Assembly (NCBI GenBank): GCA_949130485.1
Contig: OX422197.1
Span: forward strand, 3,850,205 to 3,914,204
DNA: 64,000 bases
Source of the DNA: Agelas oroides
Lineage: Eukaryota; Porifera; Demospongiae; Agelasida; Agelasidae
Reading direction: 5' to 3'
Part shown: positions 1 through 64,000 of the stretch, in pieces
Numbering within the stretch: position 1 is the first letter of the stretch
Layout of the letters: each line of letters starts with the position of its first letter
The notes under the pieces: generated by a model
What the model saw: only the letters and a program-made list of their open reading frames with translations
What the model was told of the DNA's origin: nothing
The model's database searches: none
Program-made: the position numbers and the translations under genes

Positions 1-280
1 CGCATATCCTCTATTAGGCGCATATTTGCTTACCACTTACACTTATAAGCGCATGCGCTTATTAACAAGAGTTTACGGTATATATTTACACCCCAAGATG
101 CGAAATAAATAGTGGGAATAGGGAAGAACTTAACAGCCATACAAGTACATGAAAAAATGCCAGGCCAGAGGAAGGATTGAATCTCAAATCTGAGTGCATA
201 TTGGTTAGTGCCATGGTGCACCTACCCCAGGAATGAAACCTCTTATGAGCATCTTGGGGTGCGGTTACTTTGCTCGATAT

Positions 281-990
281 GTTGTGAACTGATTGCAAAC
301 TTGACCAGTTTGTAAACAGGCCACCGGTTTATGAACCAGTCATGCAGTTTTTAAACGGGTTGGCTTGATTTCAATTATACAAAGCGAAGTGGTCCCGTTT
401 AGAAACCAGGCCAAATGGTTTGAAAGGAAGCTTGGAAACTGGCCAAACGGCTTAGAAGCTGGCTGAATGTTTTACAAGCAGCCCGAATGGCATGAAAGCA
501 AAATACAAACTTGCCAAACAAACAGCCCGTGGCCCAAACAGCATGAAAGCTGGCCTAACGATTTACTGAAGCATACAAGCAAAGTAGTCTCGCTAGTAAG
601 ACCCAACCAATGCCAGCACGGATCGGATACTGAAAGTGATCCACGCTGGCATTGGTTGGGTCTCGCCTGTGAGACTAACAAGAAAAGCTAAGACTAACAT
701 GAAAAAGAACTGACTAGCCTCGTTCCCAGATTGCGTTTCTCAGCTTCTTTCCAGTAGCTTTTATCGGCACACGTGAAAGATTGTTGACCACGCACACAAA
801 GTAAAGTGGTAAGCCATCAAGCGCATGCACAGGCCCCCTTTTTGACTGCACATCCCGGCTTACTGACCCACTTTTTGACATCGTGGAAACCGGACCGGTT
901 CTAAATCCGGCCGACCAGCTTATAATCCGGTTGAACGGTTTAAAAACCGGTCAAAGGTTTTGAAATCCAGCTGTAACATATGTATCTCAG
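281..990. repeat. AAACCGG-rich dispersed repeat, copy 1
   Basis: This block starts at a gttgtgaactg motif and is full of short inverted motifs of the type accggttt and gccaaacggttt. It is repeated with clear divergence about 783 bp downstream (1064-1670). It holds a hairpin at about 598-663 in which gacccaaccaatgccagc pairs with gctggcattggttgggtc, followed by a tail ending in ctgtaacat. No credible coding frame is seen. It is probably a non-autonomous element or satellite-like repeat. Confidence 0.7.
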
Positions 991-1063
991 CTGGTACGTT
1001 CCCCTACAACAGTTACTGCATCTTGTCATAGCATTACTTGCGTTTATTAGCATCCCGTATATA

Positions 1064-1670
1064 TGTTGCGAACCGATTGCAAACTTGACCAGTTTGTAAA
1101 CGGGCCACCGATTTATAAACCGATCATCCAGTTTTTAAACTGATTGGCCCGCTTTCAACTGTACAAAACGAAGTGGTTCCGTTTAGAAACCGGGCCAAAC
1201 GGTTTTGAAAGCTGGCCGAACAGCTTGGAAGCTGGCTGAATGGTTTACAAGCAGCCCGAACGGAATGAAAGCTGGCCTAACAATTTACTGAGGCATACAA
1301 GCAAGGTAGTCTCGCAAGTGAGACCCAACCAACGCCAGCACGGATCGGATACTGACGCCCTGGGTTGGTTGGGTCTCACTTGCCAGACCAACAAGTAAAA
1401 CTAAGACAAAAATGAAAAAGAACTGACTAGCCTTGTTCCCAGATTGTGTTTCACAGCTTCTTTCCAGTAGCTTTTACCGATCGATACACGTGTTGACCAC
1501 GCGCACGAGGTGGTAAGCCGTCAAGCGCATGCGCGAGCCGGATTTTGGACCGCGCACGCCGGCTTATTGACCCACTTTTTGACTTCGTGTATATATAAAC
1601 CGGACCGGTTTTAAATCCGGCCAGTTTAAAAACCGGTCAAAGGTTTGAAATCCGGCTGTAACAAATATAA
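1064..1670. repeat. AAACCGG-rich dispersed repeat, copy 2
   Basis: Direct, diverged copy of 281-990 in the same order: gttgcgaaccg start, cagtttgtaaac motifs, the gacccaacca hairpin at about 1320-1380, then the accggtcaaagg tail. The centre of its hairpin differs from copy 1 while the arms are kept. That is expected if the arms are the functional or more recently shared part. It is non-coding. Confidence 0.7.
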
Positions 1671-1903
1671 GTACTCCATGATTATAACCACCTATTCGGT
1701 CTGCTAATACTATCCCGATTTTACGGTATTCTACATTTCCACTAAGTTATTGCCTAAAAGGTAAACCAGAGACAATATGTTTTGTGGAATGGAGGCTTAG
1801 CTGCTGCATCAGATGGTAGTGCTGAGGTACAGCATGTAGTAGCCTCATTCCTAGGCTCTTGTGCAGGGGAGGAGGAAAAAGAGCCTGGTACACACTGATT
1901 GCA

Positions 1904-2041
1904 TAGCCTCGTTCCCAGGCTCCAGTTTTTGATCGCTTGCAGTATGCATTTAGGCTCCAGTTTTTGATCGCTTGCAGTATGCATTTTGCATACTGCAAGC
2001 GATCAAAAACTGGAGCTGGGGAAGGCCTGGGAACGAGGCTA
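1904..2041. mobile_element. palindromic TAGCCTCG-family element with 9-bp TSD
   Basis: The element starts tagcctcgttcccagg and ends cctgggaacgaggcta. It is flanked by ctgattgca at 1895-1903 and again at 2042-2050, a perfect 9-bp target-site duplication. The interior folds back on itself through the motif ccagtttttgatcgcttgca, which is present twice forward and once inverted. It is non-autonomous. A 9-bp duplication is typical of Mutator-like transposons, but no transposase is present, so the superfamily is inferred. Confidence 0.85.
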
Positions 2042-2050
2042 CTGATTGCA

Positions 2051-4200
2051 TGCATGTCAAGTTCCCTTGGTAACCTGCATACTACTCTGCTACACTAAAT
2101 CAATTTCTGATTACCTGCATGCTGAAAGGCCACTGCAGGGTTATACTCCTTGTGAGACACAAACGGGCGGTTTTGAAGTCAGAAACAATATTGCTTGGAA
2201 CTTTGCAGTTGAATCGCCAGCGTACGTAATGTCAATACTTGCCCATACAAATTCATTTGCAGCGCAACGTGCATATGTGCGCAATAATATACGGAGGTGC
2301 GCGAAAATGCACGGAAGCTGCATGAAAATTTTAACCGCTGTAACTCACAAAGCCAATACAGAAATAGCATGAAAATAGAAGGACATGCAATGCATAAGTA
2401 GGCCTTCATGTGTAGCAAGTTCAGGACTTATTTCAGCTTTAGGAGCAAAGATGCTGGAGCTGCAGACTGATGTTCCAGGTCTGCGCAAACAAAGCTGGAA
2501 CACGTACCTACCTGCTGGCACTATTCCAAAGGTGTGCTGTAATCTGACTGGGTATATTTCATAAAACTAGACCATAAAAATCAGTGTCCACTGTGGCATA
2601 ACAGTTCAGTGCATGTTCCAAAAACAAAGGTATCAAATAATGCTTTTATGGTGTACGTGCATACATTGTTCGATCTGTCAAGTTCACACACAACTCATTT
2701 CGGTTGATATATCAGCTTTACATGTAATTCAACAGTAAACAGGTGAACACAGGTTGCAGTGAGACGACAATAATGACTGAGCAGAATTCCAGCTAGAGGG
2801 CTCAGTCCAGGGATAAGAGAGTTACCATGGGAACTTCTGGCAACTTTTGGCAACTCCAACATGGCCTGCATGGTGAATATACTCAACTGGTCTTTCAGGC
2901 ACACTCTGCTGGAGAACAGGAAGTAATTATCATTACCAGATTTATGGCTGAATCAATGATGGCCTGCACAGCGCATGCTACTAATGCATCTACAAACCCC
3001 GCAGTGTCCTGAAACACCTAGTATACAGAATGCTACACAGTGATTGAATGCTCTTCAGCAATGGCTGGATTGCATCAAAATCTAATGTGCTCTTGGTAAT
3101 AGTTATAACTTGTGTTCTTGTCTTTCTGTGGAAACACTGGGACACAAGTCTTGTACTCGTTGAGTAGTCTGGGGCAAACGGAAGTAAAATATCCCCAAAA
3201 TATCAAGTAGATAGGCTCCAGCAATGAATGATGGAGTGAAGACCCCCACATAATCAAATGGTTAGATCATATTTCAGTGTCACATTTGCTGTAGCCAGCA
3301 CCTACAACATCCAAAATTAATGTGTGTTACCTACAGTCGCTGTAGTTCTTAGTAGCGCATGGAAAGCGAGCACAAAATGTTCCTACCCGTGACCACATGC
3401 CCCACAATCACCACAGTTTCCTGGACCCTGTTTAACTTTCAACTTGCTTTCAGTACTCATTCCTACATTCTATTATCTTAGCACTAGCAGTTGAGCTTAC
3501 CTCTAGTCAGGATTTCTGCATACATTTCCAACGCCAGCCTTCCAAACACAGCTGAACCGCTCCTGTATTTCCCGCTCCAAATAGTGCCTCTTGGATTATG
3601 TCATTGCAATTAAAGTCCTTGTTTTACGCACGCTGGCGATTCAACTGTTTGGTGTTACACTAGACAGCCTGGTAGTCATGTATGTACTGCATGTTTGCAA
3701 TGTAGATATGCACAATTATTCGGAGCATCCACGTTCCTTACAAGTAGTAAAACATCTTCAAACTGAAGAATCCCTGAACAGGACCTTTAACTAAGTATTA
3801 AAGCGTCTACGTGCAAATGTGTGCGTGCTGCGGCACATACATAGTGCCTGTACGCAGCACACACACATGTGCACTGGACATACAACATACAACGTACAAT
3901 ACATATATACGTAACTTGGGAGCATAAGTACCGGTATTTCTTTCTCAAAATTGTGCACTTTCACGGTGCCAATCACGTAGGGTACTTATAATCATGGGGT
4001 ATCATACCACGAGGCTAAATATACTGCAGTAGTAATGCAGCCGTAGCGATGCCGTGGTACTGACAAAGCTACTACCAGAGTAGACTGCTTGACTAGCCTG
4101 CACTTACAAACGGACCTACTGCTATCTACTGTCAATCTTCGCCTTCAGCATCGCCGTTGACCGAAAACGGCCACGTGACTATGGGGCACCGTCTGTAACT
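2051..4200. other. no recognisable gene
   Basis: AT-rich sequence without a convincing coding frame or domain. It contains a short hairpin at about 3815-3870 built from gcagcacacacacatg-like arms. The short open frames here show no similarity I recognise. It may be intron or intergenic DNA. Confidence 0.4.
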
Positions 4201-4205
4201 ATAAT

Positions 4206-4340
4206 GTGTTTTCAAGGCTATGCTACTACTTTACAAAGTATGATGCTACTGTATATAAAGTATGCTCATACTTTATATACAGTAGCATCATAGTTTATAA
4301 GGTAACCTCATAGTTTATAAAGTAGCCTTGAAAACACAAT
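4206..4340. mobile_element. short fold-back element
   Basis: Inverted arms begin gtgttttcaaggcta and end tagccttgaaaacaca. The inner arms atgctactgtatataaag and ctttatatacagtagcat meet around 4260. It is a non-coding palindromic MITE-like insertion. No clear target-site duplication was found. Confidence 0.65.
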
Positions 4341-4564
4341 CATGGCGTACGGTAGTACGCCATATGTAGGGATGACCCCGAAAAAAAATGGCCGCCACAT
4401 TAAAAGTGCACAAATAACACGCTCGAAATATCTTCGTTAGATTAATCAAAGGCCTGTATGAGCCATATCAGGCATTATCGAGTGTTTTCATGAGCAAAGA
4501 GACTGTTAAGTTTGCTGGAAAGTATCGCTAAGCACCAGACCAGCAAGTCGCCAAAACGGACAAA

Positions 4565-5131
4565 TCTTCTTCTTCTTCTTCTTCTTCTTCTTCTTCTTCT
4601 TCTTCTTCTTCTTCTTCTTCTTCTTCTTCTTCTTCTTCTTCTTCTTCTTCTTCTTCTTCTTCTTCTTCTTCTTCTTCTTCTTCTTCTTCTTCTTCTTCTT
4701 CTTCTTCTTCTTCTTCTTCTTCTTCTTCTTCTTCTTCTTCTTCTTCTTCTTCTTCTTCTTCTTCTTCTTCTTCTTCTTCTTCTTCTTCTTCTTCTTCTTC
4801 TTCTTCTTCTTCTTCTTCTTCTTCTTCTTCTTCTTCTTCTTCTTCTTCTTCTTCTTCTTCTTCTTCTTCTTCTTCTTCTTCTTCTTCTTCTTCTTCTTCT
4901 TCTTCTTCTTCTTCTTCTTCTTCTTCTTCTTCTTCTTCTTCTTCTTCTTCTTCTTCTTCTTCTTCTTCTTCTTCTTCTTCTTCTTCTTCTTCTTCTTCTT
5001 CTTCTTCTTCTTCTTCTTCTTCTTCTTCTTCTTCTTCTTCTTCTTCTTCTTCTTCTTCTTCTTCTTCTTCTTCTTCTTCTTCTTCTTCTTCTTCTTCTTC
5101 TTCTTCTTCTTCTTCTTCTTCTTCTTCTTCT
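4565..5131. repeat. perfect (TTC)n / (GAA)n tract, 189 units
   Basis: About 567 bp of uninterrupted TCT/CTT/TTC on the plus strand, GAA on the minus strand. Apparent poly-Leu and poly-Arg frames run through it but are products of the triplet repeat, not genes. No interruption was seen over ten lines of sequence, which implies recent expansion or active homogenisation. Tracts of this type can form intramolecular triplexes, a known property of GAA/TTC repeats. Confidence 0.97.
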
Positions 5132-5440
5132 GTCTCTCACCGCGATAGCACGATAACGGCTGGAGCTTTTACAACGATTCAAACGCAAAACAACAGGATA
5201 AATCACTAGGTATTGCACCTGCCACTTATCGGTCTAAAAGAAAGAACTCAAACTTGTCGGCGATTCTCAGGTAATCTCACACTTAAGCTAGCTGCTACAC
5301 GCCATTTTGCTCGAATTAAATATTACTCATAATTACGTCACCAGGGTTCAACTGAGCACGTGGTTCAGTACTTCGTAGAGAAGGTGAGAATTGAGCGTTG
5401 CAGTTTGCAAATCTGATTTCGTGGATCAGTTGACGTAGTT

Positions 5441-6064
5441 GTGCTGCACTTTACATCGAACGCAATATGCATAATGTCCACAAGAAACGAGCGAAGTACA
5501 AGCAGAACTACCTGCGAAACAAAGGGGAAAAAAAGGCAAGCGTCCCGTAATAATTACTGGAAAGACCCGGAGAAACACAGGGCATCTTCCCGGGCGTCCT
5601 CCCATGCCTGTTATTGGAAGGACCCTGAGACGAAAAGGGCGTCCTCCCATGCCTGTTATTGGAAGGACCCTGAGACGAAAAGGGCGTCCTCCCATGCCTG
5701 TTATTGGAAGGACCCTGAGACGAAAAGGGTGTCCTCCCATGCCTGTTATTGGAAGGACCCTGAGACGAAAAGGGCGTCCTCCCATACCCGTTATTGGGAG
5801 GACCCTGAGACCAAAAGGGCATCTTCCAGGGCATCCTCCCATACCCGTTATTGGGAGGACCCTGAGAAAGGAAGGGCAGCTTCCCGCGTATCCTCCCATA
5901 CCCGCTATTGGGAGGACCCTGAGAAAGGAAGGGCAGCTTCCCGCGTATCCTCCCATAGTAGTTACTGGAGGAACCCTGACAAAAATAGGGCAGCAGCTCG
6001 TATGACTAATTTGAAGGCTGCAAAAGCCAAGCTCAAGTGGTATAGACGGTACTATGCCAGCTAG
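5441..6064 (+). pseudogene. YWKDPE-repeat protein fragment (transposon-associated)
   Basis: The open frame encodes about 10 tandem units of roughly 15 residues built on the pattern YW-K/E-DPE-x-KRASS. It ends in a basic stretch with KWYRRYYAS. Such xYxxDPEKxRA repeats are familiar from large, multi-copy sponge proteins that sit ahead of Helitron-like or other transposon domains; that link is recalled, not tested. An alternative start at 5467 reads MHNVHKKRAKYKQNYLRNKG in a different frame, which matches the usual N-terminal style better. This suggests a frameshift near 5540. It is probably a truncated, frame-broken copy. DNA units are 45 bp. Confidence 0.5.
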
Positions 6065-6830
6065 TGTTTTAACCATCAAGTACTTCATATGACTTAGAAC
6101 ACTAGCCACTGATATTCGATTTCAAGTTTTATTGTCAACTTTCACATTTCAAATTTGCTTGTTATAGTCATTTACATGCATATAGTACACATACAATGTT
6201 TACTGCGAGTTGATGGTAGCACTTTGGCTGGTGTCTTCTTAACATCCTCCTTTTGTGTTGTGCCTGAGTCTTCATATTCCTCCAACGAAGCAAGTGGCAG
6301 CCTATTGGTAGCTTGGTATACTCAAACTCTAGTAGCACCGAGTCAACAGTGCATGGCTTCATTCCAAACTTCTGCACTAGAGGTGGCCACAGAACTGGCG
6401 GTTGTTCAGCTCCACAGACCCCTATGCGTTCGTTTCAAACCCATTTAGACTATAGCTACTCACCATCAAACAGTTCTGTAATGGGGTCTTACGACTCAAT
6501 ACTCTGGTGACAGTCTATGGAGAGTTTTTCGGTGAACCATTAGTAGTCCACGTGAAATGAGCACAGGATTTATAAGCTTGCATGCAAAGCCTTATTAAAC
6601 TCATCTGCTTTTCACTTGGTTTTTATGAGGCTTTGCTTGGACTGTACTTCTAAACCCCCCGAAGTTTGATGTTTGGATTGACGATTTCACTTCAAAGCGT
6701 TTGAATTTATGACAATTCTTAGCTCTTTCTACTATCATACTGTACACACCATGCATCTTCCCCTCGGCCTACCCTCCCATGTCACTTCTCTCTTACCATT
6801 CCTAAACCAAAAAAAAAAACAAAGCAAACA

Positions 6831-7902
6831 AGTCACAAAAAAGTTTTCTCAATGAAAACAAGCACATGTAGGGATGGAACCCTCAAAAACCAACCAAACA
6901 AGATAGGAACAACACCACAATACTTTTACACCATCCCTACATCTTGTGCCATTTTGCCAACCACGTACACCACAATACCCTTCAAATTTAAGTTTTTAGG
7001 GTTTGTGCTTTTAGTTTAGTTATAGTTAGTTTTTATTTAGAAAATACTTTTGGTTTAGTTTAGTTCTAGTTTCCCGGTTTTACAAAATTTTTAGTTAGTT
7101 ATAGTTTCAACCACTGAAACTCTAAAACCCCTTACTAAAAGGTATTTAGTTACACTTATTGTTGAAAACAGGCTGTATTCTGTTTTAGTACAGTTACGGT
7201 TTCTTCTTGTACGTCCTTGGACGTTTTAGTTACAGCCCCCAAGTTAGCAAGAAATTTAAGTTGCACTTTTGGTTAACTAAATTTTAAAAAGGCCATACTA
7301 AAATATATTTAGTTAAAGTTATAGTTAACTAAAACAACACTGCACACCAGCTACACCCACAAACCAACAAACAACCTTTCTCCCTACAACTAGCTACCTA
7401 CCCCACAAACCCTTCAAACACACCACCATGTCGTTAACTACGGACCGACCCAGTACTGCTCACACCACAGCCTTCACTTACAAGACAACCCTTACCTGCC
7501 ATGCCCTGCAGCTACAAAAGCCCACAACATACGCAACCCACTCCAACATGCCACACACGACTCAGCACTGATCTTGCACCCCACAGCTTGTACATATTAA
7601 ACTAGCTAACCATGCCTGCCACACTCAACCGTAACAAAGTTACAGCCACCCACAACACAACGCACTCTCCCTACACAACAACGTGCACTACACACCCAGT
7701 ACTGCTCGTTCCACAGGCTTCCATGCCCAAGACAACCCTTCTGTGCACACAAGTAACAAACACAATGCATAGTCGGCAAAATGGCACAAGATGTAGGGAT
7801 GGTATAAAAGTATTGTGGTGTTGTTCCTATCTTGTTTGGTTGGTTTTTGAGGGTTCCATCCCTACATGTGCTTGTTTTCATTGAGAAAACTTTTTTGTGA
7901 CT
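6831..7902. mobile_element. 1.07-kb fold-back element with ~128-bp inverted arms
   Basis: The left arm (about 6831-6959) and right arm (about 7776-7902) are near-perfect inverted copies. Each contains tgtagggatgg, caaccaaacaagatagg and the terminal agtcacaaaaaagttttctc. Each arm itself folds through atgtagggatgg and ccatccctacat. The centre (about 6960-7775) has TTTAGTTA-rich low-complexity DNA and C/A-rich DNA with no transposase. It is a non-autonomous element. No clean target-site duplication could be placed. Confidence 0.8.
6980..7340. repeat. TTTAGTTA-rich low-complexity tract
   Basis: Degenerate repetition of tttagttatagttag and related strings inside the fold-back element at 6831-7902. 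It is non-coding. Confidence 0.6.
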
Positions 7903-8407
7903 TTTTAATTACAGATGGCGCCACATACGTGACCAATCGACCAACCGCTACATGCAGCTCATCACACAATGTCGTCGGCATCCCATTTGTAGCCAGCTTT
8001 CGTGAAGTAGCATCTTGCCATTGTTGCCCGAGCTCCAGTATTGCTGCTCCTGGGACAGCTAAAGTTACGTAGTTACTGTTATCTGCATTTCCTCTTCGAT
8101 AACACTCTGCCCACAGACTGGTTACAGGCTGATGGCTACTAATATTCATTGGCTACTCGTGTTTGTTTGGGTACTTTCATTTAGGAAATTGATAGTAACG
8201 GCTTTGATAGGTACTTTATTAGTTTACCTATGCGTATATATATCAGAGAAATTCCGCCACTAAACTCATTAATGTGGGGCTTGCCCACGACTAAGGTTAA
8301 TTGTAAGTCTTCTAGAGTGGCAGAACAGAAACAATCATGCACCATATCTTAACACAATGTGCCAAGCATTTGACTATACATACAACATGTACCTGCTTTA
8401 TCATTAC

Positions 8408-8520
8408 CTGCCTTTCATCTTCACCAGACGATCTATTCCATGAGTATTGGAAATGTGAGAGGTAAACTGGAAAGTCCACAGATGATGACACAGCACAATC
8501 ATGTACCAGTTCTGCCAAGT
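8408..8520 (-). CDS. candidate internal exon, unknown protein
   Basis: A 113-nt block with a good acceptor (tcctatgcag, ending at the exon's upper edge) and a good donor (ggcag then gtaatg). One frame is open throughout and reads LAELVHDCAVSS... to GEDERQ. The peptide matches no family I recognise. It may belong to the same minus-strand gene as the candidate exons at 9546-9590 and 10330-10626, but phases were not reconciled. It rests on splice-site quality and openness alone. Confidence 0.35.
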
Positions 8521-9545
8521 CTGCATAGGAAAAGAATTACTGCACGCTAAAACACACCGACATACATTAACACAATTTGCTACATGCAGTTAGCCAGTAG
8601 TTTGGATACTTGTTATATGTAACATACTAGAAAAACAGTTAACACACACAAATTTTCATAATCACAAAGGTGCAGCATAATGGTAAGAGATCTTCATTGA
8701 GCACAGCTTGTTATGCAAAATTGCACATTTACTTTGTGAACTTCAGATAAACACTATGAGAATAACAGCATTCAACCACACATTTATTATATAACTATGG
8801 GCAATGGCCGTGGCAAGCAGTTAAGTAGGTCAGGCTATGGCCTGGCAACTGCGCACAAAAAATCAAAACTTGCAGAATCGGTGTTCACCTCCAAAAAACC
8901 ATGCATCAATACACATGCAGCCAAGTATACATAATCAGTAATCACTGTCTTCATGTGATGTCACCCAGTGTACTGAATCAAATGAACATGGCACAGACAG
9001 GAAAATTAAGCATTTCGAGAAATGTTAAACTAACCACATATTCAATGCTCTGTGTGTATGAACAATCAGTCAATCGAATCTTCCTGATCAAAAAGGCAAG
9101 GCCTATAAGTTACCCGAAGTCACCCATGGCACAGGGCATGTTTCAGCCAACACCAGGCCTCATCAGCTGTGCCTGAGTGATTGGGGGATGGGGACTCTTA
9201 TTTCATGCACAAAATGCAGTCAGGTGCCTGGCCTTATCCATCACAGATGTGTCCATCCCTAAGCTAGGTATGATGATACGTACCTTTGTTTTTCCTGCTT
9301 CCACTGCACCCACACACAATTAAACTCTCTTTTCTATCCTAACATCACTCACGTAAGAAAGCTACCAAGCTCTCTCTTGTTTGTTTGCACTACAAGCAAC
9401 AAAGCTGTGCAAGGGCATAAAATGAGGCTAATGCAGAATGGCTACATATTTCGTGTATCTATGCATGTCTACTTTCTCTAAGCTCCTTCAAGTAACAACA
9501 GCTAGTTTGTGCTCACAGCAAGTAGAGGCCAGCCAGAAGAAAGAC

Positions 9546-9590
9546 CTGCGTAGCTCGTATGTAGAAAACGTAGTAACCATACTTTTGCAG
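9546..9590 (-). CDS. possible small exon, unknown protein
   Basis: A 45-nt open block preceded on the minus strand by ttttgtcttctctgggcag (a good polypyrimidine tract and acceptor) and followed by gtcttt, a weak donor. It would encode LQKYGYYVFYIRATQ. It is suggested only by position between other candidate minus-strand exons. Confidence 0.2.
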
Positions 9591-10139
9591 CTGCCCAGAG
9601 AAGACAAAAACAGCTGCATGAGAGGTACTGAAATTTTACATGTGTATGAGCATCATGTACACTCCCTTTTTTCTACTTAGTTTGGAGGGAAAAGTAGTCT
9701 ATATGTACACACCCTGTTTCCAAATGAGGTCAGTTCAGGATGATCTTTGCTATACATCACAAGAAAAGACAACATTGCTGAGCATGCACCACAACAAATC
9801 ATAAGCGGCTGTTGGAGCGGAGAGAGTGTCTACTCAAAGGAAGCTTATTAGTGCTTTCAGCACCTGAGAAGATGGTCAATCCCACTACATGTACCATAAG
9901 CTCCCGAAAGTATGCCCCCTTCAAGCAAACGCTCTCCCCCCTCTTTAACCCTCAATTTCTTGCATAGGTATTCTTTTCCTCATGTAAACGCCCACTAGCA
10001 AGCACCTTCTGGGCATACCTTTTGGTTTAGCTCCGTCGTCGATTGTGTTCGTATACATGAACACACAAAATGACCATAGCCTTGTTGGCTAATCACCGCC
10101 AAGGTTTCTACTGCTGGAGCTAGAATGGCAGTGAGATGA

Positions 10140-10310
10140 CTGGTAGTGCACTTTAAATACAGTGAGTGCACTCAGTAAAATGCCAGTAGAATGGGATCAG
10201 CACTATAAAATTGCTGTACAGTGGCAGTAGAATCAGCAATACAATGGCAGTAGAATCGGCAATACAGTAGAATGAGTAGTAAAATACCAGTAGAATGGCC
10301 ATGTACACAA
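10140..10310. repeat. imperfect CAGTAGAATGGC repeats
   Basis: Irregular tandem units around cagtagaatggcagtagaatc, about 20 bp each, directly next to the splice donor of the candidate exon at 10330-10626. Probably intronic. Confidence 0.6.
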
Positions 10311-10329
10311 GTAGGCATAGATAACATAC

Positions 10330-10626
10330 CTCCTTCACACATGCTGACAATGCAGTTATTTGCCCAGCAGTGAAGAGGCTACTAAGGCTACACAGGCGTG
10401 GGCTAAGCTTCAAACTCAAGCCGTGAGCTATAGCAGGAGGAATCCCTGCTATGTATGAGCGTTCAAGCCTCAGTCGCTCATGCACGGCGTTTACCTGAAG
10501 CAACCCTCGTGCCACTGTACATAATTTCAGCTGTCTGTGACTCGCAGCCTGCCTCGTCGCATGGCTGTCAGATTCATAGCGATTTATCAGGATGTAAGTT
10601 GCCATGCGTGCTGCAAACGCATTCAA
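10330..10626 (-). CDS. candidate exon of unknown gene (paralogue near 41.1 kb)
   Basis: The minus-strand frame reads from about MNAFAARMATYILINRY to TALSACVKEV and ends at a textbook donor, gaaggag then gtatgt. A diverged relative lies at about 41099-41395 on the minus strand, also ending in a donor (gtgaga). That copy keeps the HGLS/HDFS, SPRLC/SPCLC and ARMA patterns but carries stops. Two copies with a shared exon end suggest a duplicated gene or an intron-bearing transposon. I recognise no domain. The extension past the donor is probably intron. Confidence 0.4.
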
Positions 10627-11438
10627 CTTGAGTAGTTTCGCACCTGGTCTCTTTCACACCGAAGCAACAGTCTGGCAGTAGCCCTTCACTCGGCTAAGCT
10701 GAAGCATAGATAGTACTCTACTATCTATATGGCTGAAGTATTTTTCCGTGAAATATTTAAATGCGCTCATTTGAAATTTACGGTAAGTGGTCGGTCCAAG
10801 TAAGCAAGCATACACACGCACATGCGCAATGCAGTCACGTTAGTGTGGGGCTCGCTCAGGCTTGCCCCAATAACTTCAGGGAAATTTTCAAATGTACTAG
10901 TGTTTAGTGTGACTGATATGTTTATGTGAAGTGTAAGTTGTGGAGCCTCGTAAACTTCAAGTTGCTCGCCTATAATATATTATATATATGTATGCACATA
11001 GAGCAAAGCCAAAGTTACTTGTTACTAGTTAATTGTTATGCATAATGGCAGCTAACTGAAGGTACCTGCAGATCGGTTTCCTTAGTGTCGAAAACTTGCA
11101 CGCATTTTTCTTCTATTCACTTCGTACAAATACTCTATTTATTCGTACACCCCCCGTTTCTCAGAATATTCGGTAATTTTCATACTGCAATCAAATTGTA
11201 CAGCTAAAATTGATTTTTGTACGAATTATTAGAAATTATACGGTAGGTAGAGATATCCCTACCAAGAGAAAACACTTCATGTACGCATTCTTCATCCTGA
11301 ACAATGAGCAGTAAATTTTCTGCTTTCACAGTGTCCAGAATTCTATTTCTTGGACAATTAAGAATGCATTCGTAAAATGTGTTACCAAAGATCAGGACCA
11401 CTACCTAGATGCACATTAACACATGATATAATCTCCTA

Positions 11439-13027
11439 CACCAGACAATGCAAAGACCTGGAAACATGGCCAGAAAACACTAACAGCACCTCCTACACCA
11501 GACAATGCAAAGACCTGGAAACATGGCCAGAAAACACTAACAGCACCTCCTACACCAGACAATGCAAAGACCTGGAAACATGGCCAGAAAACACTAACAG
11601 CACCTCCTACACCAGACAATGCAAAGACCTGGAAACATGGCCAGAAAACACTAACAGCACCTCCTACACCAGACAATGCAAAGACCTGGAAACATGGCCA
11701 GAAAACACTAACAGCACCTCCTACACCAGACAATGCAAAGACCTGGAAACATGGCCAGAAAACACTAACAGCACCTCCTACACCATACAATGCAAAGACC
11801 TGGAAACATGGCCAGAAAACACTAACAGCACCTCCTACACCAGACAATGCAAAGACCTGGAAACAGGGCCAGAAAACACTAACAGCACCTCCTACACCAG
11901 ACAATGCAAAGACCTGGAAACATGGCCAGAAAACACTAACAGCACCTCCTACACCAGACAATGCAAAGACCTGGAAACATGGCCAGAAAACACTAACAGC
12001 ACCTCCTACACCAGACAATGCAAAGACCTGGAAACATGGCCAGAAAACACTAACAGCACCTCCTACACCAGACAATGCAAAGACCTGGAAACATGGCCAG
12101 AAAACACTAACAGCACCTTCTACACCAGACAATGCAAAGACCTGGAAACATGGCCAGAAAACACTAACAGCACCTTCTACACCAGACAATGCAAAGACCT
12201 GGAAACATGGCCAGAAAACACTAACAGCACCTCCTACACCAGACAATGCAAAGACCTGGAAACATGGCCAGAAAACACTAACAGCACCTCCTACACCAGA
12301 CAATGCAAAGACCTGGAAACATGGCCAGAAAACACTAACAGCACCTCCTACACCAGACAATGCAAAGACCTGGAAACATGGCCAGAAAACACTAACAGCA
12401 CCTCCTACACCAGACAATGCAAAGACCTGGAAACATGGCCAGAAAACACTAACAGCACCTCCTACACCAGACAATGCAAAGACCTGGAAACATGGCCAGA
12501 AAACACTAACAGCACCTCCTACACCAGACAATGCAAAGACCTGGAAACATGGCCAGAAAACACTAACAGCACCTCCTACACCAGACAATGCAAAGACCTG
12601 GAAACATGGCCAGAAAACACTAACAGCACCTCCTACACCAGACAATGCAAAGACCTGGAAACATGGCCAGAAAACACTAACAGCACCTTCTACACCAGAC
12701 AATGCAAAGACCTGGAAACATGGCCAGAAAACACTAACAGCACCTCCTACACCAGACAATGCAAAGACCTGGAAACATGGCCAGAAAACACTAACAGCAC
12801 CTCCTACACCAGACAATGCAAAGACCTGGAAACATGGCCAGAAAACACTAACAGCACCTCCTATACCAGACAATGCAAAGACCTGGAAACATGGCCAGAA
12901 AACACTAACAACACCTTCTACACCAGACAATGCAAAGACCTGGAAACATGGCCAGAAAACACTAACAGCACCTCCTACACCGGACAATGCAAAGACCTGG
13001 AAACATGGCCAGAAAACACTAACAGCA
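11439..13027. repeat. 57-bp minisatellite, about 28 units, open on both strands
   Basis: The unit encodes SYTRQCKDLETWPENTNST (19 codons) on plus, and stays open on minus as well, so ORFs of 605 and 563 residues appear. Units are almost identical. Scattered differences are mostly amino-acid changing on the plus strand: S to F four times, R to I, W to G, S to N and R to G. Only one silent change (tac to tat) was seen. That pattern argues against selection on the protein. No signal peptide or domain is evident. Best read as a non-coding minisatellite whose unit length happens to be divisible by three. Confidence 0.85.
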
Positions 13028-13518
13028 TAGTTCAACAGAGATACTACTTCACGGCAGTTAGCTACAATCAGGGAAAATGCCCTGATGGCAACAATGTCAT
13101 GCAACAAGCTGCATATAGCTCTTCGGGCAGTTGGTCACGTGGCCATTTTTGGTCAACAGCGATGCCGTGGAAGATTGACAGCAGATGGCAGTAGGTCTAT
13201 TCGTAAGTGCAGACTAGTCAAGCAATGCACTCTAGTGCTACATCGTCACTATCCCAGCATCACAACAGCTCCCTTTGCACTGCTGTATGTATAGCCCAGT
13301 GGTATGATACTCCATGATTTTAATTACCCTAAGTGATCAGTACTGCAACAACGAACAATTTTGAAACAGAGGGTACCAGTACTTATGCTGCCGAGTTGAT
13401 GGTATTTTGCCAGAGCTTCAAGATGCAAAAATTTACACTACAAATAACCTCCAACTGGTGGTTCTAATATGCACACATTTGTAACTGTGAAATTCAGTCA
13501 TGTGTTAATATTTACAAC

Positions 13519-13783
13519 CTATGGATGCCATTCCAAATGATCAAGGGTTTTTAGCACAAATAAATCTTCGGAACAAGGCCTACAACAGCCTCTCATTTGA
13601 TCATGGCCACAGCCAGAAAGGATTAACTCTTTTAGCTGCCACAACTTTGAATAGCTCTTATAGGGTGGCAAATCATATTCCAGTTTAGCATGCAACGACA
13701 TCACCTTTTTACCAACCTGAGGAGAGACTAATGGTTTCCTGCAGAAGATAGCAAAAAGCAGGGTGGTCTCTTTGCCTGGTGAG
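13519..13783 (-). CDS. candidate 3'-terminal exon, unknown protein
   Basis: Acceptor gtttttctatttcctag lies just above the upper edge. One frame is then open for about 87 codons to a stop at the lower edge, reading SPGKETTLLFAIFC, VGKKVMSLHAKLEY, CGHDQMRGCCRPCSEDLF and ending LEWHP. The composition looks coding, with many charged residues and a Cys-rich CGHDQMRGCCRPC patch that could bind a metal (inference). No family is recognised. It is likely downstream of the candidate exons at 14028-14081 and 14282-14385, but the reading phases of those do not all agree, so a missing exon is probable. Confidence 0.45.
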
Positions 13784-14027
13784 CTAGGAAATAGAAAAAC
13801 AAAGAAAGAAGTTGATACGAAACTGTGTCAATGCTGGCAGAAATACCTGAAGTTTACACCCACAACATGTTATACTGGCACATAGTACTCCACATGTAAC
13901 AGATGGCCACTCCATCCAAGTTATGCTAAGTGACATGTCCAATGAGCTTCTCCAGAATCAATCAACAGCCTTTATCAGGCTATACCAGTCAGGTATACCA
14001 GTCAGATAAAGGCTGACAATGACTCAC

Positions 14028-14081
14028 GAAAAGACTCAAACTCAGCCACTGAGTTGCTAAATGATTTTGTAGCTCACTTGC
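14028..14081 (-). CDS. candidate 54-nt exon
   Basis: Bounded on the minus strand by ccatgctctag (acceptor) and gtgagtc (good donor). All 18 codons are open and read ASELQNHLATQWLSLSLF, phase 0 at both ends. It fits phase 0 at the end of the candidate exon at 14282-14385. Confidence 0.3.
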
Positions 14082-14281
14082 CTAGAGCATGGCAGACCAT
14101 TTGCCAAATCACAAGATTGCATTGCAAAAAGTGTTGTAATGAAAGAGAAGTCCTCAGTGCTTAAACGGACAACTTATTCAACTAGAACACACTACAGAGG
14201 ACTCCCATAGGATAACCGTTTATGTAGAGACACAATTGTAGGAAGTAGCAACAAGTAAATGGCAAAAAAAGGAAAACATAC

Positions 14282-14385
14282 TTGAAATATGCTTCCCACA
14301 CATCCATTAATTTCCACATGTAGACTCTTCTGTTCCAAAAGAGGTAGCACCCGCAAAAGGGAGCTCACTATCCACAGTAAAAAGG
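14282..14385 (-). CDS. candidate 104-nt exon
   Basis: Acceptor cttcttattttcag and donor caa then gtatgt are both strong. One of three frames is open and ends VEINGCVGSIFQ in phase 0. Function unknown. An additional upstream exon ending at a tcag/gtggga donor near 14548 is possible but weaker. Confidence 0.35.
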
Positions 14386-14999
14386 CTGAAAATAAGAAGA
14401 GAAAGTTACAAATTCATAATTCAAACTCACAACCTTCCATGCCACAATCCAGGAAGAAAAGACAAGGACTAACTCAAGTTACTTGCATAAAAATGCCCTA
14501 CTCAAAACATCTTGCTATTAGGCGCATAATATTTGTTAGCTCCCACCTGAGACATCACAGTTCCCATCCCAAAATCCCAAGGGAAGTCCTTAGGAATCTT
14601 GTCTCACAACTAAGCGAGCAGTTGTGAATCTCAGGTTAATATGTGTAAGCAAAACCAGTGAAGACTAAGCAATTAGCTCACAGCAGCTTTTGTAATTCTC
14701 TTTTATTGTGAAGATCACACAGATAGACGACGAAGAACATGTAGGTGTGATGATTCATTTTTAGATTCATTTTTCCATAGCATGACAGCCATGTAAAGAG
14801 CTGCTCACATGCCTCTGTGTCCACCTGTGGAACAGATACCATGTGGCTACATTAGCAACAAGGGCTACTAGATACGTACGTAGATGTTGATGTTGTTCGA
14901 TCACAATCACAAATTAGGAACATACCTCATCTCTACATCTCTGAATTTGCAAGCGTCACAGGGTTTTTTTTTTGTGAAGTTGTCATGAATATTTTCAAC

Positions 15000-16700
15000 C
15001 TCCTGTTGAACCAGGGAGTGTGTAGTTGATAAATATTCAAGTGAATGCTCCCCTACTCACCTTGAGATTCAAAGTAGCGTAGAAAGGGGGTGGACCAAAG
15101 TATGTTTATGTGCATGCGTTGTACCCTAGGACCAACTGAAGTGTCGAAAGTTCAAATGCCATCAGGAGGTTAATCCAATGAAGCTATGTGCTTGACCCTC
15201 CCTGGAAACCAGCTTGATCTCTCAGCACATCTGAAAGACAAGAAGTTCAGAGGACAAGGGAACAAGGACGGGTGCCTTGCAAGCAATGAGGATTCTGGTA
15301 GAGGATGAGCTAGGGAAACTTGAAGAAAAGCAAACTAAGAGATCTGTAATGGTACATATAGACAACACCGTATGGCGAATATTTCGGGTAGGATGCTCGT
15401 ACCAGCCTGTGTACTTAAGCCCTTTACACATACTATCCGGGTTTACAGAACTTAGATATACTTTAAATGCGATTAGAATAAGTACTTACATGTGCAGCTG
15501 CGCTGAACGCTAGAAATCAAAGCTGCTTCCAAGGGTACTTATGCCAGTAGGGAGGTTGAGAAAGACGAGGAGTACTCAGAAACAAGTCCACTGTAGTGTA
15601 TGTTACCACTTTTAAACCTTGCACTATGACACAGAACTTGAAATCTGCTGTACATGGTACTACACATGCAGTTCACAGCTAATTCGGTTCATTCAGGGTT
15701 CAACCCACATCCTGAAGGTAGGTTACGTAAACGAGTTTCCATACAGCATAGGTGTAGAAAGCAAATTTGAAGTGGAGAGGCGTGCGAAGCGCAGCGGTGA
15801 AAACGTAAAATAATTTTGCTGCATATAGCGCAGCAGGGAATATTTTCACAGTGTCCGCCTATAGACTGCCTTTTTTCAAGGGTATATGATATTCTAGCCT
15901 CGTTCTCAAACCTGCAGTAAAATATTCAATTTATGTGGTAAACAGTAGCATTACACTGACTTTGTCCTCGTTCTCGGGAGACCACCCAGCTTTCGCCGCT
16001 TGTTGTAGTCTCCTGGAAATGTGCATTAGCCTCGTACCAAGCCATCTCACTGCCAAGATTTCAATCGCTTATTAGTGTACTTTAAGCAGAAACGTACGCA
16101 TGTAACTGCATATGAGACTGATGCAACGAAGAGGCTGTATAAGCTTGGCGTCGTTCCGTGGCCTAAAAAGTGTAGCGGCCAAAGCCGCTACGGCCACTAC
16201 GGTTCCTATGCTACTGTACAGGATTACAAAATTTACATGAACCAGTTTAGTTTACTCTGGATTCTGATCTGGATTAAACGCCTAGTGTAAACTACACTTT
16301 AGATTCAACGTGACACCAATACTTTTATCTAATCCTACCTTTTTGCACCCATATACAGACATGGATAGCTAGCATTCCAGAATCCCCAGATGAATGCAAT
16401 GAATTTGCTAGCAGGCCCATGAAATAGGGTGTTTCCCTTCTGGGAATACCCTAGAAACAACCCAGACAAAGGGTAAGTTGCTAGCCTCATATGGTTTGGC
16501 CTATCCGTGCTAATGAGTGATAATATTACATACCACAGAGAGCCCACTAATAAGAAAAAAGGGCTGCTGATGATCATGATGACACAGTGAAAAAATCACC
16601 AAGGAAGCATGACTCTAATTCCAAGAGCCCAACAGCTACCCCAAAGAAGTGGAAGCGGTAGATACCAACACCTACCACAATCACCAAGGTTGGACGATCG
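15000..16700. other. no recognisable gene
   Basis: This stretch has several short open frames without known similarity. It has one half-copy of a TAGCCTCG terminus at about 15896 without a matching partner. Possible intron or intergenic DNA. Confidence 0.35.
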
Positions 16701-16719
16701 GATACATTTCTTCATGATA

Positions 16720-17409
16720 CCGTATAGCGGGAAATTTTTGCAGGTCCAAATTTTCGCGAAAATCCCGTTTCCCCTCCAGAAGAAATTTTCGCGGTTTTAA
16801 TTTTCACGTTTAGCTGTAGAACACGAGCTATTGACCACGCCCCTTAACGTGTGCGTCATGTTGCCACGCCTCCATTGAGCTCACACTTGAGACACGTGTC
16901 AAATATGGCTGATGGTCGAGTGAGTTTTTCGGTTGAGGCGGTGGTGAGAGGCTACCATGCCTACAAGCACATCTGGGCCGCTGTCTATGGCGAAGAATTG
17001 CCGTGCGAGAGGGAAGCTGGCAACCGGGTCGATGCTTTCGCTGTGGCCGTAATGAAGGATGGGACAGTTGTAGGCCACGTTCCGAAGAAGATCTCCTCCG
17101 TTTGCTCTTTGTACCTACGTCGAGGCGGATCGATTATATGTCGTGTAACGGGATCAAGACGCTACTCTGAAGACCTAATACAGGGCGGACTCGAAATCCC
17201 ATGCGTGTTGATTTTCGAAGGAGGTTTGAAATAGCGATACAGTGCCATGGTCAAGCAGCAAGACTAGTGCACAAAATGCACGTGTGAAAAATTTTCACGA
17301 GTACAAAATTTCAGGTGTTCAAATTTTCGCGGTTTTTATTTTCGCGTTTCGGTCGTGGGTTGCGAAAATCGCGAAAATTTGGACCTCGCGAAAATTTCCC
17401 ACTATACGG
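16720..17409. mobile_element. TA-flanked TIR element carrying a HIRAN gene
   Basis: The ends are inverted: the left end begins ccgtatagcgggaaattttt and the right end, read inverted, begins ccgtatagtgggaaattttc. Both then continue with ggtccaaattttcgcg. The element is bounded by TA at 16718-16719 and 17410-17411, as expected for a TA-duplicating (Tc1/mariner-like) insertion. No transposase is present. The only coding content is the intact HIRAN ORF at 16905-17234, so the ORF travels, or travelled, as cargo. TIR identity decays after about 45 bp. Confidence 0.8.
16905..17234 (+). CDS. small HIRAN-domain protein
   Basis: An intact ORF of 109 residues starting MADGRVSFSVEAVVRGYH. It shows the HIRAN-type order: a YHAYKHIW segment (about 18-25), GNRVDAFAVAVM (about 42-53), VGHVPKKISSVCSLYLRRGG (about 60-79), then CRVTGSRRYSEDL and QGGLEIPCVLIFEG. 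HIRAN domains bind DNA ends in HLTF and Rad5 helicases. Stand-alone versions are abundant in sponges and cnidarians (recalled family knowledge). An upstream in-frame ATG exists (16851), but the start at 16905 gives the usual N terminus. It lies entirely within a TIR element. Confidence 0.85.
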   Translation: MADGRVSFSVEAVVRGYHAYKHIWAAVYGEELPCEREAGNRVDAFAVAVMKDGTVVGHVPKKISSVCSLYLRRGGSIICRVTGSRRYSEDLIQGGLEIPCVLIFEGGLK

Positions 17410-17559
17410 TAGTACTATACACACTTCAGTGATTGCGTTCATCCATGTACTGTGTTAGCTCATGATTTTGTTGTATTGAACATGTAGTGTGACTTCAAGT
17501 TTCAGTCTATCATGCTTGAGATGCAGGAATGTTAAGACATTGGCCCATTATGTGTCCCA

Positions 17560-17830
17560 GAAACTCCCAGTAGGATGTGGTACAGACAGGACAACTCCCA
17601 AGGGCGGGAGTCCTTGGGATGTCCTGGGGACTCCCAATGGGACTGTGGTACAGACAGGACACTGGGACAACTCCCAAGGGTGGGAGTCCTTGGGATGTCC
17701 TGGGGACTCCCGGTGAGACTGTGGAACAGACAGGACACTAGACCAACTCCCAAAACGTAGGAGTTTGTAGGATGTCCCAGGGACTCCCTCACCATTCAGT
17801 GGGACTTGGGATAGTCCTATAGGGAATGGG
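17560..17830. repeat. ~80-bp tandem repeat, three units
   Basis: Units contain acagacaggac, caactcccaaggg, gggagtccttgggatgtcc and ggggactccc. The third unit is diverged. Frames on both strands are artefacts. Each unit has an internal hairpin, actcccaagg with ccttgggagt-like arms. Confidence 0.75.
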
Positions 17831-17865
17831 AATGCTGTTGGCGTCTCTGGACATGAGTGGAGTAT

Positions 17866-18262
17866 AGAGTAATATACGCAGTAGATGCCAATTGGCGTCA
17901 TACACACATAAGTCACAAACGCGAAAGATGCCAATTGGCGCGAGTAAGGCTAAGCATTATCACGGCCCAGGGCGAATAGCTATAAACTTTGTATCCGGTC
18001 TGTGATAAGCTTGGGGCTTCCCCTATCATTACAAGTGGGTTGGTCCAGAAGCCCTCAAGGGGCGAAGCATAGTGAGCGGGTGGTTGTCAATCTCCTCGAT
18101 CGAGAAAATGACTCATAAGCCACATCTTATAAATGCCAATAAGCAGAGGCACAGCACTAACTACGGAGGTACAGTGTCTCTTGGGCTTCATAAATGTCAA
18201 GACAGATCTCAACCTGTGCCTTGTTGATCAACAAGCAAAGGTACACACAACACATGGCAGGA
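17866..18262. repeat. ~400-bp dispersed repeat, copy 1
   Basis: Shares a long, ordered similarity with 24606-25003: gatgccaattggcgtc, aagcattatcacggc, gtatccggtctgtgataagc, caatctcctcgatcgagaaa, then ggtacacacaacac. The repeat contains palindromic gccaattggc twice. It is non-coding. The second copy directly adjoins the DIRS-like RT fragment, so this could be a terminal repeat of that element, but this is inferred from adjacency only. Confidence 0.75.
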
Positions 18263-18742
18263 AGTAAAGGCATTTATGGGCGTGGGTATGGACATGGACG
18301 AAATCAGCAAGGTGGAAGCGATTGTCCGAAGTCCACTGGGTGTGTTTGAAGTACCTGTTAATTAAAGTGATGATGCAATTATATAACTATGCCACAGGAA
18401 CTTGCAGTAACATGTAGCTTATGTTTTATATCAACCAAATTGAGTTCCGTAGCATTCCACACACCTGACTCTTTGACTACTTACCCCAAAGAAACAATCA
18501 TAGTAATTACCCCTTACTTCCAATTAGATGTACATAAGCAACAATGATACAAACCTTTATGTTTACGGCAACAAACAATTTTCTTTGTTGTACATGCAGG
18601 GACAGCAATAATGAACAGAATACATTAGACTGGTCAGTTGGCAACATACCTCCACCGAGAACTATCCATGCGGCCCAATTTCATGCACTAAGGACGCCAA
18701 AACTCCTCTCCAAGTGTTTCAGCTTTTGTTTACTACTATGAT

Positions 18743-19412
18743 TAACCCTCGGCGCGCATGCGCAGCGAGGGTTACGGTACTTGGTCTGTGTGTCTGTGTG
18801 TCTGTGTGTCTGTTACTCAACATCTCACTTTATACGTGATTATTCGTGCCACAAACGATACTAACCTTCTCAGCGGCGGATGAAGGTCGAAAAATTTAAG
18901 CGATTTTCTCTGAAAATGCTTCGTTGCGAAGCTAGAGCGTTTCCTGTTGGTACGGCTAGGCCTACATGATAAGTCGGCCATTTTTTACTCCGCGGAAAAC
19001 GCGCATGCGTATGAATCTGGACCACGTGGCTAGCGGCGATTTTGTTCTTGGGAGAGACGTTCTTTGCGAGTTCGATTATTGGCCATTGGCAAGACGGAAG
19101 ACATGTGAACGCTGTGATCATGTCTTTCGATCCAAACGAAAAGCAGAGTGTAATTTGCGAGAGAAAGCTATGAAATGTATGAGATCAGTAGAATCAGATA
19201 GTGTGAAATCAGCTAGGAAAGCTAAAGATAAGTTGCACAAGGTCTGTGAAAGAGCGTCAGAAACTCGCGAGCGAACTTTGTATAGGCAGGAACAAAACAG
19301 AATGCACAAAGCAAGCATGAGAGAGTCTGAAACCTTTGAGCAAACTGTGCATAGGCAGGAACAAAACAGAATGCGTATGGCAAGCATGAGAGAGTCTGCT
19401 GCGCCGAGGGTT
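18743..19412. mobile_element. TIR element with aaccctcggcgc ends
   Basis: The left end reads aaccctcggcgcgcatgc and the right end gcgccgagggtt, a perfect 12-bp inverted repeat. Just inside the left end is a short palindrome (ccctcg...cgaggg) and a tgtgtgtctg microsatellite. The element encloses the basic repeat ORF at 18966-19460, whose last residues run past the right terminus. No convincing target-site duplication was found. Superfamily unknown. Confidence 0.55.
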
Positions 19413-19460
19413 TGGCACTTCAGTGCCTTTCATTGTCAAGGTAATTATCCAGCAGACTAA
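18966..19460 (+). CDS. basic repeat protein, Helitron-N-terminus-like
   Basis: A 164-residue frame. The N-terminal part (about 1-60) includes two Cys pairs around KTCERCDH. The C-terminal part holds repeated units of the type SETxEQTVHRQEQNRMxxAS. Similar RQEQNR/SETPEQT repeats precede the catalytic parts of Helitron-type proteins in many invertebrate genomes (recalled). No helicase or Rep domain follows, so at best it is a truncated or cargo ORF. The last residues lie outside the TIR. Confidence 0.45.
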   Translation: MISRPFFTPRKTRMRMNLDHVASGDFVLGRDVLCEFDYWPLARRKTCERCDHVFRSKRKAECNLREKAMKCMRSVESDSVKSARKAKDKLHKVCERASETRERTLYRQEQNRMHKASMRESETFEQTVHRQEQNRMRMASMRESAAPRVWHFSAFHCQGNYPAD

Positions 19461-19666
19461 GCTATTTGCAAGTCAAAAAGGAGTGAATCTGCATTCTACA
19501 CAGAGAGAATTGCAAGCTTCATTGGCCTCACTATTGCAATGGGATTGTTGCATCTCCCACAAGTACAAGATCACTGGTCAACAAGTGAAATGTTGGCCAC
19601 TCTGTAATTCTCTTCAATCATGAGTAGGGATCGCTTCTTCAAGATTATCTGCTACCGTCATTACTT

Positions 19667-19790
19667 GGTAGATCCAATCTAGTGGAAGAAATTCAATTCT
19701 TGCGATTTTTGTCAATCCAATTATGCAGAAGGTACCTACACTAATTACTTTCAAGTGAATCCAATTTAGCGAAGAGCCGGTAGTAGTAGA
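19667..19790. repeat. dispersed repeat (tagatccaatcta), copy 1
   Basis: Contains tagatccaatctagtgg, agaaatt, caatccaattatg and gaatccaatttagcgaagag. A diverged copy occurs at 59814-59915. Non-coding. Confidence 0.6.
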
Positions 19791-19949
19791 CACCACAAAG
19801 CATTCTAAAATGGAGAAGTCACCAGCAGAACGAGTCTGTTTAGGCAAAGAGGCCTCCTGTGTGGCTAGTGCTTTTCTTGTGAATCTAATCTAGCGGAAGC
19901 CGTTCTATTAGAATAATGACGATATTCACATTTGGTTGATTCAGTTAAG

Positions 19950-21590
19950 CAAAAGAAAAAAGGAGAAGAAGGGTACGACATTCTTTACAAGGTTCGCCAC
20001 CTTATTGACCACCTGGCAGTCATTTTTGCAAAATATTACCATCACATAACGTCACGAAATGATGAATGGCACTATATGTAGTTTATTCCTACTAAACTTA
20101 GTAGAAACGTAGGTAGGCGAAAAAGAAAATGATCTGTAATTGCATAAACGGCCCATGCAAAGTCGGTAAAAAAACGCAATTGTGGAAATAGTCACTGAAA
20201 TGGCGAAAGAATCGTGGTATCAATTTGGGAAAATTACGGAAGAATTATGGCTGTGACAAGCACGAGGCCGTCGGCAGCTCCTTGCAAAGACACCAAGTGA
20301 GCAAAAGATGGTCAACGCAACAGTGTTAGTATGTTGGGGTTCAGAAATAATTCTCGCACTATCGACGGCCATGGTGTGAAGGTTTCGGCTGAAAGCATAG
20401 TGTCAACAAACTGAAAGAAGAGGACTGCTGCTACAAACGTCAGCAAACTCCTAATGGGTGATGTTATAGAATTGACCTTGCCCGATGATTCAACCATTTG
20501 GAAAGCTGTAGTTATTGAGAATGGAGGCAATGTTGGTGGAACGCGGGAGACACAGAGAGAGACTACTCAGTGTTGCTGATGGCAGGGGAACTTCTCAGTG
20601 TCCTACAATTCCAACAGTTCGTTACCAAGACCAAGAAAAGTCAGAATCACTGCCATCCGCAAAGACAGTCACCAAGCGAAGCGTTCAGATCAAAACCAAA
20701 AAAAAAAAAACAGCGAGGTATGTACCTTCAGATGGCTTGCTATGACTCTGATTATTCCGTAACATAAACATATGTACATTCTTGCAGTACACCGCTATGC
20801 ACTGTACAAAGTACTATGGTTTGAGTATATAATCTACAATGAGTTGGGAAAGAGTTTCTGAATACATCACAAACTACACATTTCTGAATACAGTATTTGT
20901 ATACAGGTTAACATGCACAATATTACTCGCACACATCTAATCTTAGAATGCCGTTACGCACAACTTGAGATAAAATACAAGAGACACTTGCAAGATTGGT
21001 AAAGATGTTTGAGTCTAGTACAGCCCCACCATCTTTCCAAGCTGCTAGTAATACTGACGATCTTACTGTCATCACTTTGCTCCAAAACACCTCAAAGCAT
21101 AGCTAGAGGTGGAAGGTCTACAAATCCGTCACCATCCCTATTCTCCACAATATTTAGCCCACCATTCCTCTCTCCTACCATGAATCCGTCTCGTGTACGA
21201 GCTTGTAGTGCCCCCCCCAGATATCTGGAAGGGTTGTGTTCAGAGGCAGACTGCTGGGAGTTGACACTGTATGTTGACCCAAATGTACAAACGTTACAAG
21301 AAATCACAGAGTGTTCCGTAAGATATAAAACTAGCCACCAACCACTTACCAATCTTAAAGATAAACCAATCATGCAGTGGTGATAGCCACCTTAGTGGTC
21401 TGCTGCAACAACTATCTCCAGACAAAGATGTATTCGTCAGTCCAAAGTTTTCCGGGCCAGCTAACTTTCAGCAGCATCTCACCCAGACGATACCGTTCAG
21501 CTGACCAAGTAATGGCTAAGTACACTCGATACAAAAATTAAAGAGACATAGGACGGCTGGCCATAGTTCTTGCTAAGTATACCCATTTTG
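19950..21590. other. no recognisable gene
   Basis: Several short frames, some with coding-like composition (for example plus-strand codons from the ATG at 21006), but none with a recognisable domain or convincing splice borders. There is a homopolymer A tract at about 20700. Confidence 0.3.
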
Positions 21591-21809
21591 GTGCAGCTAG
21601 TCCAACATCACAGGCAGGGGAGACACCACTGCTCTTGACCCTAGTAAATTGGAGCAACTGAAGACTAACATACAGAACATCTTCCCAACCCTGAGTGACG
21701 ATGAATTTGAGGCAATATGGGACATGTGTGTTACTTCTACAGCAAGTGGTTGTAAGAATTTACGAAGACAAAAACTTGCTGGAAACTTGTAACTCATCTT
21801 ACTGTGTTG

Positions 21810-22030
21810 GTGACTTGGTTTCTCTTGTTTTAAGCTTGTGTTGAGAGTCCAAACAAGCTGTCTTTTGTGCTCTAATCCTTTCGTGTGCCTATGACTTGTT
21901 TTAAACTTGTGTTGGGTGTCCAACCAAGTTGTCTTTTGTGTTAATTCTTTCATTTGCCTGTGACTTTGTTTCAAACTTGTGTCAGGAGTCCAACCAAGTT
22001 TTCTTTTGTGCTCGAATTCTTTTCTGTTTT
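21810..22030. repeat. ~70-bp tandem repeat, about three units
   Basis: Each unit carries aaacttgtgt, gtccaaccaagttgtc and ttttgtg in order. The minus-strand frame through it (LEHKRQLVWTLNTSLKQ-type units) is most likely a repeat artefact. Confidence 0.65.
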
Positions 22031-22458
22031 GGCAATTGCTTGTGTGAATTGAACTGACCAACATCTGCACTTTAATTACATTTGCAGTTGTATCCTGGGA
22101 AGCCATAAGATGAAAGGCACCACTCATACATTAACTTGCATAGATTCCCTACCCACTGCAATTAGGAGGGAAATAAATCAATTAGGAGGGAAATATATAT
22201 AATTCCCAGTCACAGAAATTGTAGTAAAACAAACATTCTATGCAATAATTGTACTCCATACAACAGTCAATAGTCAAAATCTGCATATTGAACTAGTTCA
22301 TCAAACTCCTTGTCAACTTTTTCAGCAGATTGAACATTAAATATTGGTCTGACATTTACAGTGAGACTTCCAATAGTGCAGTTGGTTAGGTCATCGAACA
22401 ATCTACCCAGGCTTTCAGTTGTACCGGCATTGTACTGTACCGACCGATTCTCTTGACA

Positions 22459-23690
22459 CTAAATTTCAGTACGCAATCCACTATGTGCACCCTCATATTC
22501 AGTGTTCGTCATCATCACCTTCGATACAGCCCTGTGCTGTTCTTCAGAAATACGCTCATAGGATCGCAGTGCCTCTATTGATCGGTGACCAGTGGTCTTT
22601 TGTATGATCTTCTCAGAGACATTAGCTCTAAACATCGCACTGGTCCCTGTTGCACGTAAACTATGATTAGTTTTGTTGTCGAAACCTGCGTCCGTGCACA
22701 TCTCTTTCACCATTGTTGCAAGCGTGTTTTTGCCAACTGGAGCTTCGTCATACCATGGTGCTTCAGGATCACTAGGAGCCGTTGCCTTGGGTCGAAGGTA
22801 AAGAATGTCGTTATCGAAAGCATACTTGGGCAATTTCTTCATATACAAGTTGAGGAGAAACACTAAGCATTTGGGGACTTGGTCATATACAGCATAACAT
22901 GGCACTTCCTTGTTCTCAAGTCGAAGATGATCAATCCCCCCCGATCTATTCTTTGATCCGTGCTCTGTATAAGTGACACAATCAGGATCATCACCAGGTT
23001 TTGAATGCCACTTGAAATTGGATGGTCCTAGATTCCTCTGCTCCTGACCTCCCCGAATGCAAAAGCGTTTCCCTATGTAGTAGAACACAGCCCTTTGGGT
23101 GTCTTAACTGAAAGGATCTCAGTTGTCCACAGTTTCTCTTCTTCCTCTGGAGTTATAAGACTGGCATGCTTAACTTCCGTCCCTATTCCCTTTGAGTGCA
23201 AGTCTCTGTAAACTGAGTCACAAGTCCCATGAATATCACGAAATGCAGATTCACTTCTGTTGACAAACTTGGGACTCCCAGGATTTTTATCGAGCATATA
23301 CCTCTGCAGGCCTGCCAAAAGCAAATGGATGCTCCTTGGTGGATATGGCTCCCCTTTCTTATTTGTGACTTCAGTTACAAAACGAGGTATCCACTTATTC
23401 AGATTTTGTGTATCAGGGTTATCGAATAGATCCTCAGGACAGCGATCCTCGTTTCCATCTCTTTGTGCACGTTCATTTCTGGTTAACATCCACTCGCAAA
23501 AACAGTTCAAAGCCCAAAGAGTATTCTTTTGTGTATTTGGCGGCACATGTCCTTTCATCACTGTCTTCATGTCATTGTCTTTCAGAGGGCTGGGCTGCCA
23601 AAGCGCTTTTTAGTAGCCACGGCCGTGTTCTTTTTTGGCTTTTTTGAACGAGGTATTTGAAAATCAGGGTCTTCATTCTCCATAGAGCAC
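22459..23690 (-). pseudogene. DUF3504 (Crypton-type) tyrosine recombinase, frame-broken
   Basis: Reading on the minus strand from MENEDPDFQIPRSKKPKK (start near 23690), the protein shows an N-terminal KxxTLWALNCFCEWM core-binding region and a LITPEEEEKLW linker. The catalytic half follows: R in CIRGGQEQRNL, HSLR in TNHSLRATGTSAMF, GHRS, and the Tyr in LRSYERISEEQ. These match the R-HxxR-H-Y set of tyrosine recombinases. The frame is broken at least twice: near 23585, after RFGSPA, and near 23085, between KTPKGL and VFYYIGKRF. It is therefore inactive as it stands. A hairpin (23888-24027) lies about 200 bp upstream of the start. Confidence 0.85.
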
Positions 23691-23887
23691 GCTATCACAC
23701 AAATCCCAATGAAACTGGAGTCAGCCAACGACTTATACAGGCTAAAACACCACAAGGCTCACTACAACTCGCCCTACAAAATCCAAATTTCATTTGAATG
23801 ACGTCAATCGTTGCTAGGCATTGCTTAGAAACACAAACAACGTCATAGATGTTGCTTAGCAATAGTACTGTTGCCAGGATACAAGCT

Positions 23888-24027
23888 AGTTAGAGCACGC
23901 CTACACACGGGCTTTACCCGGAAATACACTCAGTAATATTCAATAAACCCTCGGCTACGCCCTCGGGTTTATTGAATATTACTGAGTGTATTTCGGATAA
24001 AGCCCTGGTAGGCATGCTCTAACTATA
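23888..24027. repeat. hairpin with conserved CG-rich centre (H1)
   Basis: Long inverted arms (gttagagcacgcc...; aatacactcagtaatattc with gaatattactgagtgtatt) surround the centre ccctcggctacgccctcggg. Its outer ends read tagttagagc and gctctaacta. It lies just upstream of the broken recombinase at 22459-23690. Confidence 0.8.
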
Positions 24028-24364
24028 ACATGTATTGAACAAGGCATCTTTGTTATGTTACCTGTAAAACATTATGGTTAAATTCATGACATTTTGCTGG
24101 TTACCCAAATTGGATGTCTATAGTCTCATACCCATGCTGCTTGAGTGTCCTGGGAATGAGGCTAATAACCTCATTTTACAATTATTCCTGGAATTATCTA
24201 TGCACTGGTTCTGCATTGGCTAGAGGAGTTGATTCAATAAAGCAGTTCATAACAATCTCATAAAAGACCAATTACAGGTCCATAATTGTTGATATAGAAG
24301 TTGGTCAGCTATAAGTTCAACATAGAAACTTGCATACTGATACTATCACAAACATCTCTCCATG

Positions 24365-24597
24365 TTAAGTTTGCCATGTTATGCAGGTGGAGTTAAACCA
24401 CTTTCCTGCCCAGTATGCTCCAAATCCCTTGTCAGACGCATCTGTATAGAGGACCGTGTCATAAGCTGTGGTCCAATGGACTTCACGAAAGAGACTTGAA
24501 GGGGCCGATAAATGGTAAATTAACCTCCAACCACCATCCTTTTTAGGCACAATACCCACCCCTGAGCAGCGAAGAATGGGATAAAGGGGGCGAGTTT
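24365..24597 (-). pseudogene. DIRS/Ty3-type RT joined to RNase H, deletion derivative
   Basis: The minus-strand frame reads PLYPILRCSGVGIVPKKDGG then WRLIYHLSAP, the N-terminal RT motif of DIRS-like elements. It then passes abruptly, after a short junction, to VLYTDASDKGFGAYWAGKWF, an RNase H motif with the catalytic Asp of YTDAS. The whole RT palm between these motifs is missing. It is the 3' part of the decayed retroelement whose gag-like pieces lie at 25838-27215. Confidence 0.7.
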
Positions 24598-24605
24598 AAC
24601 CGATT

Positions 24606-25003
24606 ATACGCGGTAGACGCCAATTGGCGTCCTACGCACATAAGTCACGAAACGCAATAGACGCCAATTGGCGTCACGGATACGGCTAAGCATTATCACG
24701 GCGCAGGGCGAATAGCTATAAGCTTTGTATCCGGTCTGTGATAAGCTTGGGGCTTCCCTTACTACTACAAGTGGGTTCTCAAGGGGTGGAGCATAGTGAG
24801 TGATAACAGCCCGGGCAGTTGTCAATCTCCTCGATCGAGAAAACCAGTTATCAGCCACGTTTTCTTCTCAACGCCAATAAGCAGAGGCACAGCGCTAACT
24901 ACGGAGGTACAGCATCTCTTGGGCTTCATAAATATCTAGACAGATCTCGAGCTGTGCCTTGCTAATCAACGAGCGAAGCCAAAGACGGTACACACAACAC
25001 GCA
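24606..25003. repeat. ~400-bp dispersed repeat, copy 2
   Basis: Second copy of the repeat at 17866-18262, same orientation, beginning at gcggtagacgccaattggcg. It begins within about 10 bp of the DIRS-like RT fragment. Confidence 0.75.
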
Positions 25004-25837
25004 GTAGGTAAGCGTCCTCCGTAAACCGGTTACATATGACTTCAGAAAACATACCTAGGTTCAGAATGACCCTGGAAAGCCTTTCTCCGTCCTTTTTTCA
25101 CTGTGTAGAGCTTCATTCGACTTCCCTGACGGTTTAAATCCTTAGAAAAAAGCTTTGTAAAAATTGACATCACGTGAAGCTAATCTATTTCCACGTTTGA
25201 GGTTAATTGCATTCCATTTAATCTCACGTATAAAGGATCAGGCATGTGGCCTGCTTGACATTGCTATTGCAAGGGCGTTGTCAACTACATTAGAGTGGGT
25301 GAATGCGGAGGGTACATGAGGTGTAATTTGGGTAAAATGAAGACTGTGGTAGCCAATATGACACCAGTGTACAAGGTTCTGAATACGATGCCTTACAAAG
25401 CCTTTGTCAACTCCCGCTTGAGTTTAAGTGGTCACAGTAATGTTGAAGGGTTGTGCAACTCAATAGAAGCTGCAGCGGGGACATTCCTATTGGAATGGGC
25501 ATTGTCCCCACAGAAGATGGAGCATACATGACAGAATCGGTGTGATTGTGCTCGTGAGTGTGAACCATTGTTGAAGTACCTACCTGTAGAGGAATGGAAG
25601 GCATGTGCATTCTGATCGGGGTTTGCAATCAATGAGCAATGGGGACTGAGGGTTGTGTGAATTTGGCTTACCTCCGGTGGGTATAGAAGGTGAAGGGTGT
25701 TGCGAGCCACGAAAAGGGTTCAGGGGGAGTTGTCTGGGAAATGATTTAGGGAGCCACAATATGTGCATGGACAATGCGTCTGTAGTGTGGGCTTGGTTGT
25801 GTTGGGTGGAGTTCAGGTTACATTTGCTGAGGTAACG

Positions 25838-26116
25838 CTAGACATTGGTGGTGGTGGTAAGCGTGAAACATTCGAGCCACAGGTTAACTGTCTGATCCCA
25901 TCTTAGGAATCTGTCTGCAGCTGATAACGAGCAAAAACGGGAGTCATACTTTAGCCAGGCCTGTGGTGAAAATTTGGAGCTAGCGTCGCAAAATATTCGC
26001 TGGTAGGTAAACAGAGTGAAGGCTCTGGTGGGGTAATGGGCTACAATGATGGCTGCATAGACACTCCACGCTTCCAACCAGGAGGAAAGGTCTGCCACAG
26101 TGCGTTTGTTAGCCAC
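25838..26116 (-). pseudogene. DIRS-like gag/ORF1 fragment, C-terminal part
   Basis: The minus-strand frame has DLSSWLEAWSVYAA, YPTRAFTLFTYQRIF, SPQAWLKYDSRFC and LRWDQTVNLWLECF. This is the W-rich pattern seen in ORF1 of many invertebrate DIRS-type elements (recalled). The frame is lost above 26116, where about 500 bp of unrelated AT-rich DNA separates it from the next piece. Confidence 0.55.
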
Positions 26117-26622
26117 TCAAGGTTGTGAGATTAGGATGCTGCCACTTGCCTTCCGCTCATTATGCTTCATTGCTATCCTGTTATGCTATTCCTTTATTCC
26201 TGATAATTATGCTCAGTTAAATTCCCCATTATGCCTAATGTGTACACAGCGTTTACGAGACAGTTCTGATCGCGTAGGAGCCTTGAGTCGGTCCAGCGTC
26301 GACTCGGAAGATGTGGACTCCGCCTCCTTGGGCATACTACCCAAGCTCTGATATGAGCTGTTGCAAGAGTCAGACATTGCGATCCTCATGCTAGTAGTAC
26401 CTAGCGTGAGCGGTATATACGTATACTACAGTTACTTTACACGTGGGCAATGTTTAGTATTTCTTACTAGGTTCAAAGGTTAAATAATTACATAAGCGGG
26501 TTGCACTTACCTATTATGCTCGAGATTGTGCTTATGCTAATAGCTGCCTTAAATTATGCTGGCATAATGTGCGCATGTCTAGCTGCCACCTGCAAACTAA
26601 AGTGAAGGGTCTGAGCCTTGAT

Positions 26623-26814
26623 CTAATGTGAATGATGGAGGGATGTTGTGTTATAGCGGGTGAGAAACATGGACTCCGGTAGTAACTGATCAAACTCAAC
26701 ATACTCACCCTTGATGATGCGCTGCATGTGTTTGGTTGGTACTGCTGGCAAGGAAACAGGGCAGGTGTTTTCAGTACCAGAAACCACCACTGAGTCCCCA
26801 GGTTGGGGGTCCAT
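26623..26814 (-). pseudogene. DIRS-like gag/ORF1 fragment, middle part
   Basis: Contains SLPAVPTKHMQRIIKGEYVE followed by FDQLLPESM, a motif typical of the same ORF1 family just ahead of the segment at 25838-26116. It ends in a frame break at its 3' side. Confidence 0.5.
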
Positions 26815-26975
26815 GGGGCTAGGGTTGACTGATGGCAGCGAAATGTTATCTTGTTGGCTTGTGTCACTATTCTCTGTGTCTAGTTCAAGGGGCGTCTGGG
26901 CTTGGTGGCATAGGGGTTGGGTATGCGGGTGTGCCTGATGGGATTTCCAACATGGTCAGAATAAGTTCAAGGAGT

Positions 26976-27240
26976 CTACCTTGGAGCCCTTGTAAGCTTT
27001 TGTCCACCAAGTCTTGGACGGGTTGCTGCAATTTGTGCAAGCGGCGGTGCCACAGTTAGGGAAGTGACACTGGTGGTGGGTGACAAGCCAGGTTGTTGGT
27101 GGAGTGTGGAATGTAACCACAACACCATTGCTGCAAAGCTACCTGTCGTGACAGGGTTGTGGCTGTTTAGGTGGAGTCTGAGGACCTCGGCTGGGAGGGC
27201 TTTTAGCTGAGGCAAGGTGAGAATGCTAACGTCGGGTGGG
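26976..27240 (-). pseudogene. DIRS-like ORF1 fragment with SAP-type motif
   Basis: Minus-strand frame: ISNPPDVSILTLPQLKALPA then EVLRLHLNSHNPVTTGSFAA. This looks like a SAP motif (helix, leucines, G, A/R-rich helix), which binds DNA. The position, upstream of the two other ORF1 pieces, is right for the N-terminal half of one protein. Upstream reading is broken by stops. Confidence 0.5.
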
Positions 27241-27507
27241 TTGCTGATCAGTTGCTGTTGTCAGGGGGCCGCTTCCTCATAGACGGCTTCAAAGGTGCTT
27301 CAGAAGGCCTCTTGTTCGGCTTCAGGGCCATGCTTGCACTGCTCAACTCGCTCTGCAGTTCACTATGGCTGGCGCGCTGATTACTTCCACAACGAGGAGG
27401 ATCTCATGATCCACCACATGGCGGGCATATATACCACGTGACCCATCGTGTGCTGGTACCTTTGATGGTTATTATTATACAATAACCAAGTATACACCTG
27501 TGCAGGG

Positions 27508-27855
27508 TTGGGTAGGCAGCTACCCAACCCGTCCCCATTTGCAGTCTACGAGTACAGCCTGTTAAGTAGCATTTGGGAACTAAATGCCGCATTATCTTCT
27601 AGATCTCCAGGTACACACTGGTGTAAGACAGACAAACAAGTTTCACTTGGTCACAAAGTTGTCATGAAACTCATGGAACAATTACAAGGGAAAGGTCACT
27701 GTCTTTTCATTGGCAATTTTTATACCAGTTCTTCTCTACTGCTTGATTTACCTGCTTTGGGAACCTATTGTATGGGCAGCATAGGAATTCAAGTGCACTT
27801 AGTCACTGTAAGCACCCATGGGCGCTCCGTCATAGTGAAATGCAGAAACACTTGA
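27508..27855 (+). pseudogene. piggyBac-like transposase fragment, catalytic Asp lost
   Basis: About residues 30-95 read THWCKTDKQVSLGHKVVMKL, then EQLQGKGHCLFIGNFYTSSS. This matches the DDE region of piggyBac transposases around the second catalytic Asp, normally in a DNxxTS motif. Here that Asp is Gly (IGNFYTS). No flanking domains were found. It is a dead fragment of perhaps one fifth of the protein. Coding similarity starts near 27600. Confidence 0.6.
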
Positions 27856-27879
27856 AAGAGCACCCAACCCCCTCACTAG

Positions 27880-29900
27880 CAAGCTCATAAGGTGCTTTGC
27901 CCATGGGAGCTCTTTTGCAAGACTACGGTATGTGACACACCATGACAATAACTGAAACATCTCTATCTCAATTCAACATCTTGTCACAAATCCATACAGA
28001 AAACATGCACATAGTATTGTATTAAGCTCACCATGGTCTCTGTTGGGAACAGCAGATGAATGGTGAGCACTGGAAACAAATGCTTGTGGACAAATACTCA
28101 CTGTTTCCATTATGAAAGAGAGTAGCAGCTGCCATTCAGACTCTATAAATGTTAAGAAAAAAACACTTTTGCTAAAGTAGAACTGTAGAACTAATAAGTA
28201 AGCTCAAGGGTGTATCGAGCCGCCGAAGGCGGCTAGAGAGTATGCAACGTACATAGACAGCAAAATGCTGAGCGTTACTAAATATAGCTTTCAAATGTAT
28301 CTCCGGTACATGAATTTCCTCTATCACGTTTTCCACCAGAATGGCAGAGATCCCGTCTGCAGCGCTCATCTTTGGGCGAAGACTTAGCGTGCAAACTGGA
28401 AACCAAAGATTTCTTGGATACAGAAGGTGCCGTAGGGTGGCATACGTTGAGCTTTTATTGAGAGCGGCAAATGTTTAAGCTGCATTCAATGATACTTGTG
28501 CTGAATCTGGCTCACTACCCCAATTAGTGAGTTACCCTGGCTGGAAGAGCCTGTCTCCCTCCACTTGGATGGCGCTTCCTAAGCACTACCGATATCGTTG
28601 TCTTGTTGTAGGAAAGCTTTCTGTTGAACGTCAGTAACCTTACCATACACGATTTTTGACGTGCTTAACCGGAACTGTTACTTTTAGTAACACTCAGCAC
28701 TATGCCGTCTATACATAGACTACAGAAAGTTACATGCCCTGTGGCTCGATGCACCCTTGGTGAGCTGTAGTACAACTTCCATACAACGACATCAAGTACG
28801 AGGGCCACAGATAACGCATGGGGAAATGTATTCCTCCTGATAAACACCTTTGTAAGTCGTAATCAACAGTAGCTGTTACCACCTTTAGTATGCATTAACC
28901 ACAGTAAAATACTCTATTTCCTGTACAGTTTCTAGGTGCTTCAGCTGTCGTGGAATGTTCTGGATAGCGTGCAAAGCTATGCATTGGATGCAACAGCTCA
29001 AATGCAATCACTGCAACAGCTCTTGCAATTTGCTCTTAGTTGGAGTCAGTTCTAAAGACAGCATCTTTCACTTGGATGGATCCTGTGGAAGGTACAGAAC
29101 CTGCTGTCCCAATCACATAGATTCCTCCATACTCTAGGCAATTACATAACAGAGGTATATGACCCATTATACTCGGCTGTTGAACATTCCACTCTTGCAA
29201 CAATACAGTTTTGTACTTAACTCTTCAACAATGCATTTTGGCACATTTACAAGTCTAGCTGGTTACACAAATGTGTCCATGCCACTCCTCAACTTCAATT
29301 TTCTTGCACACTAAACCATGCATAGGATTTGTCACTGTTAGTTGTTACGTAAGTGTGATAGGCCAACTTATGCCAAACATTATAACATGTACGTAAGTCC
29401 TCACAAGAGGTACGTACTTGGTAATCATGTATAAAGAGTTTGAAGTAATGGACATTTTCGACCATTTCTTGACTGTACCTGAGCAAAATTAACATTTAAC
29501 TGGATGTAATGAAAGCAGTTAATCACATGCCTTTTAGTGTGGCAGACCAAAATTGAAGGTGTTCGGACACTTTGCCATGTCATTTGTTCAACCTGATTTC
29601 AAGCTCTGTGTATGCACAATGCAGTGTAATCGGGACAGCTACTATGGACCAGGCTACCAACACATGGATCATCTTATACTCAAATGATGAGCTGAATCTC
29701 TGCCGTTCATGAGTTGTTCATGCCACACTTAACTCGTCATTATGAATACACAGTCACACACTACTATCTGCCTTATACGTATTTGTTACGCATACATGCC
29801 TTTGATGTCATATTCATATAATGCCTAGCTCATGCGACTACTATTGGTATGTGCATCGACAACACGTGACAATTATGATCACTCATATCAACATCCTTCA
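27880..29900. other. no recognisable gene
   Basis: No domain seen. A minus-strand frame at 28172-28369 begins MSAADGISAILVENVIEEIH and could be a first exon (a gtaacg donor follows AIF), but nothing corroborates it. Confidence 0.3.
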
Positions 29901-29940
29901 AAGGAAAGTTGCACAAAGAGACATTACTTTTGAGAAGCTT

Positions 29941-30065
29941 CTATCTACAGAATGGATAAGGCCAGTTACCTGACAGTATTTGGTGTTTGAGATAGCAGCT
30001 CCCATGTAGCCAAGAGCCTGTAGATTCTACTGATACCAATATTGTGGAGACTTCAACTTGTTTGG
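29941..30065 (+). repeat. decayed Penelope-like terminus with degenerate hammerhead
   Basis: The string ggataaggccagttacctga and then ttgagatagcagctcccat align with the sequence just before the hammerhead at 53246-53289 (aataaggccagccacctga, atgagatagcagtcccc). At the ribozyme position only ctgat and a gagac survive, so the catalytic core is lost. Probably an old truncated insertion. Confidence 0.45.
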
Positions 30066-31357
30066 AGACAACACAGCAAGAAATGACAAATTTCACCGTC
30101 CAATTATTGATCGAATCGGACTGGTCCATGCTCAGCTGTGCCCCCAAGTGCTCAAAGCAGCTACCGCAACAAAATCTGATGGCGAATTGGGGAGGTCTTG
30201 GGGCATCGTATTGATGCTAAAATCTCTCCAAAAGCAGCTTCAGAGAAGGCACTTACAAAGGTGTCTGAAAATAGATACACTAATCCGATTATTGATGTTT
30301 TTCGGACGGTCATTTTATCACTTCTAGTGTTAACAGGAAACAATGTGTGAGTGTCATTTTGATGCACCAGGTACCACGCGTACCTCTGCTACGATCTGGG
30401 GTATCACCAAGTGTTTACGCAGTCTTCTTTCCGCATTTGAGTGTCCGATTATACCTGTCGTCCGATGATTGCTAACCTACTTTATTCTTAGCAAAACAGA
30501 AAAGCAAAGTCACAGGCAAAAACAAAGCTGTTTAAGTGTACCAGGAAGGTTCTTATCAAAACCACACTGGTAGACCACCCTGTAGTGCATTCAGACTAAC
30601 TTTCATCAAACAAGTAAGGACAAGTGGCTGGCAGACCAAGAGATGATCAGAGGATCAAGTTCTCTGCACCTACACACTTCTCGGAAAACCTTTAGTATTG
30701 CAGGAAGTTGTAGCAACGAAAGCTGACATCTATACCTGGCTAGTGCCTCCTTCTTGAAGAATGTGCTTCCATTACAAGGATGGTAATTAATTATTTAATT
30801 TCCTAGTTAAATCATTTTTAATTTACAGTTAACCCAGTGCACACTTGCACAAACCACGTAGGGGTTAGACTTCAACCCTAACCTGTATCCAGTTTTCCCA
30901 TGTATTGACCAACAAATTCACATATAGATCTTCTGCATGAATCACTCTTTGATGCGTCACCAGATCTGCAGCAGAAAAATGAATGCAGAACAGTCTGTTA
31001 ACAGCACTCAGTAGTTCTGTCCATGACCAACTTCAGGCCTAGGAGCTTTCCACATAAAATATTACAGCCCACTTTCAAACTCTTGACCTATTTGTATACC
31101 ATTCAACTCAAATATAAGCTGGTTGGCTGGATATAAATGTGGTCAGGTATACAAGTCAAAAAGTGGGTCAATAAGTTAGCAATGAACTTCACAGAATAAT
31201 GTATACTGTCCAAGAGTGCATAATGATGTCATTTTTTATTGCGGAGAGAGGAGGAAGAGCGTGTAACTTCCTATTCTGGCCGTGGTGAAAGCAGAATCTT
31301 TCGCGTGTACTATAAATAGCACATCCGGTCAAGTTATAGCTAGTGTGCGGGTGAAGC

Positions 31358-31519
31358 ATGAGTAAAAGTAGCTGCAAAACAATCGAGTTAGAGGCTTATC
31401 GGTTGGATAAGGACTGTGCATTACCCAAGGAGAAGCTCAAGAGTTTGACTGAAAGGCTACGCAGTCCTCTTCGACTGTCAGGCGTGGATAGCATCATAAC
31501 ACAAAGTTCCTCACGTTAG
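31358..31519 (+). CDS. small ORF with upstream TATA motif
   Basis: A 53-codon frame, MSKSSCKTIELEAYRLDKDC to TQSSSR, rich in charged residues. It is preceded 42 bp upstream by ctataaata. It could be a first exon or an independent small gene. No family is recognised, and this is offered on composition and context only. Confidence 0.25.
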   Translation: MSKSSCKTIELEAYRLDKDCALPKEKLKSLTERLRSPLRLSGVDSIITQSSSR

Positions 31520-31869
31520 GAAGGGCTGACAACTGTTCCTGTGTAGCTAGAACTTGCCAGGTAAGCTTGGAGCATTCACATCTTGTTGACTACAAGGGTA
31601 ACACTGCGTTGTGAGGTTGTAGATCATGGAACTGCGAACTTGTGTGAAGGTGTGTTCCATTTTTAGTACATGCGAGAGATTCTGCCTGTTTCAAACTTTT
31701 GCCAGTTACATGCTCTTCCTCTTCCCTCTGCAATAAAAGATGACATCATCATGCCCGCTTGACTGTCTTAGAGAAGACACTTATATAGGCTCATAAGGTA
31801 AGAATGGTAAGGGCTGTTACAAGAACCGGTAAGTGAAGTTACAAGAATAAGTTACAGGGACAGACAGTC

Positions 31870-32305
31870 TACCGTATTCATTCTAATTTATTGAACGGCC
31901 AAAATAATTGCATTGGTGGCCATTCCAATGTGCTAAAAAATCATTTCATTTCATGTTCGAATAAATTAGAGTGGTTTTGTACAAGTCAAAAGCAGTTAAA
32001 CCGCTACTGAAAAAAGCGAGATGGACGATATCAACACCTCGGAAAATACAGAAATCTCACGCTGTGGAAACTCCTAGGGATGCTTTGGCTCACCACCCTT
32101 CGCCGTCATCAAAAAGATCGTCACCAGCTGTGAACCGTGGTGCTGGTCAACCAACAGATTTGCCGTGACCGTTCGCAGCATTGATAACAATATCACTGTT
32201 GGCCATCTACCTAGAGAATTCAGCCGCTTACTCTGGCATTTTCTAAATCACGAAGGAGAAATTGAATTCCAATAATTAGAACGCTCCATAAATTAGAGCA
32301 AATAT
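31870..32305. mobile_element. TIR-like element with ctaatttat ends carrying a HIRAN remnant
   Basis: The left end reads taccgtattcattctaattt; the right region contains ctccataaattagagc, an inverted match to the inner part of the left end. Within it lies the HIRAN-like fragment at 32137-32275. The termini are imperfect and no target duplication is clear. Similar ctaataattcgaac-type termini begin again at the very end of the window (63887). Confidence 0.4.
32137..32275 (+). pseudogene. HIRAN-domain fragment
   Basis: In frame it reads TNRFAVTVRSIDNNITVGHL then PREFSRLLWHFLNHEGEIEF and stops. This is the central HIRAN segment (FAVxV, VGHxPRExSRxxWxFL, GG/EGxI). It lacks the N-terminal strand and the C-terminal half. 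It is clearly different in sequence from the intact copy at 16905-17234, so it is not a recent duplicate. Confidence 0.55.
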
Positions 32306-32632
32306 GATTATCAAATGTATGTATAATCTTTGTCTGCATACTGTCCACTTGTTACAAAAGCTTGCAGAAAACACAATCAACATGGAGCATTTGTCGAGTT
32401 TCTCAAGAAAAATTTTCAGCAGACCTTATTTCCAGGGCATAGGAAGCAAATTGGAAGTGTAAAGGCCATGCCTTACCGCACAAAGCAAGGCAGAAAATTT
32501 TGAGAATGTCTCATTTTGCCGCACATAGCGCAGCAGCAAATTTTTTCCAAGTGCCCAACTTTAGACTGCAAATAATGCCTTTTCTAATGATATTCTAGCC
32601 TCGTTCTCAGTCCTTCAACACTAGGCGGCTTT

Positions 32633-33738
32633 GTTATCAGAGAGTCGGTAGACTCTCTATGTAGGGATGGCGCCGACGCGCAATATATGCAATACTTAAG
32701 CAAAAGCCGTATAACTTCACCACAAACACGCTAAAAGCTTATTTAAGCGCCCAGGCTTCCTCTTTGAGTGCCTTTGTGCTCAGCAAGACTCATATAAGTG
32801 GCCAAAAGCCATGCGGAAGACAGCTAAACGCAAAAGTATGCAGTAGCGAAAGTGCCACTTTGGTTATTCTTCTTTCTTGTTACGACCACTATGTTCAACA
32901 ACGATATCTCGCAAATGGTTTAAGTACTCATCGTCATTTTAGCACGAAACTGATGCTTATCACAGCGCGGAGTTCTATGACCGCCTATGAGCGTCCTCAT
33001 AGCTTCAAATTCACCCTGGTCAATAAAAGCCATTCACAACACTCTGTGGTTGCTGTCCGTTGCGAAGGACACCATTTTCTAATTTTGTACGCATGCGTAC
33101 ATGTAAGTCTCGTTTCCAGGCCAAATACCACGATCATTGGTCTGGGAACGAGACTAGTGCACAAGCAAAATCACGAGTTGACCACGCGCACGGCTGGCAC
33201 GGTCTCTTCCCGTAGTAGTGGGCAAGGTTTATGAACACCACATAGGTAAGGCGCTGCATTCAGCTGCCAACTTATAGCTATACTAAATAAAGTAGCTACT
33301 CACAGCTTGGTAAACTGTGATGCTATGATGGTCAGTTGTCAGTATAGTTTTCTGTGCTGCAGCTGGTCAGTCGTCATGTGATCGAAAATTCAGGAGATTG
33401 GTTTCAAAGGTTTGGTACAGAGCTCCGGAGAGCGGTTGGCCTTCATCAGATTCTAGCTGGCAATGTTATTGCATGCTTGGAACCACTACTAAATTGTCAA
33501 TGCCATTTCAGGTTCTGGGGTTGTGGTTACACTTGAAAGAAATATTCTTCTTAGGCTTAGGTCTAACTGTAACTGAGATTAACGTCAAAAAAGTACAGAA
33601 ACAAGACTTAAAAACGTTAAAATGTAAAAAGATGTAGGGATGGCATGCCAAAAAGTATGCAAACAAAGTAGGGATGATATAATAGTGAAGGTAAATTTAC
33701 AAAGCCCTATCCCTACATCTTTTTACATTTTAATGTTT
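32633..33738 (+). repeat. R2 repeat (~1.1 kb), copy 1
   Basis: Begins with the hairpin agagagtcggtagactctct, then tatgtagggatggcgccgac. It continues with a recurrent ORF-like start MSAFV-SKTHISGQK, ttcaccctggtcaataaaag and a cgtttccaggcc/ggtctgggaacgag hairpin. It ends in a fold-back tail (gatgtagggatggcatgcc ... ccctacatctttttacattt). Copies occur at 38373-39545, and inverted at 62085-62768 and 62915-63888. No transposase. Confidence 0.8.
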
Positions 33739-34270
33739 TTTAAGTCGTGTCACAAAAGGACTATCTGACATATTGTCCGAGTGGGCAAATAATACAACTT
33801 TGTACCATGTTCAAAACAAAACCATTCAGAGCCTCAAACAACATGTGGTAGTTTTTGGTGACTTGTAGTCTGGTGAAGCCAGACCTGAATGCACAGCGCG
33901 ACTCCCCGAGGGTCTGGTATCATGCCTATACCTGACCTGTCCCCACTGCAAAAATTATGCAGCTCCACTCAGATAACAAGAACAAATAACAAAGGTAGGT
34001 ATAGTCAAATACATTACAGCTATAAATGGAAGCACAAAGCATGCAACTAGTGATTTAGGCACGCTAGTTTGAAAGAAAAACAGCTGAAGATAGTAAAACT
34101 ACCTTCCTGCAAGAATGTGACGTCATCATTGTTCTTCCCACATGCTAAGGGAAGTGTCTCTGCCTAGCTTCAATTCCCTTGTGTTCAGTAAGCTCAGTTC
34201 TGAGAGTTCACTGCCTTTATATTTACTGCACAACAGTTTACATGCACACAGATCATGAACAAGTTTATAA

Positions 34271-35060
34271 CTAGGGGAATGTAGAACATTGTGGGGCGAG
34301 CGTGAGCAAGCAATGCATTACAGCATTGACTGTTATGTGGCTAAGGCTTTACCAGTGAAGTACGTAGCAAATCACAGCACACAGGCCATTCATGCATGCC
34401 ATGTAGCTAAAACAAGGTTTGTAACTCTATTGTCTACAGAAGTGCTCAATAGCTTAGAAAAATTGTCATGGTTGCAGAGAAGAGCTTTTCATGGGGTAGT
34501 ACCACACAACAGAGCCATTGGTCCTACCAGCACGCAGCTACTCTAATTGTTGCAGTTATAGGCTAAGTCAGAACACAGTCTGGCATGCACAGTCCTTCAA
34601 GACTTGAGGCATCTTTGAGAAATAGTATAGGGAAGTCACCACACATCAGCTATGGAGCAAAATCTCTGCCGCCTACTGCATTCGGTAAGCTGCATGAGCC
34701 TTTCTACACAACTGTTAGCCCTTGTACACTTACTGAGTAGATGCTATCCTTGTACACTTACTGAGTAGATGCTACCTCCAGCTGCCTATCCCGAATGTCG
34801 TTGCATAACACAACTGCTATCTCTCATACATTCCTGGCTATCTTTCATGGCTGTCGTCATTCAAGCTCACCCAAGCTTGCTCCCAGAGCATCAAGTTGTA
34901 CGAAAATCTTACTTACACTCCACATGCGGCCCGCAGCTATTGCGTTAAATTACAATGTCAAGCATATACGGAACAACGTACGACAGAAAATAATAATATA
35001 TATATATGAAAAATCACGATAGAACTCACTAGTGTGGGGTTCGCTCACCCTCACCCCAAT
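34271..35060. mobile_element. M2 MITE-like element, copy 1
   Basis: Starts ctaggggaatgtagaacatt, gtggggcgagcgtgag, and ends near agtgtggggttcgctcacc, tcaccccaataacc, so the termini are roughly inverted. A shorter relative lies at 50752-51260, and isolated termini occur at about 10838, 36050, 36592 and 38130. The interior has no recognisable gene. Confidence 0.5.
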
Positions 35061-36107
35061 AACCAGTTGTTACACATTCCAGGATTCACAGGTGAGGCAC
35101 AGGCATGATACCAGACTAGGTGACTGTTCTTGATGTACAGATACAATGTAGCACTATCCTGGGTTAAAAAATTCAGCTAGCTTTCACTGTCTGGCCCTGT
35201 GCAGACAATATGTAATATTATCGTACGACTTTAATACAGCCAATGAGCAGTAAGCTTGAACATAGGCAGTGGAAGACACTTGAGATTGGGGGGGGATACA
35301 TGAATATATGCATATTAAAGCACGCAGCCGCTGGGAGTGGTATGGGAACATGCCCCACCCCCACCCCTAGAAATTTTTTCAGAATTAGAAGCTGTGAAAT
35401 TGCTTCTGAGGCCATTTATTGACCAAAACTTGCTACTAGTTTGACGAGAGCATCTTCACAGCACTACTTCCTACCGTGCTGATAGCTTGGGGCGTCGATT
35501 GGACTCGGGTATCTATCAGCCTCCTTCATTTGGCCAAATGTTTCACTGTCCAAATCTAAAGACAGAGATATGCGCTCATCTTGAATTTGCTTGCTAGCTG
35601 GCATGGACTTAAGTAGCTGACTAGGCCACAATGCCTCTTCATTGATAAATGCTTTAATTGTTACGTACGTGTGCATGCATGACATGACGTAGCAAAAACC
35701 TTTTATAGGGTGTGGTATTCAATAGTCTGCGCATGCACATTTCTGAAAGTAACTGTGAAAAACTGGTCCGGCCAAAACCGGACCAGCCGGATCGCTTGCT
35801 ACAGCCGTGTACAGACTAGGCTATTTCATCCTTCAAAGCAAGCAAGGGTAGGTTCAGATATGGCTTAACTTTCAAGGTGCTGCATCTCAATGTTACAAAA
35901 GCCGTATTAGGATATAGTACCTCTGACCCTGGCAGTGCCTCTGGCATCACATGCAATGGATAGCCATTGAGTTAAATTACAGCATCAAAAAACATACTTT
36001 ACGACAAATGAGACATACAGTACATATGACATATTGTAATTCAACTCACTAGTTGGGGCGAGTGTGAGCAAACCCCACCCCTGGTACAAACAGAAAATTG
36101 GCTGCAT

Positions 36108-36186
36108 GTATATGGTACATGCTGTATGTATACATATATGTATACGGTACATGCTGTATGTATACATATATGTATACGGTACATGC
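36108..36186. repeat. 35-bp tandem repeat, two units
   Basis: Two copies of ggtacatgctgtatgtatac plus atatatgtatac. Short and AT-rich; the frames through it are artefacts. Confidence 0.7.
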
Positions 36187-37058
36187 GTACTCTGTATATA
36201 CAATCCATCCTATCTGTATGCATTGCAATATTTCTACATTGCATGTTCGGTCAGGCTAGCTACCTTTGCTCAAGACTAAAAAGGTACTAATTAGCAAGAT
36301 TGAGAATTATAAACAGATTGAACTCAACATGTTTCGGTGGTCTGCCGTCAACAGGAGTGTTGATTAGCTTGTGAGACTCCGAACCGGAGAGAGGCCTGAC
36401 TCAAGCAAATAAACTTTGCTGACCAACAGAGAAGAATCTCTGAAACTCCACACTACAACTTCAGTTTTCCAGTCTACATCAAAGGAAAGGCTTAGCCCAG
36501 ACTCCATAGCTGAGAGAACCCTGACTCTAGCCTGAATATGCTCAACAATGATGATTCAACTCACTCACACTCGGCCCACAATGTACTGCATTCCCCTAGT
36601 GTGGGGCTCACTCATGATTGCCCCAATTATCTGTCATATGTCATTCTGTATGTTTTTGACACTGTAATTTAATAACACGATAACCATGGACCGCATGTAG
36701 ATCACATGCGGATCGTAAGCAAGATTTTCATACATCCATGGTACAACTTGGCAGCCAGCCACCTCAAAGGTGAGCTTAAAAGATCTAGGACAACACTTAT
36801 GAAAGAAAGCCAGAAAGGACAGAGCATGCACACCTACTGTACAAGAAATAGCAGTTGTGTTGGCGGCAACATTCGGGATAGGCAGCTGGAGCACGAGTAT
36901 CTACTGCATGCATACAAGGGCTAACGGTTGTGTAGACAGGCTGAAAGCCAAAGGCAGCAATGGTTCTGCTTCATGCCTGATGCATGGTGACTGCCATCTG
37001 CTATTTCTCTCTAAGATGCCTCAAGTAAGGACCATGCATAATAAGCCAGGACGAGGAG

Positions 37059-37952
37059 TATAACGGGTTTCGAGTGCACTTTTCAAAATTTACAGGGTAA
37101 TTTTCGACTGCAATTGCAACGTTCAACTTTCAACTGCGATTCAACTTTTCAACAGCGATTCATTATTTCAGGTTCCAACACGCAATTGCTATTTTCAACG
37201 TCCAACTTCGATTTCAACTTCCAACTGGCGATTCAGTTTTTTAATGCTCGTAAACTTTCAACCGCGATTCAACTGCGATTGCAACTTTCAATTGCGATTA
37301 CAACTCTCAACTGCGATTCTAATTTCAACTACGATTCTAATGTCAACCGTGAATCGGTTTTTCAATGCTCAACTGCGATTCCAATTTTCAACCGCGATTC
37401 GATTTAGCTGCAATTCCAACTATCAAGCGATTTGCATTTTCAGCGTCCGTGATTCCAACTGCAGTAATTGCAAGTTATTAAAATTATTTGTTAGAATTAC
37501 TGGACTTTATCCTTACACACGTGGCCTGGGCCATGGGAGAGATGGTTGGAAGACTACCTAAAACACATGTGAGCCACTTATGGTAGTTAGCTTATCATTC
37601 TGTGTTCTTCCAGCCATCTCTCAAAATGGCACGTGGCGAAGTTAAACTGTTCAGTAATTATGTAATAAATAATTTTAACAAACTGTATTTATAAACTGCA
37701 GTTGGAATTTACAGTTGGTCACTGAAAAATGCAAATCGTGGTTGGAAGTTGGAATCGCAGTTGAGCGTTGAAAAGTCGAATCGCGGTTGAAATTAGAATC
37801 GCAGATGAGCGTTGAAAATGGCAATTGAGTTTTGGAAGCAGAAATAACGAATCGCTGTTGGAAAGTTGAATCGCAGTTGAAAGTTGAACATTGCAATCAC
37901 AGTTGAAATTTTCCCTTGGTAATTTCGAAAAGCGCATGTGAAACCCATTATA
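37059..37952. mobile_element. fold-back element of CAACTGCGATTC arrays
   Basis: The ends are tataacgggtttc and gaaacccattata. Each arm (about 37059-37480 and 37690-37952) is an irregular array of tcaactgcgattcaacttt-like units, the two arms being inverted to each other. A unique centre holds acacgtggcctgggcc. Non-coding. The arms look like satellite-type expansion within TIRs. Confidence 0.75.
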
Positions 37953-38372
37953 CCCCACAGCCACAGTATGTATCCTGTTCAATCTTCCAATTTTCAATAG
38001 AGTGACAAACTTTGTTTACGTAACTACATGCCACAGCCTGTGCACTGTGATGCTTCACTGGTAAAGCCTTATATAGCTGTATAACAGTTCAATACCGCAG
38101 CGTATTGCTTGTTCACACTTGTCCCACAATGTTCTACATCAGCCTAGTTTAATTAATTAGGGTGTGGCTTAACAACATCCCTGGCCGAACCAGTTTCCAG
38201 GTGCTTGCTACGGCCCTGCTACACAAGGTGCTGTCCATGTTGCTAGAGGATTGTTGGCACACAATGTCTTCATCTCACGACATCATGAGATCATAGATTC
38301 AGCATTCCAGCACAATAGAACAAAACGGAATAAGCAGTTTATTTTGGATGCAAAAATAACAATACCAGGTCT

Positions 38373-39545
<1,173 letters not shown>

Positions 39546-39909
39546 CACACTGCAGTTAGACAGCGTGCTCGAGAGCTGAATCTGTACCCATCCATGCAGT
39601 TAGCATGAGTACCTGAGTTTACACACTGATTACTATGACTAGTCTGCAGCCCACTCAAGCTCAGTGTCTAGGTTGTATCAGAAAGGGTGCCACTATCACT
39701 ACAAGTAGTATGATGGCAGTAAAGCTACTTAGTAGCTATCTGATATGTACCTACGACAGCTACAAGACATAATGCTGGATCATACTAGCCTCGCTCCCAG
39801 TCCATGTGGGAGGAGCTAGGAAGTGGCCTGAGAACGAGGCTATAGCCACGAAAAGTTGGGGTGTACTTGTGGTACGTTTTAGGAAGACCCCCATGCACTG
39901 TCTAACTGC

Positions 39910-40050
39910 AGTGTGAAAAAGATGTAGGGATGGGGCTTTGCCAATATGCTGACCTTTGCTTTCATGCATTATCCCTACCTTGTTTGCATACTTTTTGGCA
40001 TGCCACCCCTACATCCTTTTTACATTTTTAATGTTTTTTAAGTCTTGTAA
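39910..40050 (-). repeat. R2 tail, isolated inverted copy
   Basis: Contains gatgtagggatggggctttg and ccctacatcctttttacatt in inverse order to the tail of the copy at 38373-39545. Probably an independent insertion of the fold-back tail. Confidence 0.6.
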
Positions 40051-40410
40051 GACTTACATATAGCAACACATTTACAAAACTGCATTGTGCACACATGTGT
40101 AGGTTTGCATGCTTACTTGGGCTGACTACCTACCAAAAATATTGAATGAGTGCCTTCAAACATTGCAATAAATTTGCAAGTTCAGCTGCCCTTCAAGTGC
40201 TACTGCCAGACTACAGCGTCAGCACGAATGGGACTAGGAGCGCTAAGACAGCTCAAGTCGATGCACACATGGTGACTTACTTCTGGTGTCTGTACATAAT
40301 CTGAACTATACTAAGGCAGGCTGTTTACAGATTGTTCATAGATGGTAGATTTTAGTATGAAGCTTATCCCATGTGTGGGCACCTACCTAGCTAGCACTGG
40401 TAACAACTGC

Positions 40411-41395
40411 TTATACTGTAGACTCGCGAAAGAGGGCCCATGGCCAGACCACCTTACAAGTCTGCCAAGGGGGGTGGGCGCTCTTAAGTGTTTCTGAATT
40501 TAACCACGAAAGAGCACCCATGTCACATTTACAGCAACTCAGTGACCTCAAAGCAAATAACTGGACAATTACGTACAATGGAGCTGCCATCAGCTTCTCA
40601 AAGTTAAGTCCTGGCAGCACACAACACTCAAATCGCACCATGTCACTCTCGTCATGGTGAAGCTAGTAGGCACACTGCACTAGCTAGGGGGATGCGCACT
40701 ATTTCGCAACATTACAGTACAAATTGGCCTTCAGGTTGCCCCTTCACGCAAACAAACTCTGTTGCTAAACCTACACACACAGTCTGTATGCCATACCAAA
40801 TATGAAGCCAACTGTGTGTTGCTTGTCAGGATTGTCACATAATGCGCTGGCATCTTCCAAACTAATCCAGTACAAATGACAAACACATAGTTCCACAAGT
40901 ACATCAGGATGAAATGGCCAAGTAAAGTTGGACCAATAACTAGTCAGATGATTCACCATAGTGGGATGACCCAAACTGAGCAGCACGCTACTGATTCATA
41001 TTTTATCATGGTACACAAACTATGCATAACAACTGCACTTGTCACTGCCTGCAGTTACATGAGCATTATGGGTAAGGCATAAGTAACCTACTTCTCACCA
41101 GAGATAGCTAGGTTCACATATGCCGACAAATTGCAGCCATTTCTCCAGCCAAGGCAGCTTCTGTGGTTACACAGGCAAGGACTAAACTATGCACTAAAAT
41201 CATGAGCTGCTCTGGCGTTCATGAGTGCCATTTATGCATAGTACTTCATGACCTGAAGCAAACTTAACTACCGTGCAATAATTTGTACCGTCTATGAACA
41301 GCCTGCTGTTGAGTTGATGGTCTGTAGCTACACAAACCAAAAAGCTGCCATGCGTGCTTCAGCTTCAGTCATTTCACTCTAGGTCACCAACACAG
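40411..41395 (-). CDS. candidate minus-strand exons, paralogous to the 8-10.6 kb region
   Basis: At about 41099-41395 lies a degraded relative of the exon at 10330-10626, ending at a gtgaga donor. Further along the minus strand, open frames read MLLSLGHPTMVNHLTSYWSN (from 40986, with a possible gtatgg donor after GFIF) and MVRFECCVLPGLNFEKLMAA (from 40641). They look like coding exons by composition but have no recognisable domain. Stops in the first piece suggest a broken copy. Confidence 0.25.
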
Positions 41396-41418
41396 CACTC
41401 TGGCTGTAGCCCTCCATC

Positions 41419-42075
41419 CAGTCTCGGAACCAGACCCTCGAAAAATCGAAAAGGAGGGTCTGGTAAACGGGGCGGGGTGGAAGTGTACACTTCGGAATGT
41501 TAGGAATTTTATTAATTGCTGAACCTTCCGTAGCCAGTTAGAGCTTTCTGCTGAAGCAGACACTCGAAAAAGTGTTCTAATCTTTCCCGCTTGGTGTTTA
41601 CAGATTTCTGAAGAAAGCTAAACGCGAATACGGCTCTCGTGCGGTTAGCATTTCTAATAAACGCACATCAGAATGCTAATCAAAAGCCAATCGGAAGTAC
41701 GCCTGCATACCAGGCACAGTGTACACTTCCACCCCAGCTGATTTACCAGACTCTCCTTTTCAGTTCCGAGACAAGGGGTAGTCACTTATATGTCGCCTGT
41801 AGAAGCGTTTGCGACCGCGATCAAAGTTTTTGATCGGCAAAAAGTGTGCTTGATCGCTTGATCGTCCCCTTCTGAGGCTCTTGATCGCTTGATTTTCAAG
41901 GGTCAAAGGTTGGATTGCAGCAGCGCGTTCTTGATTGTTGATTTTTAGCAGTTCAGAGGCCACCTTGATCCCTTGATCGGACCCCAAAAAGAGCTTTGAT
42001 CGCTTGATTCAGTTTTGATCCCGGTCACAAACGCTTCTACACGGGACATATAAGTGACTACCCCTTGCGAGACTA
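41419..42075. mobile_element. CAGTCTCGGAAC element with 9-bp TSD, interrupted
   Basis: The left end is cagtctcggaac and the right end gttccgagacta. The flanks are ccctccatc at 41410-41418 and 42076-42084, a perfect 9-bp duplication. Inner arms share ggtggaagtgtacac and gtgtacacttccacc. It resembles the TAGCCTCG family in its ends and duplication length. A 296-bp fold-back element (41772-42067) sits inside its right end. Confidence 0.8.
41772..42067. mobile_element. TTGATCGCTTGAT-rich fold-back element, 5-bp TSD
   Basis: The ends are caaggggtagtcacttatat and its inverse atataagtgactaccccttg. The flanks are cgaga at 41767-41771 and 42068-42072. The interior is dominated by ttgatcgcttgat repeats, so GATC occurs very often. 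It has no coding capacity. It is nested inside the right end of the element at 41419-42075, so it is the younger insertion. Confidence 0.85.
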
Positions 42076-42253
42076 CCCTCCATCACCCTTCATCTACTGA
42101 GCTCAAGTGCACAAGGACATTCCAATCTTCATGAAAAATATGCAAACAAGCAGCATACAAACACATGTGCAATGCAATTTTGCTATTGTGGGGTTCCCTC
42201 AGGATCATCTCAACTAGCTAACTGGCTAAGGTACAAACATCTGAGGTGCACTC

Positions 42254-42331
42254 TAGCTTCGTTCCGACCATACATGTTGCTAGCCTCTCTCCTTTCCATT
42301 TATTGAGGAGAGTACCTGGGAATGAGGCTAG
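42254..42331. mobile_element. short TAGCCTCG-family element
   Basis: The left end is tagcttcgttcc and the right end gggaatgaggctag. Flanks are ggtgcactc (42245-42253) and ggtgtactc (42332-42340), 8 of 9 matching. An older member of the family seen at 1904-2041. Confidence 0.6.
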
Positions 42332-42618
42332 GGTGTACTCCAGTATCATTCAATCAACAAACAGACCAACATTCCAACGAAATTGGGATGATTCCCCTTC
42401 TATTTAAATAGTGACTGCTCTTTTGCAGGGGACATTAAAATTTGACAACCTAACTGCACCGTCACTAATCAGGCACCAAGGTAACCTACCTCTTGCTGGA
42501 ACAAGACCACTTCAGAGATACTGCAGCCATCATGCAAGGTTCTTCCACATGGCCTGCTCTTTGCGCATGAGCACTAAGTTCACCCCCAGAGGCAGAGGAG
42601 GTCCACGAATATAAATTG

Positions 42619-42736
42619 GAGTTCGAGTTCGAGTTCGAGTTCGAGTTCGAGTTCGAGTTCGAGTTCGAGTTCGAGTTCGAGTTCGAGTTCGAGTTCGAGT
42701 TCGAGTTCGAGTTCGAGTTCGAGTTCGAGTTCGAGA
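42619..42736. repeat. (GAGTTC)n hexamer repeat, ~20 units
   Basis: 118 bp of uninterrupted gagttc. It is open in several frames (SNSNSN, ELELEL) only because the unit is six bases. Confidence 0.95.
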
Positions 42737-43068
42737 TGGGGGTCACTTAGCGCTGCGTAGCCTCGTTCTACCAACTAAGTTGGAGAAATAAGTGTACCGC
42801 GACGTATAGGCTCCCCCGCACTGTTTCTGAAACAACTGGTGTCATAGGGGATCCGGCACCCCCGAGTCAAATCCCGTAGGGATTTTGGAACCCCCTCAGT
42901 GTTTTTGGTATCCCCTATCGGACAGGGAATTTGACCTCCCCATGCAAAATTCCCTAGATAATTTGCCTCTCCATGCAAAAATTCCCTAGCATTCAACTGT
43001 TATGCATGGCACCATTCAAATCAATCACCTCTGTTATGGCACCCTTATGTAACAATACAATACAACAA

Positions 43069-43370
43069 TCACTTGAAACATTTATTACAGTCCCATTGTT
43101 CGCCTTCTTGTGGAAATTGCTGTAGACCCACACACTTGAGGTGGTACCAGTCCCCACACGTGTCACACTCGACCATCATCATCATATGTTTCTGGAATCT
43201 GACAAGTGCAGAACAGTTCAATCTCCATATGGGGGAAACAGGTCTGGAACGGGGGCCAGCCTTAGTCTGTGGAAAAGGCATCATTGTTTTCCTTACATTT
43301 CAACAGTTGCTTCTCATCTTGGACTGGTTGAAGTTCAGTCCCACTACATCATCACTGGTCAAATAGACGT
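43069..43370 (-). pseudogene. PHD finger end of a Ulp1-PHD transposon gene
   Basis: Minus strand, the PHD reads VECDTCGDWYHLKCVG and ends WDCNKCFK, giving C-x2-C, H-x2-C and C-x2-C of a C4HC3 zinc finger. Just upstream, VVGLNFNQSKMRS is the usual link from the Ulp1 protease, broken by a stop. The other half lies at 44915-45060, beyond the 1540-bp insertion. PHD fingers bind histone H3 tails in other proteins (family knowledge). Confidence 0.65.
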
Positions 43371-44910
43371 TTGCATAAAAGTACCAAAATTTCCTTGAGT
43401 TACTCATGGGAAGGATTTATGCAAGACATGCCACTAGTTACTCTTGGGGAGGAATTATGCAACACGTGTTTTGCATAAATCCTTCATGATATACAATCTG
43501 TATACTATCTTCATGGGAAGGATTTATGCAAAAATTGAAAAGAGTAAATGCCTGCTCATTGCCTTGTAATTGGCTATGAATATCATTACTACATACCACA
43601 CAATATGAAGGGGTAAGTTCCCTATCACTTGTTGCATTTGCATAAATCCTTCCCTGGTATAGGTCTCAGATTCCTTCATGGGAGGGATTTATGCAAAAGT
43701 CAAAAAGGGTAGAATCCTAGTCACCTTTTTGGTCATTGGCTATGAATATCATCACTACTTGCCAGTGTACAGAAAAGTCGAAGTAAGGGGGGGTTATGCT
43801 ACTCATTTGCTGTCCTAGGGGGAGCTGAAAATTACTCTTCCGAGGGGGTGTACGCCTATTTAATGGATTAGCCCAATGTATGAGTTCTGGCTCCTGTTGC
43901 TCGGATGACTTCACCTTATTGTTGTCAGTTACTGAATTAGCCTATCGATTATCTGCTGTCACTTTCTGCTTCTCATAGCATGCTTTCATAATTTGATGGC
44001 TTAAGTCACACCCTTCACAGAGAGAGGAAAGGTCTGGTCACGCTGCAGCTTTGAGATATGACCAAGGAACACAATTATTGAACAGCAAATTATAAGTTGC
44101 TGACATTTGCTAAATGCTTTGTGACTTATATAACTGCTATTAGTGGATATACTCTATGAAGAGCACGATCTCATTGCTCACAGCAACTTTCTGCCATGGT
44201 GACAACTTGATAGTTGCAGAGCCTTCCTCTCTTTCACACACTCACACACACACATGCACATGCAACACACACTGGGCACACACATACTAGAATGGTGATA
44301 AGTTTCCCCCAACTTCATACAATTATGAATGATTGGTTTGTTTGACCAGTGAAAATGCACATTCAACATTATCCTGACTGGTATTAGGACATTAAGCAGA
44401 TCAAAATGGTCTTACATGTTTATTATAAGGCCACTCTGAATTGTTTGTTTGAACTAACCCGACCTACCTAAAGTTTTAAAAGCAAGTAGTGATGATATTC
44501 ATAAACAAAAAGGTGACTACGATTCTACCCTTTTTGACTTTTGCATAAATCCTTCCCATGAAGAGAACCTTAGCTGAGACCTATACCAGGGAAGGATTTA
44601 TGCAAAAGCAACAAATGATACGGAACTTACCCCTTCATATTGTGTGGTATGTAGTAATAGTATTCATAGCCAATTACAAGGAAATGAGCAGGCATTACTC
44701 TCTTCAACTTTTGCATAAATCCTTCCCATGAAGATAGTATACAGATTGTATATCATGAAGGATTTATGCAAAACACGTGTTGCATAATTCCTCCCCAAGA
44801 GTAACTGGTGGCATGTCTTGCATAAATCCTTCCCATGAGTAACTCAAGGTAAGGCTTGCATAAATCCTTCCCATGAGTAACTCAAGGAAATTTTTGGTAC
44901 TTTTATGCAA
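43371..44910. mobile_element. 1.54-kb fold-back element inside the Ulp1-PHD gene
   Basis: The left end is ttgcataaaagtacc and the right end ggtacttttatgcaa. The flanks are ACGT at 43367-43370 and 44911-44914. The arms are about 390 bp and highly similar. They contain many catgggaaggatttatgcaa and ttgcataaatccttccc motifs, so each arm is itself a mosaic of small hairpins. The centre has no gene. Confidence 0.8.
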
Positions 44911-44914
44911 ACGT

Positions 44915-45060
44915 CACCACGACCATCATCACCAAGGGCTAAATGGACTGCAAAAGCTATCACAAAAAGTTCACAGTCTGAAACACCATTCTGCTGCTGT
45001 GCATATGGTACACCTATAAACAAGGTGGAGAAGTCCATTTCCTCACCATTCCAGTATTCT
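44915..45060 (-). pseudogene. Ulp1-type (C48) protease fragment
   Basis: The minus-strand frame reads VPYAQQQNGVSDCELFVIAF and then AVHLALGDD. The Q-x5-6-DC spacing carries the oxyanion Gln and catalytic Cys of Ulp1 peptidases. The next usual Gly (DCG) is Glu here. It ends exactly at the fold-back insertion, after which the link to the PHD finger resumes at 43370. It is the C-terminal third of the protease only. Confidence 0.65.
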
Positions 45061-45112
45061 CAGTTTGACTGTTTTGTCTCTGATAACCGACTGCAAGGTA
45101 GCGTAGAAGTTC

Positions 45113-45863
45113 GGGTGTCTCTAATCACTGGAATGGAATACGGAATGGAACAATGGAATGGACTATGGAATGGACGATCAAAATTAGAAAATGCCGTTTC
45201 GTAGGCTAGCTAGCCCTGCCCTACCTGGGATAAGCTACCTACTAGGTTACAAGAGTGCATAAGAATGGGTAGCCATTCTTATGTACTCTGCTGGCATAGC
45301 TAGGGTCCTTACCTCACCACAAAAAGTAAGCCTTAAACCCAATGCTGCATGCCACTAGTCTAGTACAAGTTCAAGCATCTGGTGAGTGTTTCCAGCCCCC
45401 AACAAGCTTTTCATGGTTGTGTGGAGCTGAGTGGGAACTAGTGTTACACACAGCAGTTTGTTCGTCGCAGGTTCACAAGCCTCAGACTGGCCTGTGACTG
45501 AGAGGGTGAACATTGGAGGAAATTTGTCTTCAACCCTGGATCAAGTTGTTAATTTCAAACATTAATGTTAGCAAACTACATGACATTGTTTAGTTTGGCA
45601 AGCCAGATATAACCAACCACAATATCACTAGCAGCTATAAAGCATATGTACCGGACGAGGCAGTAATAAAAATATGTCAGCAACGACTTGCTCATAAAGC
45701 CTCTGCAGTGACGTAAGAGCCCAAGCTGTAGCAGGTATAGCTCAGCCTAGACTGAGCAGTGCGTCAGTTACATGATTTAGCTGTTCTGTGTGCATTCACC
45801 GTCCATTCCATATTCCATTCCACTGTTCCATTCCATATTCCATTCCAGCGATTAGAGACACCC
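45113..45863. mobile_element. GGGTGTCTCTAATC element, 9-bp TSD
   Basis: The ends are gggtgtctctaatcactgg and ccagcgattagagacaccc. Flanks are tagaagttc at 45104-45112 and 45864-45872, a perfect 9-bp duplication. The arms continue as ggaatggaata / tattccattcc repeats. The centre (about 45200-45780) has no gene. Confidence 0.85.
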
Positions 45864-45899
45864 TAGAAGTTCACAGCAGATGAATATCACATATTGCGC

Positions 45900-47100
45900 T
45901 GTATATAGGTATTATGTTACCTATCTAAGACTAAGTCTCAGCTGTCCAGTCTTCAGAGTCTCCTTGTAGTGAAGGACACCATCCACGAGTTGGAACTTCT
46001 TTGCCCTTTTCCTAATAACGCCTTTCCCTGCTTTTGTCGCTCCTTCGGGGTAGGTACCGTTGGCTAGGTAGGCTGCACTTCGTCGTAGTTAAGGACTGAC
46101 TGCTTTCCTTAAAACTGTGAGGCGGTGTAAATTACATTGGATTCATACTATGATCTTGATACTTGGTGAGAGCTTACTTGCCATTAAAGTTTAAACTCTA
46201 TCTAATCATGACATCATTTTTAACCACACCCACATCTTTTTCTAAGTCAAGAGAAAATATGTAGTCGGAAAGTTTGCAAAACCCAGAGCAGTTCCCACTA
46301 GTGTTGGGTTCTTTACTTTTGCTACAGCCAAGAGCAACAACAGCAGTAACTAGATCCCACTGCAGATCCAGAAATTTCTACCTGTGGGGAAAACACAAAA
46401 GTTTGTGTCTTGCTGATTCAAAAAATTTGAATTTTTCGACAACAAATCACACCATAGCCCTTTCAAATCTTCATCCTTCGTGTTCCCAAGGGAGTAATTC
46501 CGTAAGAACATACGACAGTGGAACCAACCTATGCAGTAAAATTGGATTTTTCGGTGCGGAACTGCTCTGGGTAAGCGTCACTTTCACAAAGGGCAGCACC
46601 GAAGTTAATGCTTTATAGTGCTGGCTTGCAACTCAATTGTAGGCAAAGACTGTTTGTTTTTTTCTACACTGAAATACCCTCCATCGTAGGTGCCAACTAG
46701 CGACTTACACACTGGATGGTTGATACTTTGATGGCAAAAACAATCACTGAAGTTAGCTACATCCATCGCTAGTTTCAATCTGCGGATCAATAATACACTT
46801 CTGTAATCTTCTCTGCATTATGTAAAACCATTTAGTCACGCCTTAATGCTCCTGAGGTTGTGAGGCAGTGCTATGTGTGACAGTGAAAGTCATGTGACAG
46901 TTGTGAGTCACATGGCCTCAATGTCCTCAGCTAGAAGAAGCTGACGAAGGAGGACTACATTTGCATGAAACTGTGGTATCAGTAACAGCAAGGACCTTCC
47001 TAGTGACTATATACCTGAAGACCATCTACAATGAGATGAAGATGACTGCACCCTCCCAGTCCACTGGTGCCCAAAAGTCCATGGTGGAAGGTGAGGGAAG
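45900..47100. other. no recognisable gene
   Basis: No convincing domain, splice chain or repeat beyond single repeat termini. The plus-strand open frame at 46274-46618 has no recognisable similarity. Confidence 0.3.
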
Positions 47101-47113
47101 GCAGTCATACCTC

Positions 47114-47434
47114 TAGCCTCGTCTCCAGGCCCCACCCCCAAAAATTGGGAAAGGGGCCTGATGTCACTTGCAAAAATTCCCGTATGTGCCGAGTAAGCAT
47201 ATTATGCAACTCATCCTAATAATCACATTCCTTACGTCATAGACTCGTTACGTTCGTCACTTGCAAGTGCTCTAAGGAATGTTGTAATTGGCAATAGAAT
47301 GTTATAATTGGCAATGGACGAACGTGATTCCTCTACTCCAAACGAAGACTACTGACACAGCACATACTCCCATCTTTGCAAGTGAAACCAGGCCCCTTTC
47401 CCCGATTTTTGGGCGGGGCCTGGGGATGAGGCCA
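47114..47434. mobile_element. TAGCCTCG-family element, 321 bp, 9-bp TSD
   Basis: The left end is tagcctcgtctccaggccc and the right end ggcctggggatgaggcca. Flanks are tcatacctc at 47105-47113 and 47435-47443. The subterminal arms ccccaaaaattgggaaaggg and ccctttccccgattttt are inverted. The unique centre is non-coding. Confidence 0.85.
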
Positions 47435-48269
47435 TCATACCTCTGCCACTGGGAGAGGGTGGGTAAATTCTTCCTAACTTCCAACACACTCAACCTCATA
47501 TATGCACAGCGAGTGAGATGGCTCAAATGACAGCAGAACCACTCATGGAGGGGATGAGCAACATGCCCTGCAGGTTCAGGTGAGGATGAGGGAGGTGTAT
47601 GCCTCCACCTGCACACTCGGTGGATATGCTTTGTTTAGCAATAACACCATTTTCTCCTCTCACTTCTCCTCCTTCCTTCTTTCCTCCCTTCCCAGGTTTC
47701 CTGGACCCCACCCACTTCCACATTCAGTGTTGCTTTCTGAGACTCTGACCCTGAAGTGGTATAGCATTGTGCCTGATGCATAAATGGAAAAGGGATTTAT
47801 TCTCACTTTGCCTACATACAGGTATGAGTTAGAAGGGCTTTCAAGGGACAAGACTTACCAAACACAGGGTGACTTAGTTCTACTTTAAAGGACTTCAAAG
47901 GATAGAGGTTGTATGGAGCCATCCTCACAAGAAGCGGTGTGTGGAGATAGGATCGAGATGATGATGCAGAGGCTTCAAAGACTCCACAACTAGCTCAATA
48001 GGCTGTTTGTCTAGCTTGTATTTAACTGATAGTTATAGATTGGCCAGTCACACTGAATGATTGGTCATGTATACTGAAAATTAAGATTTGGTTATGTATG
48101 AAAACCTGGAAAAGGTTCTGTTACCAGCTTTAGAATTTTGCCATTTTGACTGAATGCTGTAGTCATCATCAGAGTGAAAGCAAACTGTCACCGACTTGTT
48201 ACACACATGTTGTAACTATAAATATTTCTTCACATATTGTAACTGTAAAGTTAAACTATTAAATAGTAG

Positions 48270-48408
48270 TTAGACGCCGAGACCAAGGGATCTACGCTAT
48301 TTAGAAACCCGAGGGCCCGAGGCTGTGGCGACCCGAGCGTAGCGAGGGCGCTACTAAGGGCCCTCGGGTTTTTAAATAGCGTAGATCCCGTTGGTCGAGG
48401 TGTCTAAC
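48270..48408. repeat. hairpin with conserved CG-rich centre (H2)
   Basis: Arms agggatctacgctattt...acccgagggccc and gggccctcgggt...aaatagcgtagatccc flank the centre gacccgagcgtagcgagggc. Outer ends are ttagacgcc and gtgtctaa. A close direct copy lies at 56664-56802. The pair brackets the split recombinase gene (48473-56450). Confidence 0.85.
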
Positions 48409-48472
48409 TTATTTGCAACCGTTTGCTTTATAAACGAGCACGCGTCGGCCATTAATATCAACTCATCAAGCC

Positions 48473-48606
48473 ATGGAGCTAAGCGACTTACTGCAACACG
48501 ACCTACTTCGGTTCTGCGAAAGCAGTGAAGACAGCGACAACAGTTTCGACCTAGACCAGCTGCTTTCAAGCGCGCTGGACGAATATGAGTCTCAATCCGG
48601 ATCCGG
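48473..48606 (+). pseudogene. DUF3504 recombinase, N-terminal piece
   Basis: Starts MELSDLLQHDLLRFCESSED and is acidic and serine-rich, as N-termini of this family often are. The frame runs into the CCGG target site of the Ginger-like insertion. It continues in the same frame at 49788 when the insertion and one CCGG are removed. The start lies about 65 bp after hairpin H2. Confidence 0.7.
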
Positions 48607-48813
48607 TGTTACAGGAAATTTGATCGCTCGGAAATACTATCGCTGCGATAATATTTCCTAGGAAATTTTATCGCCGAGCGTAACTTTTTCCTAGGAAATA
48701 TCATCGCAGCCAGGAAATACGATTGCTCACGGTACAGCCGTCCGGTAGAGGCGAGAAATAGTGCTTTAAAATGGAGATCATTGCACGTCTCCGCAGTGTA
48801 TTGACTTTGCAGT

Positions 48814-49190
48814 GATGGAAGTGAAGGAATATGACGAGATCTACAACGTGGTGGCAGACCAGAACTATCCAGATGGGATCACCAAGAACCAGAAAGATGC
48901 CTTGCGCAACAAGGCCAAAAAGTTCGCGATTCGAGATGGTCTATTATATTACTGTGACAAGAAGCGTGGAGAAAGGCAGGTGGGTGCTGTGTGTGTGTGT
49001 GTGTGTGTGTGTATAGACTCAGTAGGCAAACCTCAAACTTCAACAAATATTAAAAGATATTTCCTTGTGTCAATGTTATATGTAGGTGATAAAATCTGAG
49101 CAGAAACAGCAAGTCCTCCAAGCTTGGAGCACACTTTGGAAGGGACAAAGTGGTGGAGAAGATTGAGGAACGATACTACTGGGTGGGTAT
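48814..49190 (+). pseudogene. integrase N-terminal (H2C2-like) part with intron
   Basis: Exon 1 (48814-48979) reads MEVKEYDEIYNVVADQNYPD ... DGLLYYCDKKRGERQ and ends in a cag/gtgggt donor. A 106-bp intron (48980-49085) with a TG microsatellite ends in ttatatgtag. Exon 2 resumes KSEQKQQVLQA and, after a frame shift, GRDKVVEKIEERYYWVGIIR. This is the zinc-binding region ahead of gypsy/Ginger integrase cores. The His/Cys of the second half appears deleted, and the DDE core is absent. Confidence 0.6.
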
Positions 49191-49198
49191 CATCAGAG

Positions 49199-49564
49199 AT
49201 GCAACAGGGAGTTGCAGACTGTGGAGTATATGCTATTGCATACGCTTTCCATGCAGCAAGAGGGGACAGTTTGGAAGATATAGAGTTTGAACAAGACAAA
49301 ATGCGGCAGCACTTAGCTAGATGTTTAACTAAGCAAAAGCTGATTCCTTTTCCACACTCAAAAAGGCGTGCTCGTGTTCCACCGTACCCATGGTTTCCAT
49401 ACCAGGAAATAGAAGTGTTCTGCACTTGCGAAATGCCAGAATACCTCGACAACATGATACAATGTGATGGTTGTGAGGAATGGTACCACATGGCTTGTGT
49501 TGGACTGAAAACTCCACCTCCAGATACTGATTCATGGCACTGTAGTACAGCATGTAAAGTGTAG
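49199..49564 (+). pseudogene. Ulp1 protease tail plus PHD finger
   Basis: Starts within the protease at QQGVADCGVYAIAYAFHAAR, carrying the oxyanion Gln and catalytic Cys. It continues with FEQDKMRQHLARCLTKQK and a linker with PPYPWFPYQ. It ends in a full PHD finger, from FCTCEMP through MIQCDGCEEWYHMACVG to SWHCSTACKV. The sequence before QQGV is missing, joined directly to integrase remains. Compare the similar gene remains at 43069-45060, which are clearly a different lineage. Confidence 0.75.
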
Positions 49565-49783
49565 GACTCATATATAAATTTCACTAACATAGTATAACAA
49601 CATGAAAGTGATGTACCCCTGTTCGTATTTTATGTAATGACAATGCTGCTTTTGTTTTTGTGAGCGATCGTATTTCCTGGCTGCGATGATATTTCCTAGG
49701 AAAAAGTTACGCTCGGCGATAAAATTTCCTAGGAAATATTACTGCAGCGATAGTATTTCCGAGCGATCAAATTTCCTGTAACA

Positions 49784-50407
49784 CCGGCCCCGCCTCTGAA
49801 ACACCTAATCCCGCCCCAACTACCAGCCCCACCCCCCAAAGCAGATTCGCTCCACCGAAAACAGCGAAAGATGTTCAAGAAGCGAGGCGCCAGGGAATTC
49901 CAAAGAAGACTCAGCAGGACACATGCTACTGTGTCCGAGTGTGGAATGAATGGAGGAGCTACCGGAGAGAGACTTGTGGTGACACGATTCCAGCTCTAAG
50001 CGATATAATCCCCTCCGACCTCCAGCACTGGTTAAACTACTTCGTGCTGGAAGTGCGCAAAAAGGACGGTTCTGAGTATCCGCCAGACTCCCTCCACCAC
50101 CTTTGCAGTGGGATTGTGCGTTTTCTGCGGGCAAACAACTGCCCATCTATTGACATCTTCAAGGATTCAGACTTCACTGAATTCCGTGCCACACTAGATG
50201 CCGAGATGAAGCGTCTGCAGGCCCTAGGAGTAGGTTCAAAAAAGAGGCAAGCTGAACCACTGACCGAGGAGGAGGAGGAGGTACTATGGTAGAAAGGGCT
50301 ACTTGGTGACCACACCCCTCAAGCACTGCTCGATACAATGGTGTTCATGAATGGGCTATATTTTGCCCTACGCAGTGGCAATGAACATCGAAACCTGCGC
50401 TTTTCAC
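49784..50407 (+). pseudogene. DUF3504 recombinase, middle piece
   Basis: Contains the core-binding domain (TQQDTCYCVRVWNEWRSYRR, LQHWLNYFVLEVRKKDGSEY, LHHLCSGIVRFLRANN), a PLTEEEEEVLW linker and the first catalytic segment with Arg in [14 protein letters not shown] stop interrupts it at 50290-50292, right after EEEEEVLW. It is cut at gcttttcac (50399-50407) by the 5.3-kb block. Confidence 0.85.
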
Positions 50408-50459
50408 TAGCCTCGGTCCCAGGCCTCCCTCGTTTTACCTTCCGTTTGCGTTCACAATA

Positions 50460-51348
50460 ATACACGGGAGCGGAAGGCCGGCGAAAAACGGGGAAGGCCT
50501 GGGAGCATTCATCACGTGAGTGGACGCGAGGTGGACGTAGGGGGGAGGGGCCGATATTCAAATATAAACGTAGTAAACTTGAAAGTGAGTTTCTTACCGG
50601 TCAAGACGAGTAGTTTCCATCACGCTAAGGTCTGGAGCCCGAAAACGTGGTAGAGCGCTCGAACGGATGGTCCTGTGCGTTGTTTTGGCAGTTGGGCCCC
50701 TCCCCCCTTACGTCCACCTCGCGTCATAGGTCCGAAGGTTATATACTAGGGGGAATGTAGAACATTGTGGGGCGAGCGTGAGTAAGCGATGCACTACAGC
50801 ATCGTAGCAGCACGCCTAGCCCTGTCAGCTTCCCTGCGCCTTGACAAGCGAAGTTCTTTCTGTTGTGTTGTTTCTGCAGAGCGTCGAGCTCTCTCATATT
50901 CTCTTCTTCGCCTCAATCTCTCTTGTTTATCCATAGTTTTACAGTTTAACTCATTAATGCGCCACGTGCAACAAGAAATATGCTCTTGACCTCTTACCCA
51001 TGCCTCGCACCCAGATAATTTTACAGTTTAGCTCATTAATGCGCCATGTGCAACAAGAAATACGCTCTTGACCTCTTACCCATGCCAGTTGATCTCATGC
51101 CCAGACCTGGGGCAGGGCGCCGCTTAAATAGATCATAGAGATATACGGAATCACGTACGTACCATCGTATCTATGGTACCATCGTATCTATGGTACCATA
51201 CATATCGAGAATCCACCAGCCAACTCCTAGTGTGGGGCTCGCTCAGGCTCGCCTCAATTATCTATGCTCGCGTCCACCTGACGTCACTCACGTGATGAAT
51301 GCTCCCAGGCCTTCCCCGTTTTTCGCCGGCCTTCCGCTCCCGTGTATT
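50460..51348. mobile_element. nested element with cacgggagcggaaggccggc arms
   Basis: The left arm (50460-50536) and right arm (about 51270-51348) are inverted, with gggagcattcatcacgtgag in both. Inside is a second pair of arms, gcgaggtggacgtagg / cttacgtccacctcgcg (about 50526-50725), then an M2 copy (50752-51260). Non-coding. Confidence 0.75.
50752..51260. mobile_element. M2 MITE-like element, copy 2
   Basis: Starts ctagggggaatgtagaacat and ends with ctagtgtggggctcgctcag and gcctcaattat, as for the copy at 34271-35060. It contains a direct duplication of ttaatgcgccacgtgcaac near 50957 and 51036. Confidence 0.6.
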
Positions 51349-51449
51349 GGGCTATTCCATTTAATAAGCATACACCCCCTGTGGATGGACAGTTTGGGTA
51401 ATATGGCCCCCTAGACATAATTAGTAGCCAATACCCCCCCTAGACAGCT

Positions 51450-51845
51450 AATCAAATGGGTTGTAATGCCCCCCTGACACAATTAACTGCATGTCCACCC
51501 CCCTGGACAGCTAATCAAATGGGTTGTAATGCCCCCCTGACACAATTAACTGCATGTCCATCCCCCTGGACAGCTAATCAAATGGGTTGTAATGCCCCCC
51601 TGACACAATTAACTGCATGTCCACCCCCCTGGACAGCTAATCAAATGGGATGTTGTGCCCCCTGACATAATTAACTGTATGACCACCCACCTGGACAGCC
51701 AATCAGATGGGATGTAATGTCCCCAATTAACTGTATGTCCACCCCCCTGGACAGCTAATCAAATGGGATATTGTGCCCCCTGACATAATTAACTGCCCCC
51801 TGGACAGGTGATCAGATGGGATGTAATGTCCCCTTGACACAATCA
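51450..51845. repeat. ~64-bp tandem repeat
   Basis: Each unit has ccccctgacacaattaactg, catgtccacccccctggac and agctaatcaaatggg. The first three units are nearly identical; the later ones are degenerate and shortened. The Pro-rich frame through them is an artefact. Confidence 0.85.
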
Positions 51846-52229
51846 AATGCACAAACAATGCACTGTGTATCCCTGAAATATTTAGTGTCACTAGTGGACT
51901 GGTGACTCAAGATTACCTAGGCCGAACATATACAGAAGCCTTAGCATCAACTAGGCCACAACAGTTTACAAACTTTGTATATAATATTGAATTTGTGTTC
52001 AGTAACTGCCCAAGTTCAAGGAGGACAAATAGGTGATGTACGCAATGCTGCTAGTTTAAAAAATACTTTTATGTCCACACTTTAGTAAGTTTAATATTAG
52101 CTTCTTTGTCATCTTGTTTGTCTATGACTTTGTAACTGGGGTGCTTTTCATTAGCTATGCTATCTTGTATCCCTTTAACTTTCATAGAGAAAAAGAAAGA
52201 TTGGTTATAGTAAACTACGTACAAATCCC

Positions 52230-52910
52230 ATGCATGGATACAATTTCTTGATAGATAATATATACATCCAGATAGGATCAGCTGTCTACCAACAAACAAT
52301 TGGCATCCCTATGGGTACTGATTGTGCTCCATTAGTTGCGGATCTATTTCTTTTCTCCTATGAATTTGAGTTTATGAAATCCCTAATCCGGACTGACCTC
52401 TCTGTAGCAGCTAAATTTAGTAATACTTGCAGATATATTGATGACTTGCTTACACTTAACAACCCTGATTTTCAAGCATGCATAGGCCAAATTTACCCCC
52501 CAGAATTAGAGCTTAAGAAAACTACAGAGAGCCATGACAGCTGTTCCTACCTAGATCTTAACATTAATGTCCTGAATGGTAAGTTTTGCACACACTTGTA
52601 TGATAAGAGGGATGCCTTCAACTTTTCAATAGTCAATTTTCCACACATGGATAGCAACATACCCTCAAAACCAGCATACGGAGTAGTAATTTCACAGTTA
52701 GTTCGATATTTGAGGATATGTTGTAATTACCAAGATTTTGTTTACAGATCTAAACTACTCACAACCAGATTACTTAGACAGGGATACGTATACCAAAAAC
52801 TCTGTAGCACCTACAAGACCTTTGTGCATCGCTACCCCAGGACTTTACAGAAGTACGGGAGGTGCCTGAAAAACATTATTACTGAATGCATTGCCATAGC
52901 TACTGTTTAA
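52230..52910 (+). pseudogene. Penelope-like reverse transcriptase, C-terminal half
   Basis: 226 residues. Motifs in order: YQQTIGIPMGTDCAPLVADL (motif around the primer grip side of the palm), CRYIDDLLTLNN with the catalytic Asp pair, LELKKTTESHDSCSYLDL, and the conserved tail FVYRSKLLTTRLLRQGYVYQ then KYGRCLKNI. The N-terminal fingers and the first catalytic Asp are missing. No GIY-YIG endonuclease is found. The hammerhead 336 bp downstream supports the Penelope-like assignment. A 5'-truncated insertion. Confidence 0.75.
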
Positions 52911-53245
52911 CGCAGCCTGAACATGCAGTTTACTTGGCTTGGCACATTTATGCACACACAGCCTTTAAACACGCACTGTTTGCCTTACACTGTTTGCCTT
53001 GTGCCTTATTAACAATACTTCCGGTACCTCCAGTGCCTCTGTATGCGCGCGCGCGCACGCACGCGTCGATAACACGTGACGATCAATCGCTACGTAAGAC
53101 CTTCGAACGAAAGACAGCTGCACGAAGAACAGCTGCACGAAGAGACGGTGCTTTCGAGGAGTCTCTACCGACTTTTGAATAAGGCCAGCCACCTGACTGC
53201 ATTCTGTGCATGAGATAGCAGTCCCCATCTCCCGGTCACCCCAGC

Positions 53246-53289
53246 GCAGCTGATGAGGCCTGGTATTGGCCGAAACGCGTCCTGCGCAG
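53246..53289 (+). ncRNA. type I hammerhead ribozyme (minimal stem III)
   Basis: All conserved positions are present. Stem I is gcgcag (53246-53251) with ctgcgc (53284-53289). The CTGATGA core is at 53252-53258. Stem II ggcc/ggcc encloses loop tggtatt (53259-53273). GAAA is at 53274-53277. A minimal stem III, cgcg, is followed by TC with cleavage expected after 53283. Small type I hammerheads with very short stem III are a described feature of Penelope-like retroelements, where they sit in the terminal repeats. Confidence 0.92.
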
Positions 53290-53454
53290 TGGGTGACTTT
53301 GCATAACATCTAGGCCTGTTTTATAAGGGAGATGTGGTTCGTTGATTGTTCATGGCTACCAAGCTGTAAGTGCACTGTGTATCCTACTAACCCTTGTATC
53401 CTTGGTAATAACCAGTGCATTGCTAAGATCTTCCCAGCTTTATTCTTGTTTCCA

Positions 53455-53690
53455 AGCAACAGATAGGGAACAGCCTGAGTAGAGGATCGAAATGATGTTT
53501 TCTTTTTCTATAGTAACAGGTGGGGAACAGCCTGAATAGAAGATAGAAATGATGTTCTTGTGTCTATGGTTAAAAGGTGGGAACAGGATAGGAATGATGT
53601 TCTTGTTTCTATGGTAACAGGTGGGTAACAGCCTGAGTAGAGCTGGGATAGGAATGATGTTCTTGTTTCTATGGTCAATGATGGCATAAA
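53455..53690. repeat. ~65-bp tandem repeat, four units
   Basis: Units carry taacaggtggggaacagcct, gaatgatgttcttgtttcta in order with small indels. The minus-strand frame with repeated HRNKNIIPI is a consequence of the repeat. Confidence 0.75.
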
Positions 53691-53821
53691 GAACAACATA
53701 ATACCAAAGATCCGTTGCCAATCCCACCCTGCTCTATTATCCCACTGCATAGACAAGTAACTATAGAGACTTGTGCAAGTAGGGCTATATTATCTACACT
53801 TATAGCCACTAGGTGTTTATG

Positions 53822-53946
53822 TAATAGTTATAGCACAGGTGCCAGGGATTTATGGCAGTAAACAGACCGAGTCCGAGGGCGTAGCCCGAGGACGAGGTTT
53901 GTTTACTACAGCCATAAATCCCTGGCCACCTGTGCTATAATTATTA
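53822..53946. repeat. hairpin with conserved CG-rich centre (H4)
   Basis: Arms ttatagcacaggtg..ccagggatttatggc and gccataaatccctggccacc surround gtccgagggcgtagcccgag. Ends are taatagttata and tataattatta. The arms are unrelated to those of the other hairpins. Confidence 0.8.
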
Positions 53947-54903
53947 TATATCCCACCTGATTGGTCCTTTGTTGTTATTATTGTAAACACATCTGTACAT
54001 GTGCAAGTGTTTACAGTAACTTCGATATTATTTACTGTCACAGAAAAATGATGTAAAATCTGTACTATAGTCTGACAATGTAGTAGACTGTAAACTAAAA
54101 ATACATGGAGAGGGAATTATGAGCCATAATTTCCCTTGTAGCCTTGAGGGGACAAATTATGACAGTTAAAGTCCACTCTGGCCTATGCATGAAGTATAGT
54201 AGGTGGGATATATAAAACAGATATTCTTGATGACAGGTAACAGCTCTGTAGCATGCTTTTGTATGTCTAGCTACCAGTCACTCCAGAGTATATACATGTA
54301 CACAACCCTTTTGTGCAAGCAGATATGCCAAGTATCAGTCAAATCTTGTACAGTGCTACAGGTACATAACCCGTGAACTATTACTAAATTAGATTTGTAC
54401 TTGTTAGCGTGTGTCTCGCGCTTTGTGCTCGTCACACCCCCCCTCCCCCACCTGGACAGCCAATCAAATGGGACTTAGAGCCCCTCTGATACAATTAAGG
54501 GCATACCTACCCCCTTGGATAGCCAATCATAGTACCCCCTGACATAATTAACAGCTTTTCCAACCCCCTGGTCAGCAAATCAAGTGGGATGTAGTACCCC
54601 CTGACAAAATTAACAGAATTAAGGCATCATGTATAACCAAGTAGCTATTTTCCACTTTTTACAGAAATAGAAACTAGCATGGTTATGTATGATTTAGCTA
54701 TTTTTTTTATGAAATTGAGTGATTTCATTTCATTTATGTAAGTTCCACCACGCCTGCTCACAAGAGTTAACCAACAGTTGCTGAAAGGCTTTAGCTGTGC
54801 AGGATGTCCGAGGGGTTGTATTACAACCCCATGGACATAAGTATACTTAAAGAATTTATCCCCCTTGACACAAGTCACAATTCTGGCAATACACCCCCTG
54901 AAC

Positions 54904-55014
54904 TAGCCTCGTTCCCAGGCCTCCCCCGTTTTTTGTTATTCGGTTTGCGTTCAATATATTATACTGAACGCAAACTGAAGAACAAAAAATGGGGGAGGCC
55001 TGGGAATGACGCTA
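54904..55014. mobile_element. 111-bp palindromic TAGCCTCG element, 9-bp TSD
   Basis: tagcctcgttcccaggcctc at the left and the inverse at the right, ending gggaatgacgcta. Flanks cccctgaac at 54895-54903 and 55015-55023 match perfectly. The centre reads cgttcaatatattatactgaacg, nearly a perfect palindrome throughout. It lies inside the repeat array of the element at 51349-55672. Confidence 0.9.
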
Positions 55015-55079
55015 CCCCTGAACCACTTCAACCCCCCTTGACACAAATCATAATTCTGATGATACACCCCCTGTACATA

Positions 55080-55630
55080 ATTAAGCTTGAATCACTTGTA
55101 CCCCCTTGACACTAATCATAATTCTGACAACACTGGCTCTCAGACATAATCCTACTTAAAGTTTACCCCCTTGACCCAAATATCACCCTCCCTCCCATAC
55201 ATAATAATTAAGATTAACCAATTCTACCCCCCTTGACACTAATCACAATTCTGACAATACACCCCCCTCGACATAATTAAAGCTCATCCACTTCTACCCC
55301 CCTTGACACAAATCCATAATTCTGACAACACTGGCCCCCCAGACACTAATCACAATTCTGACAATACCCCCCCTGTATGTAATTAAGATTAACCACTTCT
55401 ACCCCCCTTGACACTAATCACAATTCTGACAATACACCCCCTCGACATAATTAAAGCTCATCCACTTCTACCCCCCTTGACACAAATCCATAATTCTGAC
55501 AACACTGGCCCCCCAGACACTAATCACAATTCTGACAATACCCCCCTGTATGTAATTAAGATTAACCACTTCTACCCCCCTTGACACTAATCACAATTCT
55601 GACAATACACCCCCCTCGACATAATTAAAG
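55080..55630. repeat. higher-order repeat (~175 bp) of short CCCCTTGACAC units
   Basis: Smaller units (cccccttgacactaatcac, aattctgacaataca) are arranged in a longer unit that recurs at about 55225, 55400 and 55573 with near-identical order. This indicates segmental duplication of multi-unit blocks. Confidence 0.8.
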
Positions 55631-55725
55631 CTCATCCACAGGGGGTGTATGCTTATTAAATGGAATAGCCCATTATTGTGAACGCAAACGGAAGGTAAAA
55701 CGGGGGAGGCCTGGGAACGAGGCTA

Positions 55726-56450
55726 GCTTTTCACCATGCCAGATAGAGGTTCACGACAATGAAGGAGAACGGCCCTACCTGTTGTACACAGAAGACCTCT
55801 CAAAAAAACCACCCAGGTGGCCTGAAAGGGAGACGAATCAAACCAAAAGTGGTTCGTCACTATGCAAACATCGAAAATCCAAGCAGGTGTTTCGTGACAC
55901 TGTTCAAGCGCTATACCACCTTGTGCCCATCAAAAACATCAAAGAACGCATTTTACTTGCAGCCCCTGAGGAACCCCACTCCGCACTGTTGGTACTCTCA
56001 AGAGCCACTAGGACACAACAAGCTGGCAGGCACTGTTTCCAGACTCTGCAATCAGCTGGAATAAAAGGGTTTAAAACAAACCACTCATTAAGGGTCACAA
56101 ATGCCACACGCCTCTACTCATCAGGCACTGATGAACAGCTGATAATGGAGCAAACTGGTCATCGAAGCACTGATGGTGTACAGCCATATAAATGTACTTC
56201 TGAAGAGCAACAGATTGCCATTTCGGACATTTTAAACAGGAGCAAAAAGCCAAGGTCTGAACAACAACAACTAGTACCATCAACACAGGACTCTGCTCAA
56301 CTATCAAGTGAACATCCAGCACTGTTTCCTCACTCTGGACTCACAACCCAATCTTCCGCCTTCACAAAGACACAATACAACACCATACCAGGAACATTTC
56401 AGTTCAACCACTGTGGCTCTGTCACCATTAACCTCAACTACAACAACTAG
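55726..56450 (+). pseudogene. DUF3504 recombinase, C-terminal piece
   Basis: Resumes after the 5.3-kb block with SPCQIEVHDNEGERPYLLYT. A run of seven A at about 55801 shifts the frame; the family-like reading then continues as GGLKGRRIKPKVVRHYANIE to YLQPLRNPTPHCWYSQEPLG. A second shift near 56055 leads to GFKTNHSLRVTNATRLY (HxxR), EQTGHRSTDGVQPYK (His and catalytic Tyr) and a Gln-rich tail to the stop at 56450. Catalytic residues are present but split between frames. Confidence 0.85.
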
Positions 56451-56663
56451 ACATTGTTTATGCATTCTTGCACTGTTGTATGTAATCTATCATTTTCAGT
56501 TGTATGTAAACTTTCATTATTGTATGTAATCTTGTTGTTTTCAAATAAAATTGCCCCCTGGTACCAGGTGTCTATGAGATTCACCAGGTGTCTATGAGAT
56601 TTAGAAACCTGCTACTGACCAATCAGATTACTCTATTTCATACAGCTATACTCTAAATAATAG

Positions 56664-56802
56664 TTAGACACTGAGACCAAGGGATCTACGCGATTTATAA
56701 ACCCGAGGGCCCCCGGGCTGTAGCGTCCCGAGCGCAGCGAGGGCGCTACTAGGGGGCCCGAGGGTTTATAAATTGCGTAGATCCCGTTGGTCTCAGTGTC
56801 TC
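56664..56802. repeat. hairpin with conserved CG-rich centre (H3), copy of H2
   Basis: Same arms as H2 (agggatctacgcgatttat, acccgagggccc) and centre gtcccgagcgcagcgagggc, in direct orientation. It starts about 210 bp after the recombinase stop, so H2 and H3 bracket that gene. Confidence 0.85.
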
Positions 56803-57330
56803 ACTTTTTTAGATCAGGGCTAGCACTGTTGTAAACTCCTGCATATTTTCGAAGCAAATACCACCATCACAAGCGACGGAAAGCTGTGGACACGAAGAGC
56901 CGTCGGGCTAGCTACCCTGCAGAGCGAACCGAGCGAACGGAACACACCTCGACAACCGAACTATAACTCACCTGTGTTCTGAAAGTACGGGTGCAGGTTA
57001 CGATATACCTTGGTGAAGAAAGGTCACGCTGAGAACAACGAACGGCTGTTCAAAGCGTTGTCTTCACTCGAAGAACACAGCCAGTTTCAAAGACAGCGCT
57101 GCTCACGGAGGTGGTGTACGGATAATAACCGGACTTCCGCATATGCTCGAATGGAAAAACAATTTTTTTGATTTACTGAAAACAAAAATTCGCTTATTTA
57201 CACAAAATATACTTGTATTTACACACATCAAAATATTTGTTTATATATAATCCATGTACATACTACTGACAATGTAAGGCCAAAACAATGGCCTCATGCT
57301 CTGAGCAATAAATTACAGGTGTTCTATGTT

Positions 57331-57448
57331 ATAGTTATTAACCGCTCACGAGGGCTTTAGTAGATATATAAGCACACCGCCCGAGGGCGCAGCCCGAGGG
57401 CGGTGTTGCTTATATATCAACTAAAGCCCGAGGGTGCGGTTAATAACT
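57331..57448. repeat. hairpin with conserved CG-rich centre (H5)
   Basis: Arms gttattaaccgctcacg, agggctttagt, gatatataagca and their inverses surround cgcccgagggcgcagcccga. Outer ends are atagttattaacc and ggttaataact. Confidence 0.8.
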
Positions 57449-57449
57449 G

Positions 57450-58840
57450 GCTTCTAGCCCGTTTGCGCATGCGCTTCAATGTGTTGCTATGTTAGCGGTG
57501 TGTTTATTTGTGAACGCAGCTGTTTTTCGAAGGTTGCACTAGTAGTCTAGCTAGCTTACAGGTACGGTAGTACTCAGTTACTTGTAGTAACAACCATTTT
57601 TGTCGTAGCTGCGACTTTGAAACCGTTCAACACTGCGATGGGCGACGACAGCCAGTCCGGAAACGGGCCCGAGTGGCGAAGCCTTATGAGAATTGACGGC
57701 TATGCCGTGATGCTTTCTGCTGTTTTCCAACAGCGCTGTTGACAAATTATGTTTCTGAAGGCATCCTATGTCCACGAAACAAGCCTCAAAGCTAGCTTCG
57801 TAGCCACCGTGAGCACAGAGCGTTACCGGTTTGATTTTCGTCTCTTTTGGCCCGTTGGGGCTTGTCCGCGCGGCTTGTTCTCGGACTGGCCATCGCTGTA
57901 GTCGACCCATTCTGTTATCGCAATGCTGAGCGGTTGAGAATGCACATAAAAAATTCTGCGTAAATCCAGGCAAATAAAGTTACCTGTACTTGATGCCCGC
58001 GGGATACAAACTACAAGGCTTTATCTGAAATATAATGCACTCTATTACATAGCAACCACATAGTAACGGGCTAGAAGAGAATTTACAAGTATTCTATGGG
58101 ATTTAGAACACCTGCTGTTGACCAATCATATTGAAGTATTTACTACAACCATGATCTAAAACTGGTGATGAATGCTTTAGGCGTTAATTATTAATTACCA
58201 AAACCAAAGTGTAATTTTTAGAGAAAGGATCACTAAAAACTAGTGTTCCACATTTTTTTCAAACAAACACAACGGCCAAGGATGCTGATGACCTGCGGGG
58301 GATGGATGGTGTGCAAAGGTATTGAGGAGCATTACCAGAGGATAGCGCTGAAAGAGCTTGGGGGGAGGGGGCTCAAGGACAAGGTGAATGCAGCCATGGT
58401 GATAAGGATGTGACTAATATGCGACTATGATAGGAAGATGGAGGAAATGCTGGAAACAGGTACCTATACAGAAAGCTAAAGGGGGACTCAACAGCAACCC
58501 CAGGAGAATGGCTGTTACCAACTGGATACTTGCTCTCCCTTCCCCCTCTCTTTCCTACCTCCCACCCTCCTTCCCGTTCTTCCTCTCTCCTTCCACCCTC
58601 TCCCCAGGTAGCTGTCTTCCAAAGCTGCTGCTCACCCAGAGGGCTGAGGCGAGTACAAGTACCTGCATGGAGAATGCCAGCCACGGTGTTGGATATCAGT
58701 GTGTGGTGTGTGTGTGTGTGTGTTCTGCCATGTCTTAACAGCAGAATCGGACACGATTTTAGATCAAAGAAAAACGCATCATAATTTACGAGCTCAGTAC
58801 AACAATAATATTAAAAAAATAAAAATCCGCGCCTGGGGGG
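57450..58840. other. no recognisable gene
   Basis: Minus-strand ORF 57578-57973 and plus-strand ORF 58427-58738 lack recognisable domains. Pyrimidine tracts at about 58540-58600 resemble acceptor regions but no exon chain was built. A short TG microsatellite lies at about 58700. Confidence 0.3.
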
Positions 58841-58847
58841 TCTGTCC

Positions 58848-59140
58848 CTATTGAAATGGCCCCAGCTTTTTGTGTGTGAACTGCATTTCCCCACGCCCAC
58901 TCGGCACTACAGAGAAGTACCGTCCGGCACTGATATTTCCAGTCTGGCACTGGTGTGCCCATTCCCCCATGTAGGAGAGGTATCTCTCGAATTCCTGGTG
59001 CTCTCCTTTCATCATGTGGTCAAAGAGCCCATGGACCCTTTGGCCATCCACTTTTACAAGACATCTTGAGTCGCAATGCCTCATTGCAAAATAGTCAAGC
59101 CAGTCTTTGAAGTTGTTTAGTGATTGTGCTGGAGTACCTC
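58848..59140 (-). CDS. candidate 3'-terminal exon, unknown protein
   Basis: On the minus strand, a strong polypyrimidine acceptor (ccctctccctcccctgtag) is followed by an open frame of about 95 codons. It reads GTPAQSLNNFKDWLDYFAMR, DSRCLVKVDGQRVHGLFDHM, KGEHQEFERYLSYMGEW and ends THKKLGPFQ stop. The charged, non-repetitive composition is coding-like. No family is recognised. It could be a transposon gene or a host gene; the upstream exon was not found. Confidence 0.45.
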
Positions 59141-59162
59141 CTACAGGGGAGGGAGAGGGAGA

Positions 59163-59179
59163 GGGTTAGGGTTAGGGTT
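59163..59179 (+). repeat. short interstitial (TTAGGG)-like array
   Basis: gggttagggttagggtt, just under three telomeric-type units, within the presumed intron upstream of the candidate exon at 58848-59140. Confidence 0.6.
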
Positions 59180-59703
59180 TCCACTTGCATCACTCTTGGG
59201 AAAGGCAGGAAGGGGCAGTACTATTGCATGAGTGGTTGTGGATTTTAATAAGGGCTTCCAAACAAACTTTTCTCTCAAACAGAGAGACCAAGCGGCCTCC
59301 AGTTTTTCCACTTATGGTGGGAGTGCTACCTTTGAATAACTTGAAAACCAGCTGGAAACGCAAGTACCAAGTATGACAGCTGAGATTAGAAACCAGTCAA
59401 AATCCCATTTGAAAAATGTTAAAAAAAAAACAAAAAAAAAAACAAACAAACAAACAAACAAAAAAAAAACGTGATTAAACTCCATGAAAAGAGTAATGCA
59501 TGCCCAAACCAAAAATAATTGTATTTAGGTGGTTTTATTGTCTGATATCATCTATGACAACTACCAATTCAGTTGGCACGAGTTTTGGACCTTGCATTCA
59601 AAAGTTACAGCACAGAATTTGCATGTACCTCATCATTTTACACCTTGGAACTCGCATGTACCTTGCTGTTTCACACCTTGAAATTTTCACATACCTTTCT
59701 ACT

Positions 59704-59755
59704 AGCCTCGTTCCCCGGCTTTCCCTGCTAAGGAGGGGGAGAGCCTGGTACATTT
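59704..59755. repeat. TAGCCTCG-family remnant
   Basis: tagcctcgttccccggcttt and gagagcctggta form imperfect arms. The outer right terminus is missing, as in a similar remnant at about 1848-1890. No duplication found. Confidence 0.5.
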
Positions 59756-59813
59756 TATCGCGTGCGTGACATCAAGGGTAGACACGACTTACTGTCATTA
59801 TTCAAATAGAACG

Positions 59814-59915
59814 GTAGATCCAATCTAGCAGAAGAAATTTTTTTAATCCAATTATGTGGAAGGTAGCTTCACTAATTATTTTCGAGTCAATCCAATTTAG
59901 CAGAAGAGCCTGCTA
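59814..59915. repeat. dispersed repeat (tagatccaatcta), copy 2
   Basis: Matches 19667-19790 in order: tagatccaatctagcag, agaaatt, aatccaattatg, caatccaatttagcagaag. Non-coding. Confidence 0.6.
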
Positions 59916-61141
59916 GTCTGCTGTAGCCAGCGGTTTTTGTGCCATCTTATCTACGCATGTACTAGGATGGCTAGGCAGTTGAAGCGCTATGCAGGAGACT
60001 AAGCCTTGTAGAACCAGAAAACGATCGGCGAAGGAATGCCAATACTGCTGTGAACGGGCGGTGTGTGTTTCTGAGCTTGAAAACTGGCAGTGTGAAGTTC
60101 CTGAGGCTTTCAAATATCAATAAGATTGTCTCAGGGCTATCTGAGGTTGACAGAGGCTTCATGTTTTATGAATATTTGTTTCTTACGGATTCTTCCTTTC
60201 TTATGTAAGAATGATTGCTGAATCAGCAATTATTGCCTTCGAACGCAACAAATAATTTTCGACACAGGATATCTTCACTCGCAAGCAAGCTATTGACACG
60301 GAATAAAGACTAGCCTATAGCTAAGACCTGTAGATAAAACATCCAACAATCACGAAAAACCTTTCAGATATACGTTGGTCCCAAGTGCTATAAGTCTGTT
60401 GGGCGGGGCTTGGTGATGGTCGATTGTTTGCTAACAGTATCTCCGGTTCTCGAGAAGCTATCGACATGGGACAAGGACTGTCAGGAAGAGAGACTGTTGG
60501 CCTAAAATATATCACAAAATGAACAGTGTTTGACACACGATGCAGCTGTTATAAATGTGTAAGTGTTTCGCCCGTCCGGAAACCATAGAAATGGTGCATA
60601 CTACGTTTCCATAGTAAAAATTTCACACCGTTTTTTGAACACGGTTCGTACCATAGAACGACCGTAGTATGAAAACGGAACGTAAACTTTATTTTGGCCC
60701 CTTCTGTATAAACCATGGCTGAATGAGTTCTCCATGCAGGCTACCTGCTGACCTGTCCTCCTCCTCTTTTACTCTGTCTTTCTCCTCTAGTACTCTTTTC
60801 GCCATCCTGCATTCCAAATAAAAGACACCCACCATGTATAAATTAATCATCAGTGGTACACTACATTTGACACTGCCAAATCTAATTTCTGCCAGGCTAA
60901 GTTTGGCAACTACAAGTTGGAGAAGCTAGAAACAAGCACATACCAACACAAACTGACAGCTCCTTGTTCCCCCCTGAACCACTTACTCAGCACTTCTCCA
61001 ACTTGAATTAAGAGTATGTGTATAATACTAGGTATTTGTATTCGTGCTGTATGACTCACGCACATCTCCATGACCTTTGAATCAACACGTGTGGATATTA
61101 GTTAGTAGGCACGGCATGTGCTTTTCGGTCATGCATGTGCA

Positions 61142-61200
61142 TAGCTTCGTTCCCAGGCTCGTGCATGGGTGGGGCACGCACGAGCCTGGGAATGAGGCTA
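61142..61200. mobile_element. 59-bp TAGCCTCG-family element, 9-bp TSD
   Basis: tagcttcgttcccaggctcg at the left and cgagcctgggaatgaggcta at the right. Flanks gcatgtgca at 61133-61141 and 61201-61209 match perfectly. It is almost nothing but its two termini, so it shows the minimum sequence that was still mobilised. Confidence 0.9.
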
Positions 61201-61637
61201 GCATGTGCAATGAAATGCAAAAAGTTTGAGAAGGAAGGCAAAGCGTACGTATTGAGTTCGAGAATGTGAGCGCGTTTTTGGACCGCACAGAACGTGAGGA
61301 GATGGTCGTTTATCAAGACGACCACATGCTTTATTAGCTTCGCTAGGCACTGCTGCTCTCTCTCATACTCATCGTTCTCAACATGGACATCACGGTGTTG
61401 TGGCTACATTTACACTCTGTCTTCTCTTCCATTTTCGTGCAAGGTTCCTAGCTCTCCCTCTCTTCCATCACAATTTCTGCCATTTTGACGTTGAGACAAT
61501 GAGACTGCTAGCACCATTACAGCACTGAGAACAATAAACCTACGTACAGGATGTTTAATTGCATTCCTAAGTGGGACAAATGTTTGCGCACAAGCCACAC
61601 CCTCAATTACATTCTAAAGGGTGACAAATTGCATTCC

Positions 61638-61690
61638 GTAATGCAGTAAATTGTACTCGGCTGCGCCTCGTACAATTATTTCCGCATTAC
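61638..61690. repeat. short hairpin with conserved CG-rich centre (H6)
   Basis: Arms gtaatgc..aattgtac and gtacaatt..gcattac surround tcggctgcgcctc, the inverse of the CGAGG-CGCAGC-CGA centre seen in the other hairpins. Shortest member. Confidence 0.6.
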
Positions 61691-62084
61691 TCGTGCTATT
61701 AATCCCAAATACTGCACCAAACCATGCTATTACATGTACTTGTAGCATGGCAGCCATACAAATCAAAGGCACCGCCTGCAGTTTATATAGTGTACCCAAG
61801 TTCTAACTCCCAGGTGTGTTCTAACTTCCAATTAGTGGTAGTTAGAACCATCAATTAGGGACGTAGTTAGAACACTGCACCCAAAACACTTCAAAAAGTG
61901 CACCAAAACCTTACCAAGCAACATAAAAAGTTTAAATACTTCAAGAAACAAATACACAAGTAACACACAACACAAAAGATCCTACTCTACAACTGGAGAT
62001 CACTAGAAGCCAAAACTGAGTTCAGAAACACGTCGTCATCAGCGTCTACAGCCACAGTGACTGAGGTACTCATTCCCTGGAAGT

Positions 62085-62768
62085 TCTGATGATGAGTATC
62101 CGTTTCGTGCTAGAATCAAGGTGAGTGCTTGAACCGTTTGAGTTATCGTTGTTTGACAAAATGGTCTGAACAAAGAAAGAAAGAACAACAAAAATGGCAC
62201 TTTTGCTACCTCACTCTTTTTTGTTTAACCCTTTTTACCCGAATGACGACTACAGTTGTCATGAATAAAGGTACATTAATTACGAATGACGACTATAGTC
62301 GTCATGGCCACTATCGAGCGGTTAGCGCTGGATACCCCACGGCCACATAGTATATACTTAGTATGTGCCACAGGAAGTCGAATAAAGCATTATTAGCTGT
62401 GCGGTCCTGTAGGAACTTTCCCCGGAAATCATGTTCTGTTGTACTTAGTACTGCCACAAAACATCTGGTTTCCCACGCGCTATTGGTCCTACTGAATTTG
62501 TTCTCGCTAAAATAACACAATGAATCAACATAGTACAAAATCACCATTTTTTCTGTTGCTGCTCTCATAATCACATGTTTATTCTGTGCATGCGCATCGG
62601 GTATAAAGGGTTAACTGTCTTCCGCGTGGCTTTTGGCCACTTATATAAATATCAGTCTTGCTGATCACAAAGGCACTCAAAGAGGAAGCCTGGGCGCTTG
62701 AATAAGCTTTTAGCGTGTTTGTGGTGAACTTATTATTGCATATATTACGGCGTCGGCGCCATCCCTAC
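62085..62768 (-). repeat. R2 repeat, copy 3, interrupted
   Basis: Inverted copy of the 32633-33738 repeat: tccgtttcgtgctagaatc, gtggcttttggccacttata, ggcactcaaagaggaagcct, then cgtcggcgccatccctaca. It is interrupted by the TTAA-flanked element at 62229-62610. Confidence 0.75.
62229..62610. mobile_element. piggyBac-type MITE with TTAA duplication
   Basis: The ends are ccctttttacccga and its inverse, tcgggtataaaggg. Flanks are TTAA at 62225-62228 and 62611-62614. TTAA targets and CCC-type ends are hallmarks of the piggyBac superfamily. The interior holds an exact palindrome, atgacgactatagtcgtcat (about 62284), and a related imperfect one before it. No transposase. It is younger than the R2 copy it interrupts. 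Confidence 0.85.
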
Positions 62769-62777
62769 ACTGACAAG

Positions 62778-62910
62778 ACTTAAAAACATTAAAAATGTAA
62801 AAGGATGTAGGGATGGCATGCCAAAAAGTATGCAAACAAGGTAGGAATGATATAATAGTAAAGGTAAATTTACAAAGCCTCATCCCTGCATTGTTTTTCA
62901 CATTAGTTTG
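62778..62910 (+). repeat. R2-type fold-back tail
   Basis: aagacttaaaaacattaaaa, gatgtagggatggcatgcc, then a partner tail near 62880. It lies between two inverted R2 copies and in the opposite orientation to the tail at 62915-63030, so the two tails form a larger inverted pair. Confidence 0.65.
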
Positions 62911-62914
62911 CAAC

Positions 62915-63888
62915 TGTAATGTAAAAAGATGTAGGGATAGGGCTTTGTAAATTTACCTTCACTATTATCATTCCTACCTTGTTTGCATACTTTTTGGCAT
63001 GCCATCCCAACATCCTTTTACATTTTTAATGTTTTTTAAGTCTTGTTTCTGTACTTTTTTGATGTTAATCTCAGTTACAGTTAGACTTAAGCCTACGAAG
63101 AGTATTTCATTCTACAACCCCAGAACTTGAAACGGCATCGACAATTTAGTAGTGGTTCCAAGCATGTAATAACATTGCCAGCTAGAATCTGATGAAGGCC
63201 AACCACTCTCCGGAGCTCCGTAAAACCAATCTCCTGAATTTCGACCACATGATGACTGACCAGCTGAAGCACAGAAAATTGACAACTGACCATCATAGCA
63301 TCACTAAAGCTTTGAGTAGCTACTTTACTTAGTGTAGCTATAAGTTGGCAGCTGAATGCAGCGCTTTACCTATGTAGTGTTCATAAACCTTGCCCACTAC
63401 TACGGGAAGAGACCGTGCCAGTATGGTGCCAGCCGCATGCAGTTACTTTCGCTCGAGCTTTCGCTTGAGCACAAGTGTCGTTCCCAGACCAATGAGCATG
63501 TAATTTGGCCTGGGAACGAGATTCGTGTGCGCATGTGTACAAAATTAGAAAATGGCGTCCTTCACAACGGACAGCAACCACAGAGTGTTGTGAATGACTT
63601 TTATTGACCAGGGTGAATTTGAAGCTATGAACATGCTGAGTGGTCGTAGAGCTCCGCGCTGATAAGCATCAGTTTCGTGCTAAAATGACGGTGAGTACTT
63701 AAACTGTTTGCCAGATATCGTTGTTGAACATCGTGGTCTTAACAAGAAGAAAGAAAGAATACGAAAAATGGCACTTTTGCTATCACACACTTTTGCGTTT
63801 AGCTGTCTTCCGCGTGGCTTTTGGCCACTTATATGAGTCTTGCTGATCACAAAGGCACTCAAAGAGGAAGCCTGGATGCTTAAATACC
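62915..63888 (-). repeat. R2 repeat, copy 4
   Basis: Inverted, near full-length relative of the copy at 32633-33738, ending with gcctggatgcttaaatacc. It includes the MSAFVISKTHISGQKPRGRQ frame (63862 downwards) shared by the other copies. Confidence 0.8.
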
Positions 63889-64000
63889 GTAATCACTCTA
63901 ATAATTCGAACCATCCAATTATTCGAACACCCCCCCTTTTCCGGGAAAAATGCTTAATTTTTGTATTCCAAGCATTCGAACACCCACGTTCGAAATTATT
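63887..64000. mobile_element. partial element with ctaataattcgaac terminus
   Basis: taccgtaatcactctaataa then ttcgaaccatcc and attcgaacacccc, cut by the window end. The style resembles the left end at 31870. Only one terminus is visible. Confidence 0.4.

What the first reader, a model, noticed from the sequence alone, without database searches (positions are those of the whole stretch)
23888..61690. Hairpin family with a shared CG-rich centre but unrelated arms
Six hairpins (23888, 48270, 53822, 56664, 57331, 61638) have a centre of the form CGAG(GG)CGYAGC(CC)GAGG. Most have outer ends like TAGTTA. Yet the 20-60 bp arms differ completely, except that H2 and H3 match. H1 lies just upstream of one DUF3504 recombinase, and H2/H3 bracket the other in direct orientation. 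Inverted arms around an asymmetric spacer is the layout of tyrosine recombinase sites. They could be the recombination sites or mobile ends of these elements, or products of a process that makes inverted copies of local DNA.
Basis: partly seen in the sequence, partly recalled or inferred. Interest (0 to 1): 0.7.

Follow-up and report, generated by a model that had tools for sequence, protein, structure and literature searches.

The report
Folding DNA ends of recombinase transposons
The hairpins are the left ends of a group of mobile DNA elements that carry a tyrosine recombinase gene, and their shared centre looks made to fold as a single DNA strand, which hints that these elements may move somewhat as bacterial integron cassettes do.

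Summary
In detail: six hairpins, five with the same kind of centre, arms mostly different. Five are left termini of mobile elements whose full copies carry a DUF3504 (Crypton-type) tyrosine recombinase; just inside the hairpin sits a short motif whose inverted copy closes the far end. H2 and H4 do not bracket one gene: they start two elements standing head to tail. H3 and H5 belong to nested insertions; three uninterrupted copies show H5's exact empty site, without duplication. On contigs C1-C2, 10 of 44 DUF3504 matches have a listed core, all 5', same strand, 662-967 bp away (random 0.14); a second hairpin class (H6's) lies 3' of 8 others. Helitron Rep genes: 0 of 42 within 5 kb. The centre reads as a single-strand DNA minihairpin: GNA triloop over tandem G.A mismatches; of the first 100 listed loops 89 are GNA, 11 ANA. 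Arms covary (13 of 57 pairs; no shuffle of 500 as high), and arm mismatches are mostly G.A on one strand (149 against 23 T.C). Likely mechanism, inferred only: the recombinase acts on one folded strand, as integron integrase does on attC. Animal Cryptons were reported to lack terminal repeats (PMC3212892).

The parts
22088..24029 (-). F1 element (1942 bp): left-end hairpin H1, recombinase gene remnant, right end CCCAGGATACAA
   Evidence: a second copy of the family, L048 (1120 bp), ends at the same motif
23887..24025 (-). H1 hairpin, left end of F1; its core has one base fewer than in the copies L027, L046 and L048
22459..23609 (-). F1 tyrosine recombinase gene in two overlapping frames: QRICH1 domain in 23073-23609, DUF3504 and Phage_integrase in 22459-23103
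48264..56657 (+). F2 recombinase element with nested insertions; left end about 48264 (uncertain by a few bases), right end ACAGCTATACTCTAAA at 56642-56657; that both ends belong to one element is inferred from family motifs and from the two gene halves between them
48260..48414 (+). H2 hairpin, left end of F2
49723..50292 (+). F2 recombinase, N-terminal part (QRICH1 domain)
55629..56450 (+). open frame with the F2 recombinase C-terminal part (Phage_integrase domain at residues 104-188)
53821..54213 (+). F3 non-autonomous element (393 bp) nested in F2; H3 is its left end, AGGTGGGATATAT its right end
56658..58160 (+). F4 non-autonomous element abutting the right end of F2; H4 is its left end; interrupted by F5
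57328..58076 (+). F5 non-autonomous element (749 bp) nested in F4; H5 is its left end, AACGGGCTAGAA its right end; empty site seen in L049, L051, L053
   Evidence: a full-length relative with an open 482-aa recombinase frame is in L011
61638..61690 (-). H6: hairpin with the 3-bp-stem core CGAGGCGCAGCCGAG, second class; no DUF3504 match lies beside it

Best explanation
The hairpins are the left-end recombination structures of DUF3504 tyrosine-recombinase (Crypton-type) elements and of their gene-less derivatives. An element is: left end GTTATAG or TAATAG, a hairpin of 100-150 bases, a short motif, cargo or recombinase gene, and at the right end an inverted copy of that motif. SHOWN: families, ends, linkage to the gene, exact insertion without duplication after a short AT-rich motif, head-to-tail arrays, arm covariation, and a conserved apex whose mismatches and loop make sense on one strand only. 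INFERRED: the element leaves as a circle, in which right-end motif and hairpin join into one longer hairpin (a natural array junction shows this join); the recombinase recognises the folded core strand, cuts it at the bulge between outer stem and arm, and joins it to a TWTAW target. Shape is kept while sequence drifts, so arms of different families diverge yet stay paired. Anatomy about 0.95, folded-strand step about 0.5.
For: Gene linkage: 10 of 44 DUF3504 matches on C1-C2 have a listed core within 2.5 kb, all 5' and same strand at 662-967 bp, none in the three other layouts; C1-C5 14 of 84; random mean 0.14 and 0.21, at most 3 in 1000 trials. Second class: 8 of 44, all 3', seven at 599-627 bp, random 0.27. 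Helitron Rep rows on C1-C2: 0 of 42 within 5 kb of any core, 3 of 42 within 15 kb against 4.3 at random. Ends and lengths repeat across copies: 9 of 18 F3 copies 393 bases, 8 of 13 L003-type copies 373. Empty sites: F5 in F4, 3 of 3 uninterrupted copies looked at; F3 in a 28-base palindrome present 239 times at up to 2 mismatches; L024 and L041. Target: -3 T 37 of 42, -2 A 40 of 42, -1 T or A 39 of 42. Covariation: 13 of 57 pairs, 40 double-change cells against 9.6 in shuffles, 0 of 500. Apex: first 100 of 305, 89 GNA and 11 ANA; first 100 of 387, 72 GA/GA, 24 off by CpG-type decay alone, 4 other. Strand bias: G.A 149, T.C 23 in 57 hairpins. The L028 junction folds as one longer hairpin with a bulge at the boundary.
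Against: No circle, no single-strand intermediate and no reaction was observed. Wobble asymmetry, a second strand test, is not significant (G.T 53, A.C 35, p=0.07) and goes the other way in F2/4 (21, 25); in the L003 family G.A and T.C are nearly equal (9, 7); 92 of the 149 G.A cells come from F2/4. Folding energies give both strands' apices nearly equal stability (-3.4 and -3.0 kcal/mol; 0 for both strands of the short form), though such rules may not credit sheared G.A pairs. One covariation measure, further pair types, is weaker (30 against 26.0; 15 of 500 shuffles as high). 26 of 44 DUF3504 matches on C1-C2 have no listed core within 2.5 kb. Arrays are uneven: 13 exact junctions against 232 exact right ends for the L003 family, 1 against 76 for the H5 family, so a TATAT-like target may explain them without recognition of hairpins. 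The mixed L011 junction does not extend the stem, and the window F2|F4 junction extends it by only a few pairs.
Confidence: 0.6

Rival explanations
1. Same elements, but the recombinase works on double-stranded DNA in the usual way; the hairpin serves another step, for example replication of the element or a cruciform landmark.
For: No intermediate was seen. A short target motif and exact insertion fit ordinary tyrosine-recombinase strand exchange. Right ends and targets of the F3 and L003 types share TAT.
Against: A conserved apex with mismatches and loop suited to one strand, and strand-biased arm mismatches, are unexpected for a duplex site.
Confidence: 0.22
2. Helitron2/Helentron-type rolling-circle elements: asymmetric inverted repeat, hairpin at one end, insertion without target duplication, with the recombinase gene as passenger.
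For: The end layout is strikingly similar to published Helitron2/Helentron ends (PMC4067079, PMC5148889, passages read), and Helitron Rep genes exist in this genome (86 matches).
Against: 0 of 42 Rep rows on C1-C2 lie within 5 kb of a core and 3 of 42 within 15 kb, as at random, whereas 18 of 44 DUF3504 matches have one within 2.5 kb. Recombinase genes sit in like position in several families whose proteins are only 27-50% identical to the L011 protein in the aligned stretches. Rep elements with decayed or other cores were not tested.
Confidence: 0.1
3. RNA function: the hairpin is a structure of the element's transcript, for example in the 5' untranslated region.
For: In the first class the structured strand is the sense strand of the gene; tandem G.A pairs occur in RNA too (recalled).
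Against: In the second class the core lies 3' of the gene, on the opposite strand in 6 of 8. Gene-less copies keep the hairpin at the very element end. No Rfam family reached its threshold in the window.
Confidence: 0.08

Closest known systems
CryptonA elements (animal Cryptons)
   Same: One tyrosine recombinase gene with DUF3504 and Phage_integrase domains; HxxR, H and Y motifs line up with IntI4 and XerA; gene-less derivatives.
   Different: Animal Cryptons are reported to have no terminal repeats (PMC3212892, passages read). Here the left end is a long hairpin and the right end an inverted motif.
Helitron2 / Helentron / HINE
   Same: Asymmetric inverted repeat beside a hairpin at one end; AT-rich or T-rich targets (PMC4067079, PMC5148889, passages); insertion without target duplication (recalled for Helitrons, shown here).
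   Different: Different enzyme; the 3' palindromes of mite HINEs have 5-10 bp (PMC4067079), here arms of about 40-80 bases; no linkage to Rep genes.
Bacterial integron attC site and IntI
   Same: A tyrosine recombinase; a hairpin of variable length and sequence; one strand bound by the enzyme (PMC3053210, passages read). Elements in head-to-tail arrays (recalled for cassettes).
   Different: RYYYAAC/GTTRRRY core sites were not scanned for; no attI platform seen; full-length elements carry their own recombinase; eukaryote genome.
DIRS/Ngaro retrotransposons and fungal Starships
   Same: Eukaryotic elements with a tyrosine recombinase (recalled; listing).
   Different: The recombinase here is of DUF3504 type in elements of 0.4-3.2 kb where both ends are clean. 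A reverse transcriptase was not searched for beyond Pfam scans of window ORFs and P0001.

Membership tests
Crypton (animal, CryptonA) | Tyrosine recombinase with DUF3504-type domain and catalytic R-H-R-Y | tested here: met
   P0001 (L011, 482 aa open frame): DUF3504 2.2e-37, Phage_integrase 8.8e-10; HxxR, H and Y aligned with IntI4 and XerA, weak matches of E 0.014-0.094. The first R was aligned by no call.
Crypton (animal, CryptonA) | No terminal repeats of any kind (reported absence) | tested here: not met
   Hairpin left end and inverted motif at the right end in several families; reported absence in PMC3212892
Crypton (animal, CryptonA) | Insertion without classical target duplication | tested here: met
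   Exact empty sites
Crypton (animal, CryptonA) | Circular excision intermediate | not testable with these tools
   Only natural head-to-tail junctions seen
Helitron2 / Helentron | Rep/Helicase protein in the autonomous element | tested here: not met
   Rep rows 0 of 42 within 5 kb of a core on C1-C2; DUF3504 18 of 44 within 2.5 kb
Helitron2 / Helentron | Asymmetric terminal inverted repeat plus terminal hairpin | tested here: met
Integron attC site | Hairpin with kept shape and divergent sequence, one strand preferred | tested here: met
   comparative evidence only, one of two strand tests not significant
Integron attC site | RYYYAAC and GTTRRRY core sites | not tested
   Not scanned; left ends read GTTATAG or TAATAG, which do not match by eye
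Integron attC site | Recombination by IntI with an attI platform | not testable with these tools
   No platform seen; the recombinase is of DUF3504 type
Ordinary TA-type MITE (DDE transposase) | Terminal inverted repeats at both ends and target duplication | tested here: not met
   Ends are asymmetric and the empty sites show no duplication

The most novel reading that the evidence does not exclude
A eukaryotic transposon group moves by tyrosine-recombinase action on a folded single DNA strand: the recombination site is a hairpin recognised by shape, with a GNA-loop and tandem G.A apex as strand mark, so that families can diverge freely in arm sequence and join into mixed arrays, an integron-like logic outside bacteria.
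Probability: 0.45. Interest if true: 0.92.

Novelty: new variant of a known kind. Interest (0 to 1): 0.8.

Why it matters
How animal Cryptons end and integrate has been open: the main survey reports that no terminal repeats were found (PMC3212892, passages). These families give exact ends, empty sites and a structural signature that can be searched in other genomes. If the folded-strand reading is right, recombination on a shape rather than a sequence exists in eukaryotes, and host genes derived from this recombinase (KCTD1, QRICH1, ZMYM2-4; PMC3212892) come from an enzyme with a taste for structured DNA.

Tried and rejected
Rejected: hairpins as crossover centres with the target supplying one arm (boundaries lie outside the hairpin). 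Rejected: H2 and H4 as terminal direct repeats of one element (they are left ends of two elements). Demoted: Helitron2 passenger model. Led nowhere: the automatic far-end search gave only chance-like scores for H2, H4 and H6 and for many loci; for H1 it scored 23 against 21 for the next best and is trusted because L048 ends at the same motif. Of 30 short-core loci fetched, L058, L066, L073 and L077 are an unrelated repeat with no hairpin and L059 folds poorly. The model of P0001 had mean pLDDT 36 and was not searched. Rfam at gathering thresholds gave nothing in the window.

Literature: nine searches (listings of at most 7 to 20 rows seen) listed no paper that I recognised, from title or abstract start, as describing hairpin or palindromic ends of Cryptons; five of them asked about Cryptons, DUF3504 or integron-like eukaryotic elements. 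Passages were read in PMC3212892, PMC4067079, PMC5148889, PMC10527192 and PMC3053210; no paper was read whole. The library lacks most subscription papers and, as far as I know, Repbase reports. The unusual stability of d(GCGNAGC) hairpins and the sheared pairing of tandem G.A are recalled; PMC10527192 gives a melting temperature for one related hairpin only.

Rows dropped: Rep rows were 36 of 42 on C1-C2 and 50 of 60 on C1-C5 (neighbour fragments of one gene left out; one search keeps all 42); core lists are the first 100 places of each pattern, complete for C1-C2 except the end of C2, and incomplete for C3-C5. In one search I dropped L046 (same place as L027), F1 copies listed twice, and L007 and L047 (same left flank as L006 and L004). 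One search left out hairpins scoring under 20. The alignment holds 13 of 27 F2/4 hairpins: nine representatives plus L062, L063, H2 and H4 by choice.
Full report
WHAT WAS CHECKED. The window is G000:C15:3850205-3914204 of an unnamed 259-Mb genome in 141 contigs. All six hairpins are there. The long centre CGAGGGCGYAGCCCGAGG with up to 2 mismatches occurs 756 times genome-wide, its backward control never; the short centre CCGAGCGYAGCGAGG 186 times, control 0, though 4 of 30 loci fetched with it are an unrelated repeat without hairpin; a 3-bp-stem form 231 times, control 1.

THEY ARE ELEMENT ENDS. H3 and three genome copies (L002, L004, L008) share about 396 bases and then stop sharply on both sides; the hairpin is the left end. 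Just inside the hairpin lies a short motif, and its inverted copy forms the far end. The same layout was found for H1 and H5, for L011, L012, L015, L022, L024 and L028 and, with other arms, for the H2/H4 type in L049, L052 and L054. For H1 the far-end score was only just above the next best (23 against 21), but L048 of the same family ends at the same motif. Copies of one family tend to have one length: 9 of 18 F3 copies have exactly 393 bases, 8 of 13 L003-type copies 373. L079 shows a further family with a GAA loop and quite different arms.

THE FULL COPIES CARRY A TYROSINE RECOMBINASE. F1 and F2 in the window, L011, L015, L056 and relatives have a gene with DUF3504, QRICH1 or Phage_integrase similarity to the right of the hairpin, pointing away from it. 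L011 holds an open frame of 482 codons with DUF3504 at 2.2e-37; its HxxR, H and Y motifs align weakly with IntI4 and XerA, and its N-terminal part with QRICH1. Most of these loci were fetched for their hairpins, so the unbiased test is the genome census: 151 DUF3504 matches listed (335 candidates, 150 scored). On contigs C1-C2, 10 of 44 have a listed core of the first class within 2.5 kb, all on the 5' side and same strand at 662-967 bp; random placement gives 0.14 in that layout, at most 3 in 1000 trials. Eight of 44 others have a 3-bp-stem core, all on the 3' side, seven at 599-627 bp and one at 1147 bp, six of eight on the opposite strand; random 0.27. On C1-C5 the first class gives 14 of 84, random 0.21. 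Helitron Rep rows on C1-C2: 0 of 42 within 5 kb of either class and 3 of 42 within 15 kb, against 4.3 at random; the wide limit matters because Rep genes are long. Only cores as listed were counted, so the 26 of 44 DUF3504 matches without one include decayed or different hairpins and perhaps elements with none.

THE WINDOW RE-READ. F1 is 22088-24029 (minus). F2 runs from about 48264 to 56657; its right end ACAGCTATACTCTAAA abuts the left end of F4 at 56658. F3 (53821-54213) is nested in F2, F5 (57328-58076) in F4. H6 belongs to the second class.

INSERTION IS EXACT. The three uninterrupted F4 copies looked at (L049, L051, L053) read ACAGGTGTTCTAT^GAGAATTTACA where F5 sits, with nothing duplicated or lost. 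The joined flanks of F3 in L004/L047 exist as an intact 28-base palindrome 239 times at up to 2 mismatches, the 100 listed all exact, backward control 0; L004 and L047 may be copies of one event. L024 (F5 in an H5-type arm) and L041 (F3 in an L003-type arm) agree. In 42 copies with a GTWATAG-type left end, array members included, the host bases before the element are T 37, A 40, then T or A 39.

ARRAYS. Sampled loci show seven head-to-tail neighbours of the same or of different families: window F2|F4, L018, L028 and L011 (L003 type | H5 type) abut exactly; L030 has a variant right end upstream; L011's second join lacks two bases of the left end; L054 has three bases between. Genome-wide, the L003-type right end followed directly by GTTATAG occurs 13 times exactly (21 with up to one mismatch) against 232 exact right ends; the H5 type once exactly against 76. 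Some junctions may be copies of one event, and the L003 right end (TATAT) is itself like the target motif, so arrays alone do not prove recombination between ends.

WHY THE CENTRE IS CONSERVED. Read as one strand it is CC-GA-GGGC-GYA-GCCC-GA-GG: a GNA triloop on a short G+C stem, then two G.A mismatches, then the arms. Short and 3-bp forms change the stem length and keep loop and mismatches; L003:1116 and L004:1802 change the stem sequence as well. Of the first 100 of 305 matches with a free loop, 67 are GTA/GCA, 21 GAA, 1 GGA and 11 ANA, the last as CpG decay would give. Of the first 100 of 387 with free flanks, 72 are GA/GA, 24 differ only by CpG-type decay, 4 otherwise; a fully paired version occurs once. 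The other strand would have T.C mismatches. In the arms of 57 distinct hairpins (core left out) G.A mismatches outnumber T.C 149 to 23 (80 to 8 as distinct events), though 92 of the 149 come from F2/4 and the L003 family has 9 to 7; G.T against A.C is 53 to 35, not significant. That d(GCGNAGC) loops and tandem G.A steps are unusually stable is recalled; the folding energies show no clear difference between strands.

ARMS DIVERGE BUT STAY PAIRED. In 13 distinct F2/4 hairpins (of 27) 97.8% of cells pair, 13 of 57 pairs have changes on both sides and 40 cells do (shuffles 6.5 and 9.6; 0 of 500 as high); further pair types are a weaker signal (30 against 26.0, 15 of 500); slid controls give 1 to 3 pairs. 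The structure came from this alignment, so the percentage paired leans towards it. Local inverted copying would tend to remove the kept mismatches, which speaks against it (inference).

MECHANISM. Shown: anatomy, linkage, exact insertion, structural constraint with a strand bias. Inferred: the recombinase acts on the folded core strand. In a natural end-to-end junction (L028) right-end motif and hairpin fold into one longer hairpin with a bulge at the element boundary: outer stem, bulge and arm would then offer the two binding boxes and spacer of a tyrosine-recombinase site, and cutting there would leave the hairpin at the left end and the outer strand at the right end, as observed. The F2|F4 junction extends the stem by a few pairs, the L018 junction by most of the motif, the mixed L011 junction not at all. 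This is like attC, whose bottom strand is bound by IntI (PMC3053210, passages). I rate the anatomy near certain (0.95) and the folded-strand step at about even.

KNOWN OR NEW. The enzyme is Crypton-type; the ends resemble Helitron2; the site logic resembles attC. PMC3212892 says that no terminal repeats were found in animal Cryptons (passages). None of the nine literature listings showed such ends. I call it a new variant of a known kind.

Noticed in passing
L011:4001-5300: A 643-bp tandem duplication of the inner hairpin plus the 5' part of the recombinase gene, with the repeat joint inside the left hairpin arm.
   Followed up: partly
L017, both cores: Two H5-type elements tail to tail with six bases between them and about 22 bases of host sequence repeated on both outer sides.
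   Followed up: no
window 48603-48730 and 49660-49787: A 128-bp inverted pair (97.7%) around a PHD-finger ORF (49100-49564), inside the F2 element: apparently another element with its own cargo.
   Followed up: partly
G000, 239 places: A 28-base palindromic repeat CCGTGCAATAT-CGTGTG-ATATTGCACGG, very numerous, with an F3 element at its loop edge in L004 and L047.
   Followed up: partly
L003:1116, L004:1802, L021:3779, L026:1945: Other long palindromes with the same kind of apex (GNA loop, G.A steps) but other ends; the L003 and L021 ones lie near L003-type elements.
   Followed up: partly
window 54904-55014, 61142-61200, 38940-38989, 63470-63527: A separate group of short inverted repeats with ends like TAGCCTCGTTCCCAGG.
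   Followed up: no
window 11362-13194: Long open frame of near-identical repeats around SYTRQCKDLETWPENTNST.
   Followed up: no
window 52188-52910: Reverse-transcriptase-like ORF inside the F2 element (weak RVT_1 match, E 0.023).
   Followed up: no
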